This document shows positions 1-64,000 of a stretch of 64,000 nt of DNA, one piece after another. Position numbers and translations under genes: made by a program. The first letter of the stretch is position 1, and each line of letters begins with the position of its first letter. This DNA comes from Tricholomella constricta (taxonomy: Eukaryota > Basidiomycota > Agaricomycetes > Agaricales > Lyophyllaceae). The stretch covers positions 62,001-126,000 of the forward strand of contig JAACJP010000011.1 in the NCBI GenBank assembly GCA_013368375.1. The letters are read 5' to 3'. A model generated the notes under the pieces. It was not told the origin of the DNA, made no database searches, and saw nothing but the letters and a program-made list of their open reading frames with translations.

Positions 1-386
1 TTGCTCGTCGCCCTCCCTGCCCATCACCCTGCGGCAAATCCCTGTTTGAAGTGAGTACTTTCTTCTTTGTATACTTATCACCTGTTAACGTTTCTGTACG
101 CGATCTTGCAGGCTCCTCCTGGCCCGTCACCTGCTCATTGTTGACTGCTCTGCCCGCCGTTGCCCTCGGTAAGCCTTGCCATAATTGTCCTCTTCGTTCT
201 AATGTTGACGTGAATTACTTCAGGTTAGTTCTTAATCCTAATTTGATTTGTAGGTAAGTTTCAACATGACTATACCAGTATGTATTGCCACTGACTGATC
301 TTTGCTGTCCTTAGGTCACCATAAGTTAACTAGTTTTTCTTCCTAATTACAATATTTGTTATTATGTCACTTAGAGTACTTTACAT
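1..386. other. Upstream flank with intron-like signals, no defined gene
   Basis: No complete reading frame can be defended here. The stretch is rich in GT-AG intron-like signals (for example gtgagt near 51 and tgcag near 110, gtaagc near 169 and ttcag near 222). It could therefore hold exons of a gene that begins before the window, or 5' untranslated sequence of the Spt5-like gene that follows. I see no terminal repeat or known domain. Confidence 0.3.
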
Positions 387-2986
387 ATGTCTAATATGAA
401 TGAAAATCTGCCCGAGCATGAGCGAGGAGTACAGTACTCCTCGCTGCTTTTAGGATTTCGTCATACCTGATGGTGCCTTCTACAGGCAAATGTGCAAACG
501 TCAAGAAATAACCTGAAACGTCCACGGCTCGAGGTAAATACATAAATCTCGCCTTGAACCACTGTCGTAGATACTTAATGTCAGTTAAATTTCAGAGAAT
601 TAGTGCCCAGCAATTTCTGGACATAGAGGCCACGGTGGACGTCGGCAATGAGACCGACGACGATGAGGACGACAGCGACTTAGGTTTACTATCTTCTCCT
701 TTATTATAATTTGTATACTAACATGTATCCTTGCAGAATTCATTGACGAAGGGGAGTCTACTGCAGCAGACCGGTCAATGTCACACCGCCGTCTCTTTCG
801 GGAGTACCAGCGCATAGTAGAGACCTCGGATGATTGGGATGAACTGCTACTCCGTGCACGTGAACGAGCACAGCACGGCAGGATACCAGTGCCTGCACAA
901 CTTACGGATGATGAGCGACCGTTTGCTGAGAATGCACGTCTGTGGCGTGTCGCTGTCAAGGTGCGCCACATGCCAGAACATTGTGGAAAAACAACTAATC
1001 ATATTATAGCCCGGCTGTGAGGAAACCATAGTTCCCATATTGATGGAAAAGGTCTTCCGTTCAGCAGGTCAATATTTGTCTGTGGCATCCATTGTCGGCA
1101 GAGTTTCTCGACCCGGCTGGATAGTGGTAGAAGCCACTCAGCTCAGCGACGTCAGGGAACTATGTCAAGGTGTATCAAACATTTTCCCCCAGCGTGTCCA
1201 TTTCGTTGAGCCATCGGACGCACCGGCCTGGCTCCAGGAAACTCCTGCATTTACTCCTCGCTCGCAATCCTGGATTCGCTTAACAAAGTACCCATATAAA
1301 GGTGTTTTTATAATTTCAATTCAAGTCTCGATCTGACAAATTATCACAAAAGGTGATCTTGCCTACGTCCAACACTTCGGCGAGATGTGGCCTGGGCAGG
1401 CAAGGATCCTTGTCGTGCCACGTCTCAAACTCCAACCACCATCCTCAGTTTCTGCTGGTAAGCGCAAGCATACAGGACGCCCTCCCCAGGCCCTTTTCGA
1501 TGCCAACTTTGTGAGATCAATTTATGGTGACAGTTCGGTAGAAACACGCAATCAAGTGTTTGTCTTTAAAGGACAAGTTTATCAAGATGGTTATCTACAG
1601 ACGGACACCGACCTTTTTTATCCTCAGGAGGCGACACCGACACCTGCAGAAATTGACCGCTTCCAACATGCTCAGGAAATTCCGAAAGGTTTTCTCAAGC
1701 ACTCCTTGGAAGTGGCAGCTGCCAAGCGTCTACGTATTGGTGATCATGTCAAGGTAACGACTGGGCAGGCTCAAGGTTCTCTTGGAACGATTGAGAGCAT
1801 TTCAGGGAATGAGGCTAGCCTGATCCTAAGGAACGGATCATTACATCTCTCTGTAGCTCTTGACGCGCTGCGCAAGGACCTCTCAATCGGAGATGAGATC
1901 ATTGTCAGAGATGGCCCCAAGGCAGGTACTGTTGGTTGGGTGATAGCAGTCAGTGGAGAAGGCTTGGTTATTTACGATCGTGAACATGCACAGGAGGTTC
2001 GTCACTTCATTTATTTTTCGACCGAGAGGTATTGATGTACTTTTAGATAGTAGTTGCTGCCCACTGCGTCGACTTTTTTGAGGCCGACTTTGTCAGAGCC
2101 TCGGGTAGTACAACGGTAGCCCAGAAAGTAAAGTTCAAACGAGATCCACACCTCCACCTGTATGGAAAACATGTCCGGGTCATAAGAGGTAGCCGGTGGA
2201 AAGACTATGTAGGCATTGTGAAATCGGGTCTAGACGATGAGCATGTCCTTGTTGAATTCCAAGCAACCATGCGAAAAGAACGGATCCCTGTTTCGCAACT
2301 TAGTCTTCGGTATGTTCTAACATTCAAAACTAATCTGTACTGACACATTCTACAGTAGTGATGCTGAACTTCGGCCGCTACAGGGACCAACTCTTCCTGT
2401 GGTTCCCTTACCCTCAAGCTCGCGTCAGCCATTAAATGCACTGAGTCGTGCAGTTCCATCAACCCCGTTCCCAACACCGTCTACTGTAGAGCTCAGCCCA
2501 GCCTGGAATCCGTCTTCTCGGACACCAAACCCATTTACTGCATTCTGTAAGATTCTATTGACAAGTTGTTTCTTTGATTACTGACGCTTTTGTCGCAGCT
2601 TGTAATCCGTGGATAGAAAATCCTGCACTGGCAGGCAAGCGAATCAAAATGATAGTGAAGGATACACGACCTATCATCGGCAAACCAGGATGGGAAAATG
2701 GAAATTTCGAGGGAAGGCTAGGAATATGGGCGGGGGTCGAGGGAGGATTGGTCAAGCTTACTACTATCCAGTCTACACTTCTAGTCCCTGATAAGTACGT
2801 GCGACCCCTCAGACCTACTGTCAAGGCCAGACTGCTGTCGTCCTTGAAGATGGCTCTATCACAGGCGTCGAGTACTATATCATCAGCTTAGATGGAGATC
2901 GGTGTATAGTACGACCTCGGAATGCAAAGAATGATCCTAAGAATAGACTAGATGTAGATATCAGTTCTTTAGGAGTCGTTGCTTGA
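387..2986 (+). CDS. Spt5-like protein with NGN and KOW domains, multi-exon, possibly broken near the 3' end
   Basis: Spt5 family proteins bind RNA polymerase through an NGN domain and nucleic acid or polymerase through KOW domains. Nine exons join in frame: 387-428, 486-533, 596-683, 737-960, 1010-1301, 1353-2000, 2054-2309, 2356-2546 and 2599 onward. The N-terminus is short, with a basic KRPRLE stretch and an acidic D/E run. An NGN-like segment follows (LWRVAVKPGCEE, then GRVSRPGWIVVEA), then KOW-like motifs (KGDLAYVQ, GDHVKVTTGQAQGSLG, GDEIIVRDGPKAGTVG, GKHVRVIRG) separated by a Pro/Ser-rich linker. The last KOW-like segment (GQTAVVLEDGS, near 2825) is one base out of frame with the preceding exon, so this copy may be a pseudogene or contain an error. 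It is shorter than canonical Spt5 and may be a lineage-specific duplicate. The start at 387 gives a continuous frame through three introns but is uncertain. Confidence 0.7.
421..445. repeat. Perfect 25-nt inverted repeat (12-bp arms, 1-nt centre)
   Basis: The left arm AGCGAGGAGTAC is followed after a single base by its exact reverse complement. It overlaps the predicted first exon-intron junction of the Spt5-like gene. A near-zero loop favours a DNA site (dimer binding or cruciform) over an RNA hairpin. Confidence 0.6.
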
Positions 2987-4290
2987 TTTTACATGCTCTA
3001 ATTCTTCACTCGTTATTATATACTTCCTACAAACTACATACTTAGCCTTGAAATAACCTTACTCGTATGCCCCCGCTCACATGTGAGCGGGGATGGTGTG
3101 AACATGAGTCGCCAGTTCATTTTGATGTCCACAAACCAGCCTCTGCAGTTGGAGCTACTGGAGTGTTACCCAGTGGACTTGGCGCCCTGGGAACCAGAGT
3201 GCGACATCAATTTTCAGGTGCTCCATGGACTATGGTTCGACACACACCTGACCTTTAAGTTGTTGTTGCAGCCTTATTAAGGTGTATGCACTACTTAAAG
3301 ATGCACGAATCCTGCAGCCCAATATGGGTGAATGAGAGTGCAGTATGTCTGTGTGCGCCATCACATCCTTAAAATCTTTATTCTCGTATGGCCTTGGAAG
3401 TTCAAGGTGTGTATAAATCATTATCTAGTGTCCGCTTTTACTGAACTATGAGTACAAGAGGTGAATTGCGAGCTCCAGCTTGACCCGCAGCTACACCTTT
3501 GTCGAGTTCCGCTCCCAACATTAATGTGACGCCGAAGATGCCTACTATGAAATGTATGTCGTCCCCCCCCCCTTTACCCTTCACTCAACTGCCTCTACCA
3601 GGCACAGCTGCTACTTTGAAGGCTCCCGCCTAAGCATCCAGGTATATATACATCCCCTGCCGCTTTCGTTGGCTACTAACCACACTCGCAGTGGGCCAAA
3701 AATCCCCCTCCTCTGTCTGGCGCTACGAGCGCCATGCGTCCCCCCCACTGCCACCCCAATACCGAGAGCACTGTGACCATGATCGCGACTGCTCCCGCAG
3801 CCCCCGCTGCCACATCCGCTGGGATGACCGCCATGATGACCGCGACCGCCGGTGCTCCCGGAGCCCCGAACACCGCCGCCGCGACGACCGCACCAGTACA
3901 CCGCTCCCACCGCTCACTGAGGATGTTATTATGAGCTCCAAGGACATCGTGGCACCTCGACAGGAGTGCCCTGCCCCTTTTCAATATCACAATGCACGTC
4001 GAGCTGTGTTGGTAGGTGCCGCATCCTCGCCATTATGCAATAGCTAATTTTCACTCTCCTATAGCTGTGCCCCTACTTAATGCGAAGGGCGAGTGAGGAA
4101 TTTTGATATATAATCTACCGTAATGTCGCACAGCAAGGCCTGCATCAGAGCGCAATGTACTTTTGTAGTGTATTTTTGTGTTGTACCGCGTCGGTCATGT
4201 GCAAACCCGATCAATTCTGGGCTTGCTGCACTGTTACCGCGACACGCTGCCCTCATTTCTCGGTCCTTGTTGCTGATTTTTTTTGGCAAT
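2987..4290. other. Intergenic stretch without a defended gene
   Basis: This lies between the Spt5-like stop and the KDZ transposase start. An open frame at 3691-4047 is dominated by Arg/Asp/Ser/Pro low-complexity sequence from a GC-rich CGACC/CCGC run and is also open on the opposite strand. I do not call it a gene. A perfect palindrome lies at 3071-3092. Confidence 0.4.
3071..3092. repeat. Perfect 22-bp palindrome
   Basis: The arm CCCCGCTCACA is followed directly by its reverse complement with no spacer. It sits 85 bp after the stop of the Spt5-like gene. It could be a dimer binding site, part of an element terminus, or a cruciform-forming site. Confidence 0.6.
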
Positions 4291-7200
4291 ATGCGGCCTA
4301 GGCTAAGCAAAAAGATGAAGAGTGCAACTTCAAGTCCCAGCACACCACGATCTTACACACCAATCCCTGGTCCTAGCCGTCCTCATCATCTTAGCCGTCC
4401 TGACGGCATTCGTCCCCTTGTGTATCTACACCATGGAGAATCTCTCATTCAGCAGCCTAACCTCCTGCGAATCCCTGGACAGGTCGGATTTGCAGGTGAT
4501 CGTCCCCTCGACACAAACACATCCCCCGCTCCACCCGCTGAGAATGCTGATCCATTTTCTGAAAACATGCTGGAGGATGATCTCACATACGTTCTCCCTT
4601 CAACTGTAGACCCCGCGCAGACTCGTTATCGCAAGAAGCGGTTCAGTCAGTCCAATCGCTGGATGGTGGAGGTCATTCCAAGCCTTGTTATTCCCTATAT
4701 GCATTATCTCAGCATGTCCTTGTCTTTGCGGCTTGACGTGACACCAGAGGTGTCGTGCATATGCGAAGGCCCCAGGAGGGTATTTGGCATTATAGTAGTC
4801 AAATTTTCAGGTGTGTTGCAATGTGATCTGGACGTTTGCAAGTCACTAATCATATTTATCAGTTCTCGAGTCCACAAGAATCAATACCTGTGAATGTGCG
4901 CCGGCCGCATTGCAACTCATCAAAATGGGACTTTTTCCATGCTCGCCCATCGCTCCTACTCTGGCTGTTGATGTTCGAGTTTTGGACTTTGTTACCCGTC
5001 TTTTTGTCCACATTCCACCCAATAATACAGCATGGTGTCGTACAGTGGAGGAATTCCTTGATTCGCAGGGCTACAAGCTCACAACACAGGTCGGTGTCTC
5101 ATACATCAAAGATTTTACATGTCCTGACAAACCTAACGTGCAGGGCTCACTACGAAGGCGGTTTTCAAATGTGTTGCAGTGGTATAACATGCTCCAGGAC
5201 GCCACCACCAAACATGTCGATATGGAGCTCACACAAGTGCGGAGGGTGGTAACTGGTGACCGACATGGTAGTCTGGTAGACGGCAGTGCCAACATTGAAC
5301 ATTCCACGGCCCCTCCTACACCAAGGTCGTCACCGTGTAACTGTTGAGGCCTTGGACACCGAGGATGAAGAAATCTATGAACCCCACTCTCCCTCAAAAC
5401 GACGACGAGCAGCCGAAGAGGAAGATCCATTTAGCATGTCTTCTCAGCCTTTTCCTGTACCAGTTGCTCGAGGACGGCCCAGTGATTATCTTCGAACTCG
5501 ATGCCCTCTTTGCTTTGGAGGAGAGTATCCACGACAGGAAAACTCAGGGTAGGTGGTATCTTGCACATCAGAATCAATATATATTCAAATTTTCTTCAGT
5601 CCAGACGCTATTGTATGTGTCGATGCATGCTTCACGCAGAAACGCAATAAGCAGGCACGAGATCCAGTCCGCACCCACCCAAGGACAGTTTTCGTTCCCG
5701 AGTCAGACACAATTCACATGGCCCGCTATGTTGAGAGTGTTCGCCCAACCAGATCTAAACCACGCAAGCAGAGCCGTCGACAGGATGATGAACAGGATGA
5801 CAAATATGAGGGACCTTTACGTGTTCCAAAGTCAGTGCTGGATGGGTGTGAGGCAGGATTCACGGCAGCTGATGATGCAAGGACCAAGGCGAGCACCCAG
5901 TTCTTTGATGATACTGCACTGATGGCTTTGCTTTGCCGTCACGACCGAGTACTCTGGATTGTCAATATGCGGTCTGCTGGCGAGAAACAGCACTACACCC
6001 TGGTCCTCATTGAGACCCTCTTTCAACACCTACCTCTCTCCTTTCAGATCGGGCTCCTCTACGACATTGGCTGCCAGCTCCACCGCAGCTGTATCAAATG
6101 GGGTTTTCTTGACCGTTATCTTCATCGTTTGACCTTTGCGATCTCTGTCTTCCATGCATTTGGTCACCAATGGGCATGTCAAATTATTTACCATCCACGC
6201 AAATGTGAAGGGTTTGGACTTTCGGATGGTGAAGGCTGTGAGCGCTTCTGGCACTCAATCAGTAAGCTTATTTCTTACCTGCGAGTCTGCGGCGTAAGTT
6301 TTCTAACATTCATAATTTTCTTTTTGACTGATAATATAATTTTCAGTACCATCAACGGATCTATACCCTTGATCGTCAGGTCCAGCAAGCAGACAGAGAA
6401 GGCCTCGTAAAGCTAGTAACATGGCTGTTGCGTCGTACCAGACATTGTCAAGAAAAACGTCGTACAGCTGAAGAAGTCTTGCATGCCTGCGGAAAATCGG
6501 AGGAGCTTCTTCGGAATGAGTGGAACTCACAAGTTGAGGCACAAACAAAGCCATTACCACGTGAGTCACCCACCAAACAACTTCCACAATGTCTGAGCGC
6601 CTTTTCTAGGTCGATCAAAAAACCAAGGCAAGAATGCAGTTGAGGAGGCAATCCGCCAGCGGAAGGCACGTGACATTCTCAAGCAACGTGTGACAGATTC
6701 AGAAAACATCATCTTGGATCCTGATGTTGACTTTGTTGATATTGGCCGTGCTGAGATGCAAATAGCTGACTTGCGCACTCAGCTGGAGCATGCAGAAGCT
6801 GCTGTCAGGAGCAAAGAACGTGCTCTGGGGGTTGACGAGCGGGCAGAGTTGCGTCGTCTGGCTGGCAATCCATTTATTGCAGCCCGCATGAATGCTCGTG
6901 CATTGAAGATGCGCTTACGGGAGAAACTGCGGGCCCGCAAGTTTGAGATGGACCGTGTAGAGCGATCATTTCGCAAGCAGGTGAACGGTAAGTGTTTTTT
7001 AAAGCATTTTGATCACAGCAGGCTTATAGGATATTTAGAGCAGAAGGTCCACTCACATACTGAGGCCTCTGTTCGAAGGCGTGATCCTAGCATTCAACAG
7101 CTGGCACGTGACTACAACAAGCTTTGTGATGTCATGCAGTCTTTGATAGACTCTAGGAAGGCTCCCCATGGTGCTATCTGCCCGCCTCATATCGAAACAA

Positions 7201-7803
7201 AAGGGCTGTTTGCTCTGGATGTTGATGATGAGATCTGGCAAGATGTGGGCTTGGAGGAGGACATATCAAATGAGCCACCCCTCTGGCTGTCTGATGACCA
7301 TGTGAGAGATGGAATCAAAGCTCACCTTGAGCTTGATCGATGTGTAGAAGAGGAAAGAAGGCTGGTACATGAGCGAAGAGCACTTCAAATCTGGTTTTCT
7401 GAGGAATGGAAGGTAATCTGTAATGCAATCAACTCCACTGGTATTTTCTTTTTGATTTCACTGTGATTGAGCCTTTGTTAACCTTCTTTTTTCAGACTCT
7501 TCATCTCTCAAATATCAATTTGAAGTCAGAAGACATGACCTTCTTCGCCTCTACGTTACATGGCAATTGCCCCTGCGCACTCTTTATACAGGTCAAGATC
7601 CACTTCCAGAATGGGGACCTACACAGCAAGAGCTGCTCAACGCCAGCATTGATCAGGTAACAGCTGCATCTGTTGATCAGAATGATAATGAATCTTCTGA
7701 AGATGAACTCAATGAAGAGTTTGATATTGATATTGACAATTACTTGGTGGAGACTTTAGATGCATTAGATTTTGCAGCCTCATATTGTAATGAGACAGAG
7801 TAA
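4291..7803 (+). CDS. KDZ transposase with CxC1-like cysteine cluster
   Basis: This is a cut-and-paste type transposase of the KDZ superfamily. Exons are separated by introns of about 50 nt (for example near 5,551-5,600 and 6,295-6,346). The N-terminal part has the CxC1-like cluster: CICEGP near 4,757, then TCECAPAALQLIKMGLFPC near 4,890-4,935, followed by a conserved LAVD...LDFVTRLFV region. A second Cys pair (CPLCFGG) is near 5,505. The RNase H-fold core shows DACFTQK near 5,623 (first acidic residue), YDIGCQLHRS near 6,061, and HAFGHQWACQ to GLSDGEGCERFW at 6,156-6,250, which supplies the later His/Cys and acidic residues. The C-terminal third is a helical charged region ending at 7,803. 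All exons can be joined without an internal stop, so the gene may be intact. The start was chosen as the first ATG in frame upstream of conserved sequence. Confidence 0.8.
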
Positions 7804-7879
7804 CTAGAAGATGAATTAACACTTATGGCCTGTTTGCCCCTTTTTCAATATTTCTAACAATCACTAAATACCCTGTACC

Positions 7880-8560
7880 ATGTGTAACCTTATATATGAG
7901 AAGCTCATGTGCTGTATAAATTACATATGGTCTTGCCCATACTGAGATATGGGAGTCCCATATATGAACACATTGGTCTTGCCCATCTGGTCCAGTACCA
8001 CTGCATGTTGGGAATCCCACATGCTGTATAAATTACATATGGTCTTGCCCAGTTGTAGTGGGCTTGCCCATACTGAGATATGGGAGTCCCATATATGATA
8101 ATTAAACACATTGGTCTTGCCCATCTGGTCCAGTACCACTGATATTGGGAATCCCGCATACTGTATAAATTACATATGGTCTTGCCCAGTTGTAGTGGTC
8201 TTGCCCATACTGAGATATGGGAGTCCCATATATGATAATTAAACACATTGGTCTTGCCCATCTGGTCCAGTACCACTGATGTTGGGAATCCCGCATACTG
8301 TATAAATTACATATGGTCTTGCCCAGTTGTAGTGGTCTTGCCCATACTGAGATATGGGAGTCCCATATATGATAATTAAACACATTGGTCTTGCCCATCT
8401 GGTCCAGTACCACTGCATGTTGGGAATCCCGCATGCTGTATAAATTACATATGGTCTTGCCCAGTTGTAGTGGTCTTGCCCATACTGAGATATGGGAGTC
8501 CCATATATGATGATTAAACACATTGGTCTTGCCCATCTGGTCCAGTACCACTGTACATAT
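7880..8560. repeat. 137-bp tandem repeat array (about 4.5 copies)
   Basis: The phrase acatatggtcttgccca recurs at about 8,035, 8,172, 8,309 and 8,447, a period of 137-138 bp. Each unit holds ttgcccat words and the palindromic-looking gatatgggagtcccatat. It begins about 80 bp after the KDZ stop and probably is the subterminal repeat block of that element, since KDZ1 and KDZ2 also carry subterminal tandem repeats. Open frames on the minus strand here are by-products of the repeat. Confidence 0.8.
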
Positions 8561-9310
8561 ACACTTTAATGAACCCCTTCCTAGATGAATAGCACATACC
8601 TTGCATCAGGAGTAAAAAACATGTAGTCTTATTATCTCCTCACAATCTCGTCTGGACACATCTGAACATATTGCAAACTTGAGTATTGTATATGGAACCA
8701 AATATTTGATTACCCATCACATGGAGCACTGAACAGAACATTGTGCCATAATCACACGTAGTTGAAATACATTTTGAAATGCATGCAATTGCTGTGGTGC
8801 TTATGAAGAAAAAATTCTCACTGTGTGGCGCGACAGCTTAAAGAATGTGTCTTAATCACTTAATAGCTCCAAATACATCAACAGTTGTTTAAGGCATGTC
8901 GCACTCAAAAGAGGATTACCACAGACAGCCTTAGCTTTTTTGTATGCAAATTTTTATTTGTTTGTCCAGGACTATGCCTGCTTGACAAAACTGACATGAT
9001 GCTCATTGAAACTTTCCAAGTGCCTGGATGAACTATGTTTTATTGTGTACGGCCTTGGCTATAAGTGTGACATGACAAGCCCAGTTCCAAGTGCCTGATT
9101 GAACCATGTTTTATTCTATGGTCTTGGCTATAAGTGTGACGTGACATGCTGGGCTTGCCCATATTTCTTGGGCAGCCCCACATTACAGTTGGACAAGATT
9201 ACAATACTTGGCACTCCCTGGGCATGGTTGGGAAAGACCAATGTGGGAGGACCATGCCTAATATTGGGATGCCCAGGTGGGGTGGTCCCGAACCATGGTC
9301 TAGGCCCTAG
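8561..9310. other. AT-rich non-coding tail of the CxC1 KDZ element, with a short tandem duplication
   Basis: No credible reading frame. Near 9,018-9,150 a unit of about 80 bp is duplicated with differences (ccaagtgcctg, then atgttttatt, then ggctataagtgtgac, twice). Words such as cttgcccat and tgggca persist to about 9,300, matching the array at 7.9-8.6 kb, so the element likely extends to about 9.35 kb. Confidence 0.45.
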
Positions 9311-9347
9311 TTAGGGTAGTCTTTCACAGTGGGACTGACTACCCTAA
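9311..9347. repeat. Inverted repeat with 11-bp perfect arms and 15-nt loop
   Basis: The arm TTAGGGTAGTC (9,311-9,321) is matched by its exact reverse complement at 9,337-9,347. It lies where the KDZ-associated repeats end and LTR-type sequence begins, so it may mark an element terminus. Confidence 0.55.
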
Positions 9348-9654
9348 TAAGGGGTCTCCAGGGGGTTGACTGAAGTGCCCGAGGAGCAAACCGCAGGTCG
9401 CGTACTCAAATATACGCAACACCGGATGTCCTCAATCCCAGGCCACCTCAAGCGGCACTTGGAGGCCGTTTAGTGGAACTATTGTCTCCACTATGTATTC
9501 GGTCATGAATACGTACCAGTAATACGTATTTCTGTGCAGGCGATATTGGGTGTAGGTCGCCGGGACCTACACCCTCCCTCTTGCCTTAATTTTATTATTA
9601 CTTATTGCATTACTCCCTGGTGAAGATCGCTACTAGCGATCTTAAAGGGGGGTA
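9348..9654. other. Remnant 3' internal region of an LTR retrotransposon
   Basis: No gene is visible. The segment ends in a purine-rich tract (aaaggggggta, 9,644-9,654) directly before a TG...CA-bounded sequence, the usual arrangement of polypurine tract and 3' LTR. Short local inverted repeats occur (gatcgctactagcgatc near 9,625; ggtgtaggtcgccgggacctacacc near 9,549). The parent element is not identifiable. Confidence 0.4.
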
Positions 9655-9875
9655 TGTAAGTGCACTTACTATCTTATCGACTAATCTGATCTAATCGTAT
9701 CTTATCGACACGATTATGCTATTGTTTGGCAACACCTTCCGGTGTTGCCTATTTAATCCTTTACATTACATAATTAAAGAGTAGACCTTGTACACCTATA
9801 CGTAGCAATCGACAGACTTGTCAAGCTTACGTCTAGCGTGCACAGCAAGGTCCCCAATCTTGTAACTCCGTTACA
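9655..9875 (+). mobile_element. Probable 3' or solo LTR, 221 bp
   Basis: It begins TGTAAGTG and ends CCGTTACA, giving a 5-bp TGTAA/TTACA terminal inverted repeat, and follows a purine tract. It abuts the truncated gag of gypsy-1 at 9,876, so one element interrupted or recombined with the other. No second copy is seen in the window. Confidence 0.55.
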
Positions 9876-9877
9876 TC

Positions 9878-10093
9878 TGCGGACGTCCTGTTCAGGACGA
9901 CACCTGTCGTCGATGCAAGCAGCCGGGGCACTTCTGGCGCGACTGCCCAAAGTGCTTTGACCTGCGCCACATCATGCCAGAGGAACTGGATGAGCTGATC
10001 ATGCAGCTACTGGCGCGCAAGGATGCGATCCCAGCTGACCCGACTCCCGAGTCGGCCGACCCGACCGCCTTGGCCGCGGAAGAGGATTTTTAG
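9878..10093 (+). pseudogene. gag C-terminal fragment with CCHC zinc knuckle
   Basis: The translated fragment carries the nucleic-acid-binding knuckle CRRCKQPGHFWRDC (pattern C-x2-C-x4-H-x4-C) from 9,905, followed by an acidic/Pro tail and a stop near 10,093. The N-terminal capsid portion is absent because the element is truncated at 9,876. The pol frame begins just downstream in a different frame. Confidence 0.75.
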
Positions 10094-10104
10094 TCGCACA
10101 ACGG

Positions 10105-13100
10105 GTGAAAAGTACGCCCCCGTTGTCTAGTCGTAATCGGTTCGCCCCCCTATCTGTAGAGTACCCCAACATACTTAATATTGCTGCTACTTCTACGGGT
10201 GAACCAATCGACGAAGACGTACAATCCTCTCCTGACCAAACACCATCTCCTTCGGTTGCTCCGACCGAGCTGACTGTACCATCGCGTCGCGGACTACCGC
10301 GCTGGGAAAAGCGACTGCCCCGTCGCTTCGTGATCGCCACCTCCCCCGACTCCTTATCCCTGTCGCTCAAGGTCGAACTCGAGACCACCGACACCCAAGA
10401 GACGCATTCGCTCGCTGCCCTCGTTGACAGCGGGGCGTCGGCCTGCTTCATCAACACTGCCTTCGTTGAAAAGCACAAGCTGAAGACGCGACGGCTGAAT
10501 CGCCCGACACGTGCCTACAATGTTGACGGAACCCCTAATGAGGCGGGCGCCATTGAATACGTCGTGGACACAGTCTTACGTTACGGCGGTCACTCCGAGC
10601 GCGTTCTGTTCGCGGTCGCGGGTATTGGGAAGCAGGATCTCATTCTCGGATTCACCTGGCTCCGAGACCACAACCCCGACATTGATTGGGCGACGGGAAA
10701 GGTGAAAATGAGTCGAGCGCCGACACGTTGCGACACCTGCAAGGTTGAGGTCAAGGAGGAGCGTAGTTGGGTCAGGTCCGTCCATCGAAGTCGCCCATGG
10801 CTTCGCCAGTGTTCTTCATCAAGAAGAAGGATGGTGCGCTCCGGCTGGTGCAGGACTATCGGACGCTCAACGCGCTTACGGTGAAGAACCGGTACCCACT
10901 GCCGCTCATTAGCGAACTGGTGAACAACCTCCGCGGCGCGCGGTACTTCACCAAGCTGGACGTCCGATGGGGGTACAACAACGTTCGGATCAAGGAATGC
11001 GACGAGTGGAAGGCAGCGTTTCGGACGAACCGCGGTCTCTTCGAGCCGCTCGTCATGTTCTTCGGCCTCACGAACAGCCCCGCCACATTCCAGACCATGA
11101 TGAATGACATCTTCCGCGATCTGATCGCCGAGGGTGTTGTTTGCGTGTACCTTGACGATATCTTGATTTACACCAAGACTCTCGAGGAACACCGTCGGGT
11201 CGCGCGACTGGTGCTGGACCGACTCCGCGAACATAAGTTGTTCTTAAAACCCGAGAAATGCGAGTTTGAACAGACCAAGGTCGAGTATCTTGGGCTGATC
11301 ATCTCGCACGGGCAAGCGGAAATGGATCCGGTCAAGGTCGCTGGAGTGTCGGAGTGGCCGGTGCCGAGGAACAAGAAGGAGGTGCAAGCGTTCTTGGGCG
11401 TCACCAATTTCTACCGACGGTTCATCCAGGATTTCTCGCACCACGCCCGACCCCTGTTTGATTTGACGGGCAAGGACGCTGCCTGGCGCTGGGAAGCGTC
11501 GGAGCAGTCGGCCTTTGACCTCCTGAAGTCTGCGATCACGTCGCGACCGGTGCTTGCATTCCCCGACGACGACCGACCGTACCGCATCGAAGCTCACTCG
11601 TCCGACTTCGCGACGGGCGCGGTCCTGTCGCAAGAGTTGCCGTCCGATGGCAAGTGGCACCCGGTCGCGTTCTACTCGAAGAGCTTGAACGCAGTCGAGC
11701 AGAACTACGAGATCCACGACAAGGAGATGCTGGCGATCATCCGGTCTCTGGAGGAGTGGCGACATTTTGTGGAAGGCGCAAAGCACAAGGTGGAGATCTT
11801 GACCGACCACAAGGACCTTGAGTACTTCCTCACCGCGAAGAAACTCAATCGGCGGCAAGCCCGCTGGTCGCTCTACCTTGCCAACTTCGACTTCACCCTC
11901 CACCACCGTCCGGGACGCAGCATGGGCAAACCCGACGCCCTGTCGCGTCGCGCTGATCATGGCAACAGAAGTGGCGACAATGCCGACATCGTGCTCCTCA
12001 AACCCGAGTTCTTCGCGATTCGCGCGACCGAGGGTCTGGCACTGGTCGGAGAAGAAGACGATGTGCTGAAAGCGATCTGCAAGGGCAATCGCGACGGCGC
12101 ACAGGAGGACGCGGTCGCGAAAGCGGCGCAACTGGTCAAGGCATCCAAGACTGCCGGTCGCTCCCTACGCTTCGGCGAGTGGGGGGAGGAAGGTGGTCTG
12201 CTCACGTTCCGTGGACAGATCTATGTCCCGAATGTTCCTGACTTCCGCCGACGCATTGTGGAGCAGCATCATGACTCCAAGGTCGCCGGTCACCCAGGTC
12301 GCTGGAAGACGCTCGAGCTGGTGTCGCGCAACTACTGGTGGCCCCAGATGTCGCGCTTCATCGGTTCATACACCAGCACCTGCGACATGTGCTTGCGCAC
12401 GAAACCCCGCCGCCAACTCCCCGTCGGACAGCTGCAGCCGCTCCCAATTCCCGAAGGCCGATGGAATGTCGTTTCGGTCGACTTCATCACCGAACTCCCA
12501 GAGTCCAACGGCCATGACGCGATCATGAACGTCGTGGATTCAGTCGGAAAACGCGCGCATTTCATCGCGTCGCACACGACCTGTTCGGCCTTGGGAGCTG
12601 CGAATCTCTACCGTCGCCACGTCTGGAAGCTGCACGGTCTCCCCGATGCATTCGTCTCCGATCGAGGTCCACAGTTTGTTGCCAAGTTCACGCGCGAACT
12701 GTACCGGCTCCTGGGTATCAAGCTGTCGGCCTCGACGGCCTACCACCCTCAGACCGACGGGCAGACTGAGCGCGTCAACCAGGAGCTGGAACAGTTCTTG
12801 CGGGTCTTCTGCAACGAGCGCCAGAACGACTGGGAGGACCTTCTGCCCGACGCCGAATTCAGTTACAACAACCATGTACATTCGGCGACACAGCAGACCC
12901 CTTTCTTGCTCGACACTGGTCGGCATCCACGCATGGGCTTCGAGCCTCGTCGGGGCGCTTCCAAGAACGAGTCGGCCGACGAGTTCGTGGAGCGCATGAA
13001 GGAAGCGCAGGAGGAAGCCAAGGCGGCGCTTTCAAAAGCCAAAGACGACATGGAGCGGTATTACAATCAGCGACACGCCCCGACACCCGACTACCAGCCG

Positions 13101-13613
13101 GGTGACAAGGTGTACTTGGACGCGACCGACATTTCTACGACCTGACCATCTAAGAAATTATCGCATCGCTACCTTGGCCCTTTCGTCGTGCAAAGGCGAA
13201 TCGGCCCGCTCGCATACCGCCTCCTGCTGCCTCAGTCCATGAAGCGCATCCACCCAGTCTTCCACGTCATAAAGCTTGTCCCCGCCGTCGCTGACCCGAT
13301 CGAAGGTCGACAGTCCGACCCTCCGCCGCCGCCAGACATCATCGATGACGAACCCCACTACGAAGTCCACAAAATCCTCGACAGTCGCATCTTCCGCAAG
13401 AAACTTCAGTACAAAATCTTGTGGAAAGGCTACGGCTATGAAGAAGCTTCGTGGGAGCCCCGGGAGAACGTTGCCGCACCCGACCTGGTTCGCAAGTTCC
13501 ACCGCGACAATCCTGATGCGGCGCGCCACATCCATGGCATCTTCACTCTATCCCCCGCCGTCTTCGCCACCGTCACCCCGCACCGAGCCGTTGCGATTCA
13601 AAAGGGGGGGTGA
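10105..13613 (+). pseudogene. gypsy-1 pol (PR-RT-RH-IN-chromodomain), disrupted
   Basis: The aspartic protease has the DSGASACF active-site motif near 10,428. The frame then breaks: the RT portion (SPVFFIKKKDGALRLVQDY from about 10,803) is in another frame, and the usual PR-RT linker is much shortened, indicating an internal deletion near 10,760. RT contains YLDD near 11,146. The RNase H region reads EAHSSD near 11,586 where gypsy-2 has EADSSD, so a likely catalytic Asp is lost. IN shows the HHCC domain (HPGRW...CDMC, 12,270-12,395) and D,D,E motifs (VDFITELP, SDRGPQF, TERVNQELE). A TGA at 13,143 replaces the CGA present in gypsy-2, a CpG transition. A chromodomain (WKGYGYEEASWEPREN, about 13,420-13,475) ends the protein. 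Confidence 0.88.
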
Positions 13614-14117
13614 TGTCAGGGGAACTCTCGTTCACGCTCTCCGACGCTCACAGATCGTTCCCCGACTCACGTGTTCGCCCCCGACCGACCGATCGCGATC
13701 CCGACCTGACGCTCCGACCCAAGCGTCGGTGTACATACTTACTCACTTCCTGTCGCTTCCCCTCACTCCCCGCGCGCGCCCGACGCCGATCCCGACCGCC
13801 CGACATCCCGACGTCGGCTGCCCCGCCTCGTGCCCGTACCCTGGGCCACGAGGATCGGACAGCGTCGGGAACGTGTCCATACACGCGCCGCACACCATTC
13901 GTTATTATTACATGTACAGTACACTCTGGAGGACCGGCCCTCACGTCCTACACTCGTATATAGTCGGCCCCCTGGCATTTGGGAATCCTTTACACTATTC
14001 TCTTCGGATTCCCCCTTGCCAGGTAAGCCTTACTTACCTTCGTTACTGTACATCAATATAACTTCGGATTCCCCCTTGCCAGTGTGATAGCGCTCCACTG
14101 TAAGGGTTGCCCTAACA
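13614..14117 (+). mobile_element. gypsy-1 3' LTR, 504 bp
   Basis: It follows a polypurine tract (aaaaggggggg, 13,600-13,610) and runs from TGTCAGGG to CCCTAACA. The gypsy-2 LTR has TGTTAGGG/CCCTAACA, an 8-bp terminal inverted repeat. It contains dense CGACC/CCGAC words and two copies of cggattcccccttgccag near its end. Confidence 0.8.
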
Positions 14118-14836
14118 ATACACTGCCGCCTCCTTTGCTCACATTCCATCCAACATTCTTGATGATTAGATAGCTTTATCTTGAGGTCTTTTCTGCCTTT
14201 TCCTTTGTGACAATAAACATTCTGCCTTGTGATAATCAAAATATACATATTATAACCTTGTACACATTATAAGTCTTATAAATGAAACACGAAAGGGGAA
14301 CAATTGTGGGTGCCCCTTGTTGATACATCAAAGCATCTGGGGGAGAGCCCGCGGTTAATTATGACCATGTTCGCGGACATTTATGGTTTTCACCACTGGG
14401 TGTGCCCTGACACCGACCTGCGGAGGTCCGCGGACATGGCCAATTCCGCGCAAGCCTGCCCCCATAGGCCCGCTGCAGAACCAGCGGGCCCGCTGGTACC
14501 GTGCCAGACGACTACATGTAGGGCCCCGCTGGCACAGTGCCACATGGCTACATGTAGGCATCCCGCTGATGCCGTGCCAGACGGCTACATGTAGTGGTCC
14601 CGCTGGCATGTTGGACATGCTACATGTAGTATGCCCCGCAAACAATGAGCCGCGGACATGTTTTAGACTGCAGCCGCAATCCCCGTAAGCCCTACAGCAC
14701 CATATAGGCCCACTGCATCGCTGGGTGTACCCAATAATAATCCGCGGCGGTCCGCAGACGTGGGTAGCCGCCAGCCCAGCAGCATATAGGCCCACTGTAG
14801 TGCTGGGCCCCGAGACAATGATCCGTGGAGGTCCGC
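14118..14836 (+). mobile_element. KDZ3 relic, left part: end of gene E and right subterminal region
   Basis: Positions 14,116-14,240 closely match the end of KDZ1 gene E and its 3' flank (42,445-42,590), including the TCACATTC...ATTCTTGATGATTAG stretch that encodes the gene E C-terminus. The following sequence matches the KDZ1 right subterminal region: cgcggacatttatggt, CTACATGTAG words and cccgctggca units. The relic is cut on the left by gypsy-1 and on the right by the LTR retrotransposon. It resumes at 27,763. Confidence 0.8.
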
Positions 14837-15922
14837 TGATGAGCACCGTCCCGCGCTATACACAGAGCCAGCCCATAATACGGACCTCAACCGCTGCGCC
14901 ACAACGAACACACTCCCGAATACGACCGAAGCGCTAAACCGACCGACCGACAATACGACAGACCGACCGACAATACGACAGACCAACCGACAATGCGACC
15001 AAAACGACCGACAATACGACCAAACGACTGACGTACCGACCAAGAGACAGAGTAACGTGAAACGCCAGTTCTTCTCCCTGGGTACACGGAGCACGGAACG
15101 CCGTATAACCTGTCAGCGACCGCGCACGTTTGTATGCCAAGGTCTCAACCCGGCGACAACCAAACCCGATTTGAAATTACCCTAGGAAACACCTTGCCCA
15201 GCCATTCGCAGAGAGGATCCGGCCGCACCACGGAGTTCCGCCTCCAAGAGCCACTACCGATCGAAAAGCCGCCACCAATCACACATCCGACCCGACGCCT
15301 CGAACCGATCAAAAGCCCCTTTGCCGAGCCAAGGAGCGCCACACTCTCTAAAAAAGCGCCGCGTGGTACCAAGCTTGGCGACGCTTGTCTCAATAAACCA
15401 GTAAAACACCTGCCTCGCCGGCCTGCGAGAGGCGAGTCGGTCACATAGTATAAAAACATACCCATGTACTACCTACCTCCCCCAGTGAATTACAGCCCGT
15501 ATTTTCCCTCACAACTCAGAGTGAATAGCTCGAAACCGTCGTCTCTGTCGTCTCTGCACCGTCCTCATCGTATAAACCGTCGCCACTGTCGTAAATCTCG
15601 TAACTGCCGTCTCTGTCGCCTCGTACTCATCGCCCGAACCCGTGAGTTCTCCGTATTAACCCCGTTCGTCTCGTTGTCGCACGACCGACACCCAAAGTCG
15701 CGTCGCTAACCCGTTCCACTCGGGAACGTCGCGTTCCATCGCCCCCGTCGCGTTGTTGTCGGTTCGACTAGCTACGAGTCGGATCGTCCCTTACCTTCGT
15801 CAAACAACCCTTACAAGCCCTGCACACTCGCGTGTTTGGGAACTTTTAACATTTCTCGCCCCCCATAGTTGTTAGTTGTTTTGTTGTTGTGCACAGCACC
15901 TACAGGCCTTCTAGCTCTATCA
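14837..15922 (+). repeat. 5' LTR of the 12.9-kb retrotransposon (1,086 bp)
   Basis: Starts TGATGAGC and ends CTCTATCA. It contains a run of gaccgaccgacaatacga-type repeats at about 14,935-15,045. A putative primer-binding site begins a few bases after the LTR (tggagcccaccgcgagg, from 15,925). It retains about 103 bp (near 15,594-15,697) that the 3' LTR lacks. Confidence 0.88.
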
Positions 15923-17868
15923 TTCTGGAGCCCACCGCGAGGGTTTTAAAAGCCACCGCCGAACACGCAACCTCATTCCTCTTGTTCATAAAAACCTACG
16001 ACTCGTCGACCATTCCGCCCGCAACCCGACAAGAAGCTAAAGCCCGAACCCTCCGTGCCGAAATTCGCGCTGCTCTCGGACAAGTCGACACCGACTCAGA
16101 ATCGCTCTCCCCGTTCTTCCGCTCAGTAACCCCACACCGCGCGATCCATAACAACCTCAGCCCGCTCTTCTATAGCCCTTCGTCGACACTACCGTCGCCT
16201 ACCCCGACCGATCAAACACCGCTCCCCGAACCAACCGCGCAACCCGACCTAGCTTTCGACCCCTTTGCGTCGGAACCTCCTACCACCGATCAAGGAGTTG
16301 AATTTAGACTCCCCTATCTATCGCCCGCGACCCCCGAAATCTCAGATTCTTCTTCACCGTCGTATTCCCCCTCCCCGTTCCCTATCCCGAAACCAATACC
16401 ATCTATCATGGCACAACCACCAATCATTATAAAGCCGATGCCCGCACGCGGACAAAGCTCGGCGCCGACATTCGTACCCGAACGCGCGCGTGAACTGCGC
16501 CGATATTTTTCGGACTTAAATCATCTCTTCATCGAGTGTAACGTCGTAGATGAGCAAGAAAAGAAAACGCACACTACGCGATACACCGACATCGATACCG
16601 CGGATCTGTGGGAGCAACTTGATGAATTCGCAGTCGGTACCACATACGACGACTGGCGAAAAGCGATAATGGCGCTTTACCCAGGCGCAAGCGAAGAAAG
16701 AAAGTATTCAATGGCCGACCTCGACTACCTGATCAGAGAACGACACCGACTCGGGATCCAGTCGAATAGTGACCTCGGGGAATATTACCGACAGTTCCTT
16801 TCTGTTACCCAGTTCCTTGTCAGCAAAAACCGACTTTCGATAAACGAACGCGACCGCCAATTCCGTCGCGCGTTCCAGTCCGATCTATGGTCAAAGATCC
16901 ATCGCAGGCTCGAGATCCTAAACCTGAACCACCATCCCGACGACCCCTACGCCACGGAAACCGTTCGCGCTGCGGCGGAACATATCCTCCACGGAACAAA
17001 CGCCGGCCAACGACAGGAAGCGCCATCGGGCGCGCCCCCACAAATTACGATCGCGCCAAGCGGGTCGTTAACGGGCGCGACCAAGTCGCCTAACACGGGA
17101 CAGCCCCTCAAGTTGGAAGAGCTCTACGAAAGAATCAACCTGTTGGAACAACATATCCAACGCTTAGGACAAGACAAAGGAGGCAACGGCGGCCGACCGA
17201 ATCAGTCACCTAATGACAACTGCCACTTCTACGGTGGTGAAGGACATTATATTCCTAACTGTCCCATACATCAAACATACGCGACCGAAGGACGCTGCCG
17301 ACGAACCGACGACAACAAGATAGGCCTACCAAGCGGCGCGCGCATACCGGCGGGAACTCCAGGCCGATACATAAAAGACAAGTTAGACGAGTGGCACAGA
17401 CGCAACCCCGGCCAAATGGCGACAGGACAGCTATCAGCGAACGCGAACCCGACCGAGAGCATGATGTTGGAAATACTACAGTTTAACGACGTCACCGACC
17501 ATGACCTGAAAATCGAGGATCGCATGATCGTGTTAGAACGAGAACTCAACACCCTGCGCGCAAGGAAAGAGGTGTTCGACGGCGTAGAACTTATTAGCCG
17601 CGCACCGCAAAAGCGACCCGTCACGGTCGAAACCGTTCAAGATGCCGACCAACCAAGGATCGCACCAGTCAACAAGTCAGCGCCCGCGTCGCAGCCCGTC
17701 TCGGACGCGACGAAAAGCCAAGCCAAGGCTCCCCCGCCACCGTCCAACATACCTCTGATCCCCAGTACCAAGACTGACGCCACAGGCAATGCCCACGACC
17801 AGACTCCAGTACACCCTTTCTCTAACATTCCTGAGAACCGATACATCCCCCCTACCACGGAAACTTAG
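15889..17868 (+). CDS. gag-like polyprotein of the 12.9-kb retrotransposon
   Basis: An open frame of 659 codons; its first ATG lies inside the 5' LTR, so the real start may be further downstream (an in-frame ATG lies at 16,408). The N-terminal third is Pro/Ser/Thr-rich; the middle (about 16,480-17,000) is a helical capsid-like region with ERARELRRYFSDLNHLF and a YYRQFL motif typical of fungal gypsy Gag. Near 17,220 a zinc-knuckle remnant reads CHFYGGEGHYIPNC, in which the second Cys of C-x2-C-x4-H-x4-C is Tyr, a one-base change. The pol frame is continuous from about 17,870 in another frame, so a gag-pol frameshift is implied. Packaging function may be impaired in this copy. Confidence 0.8.
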   Translation: MHSTYRPSSSIILEPTARVLKATAEHATSFLLFIKTYDSSTIPPATRQEAKARTLRAEIRAALGQVDTDSESLSPFFRSVTPHRAIHNNLSPLFYSPSSTLPSPTPTDQTPLPEPTAQPDLAFDPFASEPPTTDQGVEFRLPYLSPATPEISDSSSPSYSPSPFPIPKPIPSIMAQPPIIIKPMPARGQSSAPTFVPERARELRRYFSDLNHLFIECNVVDEQEKKTHTTRYTDIDTADLWEQLDEFAVGTTYDDWRKAIMALYPGASEERKYSMADLDYLIRERHRLGIQSNSDLGEYYRQFLSVTQFLVSKNRLSINERDRQFRRAFQSDLWSKIHRRLEILNLNHHPDDPYATETVRAAAEHILHGTNAGQRQEAPSGAPPQITIAPSGSLTGATKSPNTGQPLKLEELYERINLLEQHIQRLGQDKGGNGGRPNQSPNDNCHFYGGEGHYIPNCPIHQTYATEGRCRRTDDNKIGLPSGARIPAGTPGRYIKDKLDEWHRRNPGQMATGQLSANANPTESMMLEILQFNDVTDHDLKIEDRMIVLERELNTLRARKEVFDGVELISRAPQKRPVTVETVQDADQPRIAPVNKSAPASQPVSDATKSQAKAPPPPSNIPLIPSTKTDATGNAHDQTPVHPFSNIPENRYIPPTTET

Positions 17869-20800
17869 CCGCCACGGAGAAGGCGAAAGCCGACAGTGCG
17901 TATCGCACACAAGCGCCCATTACAGATCCAACCAAATCAACGACTCTATTCGAACGCGCACTCGACGCCACCATACCGGTCACAGTTCGAGAACTCTGCG
18001 GGGTAGCGCCAGAGGTTCGCGGAAAGTTTAGGGAAGCTAATACACCAAAGCGTATCGTCGCCGGCAACCTCACAACGGTATACCAAGAAGTCCCCACGTC
18101 GGCGTTCATTGAGGAACTCGACGCACTACCTTGCGAATCCAACAGCGACAACGCGACGCCACCGCCCGGAGCGCTAGTCACCGGCGACATCTACGACACA
18201 TATTACCAGACACTACTACCCGGCGAGCATCCGGACCGACTGATCGTCGCAATGGAATCGCATGCACTCAGGTCGATCATGATAATGGTCGACGCGAGAG
18301 AACAGATAGAAAGCATCGTCGACAGCGGGTGCCAGATCATAGCCATGTCGGAAGAAGTTTGCCATGGATTAGGGGTCAAATACGACCCAACTATAGTGCT
18401 GCAGATGCAATCAGCGAATGGAACAACCGACCCGTCGCTCGGTCTAGCACGAAACGTACCTTGTACGATAGGAGAGGTCACGCTCTACCTCCAAATGCAC
18501 GTCATTCGCAATCCCGCATACGATATACTCCTCGGCCGCCCGTTCGACGTACTTACTTGCTCTAACGTGAAAACGAGATCCGCCGACGATACGATCATAA
18601 CCATCACCGACCCGAACACTCGAGAGGTCATCGCGATACCGACCTTCGCGCGCGGACAACGTCGCCGCCCCAAGACCGACGTAAATTTTCGTATACTCTC
18701 GAGGAAATAAGTCGAGATCACGGCGATCTTGCACTCCTCCTCGAGTACAACCCACTAAGCTATACCCCGACTGTCCTTTCTTTCTGCGAACTACTGACCG
18801 AATTTAATAGCGACGCCACCTACGACGCGCAACTAGCCTCACTCTACGTCGCGGCATCCGAACTAACCGCGCCAGCAATCGCCGACCAATCCGTTAATAC
18901 CAACTCTAACCCTCAAAAACGAACGACCCTCTGCACTATTTTACCGAACAACGAGCGCCATAGTGGACGCCACACCCAATCCCTGACCAACGCCGCCACC
19001 GACGCCTTCGTGGTGAAAATCAAAGGCGTACAAACCAAAAAGAAGTACAAACCAGTAGCGCAAAAAGTGCGATCGATCATAGCAAGTTGTCCCGACCACT
19101 TCCGCATCGAGCGCAAAATATTGGGCGACCCTCTCGCCGACATGCCGACTCTGCTCCCCAACCCGCCACCTTTCCAACCCACCGGCCGCTACACTCTAGA
19201 GCGAAAAGACGACTTAGACCGTGAACACCCAGACTTCTTAACGCCCTCCGAACGAGCAATTATGCACGACCTCATGTGTAAGCAGAATCTCGCTTTCGCA
19301 TGGGACGATTCCGAACGCGGTAGTTTTCGATCGGATTTCTTTCCCCCTATCGATATTCCGGTCGTCGCACACACACCCTGGATCGAACGAAATATCCCCA
19401 TACCGTCTGGCATCTACGATGAAGTTTGCGACATTATCTAAACTAAACTCGCCGCTGGCGTTTACGAACCGTCCAACTCCAGCTACCGATCGCGTTGGTT
19501 TTGCACTCTAAAGAAAAATGGCAAGTTCCGCCTCGTCCACAGCCTCGAACCGCTCAACCGAGTAACTATCCGACACTCGGGGGTCACTCCGATACCAGAC
19601 CATGTCGCTGAACAATTCGCCGGTCGCATTTGTGGCGCAATGTTAGACCTGTTCGTCGGCTACGACGAACGGCTAATCGCACCATCGTCGCGCGACCTTA
19701 CCACTTTCCAAACACCTTTCGGCGCGTTACGCCTAGTCACCTTACCTATGGGCTGGACCAACTCCATCCCAATCTTCCACGACGACGTCACTCACATCCT
19801 GCAACCGGAGATCCCGGACTATACACTACCTTATATCGACGACACTGCTATAAAGGGACCAGCAACTTGGTACCCCGACCCGGACACAGGATTGCCGAAA
19901 ACACACCCCGACAATGCCGATGTGCGATTCGCGATCTGGGAGTTCTTCAACAACGTCAACCGAATCCTCCAGCGCATGAAGTACTGCGGCGGCACCTTCT
20001 CCGGCAAGAAGCTGATTTTATGCGCACCACAATTTAAAGTCCTCGGACACGTCTGCACGCCCAATGGTCGCATACCCGACGCGGACCGACTCGCTTTACT
20101 GCGTAATTGGAAGTCGTGCGCCACCTTATCAGAGTTACGCGCGTTTTTAGGAACGGTCGGAGTACTAAGGATATTCGTCAAAAACTTTGCTCATCGTGCA
20201 CACCACCTCGTAAAACTAACCCGCAAGGATGCAGTCTTTGAGTTCGGCCCCGACCAGATCGCAGCGCAGCGTGACATCGTCGAGGTGATCGCAGAAGCGA
20301 AACCCCTCGTACCCATCGACTACGCCTCGGACGACCCCGTCATCCTGGCCGTCGACACTTCCCACATAGCAGTCGGATTCTACCTCTGTCAAGCCGACCC
20401 CGTCGATCGGAAACGACGCAGATACAATCGGTTCGGTTCCATTACACTGAACGACCGCGAATCACGGTTCTCTCAACCAAAACTCGAATTTTACGGCCTA
20501 TTTCGGGCGCTTGGCGCGTTACGACTGTACGTTATAGGCGTCCGCAACTTGGTCGTCGAAGTCGACGCGCGCTACATTAAAGGAATGCTCTCCAACCCCG
20601 ACATCCAGCCGTCAGCTTCCATAAACAGGTGGATCGTATCTGTCCTCATGTTCCACTTCGAACTTGTCCATGTTAAAGGCACGTTCCATGGACCCGACGG
20701 TTTGTCCCGGCGCCCACGACAACCCGACGATCCAGCCGACAACTACGACGCAGAAGAAGCCGACTTCGAAGATTGGGTCGACCGAATGCAAGGACTCATG

Positions 20801-22453
20801 CACATTATTCAACCGCTGCCACAGCCGCCGTCGCCATTACATCTGTGCCAGATCTTCGCTATGGCTCAGGTCTCAAGTAAGGAAGAGATGGGGGCAGTAT
20901 ACACGGACGCGGTACCACCAGACTCAACGACTCACGAACTCGCAACCGATTCCCCACGACAACCCAGAATCCGTACCGACGATGATACAGGAATAACCGA
21001 CCCAAATGCGAATTCGACCGACATGTCATACGACGACGTACCCAGGACCGACGCCGCTAAAGCCCAAGACCAACGCATAGATGCGGTTAGACAATGGTTG
21101 ACCAACCTCGAACGGCCAGAAGGCATGTCCGACGATCAGTACGCCACCTTCATCCGATACGCCACCGGGTTCTTCCTAGACGGAACACGACTCTGGAGAA
21201 GAGATAGCCAAGGCGCACATAAACTAGTCGCCCGCCCCAATGCACGATTAGAGATTCTGCGATCCGTCCACGACAACCTCGGACATAAACGCTTCTACGC
21301 GACACGCGCAACCTTGCTCGAACGCTTCTGGTGGCCTAATGTTCGGGCCGACGTTGTGTGGTTCGTACAGACATGTCACATATGCCAGATCCAGCAAACG
21401 ACCAAGGTCCTGATCCCCCCGGTCGTTGCGACACCCGCACCACTGTTTGCAAAAATGTACATCGACACTATGCACCTACCGCCGTCGAATGGTTTCAAAT
21501 ACATTGTCCAAGGTCGTTGCTCCTTGATTCACTTTCCTGAATGGCGCGCGCTCCGAAAGGAAAACAGTCGCACCCTCGGCGATTGGATGTATGAAGACAT
21601 CATCTGCCGGTGGGGCGGACTGCGCGAAATCGTAACCGACAACGGTCCAGCCTTCATCAAAGCCGCGGAACACCTCACAAAGAAATACCACATACACAAT
21701 ATTCGAATCTCGGGCTATAACTCTAGAGCCAACGGGCTCGTCGAGCGATCCCATTTCGACGTACGACAATCCCTTTTCAAAGCCGCCGACGGAAACGAAA
21801 GTAAATGGTCACAATCCGCGTATTCAGTCTTCTGGGCTGAACGCGTCACGATCCGCAAGTGAATGGGGTGCTCCCCCTATTACGCCGCGACAGGAACCCA
21901 ACCCCTTCTGCCACTCGATATCGTCGAAGCCACGTACCTACAACCACCGCCCGACTCTATCCTGTCCTCCACCGACCTCTTGACACGTCGCGCGATCGCC
22001 CTACAGAAACGAGCGACTGACCTAGAACGACTGCATTCAGACGTATACGCAGCGCGACGACAAGCGGCGATTCGCTTCGAACTTAAACACGCCAGAACCT
22101 TGCGCAACTATAACTTTAAACGCGGAAACCTCATCCTGATGCACAACACGAAAATCGAGAAGTCGCTCAACCGCAAAATGCGATCTAGATACCTAGGACC
22201 GCTCGTCGTGATCTCGCGCAACCGCGGGGGCGCCTACATCCTCTGCGAACTGGACGGCACCGTCTTACACCGGCCTGTAGCAGCGTTCAGACTCGCACCC
22301 TACTTCGCGCGAAAAAACATCCTCCTACCCGACAGCGCTCTGGACATAGACACCAAGCGACTCAGAGAACTGGAAGCAACAACAATCACCGACGACGAAG
22401 ACCGAACCGAAGTCGTAGGCGACGACTCCGAATCGGAAGGCGAGCAAAACTAG
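17866..22453 (+). pseudogene. pol of the 12.9-kb retrotransposon (PR-RT-RH-IN), with frameshift and stops
   Basis: The frame opens near 17,866 with a PEVRGKFREANTPKR-type linker seen in fungal gypsy elements. It then gives an aspartic protease with VDSGCQI near 18,318 and LLGRPFDV near 18,528. A one-base frameshift lies near 18,690 (the frame continues as YTLEEISRDHGDL). RT follows, with a stop (TAA) at 19,439-19,441 and the catalytic YIDD near 19,833. RNase H shows VDTSHIAVGFYL near 20,350. IN has the HHCC pair (HDNLGHKRFY...CHIC, 21,268-21,390), then YIDTMH, TDNGPAF and GLVERSHF as D,D,E motifs. A TGA at 21,860-21,862, probably from CGA, interrupts before the C-terminal domain (ends 22,453). 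No chromodomain is seen. Confidence 0.82.
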
Positions 22454-22827
22454 CCGCTCAACTCCCGGCTACTCGTATACCCCCTTTTTAATAAGCATTT
22501 CGATATCTATCCCTCTCTGGTTTCTTCACGCCCTAAATCTACCCAACGTCCCACGACCCAACCGTTCGCGAAGTTCAAACACCCTGAACGACAGTCTTTC
22601 CTTTCGTTCTTTTAAACCCCCACTCAAGTTCCAAGATCACACACTTAATGCCAGACTCCGCAGGAGAACCACACGACATCTATTACATTTTTTTAAAAAG
22701 AAAAGCCCATTTACGGGCACCGACAAGTCCACAGCACGAGATATATACGTGCGACGCCTCTAGCGGAGGAACGACGCAAACACGACACCAAGAAGAGTCC
22801 AGACACGACGCCAACCCCCACCTACAA
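22454..22827. other. Spacer between pol and the antisense gene Z1
   Basis: Lies between the pol stop and the convergent 3' end of gene Z1. No domain or repeat is evident; an open frame on the plus strand running into Z1 is an antisense shadow. Confidence 0.4.
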
Positions 22828-24917
22828 CTACTCCCCAACCTCCAAGTCCCCTCCCGCCTCCTCTTCGTCGTCCTCTTCATCCGTCTCCACTGCTTCTTCC
22901 TCCGAATCCGCGCCGCTGTCGCTCTCCGAGAACTCGACGCCAGCCGCTCGCATCAACTCAGCGCGTCGCCTACGGAGTGCAGAGATCGCGTTCGCCGTCC
23001 CTGCGAATTGCTCACGCACCTGTATGAGGCCCCAGCGGGCGATCTCCTGACGCGATTCCCATAGCTGCGCCTCTTGGATTAGCGACCGCAGTAGTGCGTT
23101 ACGCGACGACAAGGCCCGGTCGACGTCCCCCAGGGAAAGAGAGGCGACACACGACAAATCGGTCGCGTATCCCAGGCCATCCAAATCGCGATTACGAGGA
23201 AGGCTGGTACCGCAGGGTACGCGTCCGCCGTGAACGAAACTGGCGCCCATGTCCGAACCCTCGACGGCGTACTGGGCGGACTGAAAAGCACCTGCAGTCG
23301 GCCCGAAGTCCTCGTCACTGAGCGCCGTTAAGTCACGCGCTCGGCGACGCGCGACAGTGGGCGACACGACCTCCACGTCCTCCTCTGAGTCCTCCACAAC
23401 GGACTTGGAGGCGACGCGACGACGACTCCGGGGGCGCGACTTTTTGCCAACCTCCACGTCGGTCTTGTATTTCACCGTTTCGCAGCGCTTGGAGAAGATC
23501 TTGCACCGCGCACAGATCCCGCCCTCAGGCTTCTGGAAACAATCCACAGCGGCGTCTGCGCAGCGATCGCACTAGAAGTTCATCAGAATGCGACCGACCC
23601 GACGAAGCACACGACAACTTACCGGCTCGTCACGGATGAAGTGGTTCGGGTGGGCGACTTTGAACTCCTCTAGTCGCTCCAGCCACTTAAACTCGGCGGC
23701 GGCCTTCCTCGCTGCCGTAGTCTGCTCCCGCTTCTTGGCCGCCATGGCCCCCTTCTTACCAGTCGCCTTCCCCGCCTTGACCGCCCCAGGCACCTTCTCT
23801 GCCTTGCTGACCATCGCCACTACCTCGGGCGCGGACCCCTCGCCTTCGTCGTCGACAGCACGCTTCCGCTTGCGGCTAGCTGGCGCTGGCACCGTGTCGA
23901 TGAGGACGACGGGTGGTCCACCTACTGAAGGTGTCAGTGGGAGCCCGTCGATCGGACTAAAAATGACGGGTGAAACAAACGCGAACTCACCCGCGGCACC
24001 CGCTTTCGGACGTCCCCCTCCGGCCGACATATGGGGTAGCGTCACTGGGCGATATTCGGGGTCGCGCACGCTCGTCACCTTGGCCCTAGCTTTAGCCTTC
24101 CCCTTTGGAGGAGCGGCAGCGACGGGCGACGCGGGGGGTGCCAGATCAAGCATAACGACGTCGGACGCCGGAGGTGAGCGCGACAGGAGGGGGGCTCGCA
24201 TCGGCCCCAGGGCTTCCCGCCCCATCCGCTCCGCCATCGCCATAACTGTCGCCGCTTCAGCTTCCTGCACGGCACCCGCTACGGTATGGGTATCTCCACC
24301 AGCCGCAGCCGCGCCAGCAATACCACTTGATCGCGCACCCGACTTCGGACGAAGGGGCGCGTCGCCAACCGTCGCGGACGCTGGGAGGGCACTTCCAGCT
24401 CCCACAGGGACCGTAGCCTTGGCATCGGTCGTGGGCAGACGCAGGTCGATTGGTAGAGCCGCCACAGTCGACGACGCTGGCAGGTCCTCGGGCGCCACCG
24501 ACTGTGAAGCGCGTATATTGGCCGCCGCACCTAGGCGAGCACGACGTGCGCGACGACGGCGCGCGTTCTCACTCTGGGGAGGCTGGATGAGCAGCCCACC
24601 CACGGGCCAGTCAAAACAACTGAACAACGACATACCTCAGGCTCTAGGCCACCAAAGGGCACCTTCCATTCAGCATCCTCTCCTATGACGGCCCAGATGG
24701 CCCGCAACGCAGACTCCTCCTCTTTCCACACCCAACGCGGTTCATCGCCCCCCTGGGCACGTAACGCCGTAACTCCCTCTAACAGACCTTCGAGGATGGC
24801 GAGGCGTGTCTTACGCGACGCATCGGGAGGCAGTGCTCGCCAGTCGTCCCAGTCGCCCTGCAGGTCCTCGAGGACGAGCGAGTAGTTTGGCGGGAGGCTA
24901 GCCATACCGACGGACAT
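22828..24917 (-). CDS. Z1: antisense Zn2Cys6-type protein inside the retrotransposon
   Basis: Three exons join in frame: about 24,917-24,641 (MSVGMASLPPNYSL...WVWKEEESALRAIWAV), about 24,578-23,622 (Ala/Arg-rich, AT-hook-like charged linker ending in KWLERLEEFKVAHPNHF), and about 23,571-22,828. The last exon opens with a perfect GAL4-type pattern, C-x2-C-x6-C-x8-C-x2-C-x6-C (CDRC...CFQK...CARC...C). A helical segment follows (ALSSRNALLRSLIQEAQLWESRQEIARW), likely a coiled coil, then an acidic tail. Such clusters bind CGG-type half-sites, usually as dimers. The antisense position between IN and the 3' LTR resembles known accessory ORFs of some plant retroelements, but a Zn2Cys6 identity there is not something I know as described. 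No disruption is visible. Specificity and role are inference. Confidence 0.78.
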
Positions 24918-25060
24918 GGTGGGAGCGAGAAAGAGGGAGCCGAGAAAGACAGAGGGTCCTTGAGAACTTGACGCGAGGTCAAATTCTGTTGCACCGCCAC
25001 CGCCATCTCACGCCACACACGCGTCAGTTCTAGAATTTTTTCGGCCGGTCCCCGGGCCAA

Positions 25061-25312
25061 CTGAGGACAGCCGGCATTTCAAGTAAGGAGGAGACAGGAA
25101 CTACAGATGAAACGACAGCCGATACTAGCAACCGACACCGCCAACCACAAAACCGACCGACACAACGAACCGACCTGCGCCACTTAAAACACGAAAAGTT
25201 CGAATTATAAAAGAACGACCCAATTTTAGGGCCCGAACAACAAAATAGGTATATACGGAATACGCGACCGGTAACGAACACAACCCGACCGCAAAACACG
25301 ACAAACCCGAAG
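25061..25312. promoter_or_regulatory. Spacer upstream of Z1, duplicated upstream of the 3' LTR
   Basis: Contains the phrase ggcatttcaagtaaggagga (25,073-25,092), repeated with changes at about 26,758-26,778 just before the 3' LTR, where the purine tract acts as the presumed polypurine tract. This shows that the Z1 and Z2 transcription units arose by tandem duplication. The stretch is dense in aaccgac words (25,128-25,175). Confidence 0.5.
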
Positions 25313-26617
25313 TCAAGGCGACGAACCCTCGCCACTATCGTCGCGTACGCCACCGCCGACACCGCGTCCACTGCCGCTGCCCCCACTCCTCGAATTACCC
25401 ACCGCAGACGCACCAACTAACTCTGCGCGCCGGGCCTGAAGCAAGTCAAGGGCCGACGACGTAGACACGACCTGCTCGTAAAGCTGACGGGATGACGAAC
25501 GCATGACCTCTTGGCGCGATTCAAGGACTTGAATTTCCTGGACCAAAGTACGCAAGAAAACGGTGCGCGCCGATAGCGCCCGATCTACATCGGCAAGACC
25601 GAACCGCGAAATAACCGACAACGGCTGAGTGAAGCCCAGACCACGCAAATCTTCGTTACGAAGGAAGTCCTCAGGGCGAAACACCGGACCCTGATAAAGG
25701 AGACCCGCACCCCGGTCTACCGAATCCGCAGAACGAGTCACGACAAGGCGCTGGGCGGCCCTCGCCAGATCGGGCGATTGGACATCGTCGAACAGCGGAG
25801 GGGGCATACACGCGTCACAAAAGTGTCCCACTCCTGAGCACGACACAAACTGGTGCGGAGCTGGCCGAAACGACCCCACCTCGTTCGTCTCGCATGGTCG
25901 GGATTGAATCTCGCAAACCGCGCAAGTATCAATGTCGCTACGCTGAACGCAGTCCAAAGCGTAGCTCACACAACGATCGCACTAACCAACAAATGAGCAG
26001 GAAAACAAGGCTACACGAGAACCGACGACTTACTGCTTCGCTACGAGTGTAATGCTCAGGATATTCCTTCTTAAATTCCTCAAGCCGCTCCAGCCACAAA
26101 CCGTGTCGCCTCCCCTGTGCCGCCAATACCGACTCCCCAGAGATCTCGACGACAGACTCTTCTTGGTCCCCGTCTCCAACAGAGGAAGCGCACGAACGCT
26201 CCCGCACAACAGACGCTGCCTCTTCTCCAGCAGAGGCGGCGCGGATACGCTCCCGAGCGTCCGACTCTCGGTCGGGGTGGTCGGACTACCAACTAGCGCG
26301 TTAATACCCTGCAGAAACAACCAAATAACCGGAGAACGAACGCACACTCGGTTCTAGGTCCGCGAACCGCCCGGACCATTCGGGGTCGGACTTGATCGTA
26401 GACCAGATGTTGAACAATGCCTCTTCCTCGTCGCGCCACATCCAACGCCAGGGACTAGCTGCCGGCGACCTAAGCACTTCGAAGCCGTTTGACAAGTATT
26501 GCAGCACACGAGTGCGCGCGTAGCGAGGCGAGTCGGCCGACAGCGATTGCCATTCGTCCCAGTCTCGTTCCAAGAAGCGGAGAGTGCGCTGAAGATCGAC
26601 AGGAGGTCTCGACATAA
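25313..26617 (-). CDS. Z2: second antisense Zn2Cys6-type protein, paralogue of Z1
   Basis: Same layout as Z1. Exon 1 (about 26,617-26,347) encodes MSRPPVDLQRTLRFL...WMWRDEEEALFNIWSTI; exon 2 (about 26,285-26,040) a short charged linker ending in LWLERLEEFKKEYPEHY; exon 3 (about 25,985-25,313) opens with CDRC...C, then CAVC...C, again C-x2-C-x6-C-x8-C-x2-C-x6-C. A helix like that of Z1 follows (ALSARTVFLRTLVQEIQVLESRQEV). The linker is much shorter than in Z1. The exon 1-exon 2 junction is the weakest part (no consensus GTRAGT donor). A pair of diverged paralogues could form homo- or heterodimers; this is inference. Confidence 0.72.
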
Positions 26618-26779
26618 CGATGGGTGAACCAAACCAGAACCTGGATAGATATATATATGTCACCAGCGCGTCGGCACCGCCACGTCCTCCTATCCCAGTC
26701 CCCCCTTTCCAAGACATACGCCCCCTGACCGAGGCACGGGGCCGACTGAGGACAGTCGGTATTTCAAGTAAGGAGGAGA

Positions 26780-27762
26780 TGATGAGCACCGTCCCGCGCT
26801 ATACACAGAGCCAGCCCATAATACGGACCTCAACCGCTGCGCCACAACGAACACACTCCCGAATACGACCGAAGCGCTAAACCGACCGACCGACAATACG
26901 ACAGACCGACCGACAATACGACAGACCAACCGACAATGCGACCAAAACGACCGACAATACGACCAAACGACCGACGTACTGACCAAGAGACAGAGTAACG
27001 TGAAACGCCAGTTCTTCTCCCTGGGTACACGGAGCACGGAACGCCGTATAACCTGTCAGCGACCGCGCACGTTTGTATGCCAAGGTCTCAACCCGGCGAC
27101 AACCAAACCCGATTTGAAATTACCCTAGGAAACACCTTGCCCAGCCATTCGCAGAGAGGATCCGGCCGCACCACGGAGTTCCGCCTCCAAGAGCCACTAC
27201 CGATCGAAAAGCCGCCACCAATCACACATCCGACCCGACGCCTCGAACCGATCAAAAGCCCCTTTGCCGAGCCAAGGAGCGCCACACTCTCTAAAAAAGC
27301 GCCGCGTGGTACCAAGCTTGGCGACGCTTGTCTCAATAAACCAGTAAAACACCTGCCTCGCCGGCCTGCGAGAGGCGAGTCGGTCACATAGTATAAAAAC
27401 ATACCCATGTACTACCTACCTCCCCCAGTGAATTACAGCCCGTATTTTCCCTCACAACTCAGAGTGAATAGCTCGAAACCGTCGTCTCTGTCGTCTCTGC
27501 ACCGTCCTCATCGTATAAACCGTCGCCACTGTCGTAGTCGCGTCGCTAACCCGTTCCACTCGGGAACGTCGCGTTCCATCGCCCCCGTCGCGTTGTTGTC
27601 GGTTCGACTAGCTACGAGTCGGATCGTCCCTTACCTTCGTCAAACAACCCTTACAAGCCCTGCACACTCGCGTGTTTGGGAACTTTTAACATTTCTCACC
27701 CCCCATAGTTGTTAGTTGTTTTGTTGTTGTGCACAGCACCTACAGGCCTTCTAGCTCTATCA
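26780..27762 (+). repeat. 3' LTR of the 12.9-kb retrotransposon (983 bp)
   Basis: Preceded by the purine tract aaggaggaga. Nearly identical to the 5' LTR apart from a deletion of about 103 bp near 27,536 and about three substitutions, each a C/T or G/A change at a CpG. It ends CTCTATCA directly before CCGC, the target duplication. Confidence 0.88.
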
Positions 27763-28333
27763 CCGCGGACGTGGGTGATGTGCCCGCCAGCCCGCCACAG
27801 CAGCATATCGGCCCGCTGTAGTGCTGGGTGGGCCCCCAGACAATGATCCGCGGAGGTCCGCAGACGTGGGTAGTGCCCCGCTGGCCCCCCTCCTGCAGCA
27901 GCATATAGGCCCGCTGTAGTGCTGGGCCCCCAGACAATGATCCGTGGAGGTCCGCGGACGTGGGTAATGTGCCACCAGCCCCCCACAGCAGCATATCGGC
28001 CCGCTGTAGTGCTGGGTGGGTTGGGCAACCCCCCACTGCTAGGCCCGCTGCAGTGCTGGGTGTGCCCCAAAAGGGTGACCCGCGGAGGTCCGGCAACCCC
28101 CCGCTATCCACCCCGCTGCCCCTCACAGCACCATATAGACCCGCTGCAGCACCAGCGGGCCCGCTGGTACTGTGCCAGACGACTACATGTAGAGACCCCG
28201 CTGGCACCGTGCCACACGGCTACATGTAGGGGTCCCGCTGGCGCTCCAGCGGGCCCGCTGGTGCCGTCAACCACGGCTACATGTATGGCCCCGCTGGACA
28301 GTAGGACACGCTACATTGTAATGCCCCTACCTG
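27763..28333 (+). mobile_element. KDZ3 relic, right part: subterminal repeats and right terminus
   Basis: Continues the KDZ3 relic after the retrotransposon. It holds three or more copies of a unit with gaggtccgcggacgtgggta and cagcagcatat...gctgtagtgctggg, then the terminal block with CTACATGTAG-type words, and ends TGCCCCTACCTG (28,322-28,333). That matches the end of KDZ1 (43,800-43,811) and the reverse complement of the KDZ2 start. The terminal about 200 bp align well with the KDZ1 right end. Confidence 0.82.
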
Positions 28334-28922
28334 CCAAGGCAGGGTTTTCGAAGGCGGTTGAGCATATCATGAGAGAAGCGCCCGATCTGATAAAATAGAC
28401 GGTCCTCGCACACAAACTCGGATTCTGCAGGGAGCCACCACATTATTACCACGGGGTCACTGCGATCGCGGGGTGGATAACGAATGACTGATAGGTAGGG
28501 GAGATCCGCGATGTAAGGCTGCGGCCACATAAGTGGGTCATCATCGCCATAGCGTAGATCCTCGCGCAGGAACACCGGGCGATCTCCCCCCAGAGGCGGA
28601 TCCCGTAGTCTCTTAGAATTCGGCGAAGTCACTACATAGTCCCCCTCCCCAACGATGGCAGCGACTAAGCCATCGGTCGGCCGAATATCTGACAAACTGT
28701 GAAAACAATTATTAAACATAGAGGGAAAACAACTTACTAGCTGGGTTGAACTGAACTTTCAGACGCAGGAGTTGTCCAGGGTTTGCCAACAGGTCTTTCG
28801 ACCCTGGGGGGTAGAGTTCCTTGCTCGACATCACGAATCGCCGCGTTGGTTGCAAAGGACCACAGAGAAAAATCGGCCGACGTCACGTCGAGCTGAAAGA
28901 GAATACCAAAGGTATATCTCAA
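28334..28922 (-). pseudogene. Hypothetical gene fragment, minus strand, abutting the KDZ3 end
   Basis: An open frame (28,327-28,719) and an upstream exon candidate (to 28,922) encode a protein with WPQPYIADLPYLSVIRYPP and a conserved-looking MWWLP segment. I recognise no domain. A donor/acceptor pair could join the two pieces near 28,720-28,740. The 3' end runs into the KDZ3 terminus, so the gene was probably cut by that insertion. Confidence 0.35.
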
Positions 28923-29540
28923 AAGTGGGAAGTGGGCTGAAAGAACCGCGGGCTATGAAGCTTAGGTGTCAGTGCGTAGTTAGAGAAATTAATGAACTTA
29001 CTGTTGATCGTGATTTTGAACTTTGGAGCTCAAGGTGCGATGTGGGTGGATAAAGAGTCCCCAGGCTATCACGAAACGCCGCGTTGGTTAAAGAGCACCA
29101 CAGAGAGAAATCAGCCGACGTCACGTCGAGCCGAAAGAGAATACCAAAGGTATATCTCAAATGTTGGAAGTGGGCTTAAAGAACCGCGGGCTATGAAGCT
29201 TAGGTGTCAGTGCATAGTTAGAGAAATTAATGAACTTACCGTTGATGTGATTTCGAATTTGGAGCGCTCAAGTTAAACGAAACGAGTGTATACGAAAGCG
29301 TAAAGACATAATCTAAACGAGTGCTTGCAATCAGCCGACGTCACGTCGAGCTGAACGAGAATACCAAAGGTATATCTCGTGGTGGACAGGTGTTCGGTCC
29401 AACAGCGTTGAGGATGGGGCGAATGTTGGAGGGGGAGACGATTTCGACTTTGTGCTTGTGCGCTGAGTTTGAAATATATTTTCCTGCGCTTGAGCCAAGT
29501 GGCTGAGCAAGCGCCGGCAATGCCCGTTGGTGTCAGCAAC
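28800..29540. repeat. Three imperfect direct repeats, period about 220-240 bp
   Basis: The phrase gccgacgtcacgtcgag recurs near 28,876, 29,114 and 29,333, each followed by gagaataccaaaggtatatctc-type sequence that can fold back on itself. The first two units share more than 200 bp. No coding role is supported. Confidence 0.65.
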
Positions 29541-29629
29541 TCGCACGCTTAGGCCAAGTGGCTGAACAATCACCTTTCGGCAATGCCTGTGGAGACATCA
29601 AGCGCCAATTCTTGACTTCCCCGACTTCT

Positions 29630-29979
29630 TCACCACCATTGGGGCAGACGAGCGTCTCCCTCCTGCTCGACCTGGCGTCGGCAGGGACTCCTCTCCACCA
29701 CTCTTACTGCCACCTGGTTTACCTCGCTCGCTCTTCTCTTCTGTCAGGATCGGGCCAGACGAGCGTCTCCCGCCTGCTCGACCTGGCGTCGGCAGGGACT
29801 CCTCCACTCTTATTGCCACCTGGTTTACCTCGCTCGCTGTTCTCTTCTTCTGCCACCAAGGATCAGGCCAGATGCGCGTCTCCCGCCGGCTCGACCTGGC
29901 GTCAGCAGGGACTCCTCTCCTCCACTCTTATTGCCACCTGGTTTACCTCGCTCGCTCTTCTCTTCTTCTGCCACCAAGG
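29630..29979. repeat. Minisatellite of about 110 bp units, split by KDZ1
   Basis: Three units carry ctcgacctggcgtcggcagg and cacctggtttacctcgctcg. A further unit (ccgcctgctcgacctggtg) lies at about 43,840 on the other side of KDZ1, showing that KDZ1 inserted into this array. Confidence 0.75.
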
Positions 29980-30790
29980 CACATACAGGCACTACAATGT
30001 AGCGTGTCCCACTGTCCAGCGGGGCCATACATGTAGCCGTATTGACGGCACCAGCGGGGCCGCTGGAGCACCAGCGGGGCCACTACATGTAGCCGTGTTG
30101 CACGGTACCAGCGAGGTCTCTACATGTAGTTGCCTGGCATGGTATCAGCGGGCCGGCCTATATGGTGCTGGGGGCAGCGGGGTGCTAGCAGGGGGTTGCC
30201 CACCTCTGCGGACCTCCGCGGGTCGCTTCTTTTCGGGCATATCTGGGTGCAGCGGGTGGGGGGCTAGCGGGGGGGTTGCTCACCTCTGCGGACCTCCGCG
30301 GGTCGCTTCTTTTTGGGTATATATGGGGGCAGTGGGGTGGGGGGCTAGCAGGGGGGTTGTTCACCTCTGCGGACCTCCGCGGGTCGCTTCTTTTCGGGCA
30401 TATATGGGGGGGCTAGCGGGGGAGTTGCCCACCTCTGCGGACCTCCGCGGGTTGTTTTTTTGGGGGCACACCCAGCACTGCAGCGGGCCTGGGGGCAGCG
30501 GGGTGGGTTGCCCACCTCTGCGGACCTCCGCGGGTTGCCTTTCGGGCATATATGGAAGCAGGGTGGGGGCTAGTGGGGGGTTCCCAACTCTGCGGCCCTC
30601 CGCGGGTCACTTCTTTTTGGGCATATATGGGGGCAGCGTGGGGGGCTAACAGGGGGTTACCTCTGCGGACCGCCGCGGGTTGCTTTTTTTGGGGCATATA
30701 TGGGGGGCAGCGGACCTCCGCGGGTCATCTTTTACCTCTGTAGATCCTTGTCTGTGGGGCATACTACATGTAGTGTGTCTGGCAGCGGGC
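29980..30790 (+). repeat. KDZ1 left terminal inverted repeat and subterminal array
   Basis: The first about 190 bp are the inverted repeat with ACATGTAG words and cagcggggcc units. From about 30,190 to 30,730 a unit of about 70-90 bp recurs, containing cacctctgcggacctccgcg and ttttcgggcatatatggg. The right side (43,010-43,600) carries the same unit in opposite orientation. Open frames across it are by-products. Confidence 0.85.
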
Positions 30791-30971
30791 CTCTAAGTCT
30801 GCGGAACAATACATGTCCGCGGGTTGTTACATTCTCACCTAGATGCTATATTTTCAAATCTGCGGGGCTCATTTCAAGCCATATGTCCGCGGAGCTCCGT
30901 TACCGCAAGAATATTCATATTCAAACCACTGACAGAGGTGCACATAAGTATGATGAGTCCAATCCCCCTTG

Positions 30972-31557
30972 TTATAAATCATCCTCCCGAGGCCCATCAA
31001 TTTCTTCACGCATGGTACGAAATGCACTTAGAGCAGTTTCCTCACTGTGAAGTTTGGCAACCTCCACCAGGTAAAGCTGACGAGCCGCGGAGGCATATGA
31101 TACGTTGTGGAGTTGTTGAAATGCTTTGATCTCAGCGTGGAGACCAAGGAGCTCTCGCTGGGTCATTGGCTAATAAATGACTGTTAGTTTTGTTAAAACT
31201 GTGCAAGTAAACGATTTACAGGGTCCGCGGGGACTAAAACGGAACCGGAGGCTAGAGCCTGGAAACCCCCATCCTTGTGCATATGTGGCTGATCAAATAG
31301 GTAAGCCATGAAAGACAATGATCAGCAATTGTTCCGCTTACCCCCGGATCTGCCTCAGCCTTCTTCAACTCTTTTGCCTTTAGCGCCTCAGTAAGCAGCT
31401 TCTGCTCCGTAGAAGCGGCCAAAAATTGGGGAACAAGGTACTCTTTCTCGCCAGACTTGATGACAACATGTCCGCGGAGCGGTGCAGACTGTATGACTGC
31501 GGGGTTGGGTTGCGCAGAGGTTGATGAGTTATCAGTGTTCATGTGTGTGGTGTTCAT
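30972..31557 (-). CDS. KDZ1 gene A: small three-exon accessory protein
   Basis: Exon 1 (31,557 to about 31,345) encodes a polar N-terminus, then EKEYLVPQFLAAS and a Lys-rich helix. A short middle exon encodes ALASGSVLVPADP. Exon 3 (about 31,170-30,972) encodes PMTQRELLGLHAEIKAF, then SYASAARQLYLVEVAKL. The last intron ends immediately before a conserved P-(M/L)-T codon run. The same three-exon design and motifs (YLVP, then LHAE, then SYAAA..QLY, then A.L.S) occur in KDZ2 gene A and in the gene at 48.8 kb. I recognise no known domain; it looks all-helical. It is divergent from gene B, with 285 bp between starts. Confidence 0.72.
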
Positions 31558-31842
31558 CAGTGCCTGAACAAGGTCCAGAAGAGCCTCGACCTTTATGGTC
31601 TGGAACGGCCTTGACCTTCAACGTGTGATAAGAACCTGGTAGAACAATGAGGAATGATTGATAAGAGAAAATAAGAATCTGGTAGAACAATGAGGAACGA
31701 TTGATAAGAGAAAATATTATATTTAGACACCGGTGTCACGTGATAGTTGTTTAAATTTTCAAAATTTTCCCCCCCTCTTTCCTCACTCTCATATCCGCAA
31801 CCCCGCGCCCCAACCCGCACTCCAGCTCCGCGCACTAGCTTC
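31558..31842. promoter_or_regulatory. Bidirectional promoter region between KDZ1 genes A and B
   Basis: Contains a tandem duplication of about 50 bp (gaacctggtagaacaatgag ... gattgataagagaaaat, twice, 31,629-31,718). This is the only spacer between the two divergent start codons. It lacks a CCGCGG core, unlike most neighbouring stretches of the same length. Confidence 0.5.
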
Positions 31843-33811
31843 ATGTCTATTCTCATCCTCAAATCTATTGACCAGGAGCTTGCCATTGCGGTCGCAAGCG
31901 GGGATCGTGCCGCCCTGGCCGCGGTCTACAAGAAAGCAGTATGGTTCATTTTTATTTGACTTCCCTTCAGATTACTGACTTCACTTTATTTATGTAGAAA
32001 AAAGTCTGGCCCGAGGCAAAGGCCAGCACTGACCCAAAGGTGGTCGAGGCCCGGCTCGCGTCTCTCCTCGGCGCCACTATCAGGGAACTGCAGGGCATTC
32101 AGCACGGCCCCACGGACTTCGATGAGCGGCTCAAGGGCCTCCGCAAAATTGTGCGGGTGCATGAGCGGGCATCCGCGGCCAATGCTGCAAGGGCTGCGGA
32201 GGAGGCAAGGGCCGCAGAGGAGGCAAGGGCCGCAGAGGAGGCAAGGGCCGCGGAGGAGGCAAAGGCCGCGGCGGAGGAGGCGAGGGCAGAGCTGGCGAGG
32301 AGAAAGAGGGAGGAGTTGGAGAAGGAGTTGAGGGAGAAGGCCGCGGAGGAGAAGGCCCAAAGGCAGGCCAAGAAAAGGGCAGAGAAGGAGAGGAAGGAGG
32401 CAGAGAGGGAGCGAAAGGCGCTGGAAGAGGAGGAGAGGGCAAGGGCAGAGAGGGAGAAGGAGAGGGTGAGGGCGGAGAAGGCCGCCCGCAAGAGCGCCTC
32501 CAAGGAGAAGGCCGTGGACTTGGAGAGGGCAGAGAAGGAGAGGCGGAGGAAGGAAAAGGGGAAGAACAGGGAAGTAGCGGAGCCCGCGGGTGTAAAGCCC
32601 GGTAAGTTCACTTCTTTCTTTCATTGTTCATACTGACCATTTATTCAAGGGCCCCGTATCCGTGCCGCGGACCCCCTCCCCTCCGCTGTGGACATGGGCC
32701 GCTCATTTCAGGACTTGGCCCGGGAGGATGATGAAGACATGGACGCGTCGCTCTACGACCCCCCATGTGCGCGATGCCTGCGGAAGGGGCTGGGCTGCTT
32801 GAAACCGGGGGGAACGAAGGCGACTGCATGCTTGCCTTGCAAGTATGCAAAGCAAAGCTGCATCCATGCAGCAGCGCTCGGGGTGTCCGACTCCGCGGGA
32901 TGGTCGAAGCCCAGCAAGCGGGCAAGAAACTTGACCCCAGAGTATGTCCCAAGCGAGGAGGACAACGCCGCGGGCCCGTCCAGTAAGTCTTTTCTTTTTT
33001 GGTTCACACTATTGTTAACACCATTGCAGTGACCCGCGCTGAGCGCGCCGCTGCAACGTCCGCCCCTGCCATGTCCGCGCCCTCCGAGTCCGCGGAGCTT
33101 GCTGCATTGCGGTCCACCATGAGCCTCATGGAGGCCAGGGTGAAGCAGCTCCTCAAGCGTGACAGGGAGAGGGCCTTGGATCTGGAGCTCCTCCATTTGG
33201 AGGTGGAGGAGCTCCATGAGAAGAACAAGGTGGTGAAGGAGGCAGGGATGGACAATGCGGCGTTGGGGGAGCACCATGGGACTGAGCTGTGGCTGATCCG
33301 CAAGCGGTTGGTAAGGCTTGAGAGAAGGGGAGCCGGGCAGAAGGTAACACACACAGAGCCACCTGAGGCTGACACCCGGCTGTCGACACCCCCGGAGACG
33401 CCTGCGCAGACACCTGGGTTGCAGGATGTGCCTGCAGAATGGGCTGCAGCATTCGCCACAGACAACGCCGCGGACCCCGTCGCTCTCGGAATAACGGACA
33501 TCTGGAAGACATCCCCACCTCCGCCCAAAACAACTCCGCCCCCCCTCCCAACATCCGCCAATTCCATGGCTTCATCGGCCCCTCCGCGTGCTTTTCCATT
33601 GGGCAGGCCAAGCCGCTTGTCAACTCCGACATCTGCACCATCCACCCCCGCCAAGTCCGCGGATCCGCAAAGTCCTCCGCCGGCCCCCAAAACCCCCTCC
33701 CCAAGGCTGACCACCCCACCACCCACCACCCCGAGCCCCCCTCCCAGCCCTCGAGGTGAAAAGCGCAAGGCGTCGGATGAGGGTGGTGGTGATAGGCCCT
33801 CTAAAAAGTGA
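31843..33811 (+). CDS. KDZ1 gene B: coiled-coil protein with GAL4-type Zn2Cys6 cluster
   Basis: Four exons: 31,843-31,938, about 31,998-32,601, about 32,649-32,981, and about 33,030-33,811. After a short N-terminus (DRAALAAVYKKAKKVWPEAKA) comes a long Ala/Glu/Arg/Lys helix (AAEEAR repeats, about 32,180-32,570), a clear coiled coil. Exon 3 carries CARC-x6-C-x10-C-x2-C-x6-C near 32,766-32,862, a full Zn2Cys6 pattern with the basic LRKGLG loop between Cys2 and Cys3. Exon 4 has a second heptad-rich helix (MEARVKQLLKRDRERALDLELLHLEVEELHEK), then a Pro/Ser/Thr-rich tail ending in a basic KRKASDEGGGDRPSKK. Known Zn2Cys6 proteins bind CGG-type triplets, often as coiled-coil dimers. The element is full of CCG-CGG, so B is the prime candidate reader; that link is inference. 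Confidence 0.85.
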
Positions 33812-34055
33812 TGTGCACCCCGCGGACATGATTTTTTGGCGACCCTGTGGACAATCTTTTTTTTTGCAAACCCGCGGACCTTATCCTTGTTTTTTACCAA
33901 ACTTACCAATATCTTGTAACACTTCTTCAAATATTAGCAAGTAGAAGAAGTAAATTGTTTTATATATTCAAAGTACTATGTACAAAATAATAGTGCTCTT
34001 CAAAATCAGAATTTTCTCAAGTAAGTAAAATGTGAATTCAAGTACAAGCAAAAGA
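33812..34055. other. Convergent 3' spacer between KDZ1 genes B and C
   Basis: AT-rich and non-coding, with two CCGCGGAC words just after the gene B stop (near 33,819 and 33,871). It holds the 3' ends of both genes. Confidence 0.5.
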
Positions 34056-36253
34056 CTAGCGGCGCTTTGATCTTCCGATGCCAACCCCCGCGGACTTCTT
34101 TGTTTTGGCTCGCGTTGTGGTCCCATTGCGTGTGCGGCTGCCCCTGGTATTGGCACCAAAGTCCGCGGCCTCTGCAAGCAGTAAATCCTGCTTTGATTTC
34201 TTTCGCCTAGTCTGTCCTTCAACATGCTTGCGCTTGCGTGTAACCGGAGGTGGGGGCAGAGTTGGTGTACCAGGCGCAGAGGGAGTAGGAGTGTTGGGCG
34301 GTGGATTGAGGAGCTGCATTGTTGCCGGCACCATATCCCGTGGCAGCCCTTCACCAGGCCCATTGATGGTTGGCTGTGTCGGACGTCCGCGGGCATTTAA
34401 GCAGTGCATTGTTGTTTCATCAATGGTGACCTGACTTTCATTGATGTTGAGACTGTATTCATTAGTCTGTTCTCCAGGTCCGCGGGGTTCGTTGGGTGCT
34501 CCGCGGGGTGCGTTGGGTGGTCCGTGGGAGTCGTTATCTTGTGATTGATTCTGATTGTGTTCTGAGAGTTCATCGGGTGGTCCGCGGGGTCCGTTATCTG
34601 GCGATGGACTGAATTGATTTGGTGAAAGTCCTCCGGGGGGTGACAGATGTTGGTTTTCATTTGGTGCTGGACTGCCGTGTTCGCCTTCACCATCACCGCC
34701 TTCCAGGTCTGACATGGAAATAAGGCTTTCTAAGGGGTCCGGAGCCGGTGCTTTTTTTTTGCCCTTCTTCCGCCTTGCTTTCTTTGCTGCTGCCGCAGCG
34801 GCCAAAGCTTCCTGGTCCTTGCGGGCCCCATAGACTGCCTCCATTCTCTCCTTTTTCTTGTTCAAGTAACAGGACCAGCGAAAGGTCGTTGAGGGTCCAA
34901 GCCTTTTCTGGCGGGAGCGCCAGAAGTCGAGCAACTCCCGGAGTTCACTCAGTCGGAGGTTCCGTGGGTCTTGAATTCGGATGTCCGCGGGCACGTACTC
35001 CGCGGAGATGAACATTCCATTGTCCGCCTTTATGGAAGTGAATGGAGGGGATGAGTAGAGGTGTCCCGATGCTAGTTCTGTAAAAAATTAGTATGGGTGG
35101 TCTAATATGACATTATCACATACTATAATGATGTTTTAGGAATGTGCGGACCAGAAGCTCCATGTCATCTTTGCTCTGTTGCACACCTTCTACCAACTCC
35201 GATAGAATGGGAAAACCGTCATTTTGTTGATCCAGCTGTAGGTCTGGACGTGGCTGAATTACTGTATCAGTCTGGTGCAGTGGGTCTGGTGCAATAGATT
35301 CTTGGAGGGAAAGGACATAGTCCATAAGCTTTCTTTTGAAGTCCTTCACCATGTGCGGAAAGGTATCAATGAAACCTTTGCTGATCACTCCTGCATTTGC
35401 CGCAATGCTGTCATGACTACTCCGCGGTGAACATCAGCACAAGTCCGCAGAGTCGATGAACAACTCACGCCCGAACATTCAGTTGCCCATCTTGGCCTTT
35501 CCATACCACAAAGGTAAGGGACAGCATGCCCATCTCTCGCCACCTGTTGGCATCCTCATTCTCCACTCGTTGAAAGCCCCGCTTATCCGCATTCCTGAGA
35601 TAAGAAGGATCAACTCCGAGATGTCCGCGGACCCCGCGGAGTTACTCACTTGCGCTGCTCCTCAGGGGGAAAGCCCTTGGTGCTCCACTCACGGGCAGTG
35701 GCCTCTGCCTCCTGGAGTTGTTGCGGAGTGAGTTTGTTCATCACCCGTGCCAAAGCCTTGTTGCGTTGCTGGAAGGCCGCGGTGGGAGATTCATCGACCT
35801 CCTCCAGTATCTCTTTCAACTCTTCGGTAATCAAGCCGCGCATTGTCCGATTGACTACCTGGCGCGCAGTAACCTTCAAATTACCCGATGACTGGTTATA
35901 TGATGGGTAGGGCCTCCAGTTGTTCCTCACCCAATCTGCCAGTTTCTGTATGCTGATCAGTGTGATGATACAGAGATACACACTCTAGCCTGACGGACCG
36001 TGGTAGCTGATGCGGACTTCTTGTCGGTCTTCGGCTCTGTTCCCTTTGCCTTCCAGAAGTTAAAAATATCAACCAAGACTTTGTCCCTAAAAATGGCCGC
36101 CCTTTTTGCCTTGTCCGACTCTGACCGGTACTCCTCTCGGTACTTGTTGAGGACCGCGCGCTCGTCAGCCGGGTAACGGGGCTCCTTGCTTGTCTTCTTC
36201 AGGGCCCCAGCGGCATGTGGGACTGTTTCTGGTGTAAAAATATTTTCGGACAT
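34056..36253 (-). CDS. KDZ1 gene C: basic accessory protein of unknown function
   Basis: Several exons: 36,253 to about 35,990 (MSENIFTPETV...ADERAVLNKYREEYRSES...KVLVDIFNFWKA), about 35,945-35,650 (LADWVRNNWRPYPSY...ATAREWSTKGFPPEE), a middle exon with a VVWKG segment near 35,500, about 35,410-35,130 (MVKDFKRKLMDYVLSLQE...NDGFPILSEL), and about 35,080-34,056 (DPRNLRLSELRELLDFWRSRQ...SCYLNKKKERMEAVYGARK). The last exon ends in a polar linker and a basic tail (TRKRKHVEGQTRRKKSK; GIGRSKRR) that looks like a nuclear localisation signal. KDZ2 gene C and the gene at 45.9 kb share these blocks in order. No known domain is recognised. It diverges from gene D with 254 bp between starts. Exon ends are approximate. 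Confidence 0.7.
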
Positions 36254-36507
36254 GATGGAGCTCCGTAAAGAAGATTTCCTATTTGGGTCAAAAAGTGTTG
36301 AACTTCACGCTTGACAGTTGTCCCACAGTACCCCATTTGGCAAGGAAGTTTCCAGTTTGGGTAATATGAGGCACGGGTACAATCGATGGCCCCGATTGTG
36401 AGTGCAGCTGACCTTTGCACCATGAGGACATGTCCGAGAGTAATCAGTGATACATCAGTAGACAGGTTCTGATTTTTCCACCAAATCAGATCTCACCCTT
36501 ACCCACC
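36254..36507. promoter_or_regulatory. Bidirectional promoter region between KDZ1 genes C and D
   Basis: Short spacer between divergent start codons. It lacks perfect CCGCGG words but has a tgtccgaga half-site-like stretch near 36,431. The arrangement is the same in KDZ2 (60,396-60,731). Confidence 0.4.
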
Positions 36508-39500
36508 ATGTTGCGTGCAGTAAAGCGCACACGTCGCAAGAAGGATGAAGTCCTTCAGGAAAGTTCTCGTTCACATGCCATGGATGTCGAGACAACAGTC
36601 AGGCATACCCAGAGGGGTGACATCGTGGAATCCAGGAGTGTCCCTTTGCGCAAGAGGTCACCGGACCCTGTTACATCTGCCCCTCAGGGTGTGCAAACCC
36701 ATGTCCAACCCTTTGAGCATTCGGACATTCACTCAACGGAGCTGGATGACACTGATGAGGTTGCCCCCAAACGGGCCAAGGTGAATTGTTCTTTGATGTA
36801 TTGTGTACATGTAACTGAATCAAAGCACAGACACAAGCTGATTACCTTCAAGAGTTTGTGAACCATGTTCCAGAGCTGTTGGAGGGGCTCCTTGGGAGAG
36901 AGTACATTGAGAATCAAACTCAATGTTCTGATTGTCCCAAGGGCAACTATGGACGTTGGCGTTGCCGAGATTGTCTCAGTGACAGGATACTCTGCCGGGG
37001 TTGCATGCGGACAACTCACAGGGACAATCCTCTGCATCGCATTGAGTTCTGGACGGGTCAATACTTCCAGACAGCTCAGCTGCAGGAGGTTGGTACCTAC
37101 TTGCTGGTCCCTCACTCCTCCGGGAAAGCACTCTGTGATACGCTACAGCTGCAACAGGAGCAATTGGAGAATTACCAGGTGGAATACGACGATAAAGAAC
37201 AGAAGAACCACCGCACAGAGCAGCAAAATGACCCCGCGGGTCGACATGCCAACTCCGCAGATGCCGCGGACGTGACTGAGCAGACTTCCTATGATGCAGA
37301 GGACAATGATTACATGGCGCGCTTGAGCCGTGCTTATGGTCAACAGCCAGAATTTCATCCAATTGCTGAGGCAGGGTCTACTCTGGACACAGTTGAAGTC
37401 GAAGTGGACGAGGAAGATGACAATGACACTGGCCTTAATGATGACCTTCCGACGAGAATGCCACGGCACGATGCTTTCAACAATCGTTATGTGCGCCTTG
37501 TACATGTCAATGGAATTCACTACATTCCACTTGTCTACTGTTCATGCCGCGGAGTCCGAGAGGTCAATACAGACCTGATGCACAAGCGATTGGTGCCTGC
37601 AAGCTTCACACGGTACAATACGCTCTTTACCACTGCAGTCCTTGATGACTATCGCCTTGCAAACCTGGAATGTAAGGCATCTGCATTTCAGTATTGGCAC
37701 AAGCTCAGCCGGACTACGGCTGCAGCAACAAGCTCCGCGGACATCGACAACTTTTATCGCGAACTCCGCCGGCTCTCGCGTTCATGGAGATGGCTCAAGA
37801 AGCTCAAATGGGGTGGTTTTGGCAGCAATAACAGAGATCCCATGCAGACCACCGCAGGGGAGCTTGCCATCTTTTGTCCAACATGTCCGCAGCCAGGTGT
37901 GAATCTCCCCGCGGGGTGGTCCGCAGACCCGAATAAGTGAGTGCATTAAGTGACGACTGATCATTGTTATTGACATTACATGCAGAAAAGTATACATGAG
38001 GTCTTTTGTGGCAGACGGCAACTTCAAAGCGGATCATGTTCGCCAAAAGAACAATGCAATGGACGTTTGGCTGTCGGAAGGGTCAGGTATGATGGCTAAC
38101 CGGGCCAATTATAATGAGTTCCTGAAGGAAGCATTCAATGTGATGACAGTGAGTCAAGTCCGATTACTTCCGCGGCATAGCCCGTGGGGTTCATCAACCC
38201 CGCGGAGTTCTGTAATAACGTCTATTTTAGAAAGCCCCTTGCGAGAATCAGTTCCGCGCTGTTGAGCAGGCAATGCTTGTGTCCAAAGCCTGTGATGTTA
38301 AAGGAATTGTAGCCATTGCATGTGCGCGGCATGGCTGTTTTGCCCCCAACAGCCTGTCGGACCTCCACGCGGGTGAGCAACAAAAGAATGTGGACTGGGC
38401 ATTCCTCCAGGCGCTTAAAACAACAAATGTGGAAGACATCGACCAGGTGTTATTGATCTATGATATTGCCTGCCAATACATGGTACACTTTCTAAAGCGC
38501 ATCGGCCACCTACTCCCCCCAGGAATGACTATTGCTCAGGCCATTGGACTACTCCATGTTCACGGTCACAAAGACGATTGCTTTAACCGCTTTGCAACTT
38601 CATTCATTCCAGGCGCTGCTATAGTTGCGGGTGAAATTCTGGAGAGTTTGTGGGCCGTGTTGAACACTGTGTCACCAATGACCAGAACCGCAACGTTGGC
38701 ACACCGAGCGGAGATCCTGGACGATCATATGAATAATTCTAACTGGAAGAAACTCCTGCAGATGTGTTAGTAAAATTTCATGTATTCTGTTACCATCACT
38801 GACAATGTCCGCGGAGTAGCGGTCACATTGTGTCAGACATACGAAAAGGCGACGGAGATGTTGGAGACTGCCCAAGAATATTTCAAAGGAGTTGCCCAGG
38901 GAATAAGCCGCACACAAACCGCAATTTGGGAGGCGGAGATCCAGGAGGCCGAGCAGAGGAGGGTTCATGATGTCAAGGCTATGGACATCCTCAAAGCGCG
39001 CACCGCGGACATCAGGCAGCCAGGAGATTCCAATGGACCTGTGGAGCACGCAACAGCTGAAGAGGAGTGGATACAATCAGGCCTTGATATCGAGGAGCGC
39101 CAGTAAGACATTTTATCTCTATTTGTCTTCCGGAGCTGAACAGTTTCCATCTAGAATTGGCCTTCAAGACAAAGTCCGCCAACTTGTCCGTGAACCGCGG
39201 GAAGATGTCCGCAAAGCCGTCGAAACTGAAAGACAAAGCCTACGTGCACAAATTGATGTGTTCACGTCAAAACAGCCGAGCATAAATTTCATTCCTTTGG
39301 CCTCCGCGGAGGATGTGCCAGGGAACGTCGAAGCCTTTGATAACCTAGACGAGAACCCCGCGGACCTGCCACCCTCCGGAGATGCCGCGGTTCCGGCACA
39401 GTCAGGCCGTCCTGCACCTGCAGACGGACCCCTACCACCAGAGCAGACACCTATTTGCCTGCCATCCTCAGCTGGGGAAACTGAGTCACATCTGGCTAAA

Positions 39501-40219
39501 CTCGAGCTTGCATTGCGCAAGGTTCAAGCGGAGCGTCATCTTCAGAACCTCCGTAATGCAATTGCGGAGAAATCATTTTTGTACTCACACGTCATCCGAG
39601 TTGCTCCGCGGAAGGGTGTGGTGACACGTGCGCGGGGGAACATCACCACCCTCAATTGCACAATCACCACCCTTTGTCGGGTGTATGACAAATGCAGAGC
39701 AAAGCTCGCCTGTCTGGGTGCGGATGAAGGCACACTGGAAAGGTACAAAATTCTCGACAAGAAGCATGTCAAATCGAGCACCGCCATACTGGATCCCAAC
39801 ACACCGGGCTCAACTGATATCCGAAGTACCAGTCTTTCCTGGATTTGGCAAATACCTGGTCAAGCGACAGATAGTCCGGAGGCTGTGCTGGAGTGTATGT
39901 CCTTTGGCGTCAAGTCCGCGGAGTTGTTACTGACATGATACCAATAGTCCAACGTGTTCATTTCTTGAGGGCAAGGGCACAAAAGGATCGATGGACAGAA
40001 GAATTCACTCTTGTTCAATATGAAATGACTTGGACCACCCGATATTTCCTTCATCAGGCCCAGATCTGGATAGAGCGCGGTGCGGAGGCCGCGGCTGCAG
40101 GACAACTGGGCCCGACAGCATATGCACGGCGGAAGACAGCCATGTGGAGGGAACTTGCTTGGTTGGCGGAGCAACGATTTAAAACTGTCAATACATCATA
40201 TGTAACATTGCTTCAATAG
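36508..40219 (+). CDS. KDZ1 gene D: KDZ transposase with CxC2-like cysteine cluster
   Basis: Exons include 36,508-36,780 and 36,831-37,936, then shorter ones starting at 37,986, about 38,231, about 38,820, about 39,155 and about 39,950. The CxC2 cluster reads CSDCPKGNYGRWRCRDC, then CRGCMRTTHRDNPLH (36,928-37,045), preceded by YLQEFVNHVPELLEGLL. Next come the KDZ landmarks VHVNGIHYIPLVYC, YRLANLECKASAFQYWHKLS and FYRELRRLSRSWRWLKK. The catalytic core has FVADGNFKADH (38,005), CARHGCFAPNS, LIYDIACQY (38,455), HVHGHKDDCF and GEILESLWAVLN (38,630). A long helical C-terminus ends at 40,219. All junctions join in frame. CCGCGG words occur in exons (37,736, coding S-A-D) and in introns (38,170-38,203; 38,807-38,813). 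Confidence 0.87.
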
Positions 40220-40582
40220 AATGGACCATGCAGTTTTGTGTTTGCGGGGTGATAAGAATGTCCGCGGACATGAATTGTTAAATGTTGCCCAATGTCCGCA
40301 GATGTTGCCCTCCGCGGAGCCCCATAGCCTTCCCAATCATGGTGGTGTCTCGGACAACATGATGTAACAACACCACGAACATCATAGCTTATACTGGGGA
40401 TACCTTTGATTTTGAGTTTGCTTGGAGGCTAGAGGATTACATTGATTTTGGGTTTCCTTTAAAAGCTTTGCTGTGATAGTCTGTGCAGTCATAAGAGATC
40501 CGACAGGTGTCCCCGCTGTCCACCTGATTATCAAAACGTCCGTAAAGGCAACATCCGCGGACATTTGTAAGCAGCACGGGTC
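40220..40582. other. Spacer between KDZ1 genes D and E
   Basis: Non-coding; carries repeated tccgcggaca-type words (near 40,260, 40,312 and 40,553) and several tgtccgcag half-sites. It probably holds the gene D terminator and the gene E promoter. Confidence 0.5.
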
Positions 40583-42501
40583 ATGTTTGCGGACATGGTT
40601 GTCACATGCCCTGGTCACATGACAGTGCGAAAGTCACCATCAGTCCATGTGGCTGTGGCAACAGCTTTTTTCCTCTCGCTATCTGATCCCTTATCGCACC
40701 TCATCCAAAGCAAATCAATGACTTCCTCCGCGCTGCACTGGATTGACTCTGAGAGCTTTTTGCTTCCGATGACGGGCAGGGCCGCAGTTCACCTCCAGGA
40801 GGTGCTTTACTACTGCGAATCCCGCTTACGTGTTGCCTTGGTGAAGTTTGCAGGTGTGGATAATGCGGAGGTCCGGGCTTCAATGCAAGTGCGCTTGGCC
40901 GCGGAGCTGGTACGTTGCTGACTTGGCCATTTTCTGGATCATGACTTATTTCTCTACAGAACTTTGCAATGATATTCGTCGGCGCTGCAACAAGCATGAT
41001 GATATCGTGCAAAATTCCCAATATCCTTCGGCTTCTCGCTTCCCATTTCCATGGGCAGCTTGAGCCTCACAGCCCACTCGTCCTTTCTGATTCACTGATT
41101 CTCGCGTTGGACGGCTCCATTCCGCTCGAGCACCCCGCGGCCGCTGTCTCTGAGTACGCCTGTGACTGGTGGCACGAGCACGAAGATAATGAGCTCCGTG
41201 AACCACTCAGTCATGACACGTTGGAGGAATGCCTTGTCCTTCACCGCTTTCAGCGGCAGCAAGTGCCACCACTCTGGGTTCCACAGACGAGAGCAACTCC
41301 ACAAGTCCTGCAACAGTGTCGCACCCATGTCCAGGGCTTCGAAACAATTTATGAAGCTCAAGCCTATCAGACCGCCCGCCGTGCCGCGGGATTCCACATG
41401 ATTTTTGAGGCAGCAAGGCAACAGGCCGCGGGGGCCGCGGGGGATGACAAAGAAATGAGCCCCCATGAGCTCTTCAGAATCCTTCATCCAGAGGCAATGG
41501 AGGGACCAATCGCATCGGAATTTGGGGAGGAGCTGCCATCAGGGACGTACAAGGGAGAGGAATCAGATGAGGAGTTGGGCGTGAGCTCTGACAGCTCTGA
41601 GAGGTATGACCCACTCGGAACTGACATCCACCAGCCCAGGGAGCTGCTGCGTCACGAGATTCCTGATCACTTCCTCAGGCCGCCGCTCCGAAATAAAGAT
41701 GTGGAGTATAAAAGCTACTACCAACGGCCCTTGGCAGGGCATGACAAAGGATCTGACAGTGACCCCGCGGAGGCGGACCCCGCGGACATTCAAAGTAAGA
41801 ACAGTGATTCTTGTTATTTGAACTGCATTCAAACCTTTTGCAAGGCCAACCAGAATATGTTCCTTCTGAGGATGAGGACGAGCCCATGGCCGCGGATGTG
41901 GACCCCGCGGACATTCAAAGTAAGAACAGTGATTCTTGTCATTTGAACTGCATTCAACCTTTTGCAAGGCCAACCTGCACCCCGTTACGTATCCCCAGAA
42001 TATGTTCCTTCTGAGAATGAGGATTCTGAGGATGAGGACGAGCCCATGGGTGAGTTATATTGCATTTGCTTATACTTGCATATAGTTACCTTTCACCATT
42101 TTGTAGGCCAATCACATGAAGACCCCGATATGGTGTTCTCTGATGAGGACAGCCCCGCGGAGGACGCCCCTGCTGTCCAAGAACCCGATATTGAGTTTTC
42201 CGACAAGGACAGCTCTGCAGAGGACACCCCCGCTCTCCTCAAAGATCCAGATATTGTGTTTTCTGACGAAGACAGCCCTGCGGAGCAACAAGACATGGAA
42301 GTGCTTTCCCTTTCCGATGACTCAGGTGAGGAAGAGTTTAGGGTCAGGAGGAGACACAGGAGACCACCCGTTGAAATGCTTGAGGGCTTATTACGGTTTT
42401 CAGATGGTGAAATCAATGAGGAGCTTGCGGTTCAAGTACCCCGCGGACAATACACTGCCGCCTCCTTTGCTCACATTCCTTCCAACATTCTTGATGATTA
42501 G
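40583..42501 (+). CDS. KDZ1 gene E: acidic accessory protein of unknown function
   Basis: Multi-exon. The N-terminal part (DSESFLLPMTGRAAVHLQEVLYY...VALVKFAG) is followed after an intron at about 40,911-40,960 by a helical region (ILRLLASHFHGQL...YEAQAYQTARRAAGF). A strongly acidic C-terminal half carries SDEELGVSSDSSE and three versions of D-P-D-(M/I)-(V/E)-F-S-D, ending SFAHIPSNILDD. Two near-identical exon-intron blocks (41,760-41,830 and 41,900-41,980) show internal duplication. Either 40,583 or 40,718 could be the start. The KDZ3 relic keeps only the last codons of this gene at 14,116-14,168. No known domain; the acidic repeats could be an activation or interaction region. Confidence 0.65.
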
Positions 42502-43811
42502 GGGTAGCTTTATCTTGATGTCTTTTTTCCTTTTGCTTTGTGATAATGAATATGTTGCCTTGTGATAATAAAAATATACCAATACAGATACACCATACTT
42601 GTAAATGAAACATGGAGGGGGAACAATTGTGTCCCTTGTCTATACATTAAAAGCATCCAGAGCCCGCGGACAATTATGACCATATCCACAGACATTTATG
42701 GTCTGGTCTTCTACAGCACCATGGAGGCCCGTTGCAGCAGCGGGTTTACCCGCGGACATGGGCAATCCCCGCGAGCCCCTTGCTGCCCTTTGTAGGACCA
42801 GATAGGCCCGCTGCAGCCCCAGCGGGGCCGCTGGTACCGTCCCCGACGGTTACATGTAGAGACCCCGCTGGTGCGGTGCCAGATGGTGACATGTAGTGGC
42901 CCCGTATCAGCCCCGCTGATGCCGTGCCAGACAGCTACATGTAGTGATCCCGCTGGCACGTTGGACATGCTACATGGAGTCTGCCCCACAGACAAGGATT
43001 CATGGAGGTAAAAGACGACCCGCGGAGGTCCACAGAGGTGGGCAACCCCCCGCTAGCACCCCGCTCCCATATATGCCCGAAAAAAGGTAAGCCGCGGAGG
43101 TCCGCAGAGGTGGGCAACCCACCCCGCTGCCTCCAGGCCCGCTGCAGTGCTGGGTGTGCCCCCAAAGAAACAACCCGCGGAGGTCCGCAGAGGTGGGCAA
43201 CCCCCTGCTAGCCCCCACCCCGCTCCCATATATGCCCAAAAAAAGGCAACCCGCGGAGGTCCGCAGAGGTGGGCAACCCACCCCGCTGCCCCCAGGCCCG
43301 CTGCAGTGCTGGGTGTGCCCCCAAAAAAACAACCCGCGGAGGTCCGCAGAGGTGGGCAACCCCCCGCTAGCCCTCCCATTTATGCCCAAAAAAAGGTAAC
43401 CCGCGGAGGTCCGCAGAGGTGGGCAACCCCCCGCTAGCCCCCCACCCTGCCCCCACAGGCCCGCTGCAGTGCTGGGTGTGCCCCCAAAAAAACAACCCAC
43501 GGAGGTCCGCAGAGGTGGGCAACCCCCCGCTAGCCCCCCCATATATGCCTGAAAAGAAGCGACCCGCGGAGGTCCGCAGAGGTGGGCAACCCCCTGCTAG
43601 CCCCCACCCCGCTGCCCCCACAGCACCATATAGGCTGGCCCGCTGATACCATGCCAGGCAACTACATGTAGAGACCTCGCTGGTACCGTGCAACACGGCT
43701 ACATGTAGTGGCCCCGCTGGTGCTCCAGCGGCCCCGCTGGTGCCGTCAATACGGCTACATGTATGGCCCCGCTGGACAGTGGGACACGCTACATTGTAGT
43801 GCCCCTACCTG
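42502..43811 (+). repeat. KDZ1 right subterminal array and terminal inverted repeat
   Basis: After an AT-rich 3' region, 42,660-43,000 has TACATGTAG words and cccgctggtg-type units. From 43,015 to 43,600 about eight units repeat the core CCCGCGGAGGTCCGCAGAGG followed by gggcaaccc, spaced about 70-85 bp. The terminal about 180 bp are the inverted repeat of 29,980-30,165. Each array unit holds one full CCGCGG plus an adjacent TCCGC half-site. Confidence 0.85.
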
Positions 43812-44091
43812 ACCAAGGATCGGGCCAGACGCGCGTCTCCCGCCTGCTCGACCTGGTGTCGGCAGGTACTTCTCCCCTCTAACTAAATTCGCTATAGTCC
43901 TCTATGTTTATTGCTATATATTATTTAGACAATTATATTTGTTCTCTTTCGATCAGATATCTTCTTGTACCTATTATCATGACATATTGTTCTGCTTTGA
44001 CTTGCACCGCCTCGCTTGGGCCTCTAAAAGTCCTTGATTTAAAGGGTGCATGATCGGTAAGGACTACTCCTTCAAAGATATACAATCATTC
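43812..44091. other. Flank of KDZ1: one minisatellite unit, then AT-rich spacer
   Basis: Begins with the ACCAAGG target duplication, continues with one unit of the array that flanks KDZ1 on the left, then about 170 bp of AT-rich sequence without a gene. Confidence 0.5.
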
Positions 44092-45189
44092 ATGCCTCGC
44101 ATTGCTTCTTCTACGACAGGCCGTCGTCACCCTCGGGCGGCCCCCTACTCTCAACAACCACCTCCCTTAGGACCCCTCGCCGACGCCGACCCAGCACTCC
44201 GCGGCCTGAATAAATCCGCTGCCAACAAAGTCAATGAGGAGCGGATAACGACAGCGATCGAAATCCTCGCGGCGCTGTATAGCGACCAGCGCCGAGTCAA
44301 TGGTTGGGTCTACAGAACGCCACAAGTGTGCACGGGAAAATTAGCCTCGGCGAAGGGAGGTGTCCTGGAGAGCTCAAACATTGGGCGGTGGTTCCAGATG
44401 GTGGTAAGTGACATTTTTCCAATGCGTCTAACATTGCGCCTGATTTGACCGACATAGAAGAAGAAAAAGAATACGTCCTGGACATTTACGTGGCTAACAC
44501 ATACCTCGTTAGACGCGGACATTCTCCGTGATGCCACCGAGTTGACAGCATGGTTCAACATTCGCGAAGAGCTCCAACCTCAGCCTTGCCGTAGAAAGCC
44601 CGTCCAGCCACTTTTGATCTCATCAGCACCCAGCCGTGCTCCACCCACTCCGCAGGCGGCTAGCTGGAGTTTGTCTCCACCAACCAGCCCTACGTATGAT
44701 GTCTTTCCCTCATCGTCCGCCACTATTGTTCCAACTTCCCCCGCCTTGTTCTCTCCGCCCACACGATCCAACAATACTGTCACTGGTCATGATCCGGATG
44801 ATAGGGACTTTACTTGTGGTGTGCGACTCTTTATTTGGAAATCGGTCAGTTCAATTGATCATCTCGTTAATTTGTTATTGAGCTGTCTACAGGATGCCCA
44901 CAGCCATGTTGAAATAGCTGTCTTTCCTCGACGTGGCGATCGCAGCATCCATCTGCTGGACTTCAAGGTCGAGCTCGGAGTGTACGGGGTCGAGCTCGGT
45001 AATTCACTGGAACTCTACTCGAGGGGATGGCCCGAATGGCTCGAACATCGTTGGGCAGAGCCTCTCGCAGTTGATTTCGCCGGACAAGTTTTTTTTTTGA
45101 AATACGATACCGTTGTTTCCCCTCCATGCTTTGCTACAATATTTCACCTTTACAATACTGTTCGCAAGGGCAAAGCACGGGCTCATTAA
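44092..45189 (+). CDS. Hypothetical protein, two or three exons
   Basis: Exon 1 (44,092-44,403) encodes MPRIASSTTGRRHPR...NEERITTAIEILAALYSDQ and ends in WFQMV. Exon 2 from about 44,458 (KKKNTSWTFTWLTHTSLDA) continues to the stop at 45,189; the segment at about 44,818-44,892 has intron signals but a length divisible by three, so it may be retained. The middle is Pro/Ser-rich and the C-terminus (WPEWLEHRWAEPLAVDF) looks globular. I do not recognise it. It has no resemblance I can see to KDZ genes A-E. An alternative start lies at 44,050. Confidence 0.5.
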
Positions 45190-45403
45190 CCACAAACTCG
45201 ACTTACTTACAATGTGTCCTCGACAAGAAAGGATTATTATTCTATTGTCTTTCTCCAACCCTAATTCAAGCGGCACTCTGACCCACAACGGAAACTTTGG
45301 CCTTGTCTGAATCGAGCAGTTAAATGTACGTTTTTTGTCTCCATTTATACTGAACCGATGAATAATCGTTAACAATTAGGCTCAAGCTGGAAATGCCGCT
45401 TGG

Positions 45404-45771
45404 TGTTAGGACCTTGCGTAGCACGCTGGTTGCGGAGTTATTCCGAGACCACCGAAGTGGACAGGCCTGACGTCGTCAAGGAAGACGGGCTCCAATAGGG
45501 TAATCGGAGGTCGTGAGCGTTGACGAGGGTGTTCACCGGAGCTTATTCGAACGAATGAGCACAAGTGATACAATTGCGGAGCCGAGTAAACCGAGAGAGT
45601 AAGAGAGAATAAGAAACGGGAACGGGAACTAGTCGTAACAAATGGTAATATCAATGGTAATATCGAGGTAAAGAGTCTGAAAAGAAGTGGTGCCATCATA
45701 TATACGGTGGACGTGCGTGGGAAGGCGTAGTGGGTGTGAAATTAGGGGGGTCGTTAGGGCCGGTCGTGACA
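45404..45771 (-). mobile_element. Solo-type LTR, 368 bp, minus strand
   Basis: In minus orientation it runs TGTCACGACC...GTCCTAACA and matches the plus-strand copy at 49,695-50,039 over nearly its full length. The two copies are inverted and flank the genes at 45.9-49.5 kb. No internal retroelement sequence is attached. Confidence 0.7.
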
Positions 45772-45927
45772 CTTGGCCCGCCGCCACACTTTGACCTGCG
45801 GATGGCCCTCCAAGCATGGACCTCTGCACGGTTGCTCTTCGAAATGCCACAGTCAAAGCAGACTCGAAGCTAAAAGGACAGCTCTCGCATTTTCACAGGC
45901 TTTCGCATTCCCCTCCCTTTGCGTATC
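45772..45927. other. Short spacer and probable promoter of the gene C-like gene
   Basis: Contains no reading frame of interest; in minus orientation its first bases form a G-rich tract before the LTR, compatible with a residual polypurine tract. Confidence 0.3.
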
Positions 45928-48227
45928 ATGGAACAACCCCCTGACCCTGCTAACTCTGGCTCACCGCTCAACCCAACCCCTCCGCTCGACCCGCCTACGT
46001 CTACAGCAGTAGCTCCACGTCCCAATCAAGGAGCTTTCAGCAAGGAGGAGAAAGCCCTCCTGCTCTCTCACCTTCCACAGTATCAGGAGTTTGTTGACAA
46101 GCTCACTCAGAAAGCCACTGGCCCTCGAGGTACTGGGCAGGTGAAGGGCGACAAGGGGGACTGGGTCCTCCGTCTCGTATATCCTCTCTTCATCCAGCAA
46201 TTCAATTCCACTGGCCCTGACGGTCCAAATCTCGAATCACTCAAACATGTAAGCTTTTTTTCTCCGTCGGGCATTCCGTGTTTAATTATGTTATTTAGAA
46301 ACTGAAGAAATGGTTCGTTAACAACACGAAGACGAACGTTGAGGTGCCGGCACCCTCGACGTCCAGCAAAGCTCCACGTGCAACAAGCGCCGTCGATTTA
46401 TTCGCCAAAACCAAGCAAGCCGACATTCGAGACATGATCAATAAGGAGCGCAGTGAGACTGGCCAATCGACCAGAGAAGGCAATCTTACCCTGCACCGGA
46501 AATTCAAGCACAAACTCTTCAATGAACTTGACAACAAGGCTCGTGCCGACTATGAGGAGGAAGCGGCAATTTTGAAGGAGAATTTGAAACGCCCCCCGAG
46601 CGCTGAGCATACATTTGCGTGAGTACGGGTATCCTGACATTTGCCTTGAAGCATGGCTCATCCATCATCTATACAGTCAACAGAATGCTTTATTGCCAAC
46701 GGCCACGGAGGCACTGCGTGGCATGTGCGGCTGGAACTGGGGAGGGCATGGTGATGTCATGTTCTTCCTGCAAGGCGCCTATCGCAACAAGGCGGGTGAC
46801 CTCAAGACCTTCAAGTACGTTAACTACTGGCCATCTTCCCTCACATTCTGATTTCTTGATAGCGGCACCGTATCCAACAATGCTCAATCGGCGACTTTTG
46901 CTGATCAATGTGCCAATTTCAAAGACTTCCGCAACAAGTTTCGACGGTTCGCAGAGGGCGCATTGCCAGGTATTTCTTTTCCTGCTGTCGTTGTTGTGCG
47001 CCGGGACTGATGGACCCTTTCTGACAGTCAAGCGTCCCGAAGCGATCACTCCCATAGAGTCTGCAGTGAAGCCGGTCAAGCTCACCATCATCTTGAACGA
47101 GGATGGATACCCCATCCTGCCATCCTTAGACCCCGAGAGTATCCCTGTCGCCAGCTGTCGCCATCTTCTGGCGGAATACATTGAAATGGCCTGGAGTAAG
47201 TCGATGATGACCACGAGCCATTCTATTTTACTAATGAGCTTCGTTTATTGCAGAAGTCTCGAACTCAACTACAGTCCCTTGGGATGTCCTTGGTACATCG
47301 ACGCGGGACTCTGTCGGACTCACCCATTGCAACGCGCTTGCCGATTTTCCGAGCCTCAATCCCAAAGTAATGAAGGCAACGGACGCTCTTCGATTGTACA
47401 CGGCCATTTTTGATGGCCAAAACCGATCCTATTACATCTTGAGTTTTCAAACACTGGTTTCCCTGTCAGACGACGACTTTGACGATGATAACAATGACAA
47501 CGATGATGACAATGAGAATATTGAGACATTGCCCTCCCAACAACTCGCTCCTGCTGCCATCACACATTCCCCTCCTCTTGCCAATTTCTCACCGCCAATG
47601 CTTCGTGACAGCGCCCCTGACTCAGTGCCGACTCCTGTTCTCGCCACCCCCCCGGATACAGGTGACGGCGGAGGCGAGAACACCACCACGACCACTACTA
47701 CGTCCGCCCACGCCCACGTCCCGACGATCACAAATAGCGGCGGAGACACTGATACCGCCGCGAACAGACTACAAGACATTTCTACACCCGAGGCCGATTC
47801 CAACGCTGAAACCTTGGAGTCTTCCGATAACACTGGAAGCGCCTTGGGGTCGGAGCGTGGAGGAAGACGTGGGCGCGGTGGAAAACGCGGCGGTGGTAGG
47901 CGTGGTGGGAAGGGTGTCGCCGCTGCTTTGAGGGGCCCGGTGGCCATAGTGAACACTAACTCTGCGCCAGTTTTCCAGCCCCCGGCAGTCTACACGCCAG
48001 CTGCAGTCGAATCTCTACCCACAGCCGTCGCCGCCGCACCCTTGATGGGTACTCCAACATTGCCCACTCCTGCATCAACTACCACTCAGCTCGAAGAAGA
48101 GCCTCGCCGCAGCAGCCGGAAGCGCAAGGCCCCCTCTACTCGGGATGTCTCGGACACACCCATCGCGAAACAGGCTCCGGCTAAGCGTCGCAATTTATCA
48201 GAGAGATGGCACTACGTGGCGGCTTGA
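45928..48227 (+). CDS. Diverged homologue of KDZ accessory gene C
   Basis: Multi-exon; starts MEQPPDPANSG. Blocks match KDZ1/KDZ2 gene C in order: FSKEEKALLLSHLPQY, WVLRLVYPLFIQQFN (compare KVLVDIFNFWK), LKKWFVNNTKTNVEV (compare LADWVRNNWRPYP), KFKHKLFNELDNKARADYEEEA, NEDGYPILPSLD (compare EDGFPILPSPD), then a basic tail (RRSSRKRKAPS; PAKRRNLSERW). The C-terminal half holds an Asp/Asn run, a Thr-rich run and an RG-rich stretch (GGRRGRGGKRGGGRRGGKG) absent from the KDZ copies. The function is unknown. It is either part of a decayed KDZ element of a third lineage or a stand-alone relative. Confidence 0.65.
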
Positions 48228-48840
48228 AAAGATGTATGTTAAATTCTGTTGAAAGTTTTTGATCGTTAACTAACTTCACAGGCTGCTTCGGCTGATTACG
48301 CTTGAAATGACTTGACAGAAGGATTTCAGATGATAGGTCGACTTATTTATCAGGCTGGATACGCCGACTAGATAGCTTTAACTTGTGGAATGATTAGCTT
48401 GGCTAGACTGCTTACTTGTCGTTTCATAGGCTACGTTGACTTACGGACTTGCAGTTTGAATCTCTACATTTACTTTACACTTCATAGGCTCCCTATATTG
48501 CTTATACGCTGCTACTTGAGAAGTCTATCGTGCACAAGATGCTCCGTACACTAGTCTCTTCCCCGACTTATTGGTGAGTAGGCTTCGCTAGACTGGCTTA
48601 GGCTGTCTAAACTTGCTGACTATGTGGGCCAGCTTCAGGTTTACAAATGCCCTTGAACTTAAGGTGTCGGCTGAGTCTAGTAAATGTCAACTTCTAGGCA
48701 TTGGCTGAGCGTACGAACTGAGGTCCCCGTTCAACATGTGTCATGTGCCCGGGAAGTCTGCTTCTTTTTCCCATCACATGACCGGGATCTCTCAACCTTA
48801 CCGGATGGATCAGATATCCAGCCTCTCACTATCAATCACC
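48228..48840. other. Spacer between the C-like and A-like genes
   Basis: No gene is seen. In KDZ1 and KDZ2 this interval would hold gene B on the opposite strand; no Zn2Cys6 or coiled-coil frame remains. Short words such as tagactg and taggct recur, without a clear period. Confidence 0.4.
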
Positions 48841-49474
48841 ATGTCCCCTTCTACAAAGCAATACGGGAAACAGCGAGAGGCCCAATCCAAGCCTCAATCT
48901 TCCTCGTCGAAACCCACATCACCTGCCGAATTGCGATCTGGAGGACCCGAAGTCTCTCGGCCGTCTTCCCGGGCTCTGCCTCCCGGATTTACTCCGTTCA
49001 CCACCCCGGATGGCACCTATATCATCCCGAACCACCTTGTGCCTGCCACGAGGCTGCAATTATTGGCAGATTTTTTTAAAGAAAATCCCCCACAGGATGA
49101 AAGCACAGATGTAAGTGAGCAGCTTAGATGGTTTCCTGTAATATCCTCATCATTATGCCCAGGCTATTCAATATAGCGGATCCGAACTCTATCCGCTCGG
49201 TGCCACAAACGTTGAATCCGAACCCGATCCCGTAGGTCATTCTGCTATTCCGTAGCTTATCCGCTCAATCCCGCGCCCGCAGCCGCTGACCGAGCAAGAA
49301 ATCCTGGCTATGCATGGGGAGGTCCTGGCGGTGATGGATCAGCAGGACATTTCCTACTCTGCTGCGTCCCTGCAGCTTTACTATGCTGCCGTTGCCAGGT
49401 TGGAGAGTGACAGTGCCGCCGAGACAGCATTCGGCAATATGCTCAACCGGTTGAATCCTGCCACACATAAGTAG
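48841..49474 (+). CDS. Diverged homologue of KDZ accessory gene A
   Basis: Three exons join in frame: 48,841-49,110 (MSPSTKQYGKQREA...GTYIIPNHLVPATR...QDESTD), 49,164-49,231 (AIQYSGSELYPLG...SEPDP), and about 49,282-49,474 (PLTEQEILAMHGEVL...SYSAASLQLYYAAVARLES). The exon design, the (Y/L)(I/V)P..LVP motif, the D-P/P-L-T junction and the SY-A-A-.-.-Q-L-Y helix match gene A of KDZ1 and KDZ2. It follows the C-like gene on the same strand, the same C-to-A order as on the minus strand of KDZ1 and KDZ2. The function is unknown. Confidence 0.65.
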
Positions 49475-49694
49475 ACCTACCGTTGTATGATTTGAGATGA
49501 TTGCAATGCATTGAGATATTCCTATGAGCTGCATGAAGAAACAACGAAGCGGGGCTAAGGACCTACAATCGAGACCGACACGTGCCCCTCACGTGACCGC
49601 GCGCGGCCCAGAAAGGAGAATAACCGCCACACTCCCCGTATTCGAACATTTCTTTTTCCGCGTCTCAGTGGCTCGACGCTTGAGGAGGGGGTAA
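49475..49694. other. Spacer ending in a polypurine tract
   Basis: No gene. The last bases (gaggagggggtaa) immediately precede the LTR at 49,695, as a polypurine tract would. No KDZ-type terminus (CAGGTAGGGGCA) is seen here. Confidence 0.35.
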
Positions 49695-50039
49695 TGTCAC
49701 GACCGCCCCTAAACTTGCAATCACTTACACTTTCCCATGCACGTCCACCGTATATATGATGGCACCACTTCTTTTCAGACTCTTTACCTCGATATTACCA
49801 TTTGTTATGACTAGTTCCCGTTCCCGTTTCTTATTCTCTCTTACTCTCTCGGTTTACTCGGCTCCGCAATTGTATCACTTGTGCTCATTTGTTCGAATAA
49901 GCTCCGGTGAACACCCTCGTCAATGCTCACGACCTCCGATTACCTGATCGGAGCCCGTCTTCCTTGACGACGTCAGGCCTGTCCGCTTCGGTGGTCTCGG
50001 AATAACTCCGCAACCAGCGTGCTACGCAAGGTCCTAACA
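49695..50039 (+). mobile_element. Solo-type or 3' LTR, 345 bp, plus strand
   Basis: Starts TGTCACGACC, ends GTCCTAACA, and is the inverted partner of 45,404-45,771. It contains a probable promoter-like gtatatatgatgg (49,750). Confidence 0.7.
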
Positions 50040-50265
50040 GCCTCGCAAACTCAAGGTTCGGATGGTGGACTGGGAAATGGGGCCGTCGGAAAACATAATA
50101 CGACGGCGACGGCTAACGGCCGTCAAGACATGCGGGTTCGTATAAGTGAACCCACTGCACATGCTCAGCCTCGATTTCAAAGTCGAGGCTACTCAATGCC
50201 TGACCCGATTCGCAGGAGTCAATCAATTGCGGACGGAATACATGCTGCTGGAGAGCAACATAATG
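50040..50265. other. Unassigned spacer between two LTRs
   Basis: No gene or repeat recognised apart from short local inverted repeats (acggcgacggctaacggccg near 50,102; ctcgatttcaaagtcgag near 50,170). Confidence 0.3.
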
Positions 50266-50757
50266 TTAGGGCGACCTCAGCGCAGAGCTTAGTCGTGCTG
50301 GCAGAGGGGAATCCAATGTTATATTATGTACGGTAGAGAGAGCGTAAGTAGACCTACCTGGCAGAGGGGAATCCAATGAGAATAGAGTAAAGGATTCCCC
50401 CATGTCAGGAGGATGACTATATACGAGTAAGATACGTGAGGGCCGGCTCTCTGGGGTGTATGGTACGTAAATGATAACGGATGAGCAGCGGCGCGTGTAT
50501 GTATGTACACGTTCCCGACGCTGTCCGATCCTCATGGCTCAGGGTGCGGGCATGAGGTCGGGCGACCGACGTCGGGATGTCGGACGTCGGGATCGGGCGC
50601 GCGCTGGAAGGGGAGGTAGGGACAGGGATGTATAAGTATGTACACCGACACTTGGGTCGGAGCGTCGGGGTCGGGGGCGCGATCGGTCGGGAGCGATCGC
50701 ACGTGTCGGGGGACAGTCGGTGAGCGTCGGAGGGCGTGAACGGGCGTTCCCCTAACA
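50266..50757 (-). mobile_element. gypsy-2 3' LTR, 492 bp
   Basis: In minus orientation it starts TGTTAGGGG after a polypurine tract (aaaaggggggg) and ends CGCCCTAACA. It shares with the gypsy-1 LTR the CGACC-rich middle and the paired ggattcccctctgccag words. Confidence 0.8.
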
Positions 50758-53538
50758 TCACCCCCCCTTTTGAATCGCAACGACTCGGTGCGGGGCCGCG
50801 GTGGCGAAGACGGCCGGGGATAACGTGAATATGCCACGAATGTGGCGGGCAGCGTCAGGGTTGTCACGGTGGAACTTTCGTACCAGATCGGGGGCGGCGA
50901 CATTTTCGCGAGGTTCCCAAGAAGCTTCTTCGTAACCATAGCCCTTCCACAGGACCTTGTACTGTAGTTTTTTGCGGAAGGTTCGGCTATCGAGGATCTT
51001 TTCAACTTCGTAATGGGGTTCGTCGTCGATTATGTCGGGGGGCGGAGGGGGATCGGATCGACGACCTTCGATCGGATCAGCAACGGCAGGGATGAGCTTC
51101 ACGACGTGGAAGACTGGGTGGATGCGCTTCATGGACTGAGGCAGCAGGAGGCGGTATGCAAGCGGGCCGACTCGCCTTTGCACGACGAAAGGGCCAAGGT
51201 AGCGATGCGACAACTTCTTAGACGGTCGGGTCGTAGAAATGTCGGTCGCGTCCAAGTATACCTTGTCGCCAGGCTGGTAGTCGGGCGTTGGGGCGTGCCG
51301 CTGGTTGTAATACCGCTCCATGTCGTCTTTGGCCTTTGAAAGCGCTGCCTTGGCTTCCTCCTGTGCTTCCTTCATGCGCTCAACGAACTCGTCTGCTGAC
51401 TCGTTCTTGGAAGCGCCCCGACGCGGCTCAAAGCCCATGCGCGGATGCCGACCAGTGTCAAGCAGGAAGGGGGTCTGCTGCGTCGCCGAATGTACATGGT
51501 TGTTGTAACTGAATTCGGCGTCGGGCAGGAGGTCCTCCCAATCGTCCTGGCGCTCATTGCAGAAGACTCGCAAGAACTGTTCCAGTTCCTGGTTGACACG
51601 CTCTGTCTGTCCGTCGGTCTGTGGGTGGTACGCCGTCGAGGCCGACAGCTTGATACCCAGAAGTCTGTACAGTTCGCGCGTGAACTCGGCGACGAACTGT
51701 GGACCTCGATCGGAGACGAATGCGTCGGGGAGACCGTGCAGCTTCCAGACGTGGCGACGGTAGAGGTTCGCAGCTCCCAGGGCCGAACAAGTCGTGTGCG
51801 ACGCGATGAAGTGCGCGCGCTTTCCGACCGAATCCACGACATTCATGATCGCGTCGTGGCCGTTGGACTCTGGAAGTTCGGTGATGAAGTCGACCGATAC
51901 GACATTCCATCGGCCTTCGGGGATGGGAAGCGGCTGCAGCTGTCCGACGGGGAGTTGGCGGCGAGGTTTCGTGCGCAGACACATGTCACAGGTGCTGGTG
52001 TACGAACCGATGAAGCGCGACATCTGGGGCCACCAGTAGTTGCGCGACACCAGTTCGAGCGTCTTCCAGCGACCGGGGTGACCGGCGACCTTGGAGTCGT
52101 GGTGCTGCTCCACAATGCGTCGGCGAAGGTCTGGGACGTTCGGGACATAGATCCGTCCACGGAACGTGAGCAGACCGCCTTCCTCTCCCCACTCGCCAAA
52201 GCGAAGGGAGCGGCCGGCGATCTTGGATGCTTTGACCAGTTGCGCCGCTTTCGCGACCGCATCCTCCTGAGCCCCATCGCGATTGCCCTTGCGGATCGCT
52301 TTCAGCACATCATCCTCCTCTCCGACCAGTGTAAGGCCTTCAGTTGCACGAACGGCGAAGAATTCTGGTTTGAGCAGCACGATGTTGGCGTTGTCGGCGC
52401 TTCCGTCGCCATGGTCGGGGCGACGCGATAACGCGTCGGGTTTGCCCATGCTACGGCCAGGACGGTGGTGGAGGGCGAAGTCGAAGTTAGCGAGGTAAAG
52501 CGACCATCGGGCTTGACGCCGATTGAGTTTCTTCGCGGTGAGGAAGTACTCAAGGTTCTTGTGGTCGGTCCAGATCTCCACCTTGTGTTTTGCGCCTTCT
52601 ACAAAGTGTCGCCATTCCTCCAGAGACCGGATGATCGCCAGCATCTCTTTGTCATGGATCTCGTAGTTCCGCTCGATGGCGTTCAAGCTCTTCGAGTAGA
52701 ACGCGACCGGGTGCCACTTGCCATCGGACGGCGACTCTTGCGACAGGACTGCGCCCGTTGCGAAGTCGGACGAGTCGGCTTCGATGCGGTACGGTCGATC
52801 GTCGTCGGGGAACATGAGGACTGGCCCCGATGTGATCGCAGACTTCAAAAGGGCAAAGGCCGACTGCTCCGACTCTCCCCATCGCCAGGCGACGTCCTTG
52901 CCTGTCAGATCGAACAGGGGTCGGGCGTGGTGCGAGAAGTCCTGGATGAACCGTCGGTAGAAATTGGTGAAGCCTAGGAACGCTTGCACCTCCTTCTTGT
53001 TCTTCGGCGCCGGCCATTCCAACACTCCAGCGACTTTAACCGGATCCATTTCCGCTTGCCCTTGCGAAATGATCAGCCCGAGATACTCGATCTTAGTCTG
53101 CTCAAATTCGCATTTCTCGGGCTTTAAGAACAGCTGATGTTCGCGGAGTCGGTCCAGTACCAGTCGCGTGACCCGACGGTGTTCCTCTAGCGTCTTTGTA
53201 TAAATCAAGATGTCATCGAGGTACACGCAAACAACACCTTCAGCGATCAGATCGCGGAAGATATCATTCATCGTGGTCTGAAATGTGGCGGGGCTGTTCG
53301 TGAGGCCGAAGAACATGACGAGCGGCTCGAAGAGGCCGCGATTCGTCCGAAACGCTGCCTTCCACTCGTCGCCTTCCTTGATCCGTACGTTGTTGTACCC
53401 CCATCGGACGTCCAACTTGGTGAAGTACCGCGCGCCGCGAAGGTTATTCACCAGTTCGCTAATGAGGGGCAGCGGGTATCGGTTCTTCACCGTGAGCGCA
53501 TTGAGCGTCCGATAGTCCTGAACCAGTCGGAGCGACCC
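50758..53538 (-). CDS. gypsy-2 pol, 5'-truncated but open from RT to chromodomain
   Basis: A frame of more than 910 codons without a stop. It enters at SLRLVQDYRTLNALTVKNRYPLP (cut in RT at 53,538) and has YLDD near 53,215, RNase H EADSSD near 52,778, the IN HHCC (CDMC near 51,985), VDFITELP, SDRGPQF and TERVNQELE. It ends with a chromodomain (KILDSRTF...WKGYGYEEASWEPREN, about 51,000-50,900). The CGA codon at the position of the gypsy-1 stop is intact here (DISTTRPSKK). Chromodomains target such elements to marked chromatin, commonly H3K9-methylated. Because gypsy-2 is open, its cut by KDZ2 looks fairly recent. Confidence 0.87.
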   Translation of the reverse strand, partial: GSLRLVQDYRTLNALTVKNRYPLPLISELVNNLRGARYFTKLDVRWGYNNVRIKEGDEWKAAFRTNRGLFEPLVMFFGLTNSPATFQTTMNDIFRDLIAEGVVCVYLDDILIYTKTLEEHRRVTRLVLDRLREHQLFLKPEKCEFEQTKIEYLGLIISQGQAEMDPVKVAGVLEWPAPKNKKEVQAFLGFTNFYRRFIQDFSHHARPLFDLTGKDVAWRWGESEQSAFALLKSAITSGPVLMFPDDDRPYRIEADSSDFATGAVLSQESPSDGKWHPVAFYSKSLNAIERNYEIHDKEMLAIIRSLEEWRHFVEGAKHKVEIWTDHKNLEYFLTAKKLNRRQARWSLYLANFDFALHHRPGRSMGKPDALSRRPDHGDGSADNANIVLLKPEFFAVRATEGLTLVGEEDDVLKAIRKGNRDGAQEDAVAKAAQLVKASKIAGRSLRFGEWGEEGGLLTFRGRIYVPNVPDLRRRIVEQHHDSKVAGHPGRWKTLELVSRNYWWPQMSRFIGSYTSTCDMCLRTKPRRQLPVGQLQPLPIPEGRWNVVSVDFITELPESNGHDAIMNVVDSVGKRAHFIASHTTCSALGAANLYRRHVWKLHGLPDAFVSDRGPQFVAEFTRELYRLLGIKLSASTAYHPQTDGQTERVNQELEQFLRVFCNERQDDWEDLLPDAEFSYNNHVHSATQQTPFLLDTGRHPRMGFEPRRGASKNESADEFVERMKEAQEEAKAALSKAKDDMERYYNQRHAPTPDYQPGDKVYLDATDISTTRPSKKLSHRYLGPFVVQRRVGPLAYRLLLPQSMKRIHPVFHVVKLIPAVADPIEGRRSDPPPPPDIIDDEPHYEVEKILDSRTFRKKLQYKVLWKGYGYEEASWEPRENVAAPDLVRKFHRDNPDAARHIRGIFTLSPAVFATAAPHRVVAIQKGG

Positions 53539-54475
53539 CAGGTAGGGGCATCACAGTGTATTGTATGTCACGGCCCACAGGGCCAATACATGTAGTGTGT
53601 TTGACGGAACGAGCGGGCCCGCTGTGTCTCCAGCGGGCCTCATACATCGTATCAATGCTCACGGCGCAGCGGGCCTTATACAATGTATCCACTCAGACGG
53701 TGTCAGCGGGTCCCGCTGGTCTGTGCTGACAGGCCTGATACGATGCACACCGCGGCATGCACGATACAGTGTAGCGGATTGCACGGTGCAGCGGGTTTGT
53801 ACAAGGAAGGTCAGAAAGTTTTGGCAGGACGGCACGCCGTGGCTGCCACGCCGCGGCATTCATAATTGGTGCCGCGGCATGCATAACACAATGTATCGGG
53901 CAGCACGGTGTAGCGGGTGTGTACAAGGTATCGTGTGGGACGGGGCCAGCGGGTCCGTTACAGGTACATCAGTTGGTGCCGCGGCATGAGATTCAATCTA
54001 GCACTGCCGCGGCATGCATAATACAGTGTATCGGGCAGCACGGTGTAGCGGGTGGTACAAGGTATCGTGTGGGACGGGGCCAGCGGGTCCGTTACAGGTA
54101 CATCAGTTGGTGCCGCGGCATGAGATTCAATCTAGCACTGCCGCGGCATGCATAATACAGTGTATCGGGCAGCACGGTGTAGCGGGTGGTACAACGTATC
54201 GTGTGGGACGGGGCCAGCGGGTCCGTTGCAGGTACATCTTCTGGTGCCGCGGCATGCATAATACAATGTACCACTGCCGCGGCAAACACATTTAGTGCCG
54301 CGGCATGCATCACACAATGTATCGAGCTGCACGGTGTAGCGGTTGTGTACAAGGCATCATGGTATCAATATTCACTTGTCAACAACCTACTTTCTGTTTC
54401 GTGTAATACCGCGGTGTTTCAAAAGGACATAGTGGCAAGACTTGTGATAAATGTGCTTCAATTGTCAAGTGTAAA
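53539..54475 (+). repeat. KDZ2 left terminus and 135-bp subterminal repeats
   Basis: The terminal about 250 bp contain tacatgtag and cagcgggcc words as in KDZ1. From about 53,860 to 54,360 a unit of about 130-135 bp recurs: ggtgccgcggcatgagattc near 53,976 and 54,111 and a variant near 54,243, each with gtgtatcgggcagcacggtg and ggacggggccagcgggtccg. Open frames here are by-products. Confidence 0.82.
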
Positions 54476-55136
54476 CTATTTTGCCCTCTTTCCCTTCTTA
54501 GCTTTGGGTTTTGGCCTCTCGTCCTTTTCTCTGTCCTTTCCCTTTCCCTTTTTGTCTATCATGTTACCTGACTGTGGACCATCGATTTGAGAACGCAGAT
54601 TACTGAAGGCATTGTGTGCCGCGGCCACACTTTCAAGCTTTGCAACTTCTGCCAAATAAAGCTGGCGCGATGCCGCGGCATATGTTCCGCCATATTGCTG
54701 TTGGTATGCCAGGACCTCTGCGTGAAGTTGCAAGGCCTCACGGCCAGTCAAGGGCTGTAACTATATTAGTATGTATTCAACCCATATCATTTGAAACCCA
54801 CTGGATCTGGAGGTATCATGATATTTCCATGGGCTAGGAAATGGCACTTGCCCTCTGTGTGTGGCAAGGGCTAAAATGCATTATTCAGAGTGGTGTGCAG
54901 AAAGAAAAGCTTTCAATTGGGCTCACCCCAGCAGGAAAGGTTGAGTCCATTGGCTGGACCATGAGTGCACGTTCGGTCACAGGAACGAGGAACTTTGGCA
55001 CCAGATAGTCCCCGTTTTCAGTGGCAATGACAGAATAGCCAGTGGGAGGTGCCGCGGTGCTGGACTGCACAACACGGGAGGAATTGGCACCGCGGGGGTT
55101 CTCACCGTGGTGTCCTTCAGAGGCTTCGTTGTTCAT
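54476..55136 (-). CDS. KDZ2 gene A: small three-exon accessory protein
   Basis: Exon 1 (55,136 to about 54,927) encodes MNNEASEGHHGENPRG...NGDYLVPKFLVPVTER. A middle exon is read as PLPHTEGKCHFLAHGN...PPDP. Exon 3 (about 54,752-54,476) encodes PLTGREALQLHAEVLAYQQQ...TYAAASRQLYLAEVAKLES and a Lys-rich tail (KKGKGKDREKDERPKPKAKKGKRAK) lacking in KDZ1. The exon junction D-P/P-L-T is conserved. An in-frame upstream ATG at 55,286 is possible, but 55,136 fits the KDZ1 start. Function unknown. Confidence 0.7.
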
Positions 55137-55326
55137 AATGGGGGGAGTTGATTGATTTTGAAGACCGAGACCAAGCACTTTATGTGAATTTGTTTGATCG
55201 ATGGATTGATGAGATAAGGTCATGTGACTGATGTTGAAAAAAATTTCACCGCCTCTCTCTCTTCCCAACCACAACTTCCCCCGCACCGCGCACCCTCTTC
55301 CACCCGATCACCTTACATTAACTTTG
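55137..55326. promoter_or_regulatory. Bidirectional promoter region between KDZ2 genes A and B
   Basis: A 190-bp spacer between divergent start codons, with no GCCGCGGC word, matching the equally motif-free spacer in KDZ1 (31,558-31,842). Confidence 0.45.
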
Positions 55327-57656
55327 ATGGATTCTTCCGCCGTTCAAACCACCCTCGCTGCGACTGACCGGAGGCTCCTCAAGGCCGTAAAGGCTGGGAT
55401 GCGCGATGAGTTCGTCGCCATCTACAAGGACTCGGTAAGCATCGCTTTTTAATTTTTTTTTTCTTTTCCAATTATTGAATATTTGAGCAGAAGGACTTCT
55501 ACATATGCGTCTCCGGCATCCGAGACCCCCAAACAATCAAGCTATTCAACAGCTCGTTCTTTGGGCTCACGCTCAAGCTGCTTCAAAAGGTCTCTCGTGA
55601 GACCGAGAAGTTTGCTGAGCACCTCGCCGCGTACCGGACGCAGGCTGCGGAGTTCAAGAAGCGGGTCACCGTGGTGGAGGAGAAGGAGGACAGGGGTGAG
55701 GGGTCATCAAAGGTCCAGGCGGGGACCGCGGCAAGCCTTGTCGCTGATGACATTGTCGCAAAGAAGGTGGCAAAAAGGAAGGCCGAAGCAGAAAAGGACG
55801 CGGCCGCGGCAAGAAAGACCAAGGCGGAGGCCGCGGCACGAATGAAGGAGGCTGCGGTGAGGGAGCGGGAAGAGAGGAGGGTGAGGGAGGAGGAAGAGAA
55901 GAGGGTGAGGGAGCAGGAAGAGAAGAGGGCGAGCAAGAAGGCAAAGAGGGAACTGGAGGCACGGAAGAGAGAAGAGGCCGCGGCGGCACAGAAAGAAGTG
56001 GAGGAGGCCGCGGCGCGCAAAAGGGAGGAGGCGAGGAAAAGAGGGGAGGCGAGGAAAAGAGAGGAGGAGGCCGCGGTGCGGAAGAGAGAGGAGGAGGCCG
56101 CGGTGCGGAAGAGAGAGGAGGAGGCTGCGGTGCGGAAGAGAGAGGAGGAGGCCGCGGCCGCGGTGGCAAAGGCCCGCGCTCCCAAACCCAAGGCCACCAA
56201 GAAGGACAAGGGTAAGCAAAAGGCACCCGCACCCCCCACACCCCCCACAAGACGACCATCACAGTGGGGGAGCCCATCCACTCATCGACCGCGGCCACCT
56301 TCACCGCACTGGGAGCAGAAAGCGGTGGGGAGACAACTTACATGGAAGTTGACTCAGATGCAGACCCTGCTGGTGCCCAGAGAACAGCCCCCGCCCCCTA
56401 CAACCCAACACTCTACCACCCGCCCTGCAGTGCCTGCGTTCGCTTCAATCAAGAATGCAGGAAGCAAGCATCCTCAGCCACGGCATGTCAAGCTTGCCGT
56501 GACAAGAAGAGGCACTGCACATATGGCCCCTTGAGGAAGAAGTCAGCTGGGACTTCAAGAGTGGTGGGTGATGAGGTCCCGGTGGCTGGGCCCAGCAAAC
56601 CAAGTAAGTGTAAAATTTGTATTTCAGTTTCAAAGCTAATTAAGAGTAGGGAAAGATAGAGGTGCATCTCACAAGGCCGCGGCCCCCACTCCTGGCGCTC
56701 CCACCGCTCCCCCCACCGCGGCCCCTATTCCTCCCGTCACCGCGGTGGCCCTGACCCCTCATGCCGCAGTAAACGATGATGAAATGTCTTCCACCATCAG
56801 GTCAATCAAGGGGACAGTGCGTGAGCTGGAAGACTTTGCCGACGCCATGGATGAGGACACCACAAACCTCCGTTCTGAGGTCACTGCCCAGGAGGCCAAG
56901 ATTGAGCAGCTGGAGCAAGGGAGGGAGGGTCACTCTGAGGCTCTCGGGAAGATGTCTCGACGGGTTGGAGTGTTGACAGAGGCGGTCCGCCGGATGTCAG
57001 CATCCATTGCGGTCCTGACAGACCGAGTGGACTCTATGGAGTGCCGGGTGTTTAGAAAGAGGGTGGTGATGCAGGAGGCAAGTGAGACGGAGGGTGAGTC
57101 TTCCCCCAACGTTGATGCCGCGGCAGTAGCTTCCCCCCCCAACAACGTCGATGCCGCGGCGGGAGACGGCGCAGAAGGTGGTGAGCAGCCTCTTGGTACT
57201 GAGGAGTCTGACGACCTTCACGCCGCGGCGAGCCCCATGGACATGGACACCGCGGACATGCATGCCGCGGCTGACTTCCCAGCACCGGTGTCCCCGCCCC
57301 AACCAACCACCACCCTGCCACCACCACCACCACCACCACCACCACCATCACCATCACCACCACCACCGTCGCCATCCCCCTCGCCCTTTCCACATGTGCC
57401 GGACAGCCCTCCCCCACCTTTGCCGCCTACCCTCCAAGTGACTTCGCCAACCCCGGAGACTGAACACCTAGCTCCCCCTCCAACCGCTACAACTCGTCGC
57501 TCACGGTCACGTAGCCGCACACCGGCACCTATGGATCAAGATGGTGAGCCACTTCACCGGACGCGTAGCAAGGCTCCCATCAGCACAGATGGTGAAAAGC
57601 GGAAGGCAGATGACGATTTGGATGAGGCCGCGGCGAAAAAACCGCGCCTCAATTGA
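55327..57656 (+). CDS. KDZ2 gene B: coiled-coil protein with GAL4-type Zn2Cys6 cluster
   Basis: Four exons: 55,327-55,435, about 55,492-56,212, about 56,265-56,602, and about 56,660-57,656. Exon 2 is a long Glu/Arg/Lys/Ala helix (VRKREEEAAVRKREEE repeats), a coiled coil. Exon 3 holds CSAC-x6-C-x9-C-x2-C-x6-C near 56,428-56,520, the Zn2Cys6 pattern, with a VRFNQE loop that differs from LRKGLG of KDZ1. Exon 4 has another heptad-rich helix (LRSEVTAQEAKIEQLEQ), a Pro run, and a basic tail (GEKRKADDDLDEAAAKKPRLN) parallel to that of KDZ1. The exon 2-exon 3 join needs the acceptor at 56,263 to keep frame. Ala-Ala pairs encoded by GCC-GCG-GC are common throughout. It is the likely reader of GCCGCGGC, by inference. 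Confidence 0.83.
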
Positions 57657-58048
57657 ACACTCCGCGGACGCCCTTTTTTACATTGTTTTTTGACACCTGC
57701 TTTCTTGATTGTATACAATAGCTATTCTATATACCTCAGACAATTGTAGATATATACCTCAGACAATTGTAGATAACAAAAAGCTAACATCCAGAGCTAC
57801 ACTGTACATATACTAGTTACAGCTGTAGATAATCAAAAATTTTTCTTGCACTCAAGTGTTGAACAAATGAAGTGTGAATGACGTGTGCCAATGTCATTGA
57901 AGGTGCCGCAATGCTATAATGCTGCGGCACATCAATGATGCCGCGGCACAAGCATTGCTGCCCATCACCACAGATACATTTCTAAATCATAACAGACTGG
58001 TTGATAAGCATGCATACTATTATGTGTAGATATTTGACTAGCTTCCCT
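57657..58048. other. Convergent 3' spacer between KDZ2 genes B and C
   Basis: AT-rich, with a short duplication (tatacctcagacaattgtag twice, 57,731-57,771) and GCCGCGGC-type words near 57,943. No gene. Confidence 0.5.
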
Positions 58049-60395
58049 CTAACGTCTACGTTTATCTGCTTTGACTTTTGTGGACCTTGTTACCGCGGGC
58101 TTGGGTGCCGCGGCCCGCGCTGCCGCGGACCGTGTTGCTGCCCTTGATGTAACTGCCATGGCATCCTGCTGCCTTGTCGATCTCCTACTGGACCCCTCTA
58201 GAATCTGCTGCGCCTCATCTAACAGCCTCTGAGTGCTCCTTGACTTCTTAGTTCCCATCGTATGAGCTTCATCGCGCTTTCGCTTTTGTGATGCCGGTGT
58301 AGTGCTGGATAGTTGAGGGGTTGGAGACCTTGATGCTGAAGGTTCATTTATGGGTGTGGTGGGATTATCCTGCTTCAATAGCTCTAGTGCAGTCTCAGGC
58401 ACGCGGTACTTTGGTGGTCCGTCTGCAGGGCCATTGATTGGGTATTGTCCTGCAAAGCCACGGGCCATGAGCTTGCGCATGGTATCATCGTCTACAAGTA
58501 CACTTTGGACTTGAGGAGTGTCCTTGTGTGCTGCATTGAAATTAGCCTCCTGGTTGTGGTGCCCAGACATGCCTTGGTCTACCCCAACAGTCATATCCTC
58601 ATCTGGTGACATTTCGCCGCGGCCTCGACTGCCGCGGTCCGCACCGATATTTGGGCTGGCTGCCTCAGTGTTAGGTGGCTGTGATCTGGTATTGAATTGT
58701 GTGGCTGTTTCAATTTCGCCGCGGCCTTGACTGCCGCGGTCCGCTCCGGTGTTTGGGCTGGTGTTAGGTTGCTGTGATCTGGGACTGACTGCAGTCTCCC
58801 CTGGTTCCATTTCGCCGCGGCCTGGACTGCCGCGGTCCGCTCCGGTGTTTTCGCTGGCTGGCAACGGGGGCATAGATGTCAACCCTTCCAACAAAGGGTC
58901 AATATGCATCCTTTGTTTATCTTTCCTCTTCTTCTTCCTGATTGCCTGTTTTCGTTCTGCCGCGGCCTCCAAATCCTTTCGTTCTCCATATACTGCTGCA
59001 ACCCTCTCCTTCTTGGTGTTCAGGTAAGAGGACCACCGGAATGCAGAAGAATGACCATGTTCCTCCTGGCGCTGGTACCAAAAGTCAAGGAGCGATTCTA
59101 ATTCCTTGAATCGAATGTTGCGTGGATCACAAATTCTCTGTCCCGCGGGAAGATATTCCGCGGCAATAAATTTGGCGCACTCTGCCTCCACAGCCTTGAA
59201 TGGTGTCGAGTTTTTTGTACGGCCAGAGGCAAGCACTAAAGGAGTATGTCAGAGAGTCAACACAGCAATGGACAACAACATACTGTAATGGTAATTCAGA
59301 TAGTAACGTACGATCATTTCAAGATCGTTGTGAGTTTTTGGAGTGTCATCCGGAGATGGTAAGATCGGAAAACCGTCCTCATGTATCTTCACTTGGATGT
59401 TGGGCTGCGCGGCCTCGAGAGGGTTTAGGGGGATGGGGTCAAGTGACTGCTGTACAGCAACCACATAATCCATAAGCTTGACTTTGCAGTCTTGAATCAA
59501 GGTAGGAAAGGTTTCTGTAAACTTCTTATACACGGCGCCCATGTTGTGAGCAATTTTGTCGTGACTACGCCGCGGAACGTCAGGCCGCGGACAGTTATGC
59601 AATGTGAAAAATTACTTACGCGCGCACACAAAGGTGCCCTTCACTGTTGGTCCATGCAACAAATGTAAGGGAAACCATTCCCATTTCCCGCCACCGCCGT
59701 TTGTCCACATCTTCCACCCGTGTGAAGCCATGTTTATCTGCAATTCTGTGGGCAGGGCAAGTGTTAGCCTCATAACGATAGCCGCGGCGTGCGCCGCCCG
59801 CCGCGGTGACACTTACTTTGGCCTTTCCTCCTGTGGATATCCCTTTCTACTCCACTCCTGAGCTGTCGTTTCCAATGCTTGGCGTTCATCAGGGGCCAGG
59901 TTTTTGATGACATTGGAAATGGCCTTGTTCCGCTGCTGAAATGCCTCGGGGCATGCTGGGTCAAGGTCGTCCACACCCAGTATGTGCTCCAGTTCATCAT
60001 GGATTGCGTCGCGCTTAGTGCGCATGACCACATGTCGGAGGGTGATGTTCAATTCCCCCATAGATTTCTTGAAGTCCGGGTACACCCTCCAGTTGTTCTT
60101 CACCCAATTGGCAAGTTGCTGTGGGCAGTTTAGCAAATGATTATGGGTTGAATGGTGCATAGTGTACCTTTACTGCTTTTTGTGAAGCTTCGTCCGTTTG
60201 GGGATCCTTCTTTTGCAAGCTCCAGTAGTTGAAAATGTCAACAAGCACCTTGGATGTAAAAATCTTGGCTCTCTTGGCTGCATCTGGCTCTCCCCGGTAC
60301 TCGTCCTTGTACTTGTTAAGGACATCACGCTCCTCTCTTGAATAGGCACTTTGTTTTCTGATGGTCTTTGGTGCCTCGGCTTCGTTGGCTGACAT
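58049..60395 (-). CDS. KDZ2 gene C: basic accessory protein of unknown function
   Basis: Exons correspond to KDZ1 gene C: 60,395 to about 60,170 (MSANEAEAPKTIRK...ERDVLNKYKDEYRGEP...KVLVDIFNYWSL), about 60,120-59,820 (QQLANWVKNNWRVYPDF...ATAQEWSRKGYPQEE), a short exon near 59,690, about 59,560-59,300 (LIQDCKVKLMDYVVAVQQ...HEDGFPILPSPD), and about 59,235-58,049 (DPRNIRFKELESLLDFWYQRQ...SSYLNTKKERVAAVYGERK), then Gly/Arg-rich repeats (ADRGS-GRGEM, three times) and a basic tail (STKVKADKRRR). The GADRGSxGRGE repeats are coded by ccgcggcctcgactgccgcg-type sequence on the plus strand, so the dispersed word appears built into the protein. The start was chosen by homology. Function unknown. Confidence 0.7.
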
Positions 60396-60731
60396 GTGAG
60401 AGTGTAGTGGAAAGGAATGACCAAAATGGGACAACAAACATGAGGTTGGTTCTCGGGTCAAGTTAGAAATTTGATCCGCGGCCAGCTGACACTGCGCAAA
60501 CAAATCCATCGCTTTGATTAACATCTGGCCGGGGTCCGACAGGACATGTGTAGCAAGCAAGGCAGTACATGTGTCTGCAGGGAGGTCATGTGTACAGAGT
60601 TCAATGCCATGAGGAGGTTCAATGCCATGAGGAGGTTCAATGCCATGAGGAGATGACATGGGGTGATTCAAGATCATTGTGAAGATTATCAACCATCACC
60701 AGGCTTTCTCTGTCAACCCTCTTTCCTTACC
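60396..60731. promoter_or_regulatory. Bidirectional promoter region between KDZ2 genes C and D
   Basis: Spacer between divergent start codons. It includes a triple tandem repeat of caatgccatgaggaggtt (60,602-60,656) just upstream of gene D, and one ccgcggcc word near 60,477. Confidence 0.45.
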
Positions 60732-63700
60732 ATGCTCAAGCGCAAACGCACCAAAAAGGATCCCATCCTTAGACAGACTGATCGGGTGCAGGGTGGCCTG
60801 GATGTTCATACATCCATACGGACTACTGCTCGAGGTGATGTTGTGGAATCAACAATGGTTCCTTTGCAGTCAAGGCCAATTATCCCTATTCCCAGTGCCT
60901 TTCCACGCATGCCAGTGCCCATTGGCTCAACCCAAGTTCCAGTAGATCCTGATAATGGAGGAAGTCATTTCAATGATGACATAGAAATACCAGTGCCCAT
61001 TCGTCGGACAAAGGTAAACTACTGTTGCTTTCCATTATTGCTTTGACAATGATTGGTGAACAGACACAAGCCAACTACCTACAGGAGTTTGTTGACCATG
61101 CTCCTGAGATGCTGCAAGGTCTACTGGCTAGAGAGACTATGCAAGAAAAGCACCCTTGCCCAGACTGTCCCCACAAAAATTATGCTCGATGGCGGTGTCA
61201 GGACTGTACCAGCCCCCGCATACTCTGCCGCCACTGTATGCGGATCAATCACCGAGACAATCCCCTGCATAAGATTGAGTGCTGGAATGGGCAATACTTC
61301 CGTACAGCACGACTGTGGGAGGTTGGGGCGTACATTATCGTCCCCCACTCATCCGGGGAACAGTTCTGCTCCCAACTTCAGTTTCAGCGCACCCGTCTGG
61401 AGACCTTTCAAACCCAGAAAGATATCATGGACCAGAACACCATATCCCAGCGGGGCTCTAAGCCACAGCAAGGTCATTCAACAGGGACATCGGCGGAAGC
61501 TCCTATCACAGAGGAAGAAGGCCTTGCGCCACACCATCAGTACACCGCGGAGAGTGTCATGGAAGTTGACACTATGGAAAACGATGCCGCGGTGCCCGAT
61601 ACCGCGGCCGCGGCATGCGATTCTGGATCAGCGGCATTTGAAGACACGGACTTAGGACAAGTGGCTGAGTCTGGATTAGCGGCATATGATTTGGACATGA
61701 ATGCTTCCGGCTCCGCGGCATCTAATGCCGCGGCCGCGGCATTTGAAGACACGGACTTGGCGGATGACGGCCCAGCCACTGATGAAGAGTATATAGCGCG
61801 TCTGGATGAGTTATTTCACCTCAGAGGTGGGCGAAAAACGGGTGACGACTTGGAAGATGACATGGAAGGTCGTGACACTCAAGAGACACCAGAGGACATC
61901 GAGGACGATGACCTGGACGAGGAATTCTTGGATCCACCGGACAGAAATGTTAGTTCTGTCCTTGGGCCGCGGCATGATGGACTGAACAATAACTATGTTC
62001 GCGTTGTGCACATCAACGGAATCCACTACATCCCTCTGGTCTTCTGCACTTGCCATGGCCAGTCAATGGTCACTATTGACCTAATGCATGCCCGCTTGAT
62101 ACCCACAACATTCACTCGGTACACAACACTCTTCACAGCTGGCGTTTTGGATGACTATCGATTGGCAAACCTGGAATGTAAAGCATCAGCTTTTCAGTAT
62201 TGGCAAAAACTTAGTCGTGCAACGGCCGCGGCGACGAACAGCGCGGACATTGATAATTTTTATCGTGAACTGCGGAGGCTTTCTCGTTCCTGGAGGTGGT
62301 TGAAGAAAATAAAGTGGGCTGGCTATGGACATGAGAAAGATGATCCAATGAACCCTGTCGCGGGTGATCTTGCAATTTTTTGCCCCGCATGCCCTCAGCC
62401 CGAGGTCAATCTACCCACTGACTGGAAATCTGACCAGAACAGGTACTTCCACCTGATTTCTTCCATAAAGTTAAGCATTTTAACAGATTGGAACACAGGA
62501 AAGTCTACATTCGGTCTTTTGTAGCAGATGGAAATTTCAAAGCAGACCATGTTCGCCAGCCAAACGCCGCGGCTGATGTATGGTTATCAGAGGGGGGAGG
62601 AATGATGGCCAAGAGGGAGGATTATCATGAGTTTTTGAAGACAGCATTCAACAAACTCACTGTAAGTCTATTTGGTTATGCATCGCCGCGGCACTGATTA
62701 CCTTGTCCGTGGCAGAAAGCCCCATGTGAAAACCAATTTCGTGTTTTGGAACAAGCATTGCTGACTTCCAAGGCTTGTGATGTGACGGGGATTGTTGCCG
62801 TTGCATGCGCCCGTCATGGTTGCTTTGCACCCAACAGCCTTGCTAACCTTTATGCTGGCGAGCAACAAAAGAATGTAGACTGGTCTCTTCTACAGGCAAT
62901 CAAAGCAACCAATATGACTGACATCGAGGTGCTTCTTTTTATCTACGACATCGTTTGCCAGTACATCATCCACCTTGATGATCGCATCGGACCCTCCCTT
63001 CCCCCTCAAATGATAATTGACCGCGCTATTGGCCTTATGCATGTCCATGGCCACAAGCCTGACTGTTTCTTCCGCTTTGCATCATCTTTCATCCCTGGTG
63101 CCGCGGTTGTTGCTGGAGAAATCCTAGAGAGCTTATGGGCCGTCCTTAACACCGTCTCCCCCATGACTAGGACAGCTACTTTGGCCCATCGGGCAGAAAT
63201 TCTGGACGACCACATGAATGATTCAAATTGGAAGAAGTTGCTTGACATGTGTGAGTAATAATGGTCTTACCGCGGTGTGTTGTATGCCGCGGTCATGTGT
63301 TGACTCCTAATATTTCTCTAGCCGCGGCATTATGTTCGAGATTCCGTCGAGCTACTGAAACCAGGGAAAGTGCCGACCTATATTATGATCAAATGTGTAA
63401 TGGAGTTCCGGTTGAGCAGATTGCTGAGTGGGTTGCAGAGATTGAAGAAGCGGAGAGGGAAAGGCTTAACGATCCCAAGGCCATGGACATTCTGAAGGCA
63501 CGCACTACAGCCATCGAACCCCGTGAAGAGTCACCAGAGGTCATGGAATGCTTAACACTTGAAGAACAGTGGATCCAGCTAGGAATTGACCTTCAAGAGC
63601 AGCAGTTAGTCTTTTGCATTTTATGTTGAACATCATTCTGACCTGATGTGCCAGGACTAGCCTTCAGAATAAAGTGAAGAGGTTGGTGCGGGAGCCGCGG

Positions 63701-64000
63701 GAAGAGGACCGCAAGGCAGTGGAGGCTGAAAGAGCACGTCTGCATACGCAGATTAACGTCTTCACAGCATTGCAAGCCCGCACGGGACATCATCATTCAA
63801 CCCCAGTCATTCCAGATGACCCTCCCGATGACATGTTTGACTACCTGGAAGATGATGAGATAGAAGGACAGGGTGACCAAGGGGAAGGGGCGGCAGGTGC
63901 AACGGAAAGAGGTGAGATGAATACCGCGGCACCAAATACCGCGGCACCAAATGGCGGGAGTGGCGAGATGAATACCGCGGCACGAAATGGTGGCAGTGGC
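60732..64000 (+). CDS. KDZ2 gene D: KDZ transposase with CxC2-like cluster (partial, runs off the window)
   Basis: It aligns with KDZ1 gene D exon by exon. Exon 1 starts MLKRKRTKKDP; exon 2 carries CPDCPHKNYARWRCQDC and CRHCMRINHRDNPLH (61,158-61,275), an Ala/acidic insertion built from GCCGCGGC words (61,500-61,760), VHINGIHYIPLVFC, YRLANLECKASAFQYWQKLS and FYRELRRLSRSWRWLKK. The core includes RSFVADGNFKADH (62,512), CARHGCFAPNS, FIYDIVCQY (62,939), HVHGHKPDCF and GEILESLWAVLN (63,120). The C-terminal helical region (KAMDILKARTTAIEP; LVREPREEDRKAV) continues to the window edge. No disruption is seen. Confidence 0.86.

Follow-up and report, generated by a model that had tools for sequence, protein, structure and literature searches.

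What would fill a transposon from end to end with one short DNA word, and what would read that word? The question is raised by two KDZ elements in the 64,000-nt stretch of Tricholomella constricta DNA analysed here (the window). A sequence-only reading of the window had described them as saturated with CCGCGG in different flanks, a 'bar code' laid over whole elements, and had taken this as a sign of selection for family-specific recognition.

Two KDZ elements filled with CCGCGG

The first element, K1, lies exactly within the limits given by the sequence-only reading, as judged from its 7-bp target duplication and CA..TG ends; these true ends are 8 bases outside the 187-bp inverted repeats. Its features are as follows.

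29980–43811, plus strand: K1, complete KDZ transposon of Kyakuja type; ends CA..TG, target duplication of 7 bp (ACCAAGG), 78 CCGCGG
29988–30174, plus: left inverted repeat, 187 bp, 99% complementary to 43617–43803
30179–30713, plus: left subterminal tandem array, units with CCTCTGCGGACCTCCGCGGGT
31998–33029, plus: gene B, proposed word reader; two stop-to-stop frames, a charged Glu/Arg/Ala-rich part followed by the zinc cluster
32766–32861, plus: Zn2Cys6 cluster of gene B, contact half CKYAKQSC
34059–36304, minus: gene C, kept in three clades, without a Pfam family
35783–37233, no strand: longest word-free stretch, covering the divergent C/D promoter (about 36304–36505)
36451–42498, plus: gene D, the transposase gene; CxC2 in 36819–37937, KDZ in 38231–38767
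43010–43615, minus: right subterminal tandem array, inverted relative to the left array
43617–43803, minus: right inverted repeat, pairing with the left 187-bp repeat

The second element, K2, has a 7-bp target duplication and CA..TG ends like K1, and is followed by a third, K3.

53539–64000, on to 68784 beyond the window, plus: K2, Kyakuja-type KDZ transposon; 7-bp target duplication GCGACCC, 114 CCGCGG (72 in the window)
53870–54284, plus: left subterminal array, unit of about 134 bp with GCCGCGGC; inverted counterpart near the right end
55479–57653, plus: gene B region, frames 55479–56531, 56216–56656 and 56640–57653
56426–56518, plus: Zn2Cys6 cluster of gene B, contact half CRDKKRHC; scores 22.0 bits against Pfam Zn_clus (cut-off 21)
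58052–60695, minus: gene C, counterpart of K1 gene C
60657–64000 and past the window, plus: start of gene D; CxC2 in 60980–62521, KDZ in 62698–63255

The KDZ transposase domain PF18758 is found in K1 and K2 (E 6e-36, score 124.5, cut-off 26.6 bits). Under a dinucleotide null, K1 carries 78 CCGCGG against 3.3 expected and the complete K2 (53539–68784) 114 against 3.4, with 72 against 2.1 in the within-window part; K3 has 91 against 3.7. This amounts to 5.6 per kb in K1 and 7.5 in K2, as compared to 0.28 in the whole genome (44.09 Mb), where 12,158 CCGCGG places stand beside 12,474 of GGCGCC, the same word written backwards. Between K1 and K2 the density is near host level. Our recounts agreed with the by-eye counts of the earlier reading: 25 in 31001–35040, 8 in 61501–62000 (four of them GCCGCGGC) and a single one in 44050–50040.

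The enrichment in K1 and K2 is thus confirmed, and it outlasts correction for GC, CpG and codon use, the check that reading had proposed, over dinucleotide, array-masked and codon nulls alike. Outside TRF arrays, CCGCGG still numbers 57 against 2.25 expected in K1, 77 against 2.28 in K2 and 66 against 2.60 in K3, which bears out the view of a word spread over coding and non-coding DNA and not confined to a tandem array. Codon-preserving shuffles (300 runs) of the coding DNA gave means of 7.1 (maximum 14) for the 43 observed in K1, and of 10.2 (maximum 19) for the 65 in K2. Conserved coding ORFs hold 37 of the 57 dispersed sites of K1 and 55 of the 77 of K2, and coding CCGCGG occupies all three reading frames. 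A share of the sites falls in arrays and in repeated coding units for Ala/Arg/Glu, as would be expected if composition, repeats or low-complexity protein had produced the excess as a side effect; but an excess of 25-fold and more outside arrays, above codon shuffles and in a CpG-poor setting, makes that account hardly credible, and so do the sites private to one element when homologous codons are compared (19 of 28 alignable in K1, 22 of 31 in K2), where the amino acids often differ.

The bar-code description holds in that both coding and non-coding DNA are covered; it fails at the C/D promoter, which CCGCGG avoids. A word-free stretch of about 1.0–1.5 kb over this promoter is the longest in each of K1, K2, K3, F20a and F66. 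If gene B did no more than activate transcription of the element, with the internal sites as by-products, as the known activator role of CCGCGG in yeast might suggest (PMC3091778, in the part of that paper available), one would not look for the promoter in the longest word-free stretch of all five, and we consider this reading improbable.

K1, K2 and K3 each have dense inverted arrays with the word at their two ends. Together with the company that gene B keeps with the transposase gene, these arrays are what a transposition cofactor would call for, that is, a zinc-cluster protein that compacts the 14-kb element or joins its ends. However, 57 of the 78 K1 sites and 77 of the 114 K2 sites lie outside the arrays, through coding DNA, and end recognition needs fewer; we regard a cofactor role as unlikely, if the least unlikely of the alternatives weighed here.

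Clade words and a zinc-cluster gene

The flanks of the core differ between the two elements, as the sequence-only reading had claimed: TCCGCGGA occurs 14 times in K1 and once in the within-window part of K2, and GCCGCGGC twice and 37 times, respectively. The clade I word (K1) is CCGCGG followed by A or G, and that of clade II (K2) is GCCGCGGC, with C outside CCG|CGG. Clade III has a different CGG geometry, AYCCGG and CGG-N3-CGG, so that the CCG/CGG half-sites expected in other relatives are present in another arrangement. One or another of these words was found in all 20 sampled copies of the Kyakuja-type KDZ clade of this genome, 10 of them fetched after the word rule was formed. Each clade has its own CGG geometry, and three host stretches show none of it. 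In coding DNA, AYCCGG, which was picked after enriched words had been seen, is present 0 times in K1 against 5.5 expected, and CCGCGG is at null level in clade III loci: the words are mutually exclusive. The weakest clade I loci are L040 and L057 (10 and 8 CCGCGG); AYCCGG in L054 and CCGG in L056 are within codon-shuffle range.

The expectation of one private word per KDZ family holds in part. K1 and K3 share theirs, making the word a property of the clade, and 32 loci of other KDZ families (L006–L035, L041 and L042, several being copies of one family) are enriched in neither word, with 0–3 CCGCGG and no excess of CCGG. In F66, F20b and F5, CCGG is sparse in the 5' parts and gene B was not found in the stretch fetched. 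With only three clades, few independent word changes are on offer. CCCGAC, raised in L022, L041 and L042, was rejected as another private word, being also raised between the elements (43.8–53.5 kb).

Gene B lies upstream of the transposase gene in the same element and encodes a Zn2Cys6 cluster. Zinc-cluster proteins of this class bind CGG triplets, usually as dimers. Six cysteines and one lysine are invariant in 21 gene-B cluster sequences; the spacing CX2CX6C...CX2CX6C is seen in all 21, a set (A2) that was chosen by this pattern, and 2 of 20 fetched gene-B pieces lack an intact cluster. Of the 21, 16 match Pfam Zn_clus at E<=1, the best of them at 3.4e-5; the whole gene-B exons of K1 and K2 fall below the Pfam cut-off (E 0.57 and 0.066), and a scan of the K3 gene-B frame gave no Zn_clus match. 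Structural comparisons were weak, with a best E of 0.38 for the A2 profile against PDB, and a model of pLDDT 68 whose best Foldseek E is 1.4.

In all 15 loci where word and cluster were both seen, the type of contact half matches the word of the clade, in three groups (K1, K3, L048–L052 and L057; K2 and L078; L043, L037 and L053–L055). Inside clade I, gene B diverges down to 42% identity while the word stays, and the contact half alone is constant. A gene-B match is found within 22 kb of 35 of 41 clade KDZ places, and 10 of 50 gene-B places are without a typed KDZ place within 22 kb. On balance, gene B probably binds the words of its own clade. Yeast zinc-cluster proteins Pdr1/Pdr3 recognise CCGCGG (PMC3091778, accessible part), and gene B resembles them in its Zn2Cys6 cluster and in CCGCGG as its proposed site; unlike gene B, they are described there as host regulators at promoters, without a mobile element.

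Binding by gene B is a matter of deduction, and fungi have zinc-cluster proteins of their own, so a host protein might be thought to read the word instead. We find this very improbable: different words in one nucleus track transposase clades and gene-B type, and sites for a host repressor ought to be lost, not gathered. Another function, target immunity, would have the words mark self DNA against self-insertion, with gene B or the transposase as reader. Their even spread, clade specificity and lack of orientation would fit, the last because the core is a palindrome. The three elements K1 to K3, all within 60 kb of one another, are not nested, but chance predicts likewise, and we give this idea little credence.

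Conservation, methylation signs and a proposed anti-silencing role

Of the claimed selection for family-specific recognition, the recognition side gains from an encoded zinc cluster of a CGG-reading class and from differing flanks; ongoing selection on the word between close copies is weakly supported. In 8 close clade I copies the conservation of the word does not exceed that of other hexamers; only 12 one-step sites were open to gain, and none showed it. Variation in word columns is lower than in the flanks (p=0.002) and is not lower than in other columns of G/C (p=0.80); for CpG protection at the word, p=0.085. Between K1 and K3, 22 of 25 K1 CCGCGG sites are kept.

The elements show loss of CpG with gain of TpG/CpA, which the host does not, and matches to DNA methylase exist in this genome. 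CCGCGG, which carries two CpG, persists in these CpG-poor elements. CpG retention falls with distance from the word, then rises again, a pattern given no weight here. Matches to TET/JBP adjoin other KDZ copies, where they score below the Pfam cut-off, and are near the word-bearing clade in 1 of 41 places; none of the 23 matches listed is on the contig that holds K1, K2 and K3. KDZ copies with a TET/JBP match and the word-bearing clade are nearly separate sets.

Words that go by clade, together with a zinc-cluster gene in the element, suggest that word-filled KDZ elements recognise their own copies. We lean towards the view that K1, K2 and their relatives have their length filled with sites for their own zinc-cluster protein, most likely for anti-silencing. 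The elements themselves would encode the reader, gene B, which would recognise the CGG geometry of its own clade; geometry and flanks go by clade, as CCG|CGG with A/G outside (I), with C outside (II), or as AYCCGG and CGG-N3-CGG (III). With so many sites over some 14 kb, site density would be decisive, and the protein would cover its own clade and little else. Once bound, it may shield the body of the element from DNA methylation and silent chromatin, leaving the C/D promoter itself free, in the manner of VANC in Arabidopsis VANDAL elements. That the effect of gene B on the words is anti-silencing is close to an even call, a shade on the doubtful side.

Known systems and meaning

As far as the available parts of the VANC papers go (PMC5735166, PMC10398659), related VANDAL families have differing words, YAGTATTAY and AGTTGTCC/AGTTGTAC, and the likeness extends to an element-encoded protein other than the transposase, a short word that crowds its own family and is rare elsewhere, words that differ among relatives, tandem arrays among the sites, and a variable reader beside a conserved transposase. 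On the same partial sources, VANDALs differ in being plant Mutator-like elements with an unrelated protein and with words mainly in non-coding DNA, whereas KDZ words fill coding DNA too, with altered proteins; binding and demethylation have been shown for VANC, while KDZ gene B is known here from sequence. New with respect to VANC are the zinc-cluster reader and the CGG geometry. The VANC families DUF1985 and DUF287 had no Pfam match in those frames of genes A to D that were scanned.

Kyakuja KDZ elements have a KDZ transposase, a 7-bp target duplication and CA..TG ends (PMC12730594, available part), all shared by K1 and K2. Two L. bicolor Kyakuja families are stated in that text to be without terminal inverted repeats, unlike K1 with its 187-bp repeats, which we take as a difference and no ground for excluding K1; in Cryptococcus, KDZ elements do have inverted repeats (PMC12810828, available part). 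TET-bearing Kyakuja elements have a TET/JBP gene, in the accessible text, and K1 and K2 are without a TET/JBP match among the matches listed. The available text of PMC12730594 holds no mention that we found of an element-wide word or of gene B, nor the terms CCGCGG or 'subterminal'. Our literature search, weak on subscription journals, found no paper that treats words spread over whole KDZ elements or a zinc-cluster gene of KDZ transposons.

In En/Spm and Ac, a transposase or TNPA binds repeated short subterminal sites, and TNPA-type proteins act there by compacting the element or joining its ends. The KDZ sites are likewise short, repeated and dense at the ends, and the element-encoded binding protein known there is proposed here; they differ in running through the whole element. 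Bacterial DNA uptake sequences and Chi sites are also short self-recognition words in coding and non-coding DNA; unlike the KDZ words, they span whole bacterial genomes at lower density, with other readers and uses.

Tentatively, we propose that a self-recognition code of fungal KDZ elements, made of clade CGG geometry, written even across the codons of their proteins, and a zinc-cluster reader and serving escape from methylation, may have evolved independently of plants, as an alternative, inside one superfamily and one nucleus, to the TET/JBP demethylase. Here a mobile element would have its protein sequence overwritten by a DNA word, and the genome's three clades, with their many gene-B variants, would supply a natural series of pairs of protein and word from which to learn how zinc clusters choose the geometry of CGG triplets. 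If the proposal is true, barcode-bearing and TET/JBP-bearing KDZ elements evade the same defence in two ways, which methylation maps can test, and sequence-specific transposon anti-silencing arose at least twice, with unrelated proteins, and is not a plant peculiarity.

Anatomy of the elements and density of the word

The window (C11:62001-126000, in a genome of 44.1 Mb and 118 contigs that, judging from genes and transposons, is probably basidiomycete) holds the Kyakuja-type KDZ transposon K1 and the beginning of a second, K2, whose remainder was taken, together with a third, K3, from the same contig. Gene order in K2 and K3 is collinear with that of K1.

Features of K1 and K2 (window coordinates)
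29980-43811: K1; target duplication ACCAAGG, CA..TG ends
31998-33029, plus: gene B of K1, putative reader with a Zn2Cys6 cluster
36304-34059, minus: gene C of K1 (in K2, 58052-60695, minus)
36451-42498, plus: gene D of K1, transposase gene with CxC2 and KDZ
35783-37233: longest stretch of K1 free of CCGCGG, over the promoter between divergent genes C and D
53539-68784: K2; target duplication GCGACCC
60482-61544: longest word-free stretch of K2, at the homologous place (K3 likewise)

Target duplication and CA..TG ends match the Kyakuja marks given in PMC12730594 (section 3.2.1), while the 187-bp inverted repeats of K1 are an exception to the marks described there. Gene C, kept in all three clades and divergent from the transposase gene, matched no Pfam family in those of its exons that were scanned. 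Gene C and most of gene D, 5.7 kb in all (34479-40225 of K1 and, in continued window coordinates, 74885-80615 of K3), show 93% identity between K1 and K3, and gene B and the outer parts are far less similar; these elements look mosaic. In the gene B region of K2 (55479-57653) the zinc-cluster open frame has 147 aa versus 388-402 aa in four other family copies, and gene B may be disrupted in the copy of the window. The start of K2 adjoins a Ty3-like open frame (50761-53550, minus) with reverse transcriptase, RNase H, integrase and chromo domains. Array pieces resembling K1 ends (14489-14629 and 27763-28242), with several CCGCGG around, lie on either side of a 12-kb segment whose borders carry similar direct repeats (14941-15043, 26884-26975); this may be a short relative that a further insertion has interrupted.

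The sequence-only reading had claimed family-specific saturation with CCGCGG, and our recount agrees with its counts. K1 has 78 sites against a dinucleotide expectation of 3.3, complete K2 114 against 3.4 and K3 91 against 3.7, with sharp borders and host-level density right beside the elements. The word is not common genome-wide (12,158 places versus 12,474 for GGCGCC). Pairs spaced 10-40 bases number 569 in the whole genome, versus 149 for the backwards-read pattern; 29 of the 50 forward pairs listed (contigs C1-C6) fall in C1:1.154-1.164 Mb and C3:35-52 kb, where KDZ and gene-B matches also occur. Excluding tandem arrays leaves 57, 77 and 66 sites in K1, K2 and K3 (2.3-2.6 expected), and conserved coding ORFs hold 37/57 of these in K1 and 55/77 in K2, in all three frames. 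Codon shuffling gave a mean of 7.1 and a maximum of 14 for K1 (300 shuffles; 43 observed), and 10.2 and 19 for K2 (65 observed). The enrichment is therefore not caused by composition, CpG, arrays or codon use. The word is real, spans nearly the whole element and is specific to the clade; its action is at the level of DNA.

Words and presumed readers by clade

In a KDZ-core tree whose bootstrap had not settled, 19 loci of the clade formed one group (100/100), with four rows of other KDZ elements falling outside it; support for clade III was 100/99, K2 joined it at 98/99, and the inside of clade I was unresolved. In clade I (K1, K3, L036, L040, L048-L052 and L057; 93-100% to K1) the base after CCGCGG is most often A, less often C or G, and seldom T; in clade II (K2 and L078, 99.8% alike) C follows. 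Clade III (L037-L039, L043, L053-L056; 76-79%) showed no clear CCGCGG excess (1-4 sites), and has CCGG at 1.9-2.8 times expectation, AYCCGG, and CGG-N3-CGG / CGG-N9-CGG direct repeats. Outside its hexamer array, the clade-III copy F20a still has 37 and 40 of these repeats, against a shuffle mean of about 8 calculated with the array included. The clade rule held in all ten loci fetched after it was formed (L048-L057), most weakly in L057 (8 versus 1.4).

Five of the eight clade-III loci were codon-tested (200 shuffles). AYCCGG exceeded every shuffle in F20a (24, mean 8.2), F66 (19, 8.7), L053 (15, 5.3) and L056 (9, 3.4), and did not in L054 (10, maximum 11); CCGG exceeded all shuffles in F20a, F66, L053 and L054, and did not in L056. 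CCGCGG was at null level in all five. AYCCGG was below every codon shuffle in K1 (0 versus 5.5) and near the mean in K2 (3 versus 3.2). Across 32 loci from other KDZ families, neither word showed enrichment. The KDZ domain at 5603-6292 comes from a further, distant family with about ten genome copies and bears neither word; a 137-bp tandem array occupies 7928-8553. ACCGAC/CCCGAC is elevated inside and outside KDZ loci (9700-29979, 43812-53538, L022, L041, L042).

Four clade-III stretches of 12.5-13 kb were read: genes B, C and D are all present in F20a, genes C and D in F66, and F5 and F20b gave matches for D only. CCGG is scarce in the 5' parts of F66, F20b and F5, which look replaced or interrupted.

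Gene B has the pattern CX2CX6CX8-10CX2CX6C, intact in 18 of 20 short pieces fetched around gene-B matches. These 18 with K1, K2, K3 and F20a, minus one near copy, gave 21 aligned rows, in which six Cys and one Lys never vary; 16/21 matched Pfam Zn_clus at E<=1, with K2 above the cut-off. The 21-row profile matched six PDB chains, weakly (E 0.38-7) and all Zn2Cys6 (AlcR, LAC9, GAL4 twice, RSC3 twice), and for a four-row profile 5/6 matched chains were Zn2Cys6 proteins. A structure model of the cluster (pLDDT 68) places a short helix behind each CX2C pair, and Foldseek returned named zinc-cluster proteins in 13/15 rows, all weak. With the clade of some pieces assigned from the cluster alone, the sequence of the contact half is C[KR]xAKQSC in clade I (9/9 rows; linker 9-10 residues), C[RS]DKKRHC in clade II (3/3; 9 residues) and CQxxKxxC in clade III (9/9; 8 residues). 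Word and cluster type agree in all 15 loci where both were seen (K1, K3, L048-L052, L057; K2, L078; L037, L043, L053-L055). Within clade I the cluster region falls to 42% identity while KDZ cores stay at 97-99%, with AKQSC and the word retained. CCGCGG is, according to PMC3091778, recognised by Pdr1 and Pdr3. The best account of the word's reader is a zinc-cluster protein that the element encodes.

Turnover of word sites

Across 5,739 aligned coding bases of K1 and K2 (57% identical) lie 28 K1 and 31 K2 sites, 9 of them common, and many private sites encode differing amino acids (e.g. SAE versus PPD), so the word is in part inherited and for the most part introduced independently. At 38809 (K1), K3 has a 6-base insertion doubling a coding CCGCGG, a possible route for word gain. 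Counting against the proposed reader and use of the word, eight clade-I copies showed no extra conservation of it over other hexamers (0.113 versus 0.114; two-CpG hexamers 0.131), and no new sites were seen, with just 12 one-step sites open to gain. Word columns are less variable than their flanks (13.5% versus 27.5%, p=0.002) but show no such reduction relative to the remaining G/C columns (14.7%); CpGs of the word vary in 15/42 sites versus 91/176 (p=0.085).

Linkage, the word-free promoter and possible function

Among 113 typed KDZ places, those assigned to the clade number 41; gene-B matches lie within 22 kb of 35 of these and a TET/JBP (presumed demethylase) match within 12 kb of one (E 6e-4), against 10 and 13 of the 72 others. 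KDZ copies that carry the word and its presumed reader thus hardly overlap with those that carry a presumed demethylase. The TET/JBP matches near KDZ lie under the Pfam cut-off (E 2e-6 to 6e-4), and no KDZ place was found within 15 kb of the six above it. DNA methylase has five matches in the genome. With words masked, CpG observed/expected is 0.61-0.64 in K1, K2 and K3, where TpG/CpA is raised, versus 1.06-1.11 in three host stretches, a pattern as methylation would leave.

The C/D promoter lies under the longest word-free stretch in K1 (p=0.02), K2 (0.04), K3 (0.13), F20a (0.095) and F66 (0.003), these being single p values with K1 and K3 related; in F5 the longest such stretch lies elsewhere, and F20b does not allow the comparison. 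Such a gap argues against the word acting as a simple activator of this promoter and fits a covering of the element body. The word could possibly serve a transposition cofactor or mark self DNA. By analogy with VANC, the anti-silencing protein of Arabidopsis VANDAL elements (described in PMC5735166), the likeliest use of the word would be anti-silencing in the same manner, by a Kyakuja-type system that would work alike, yet outside the VANDAL family.
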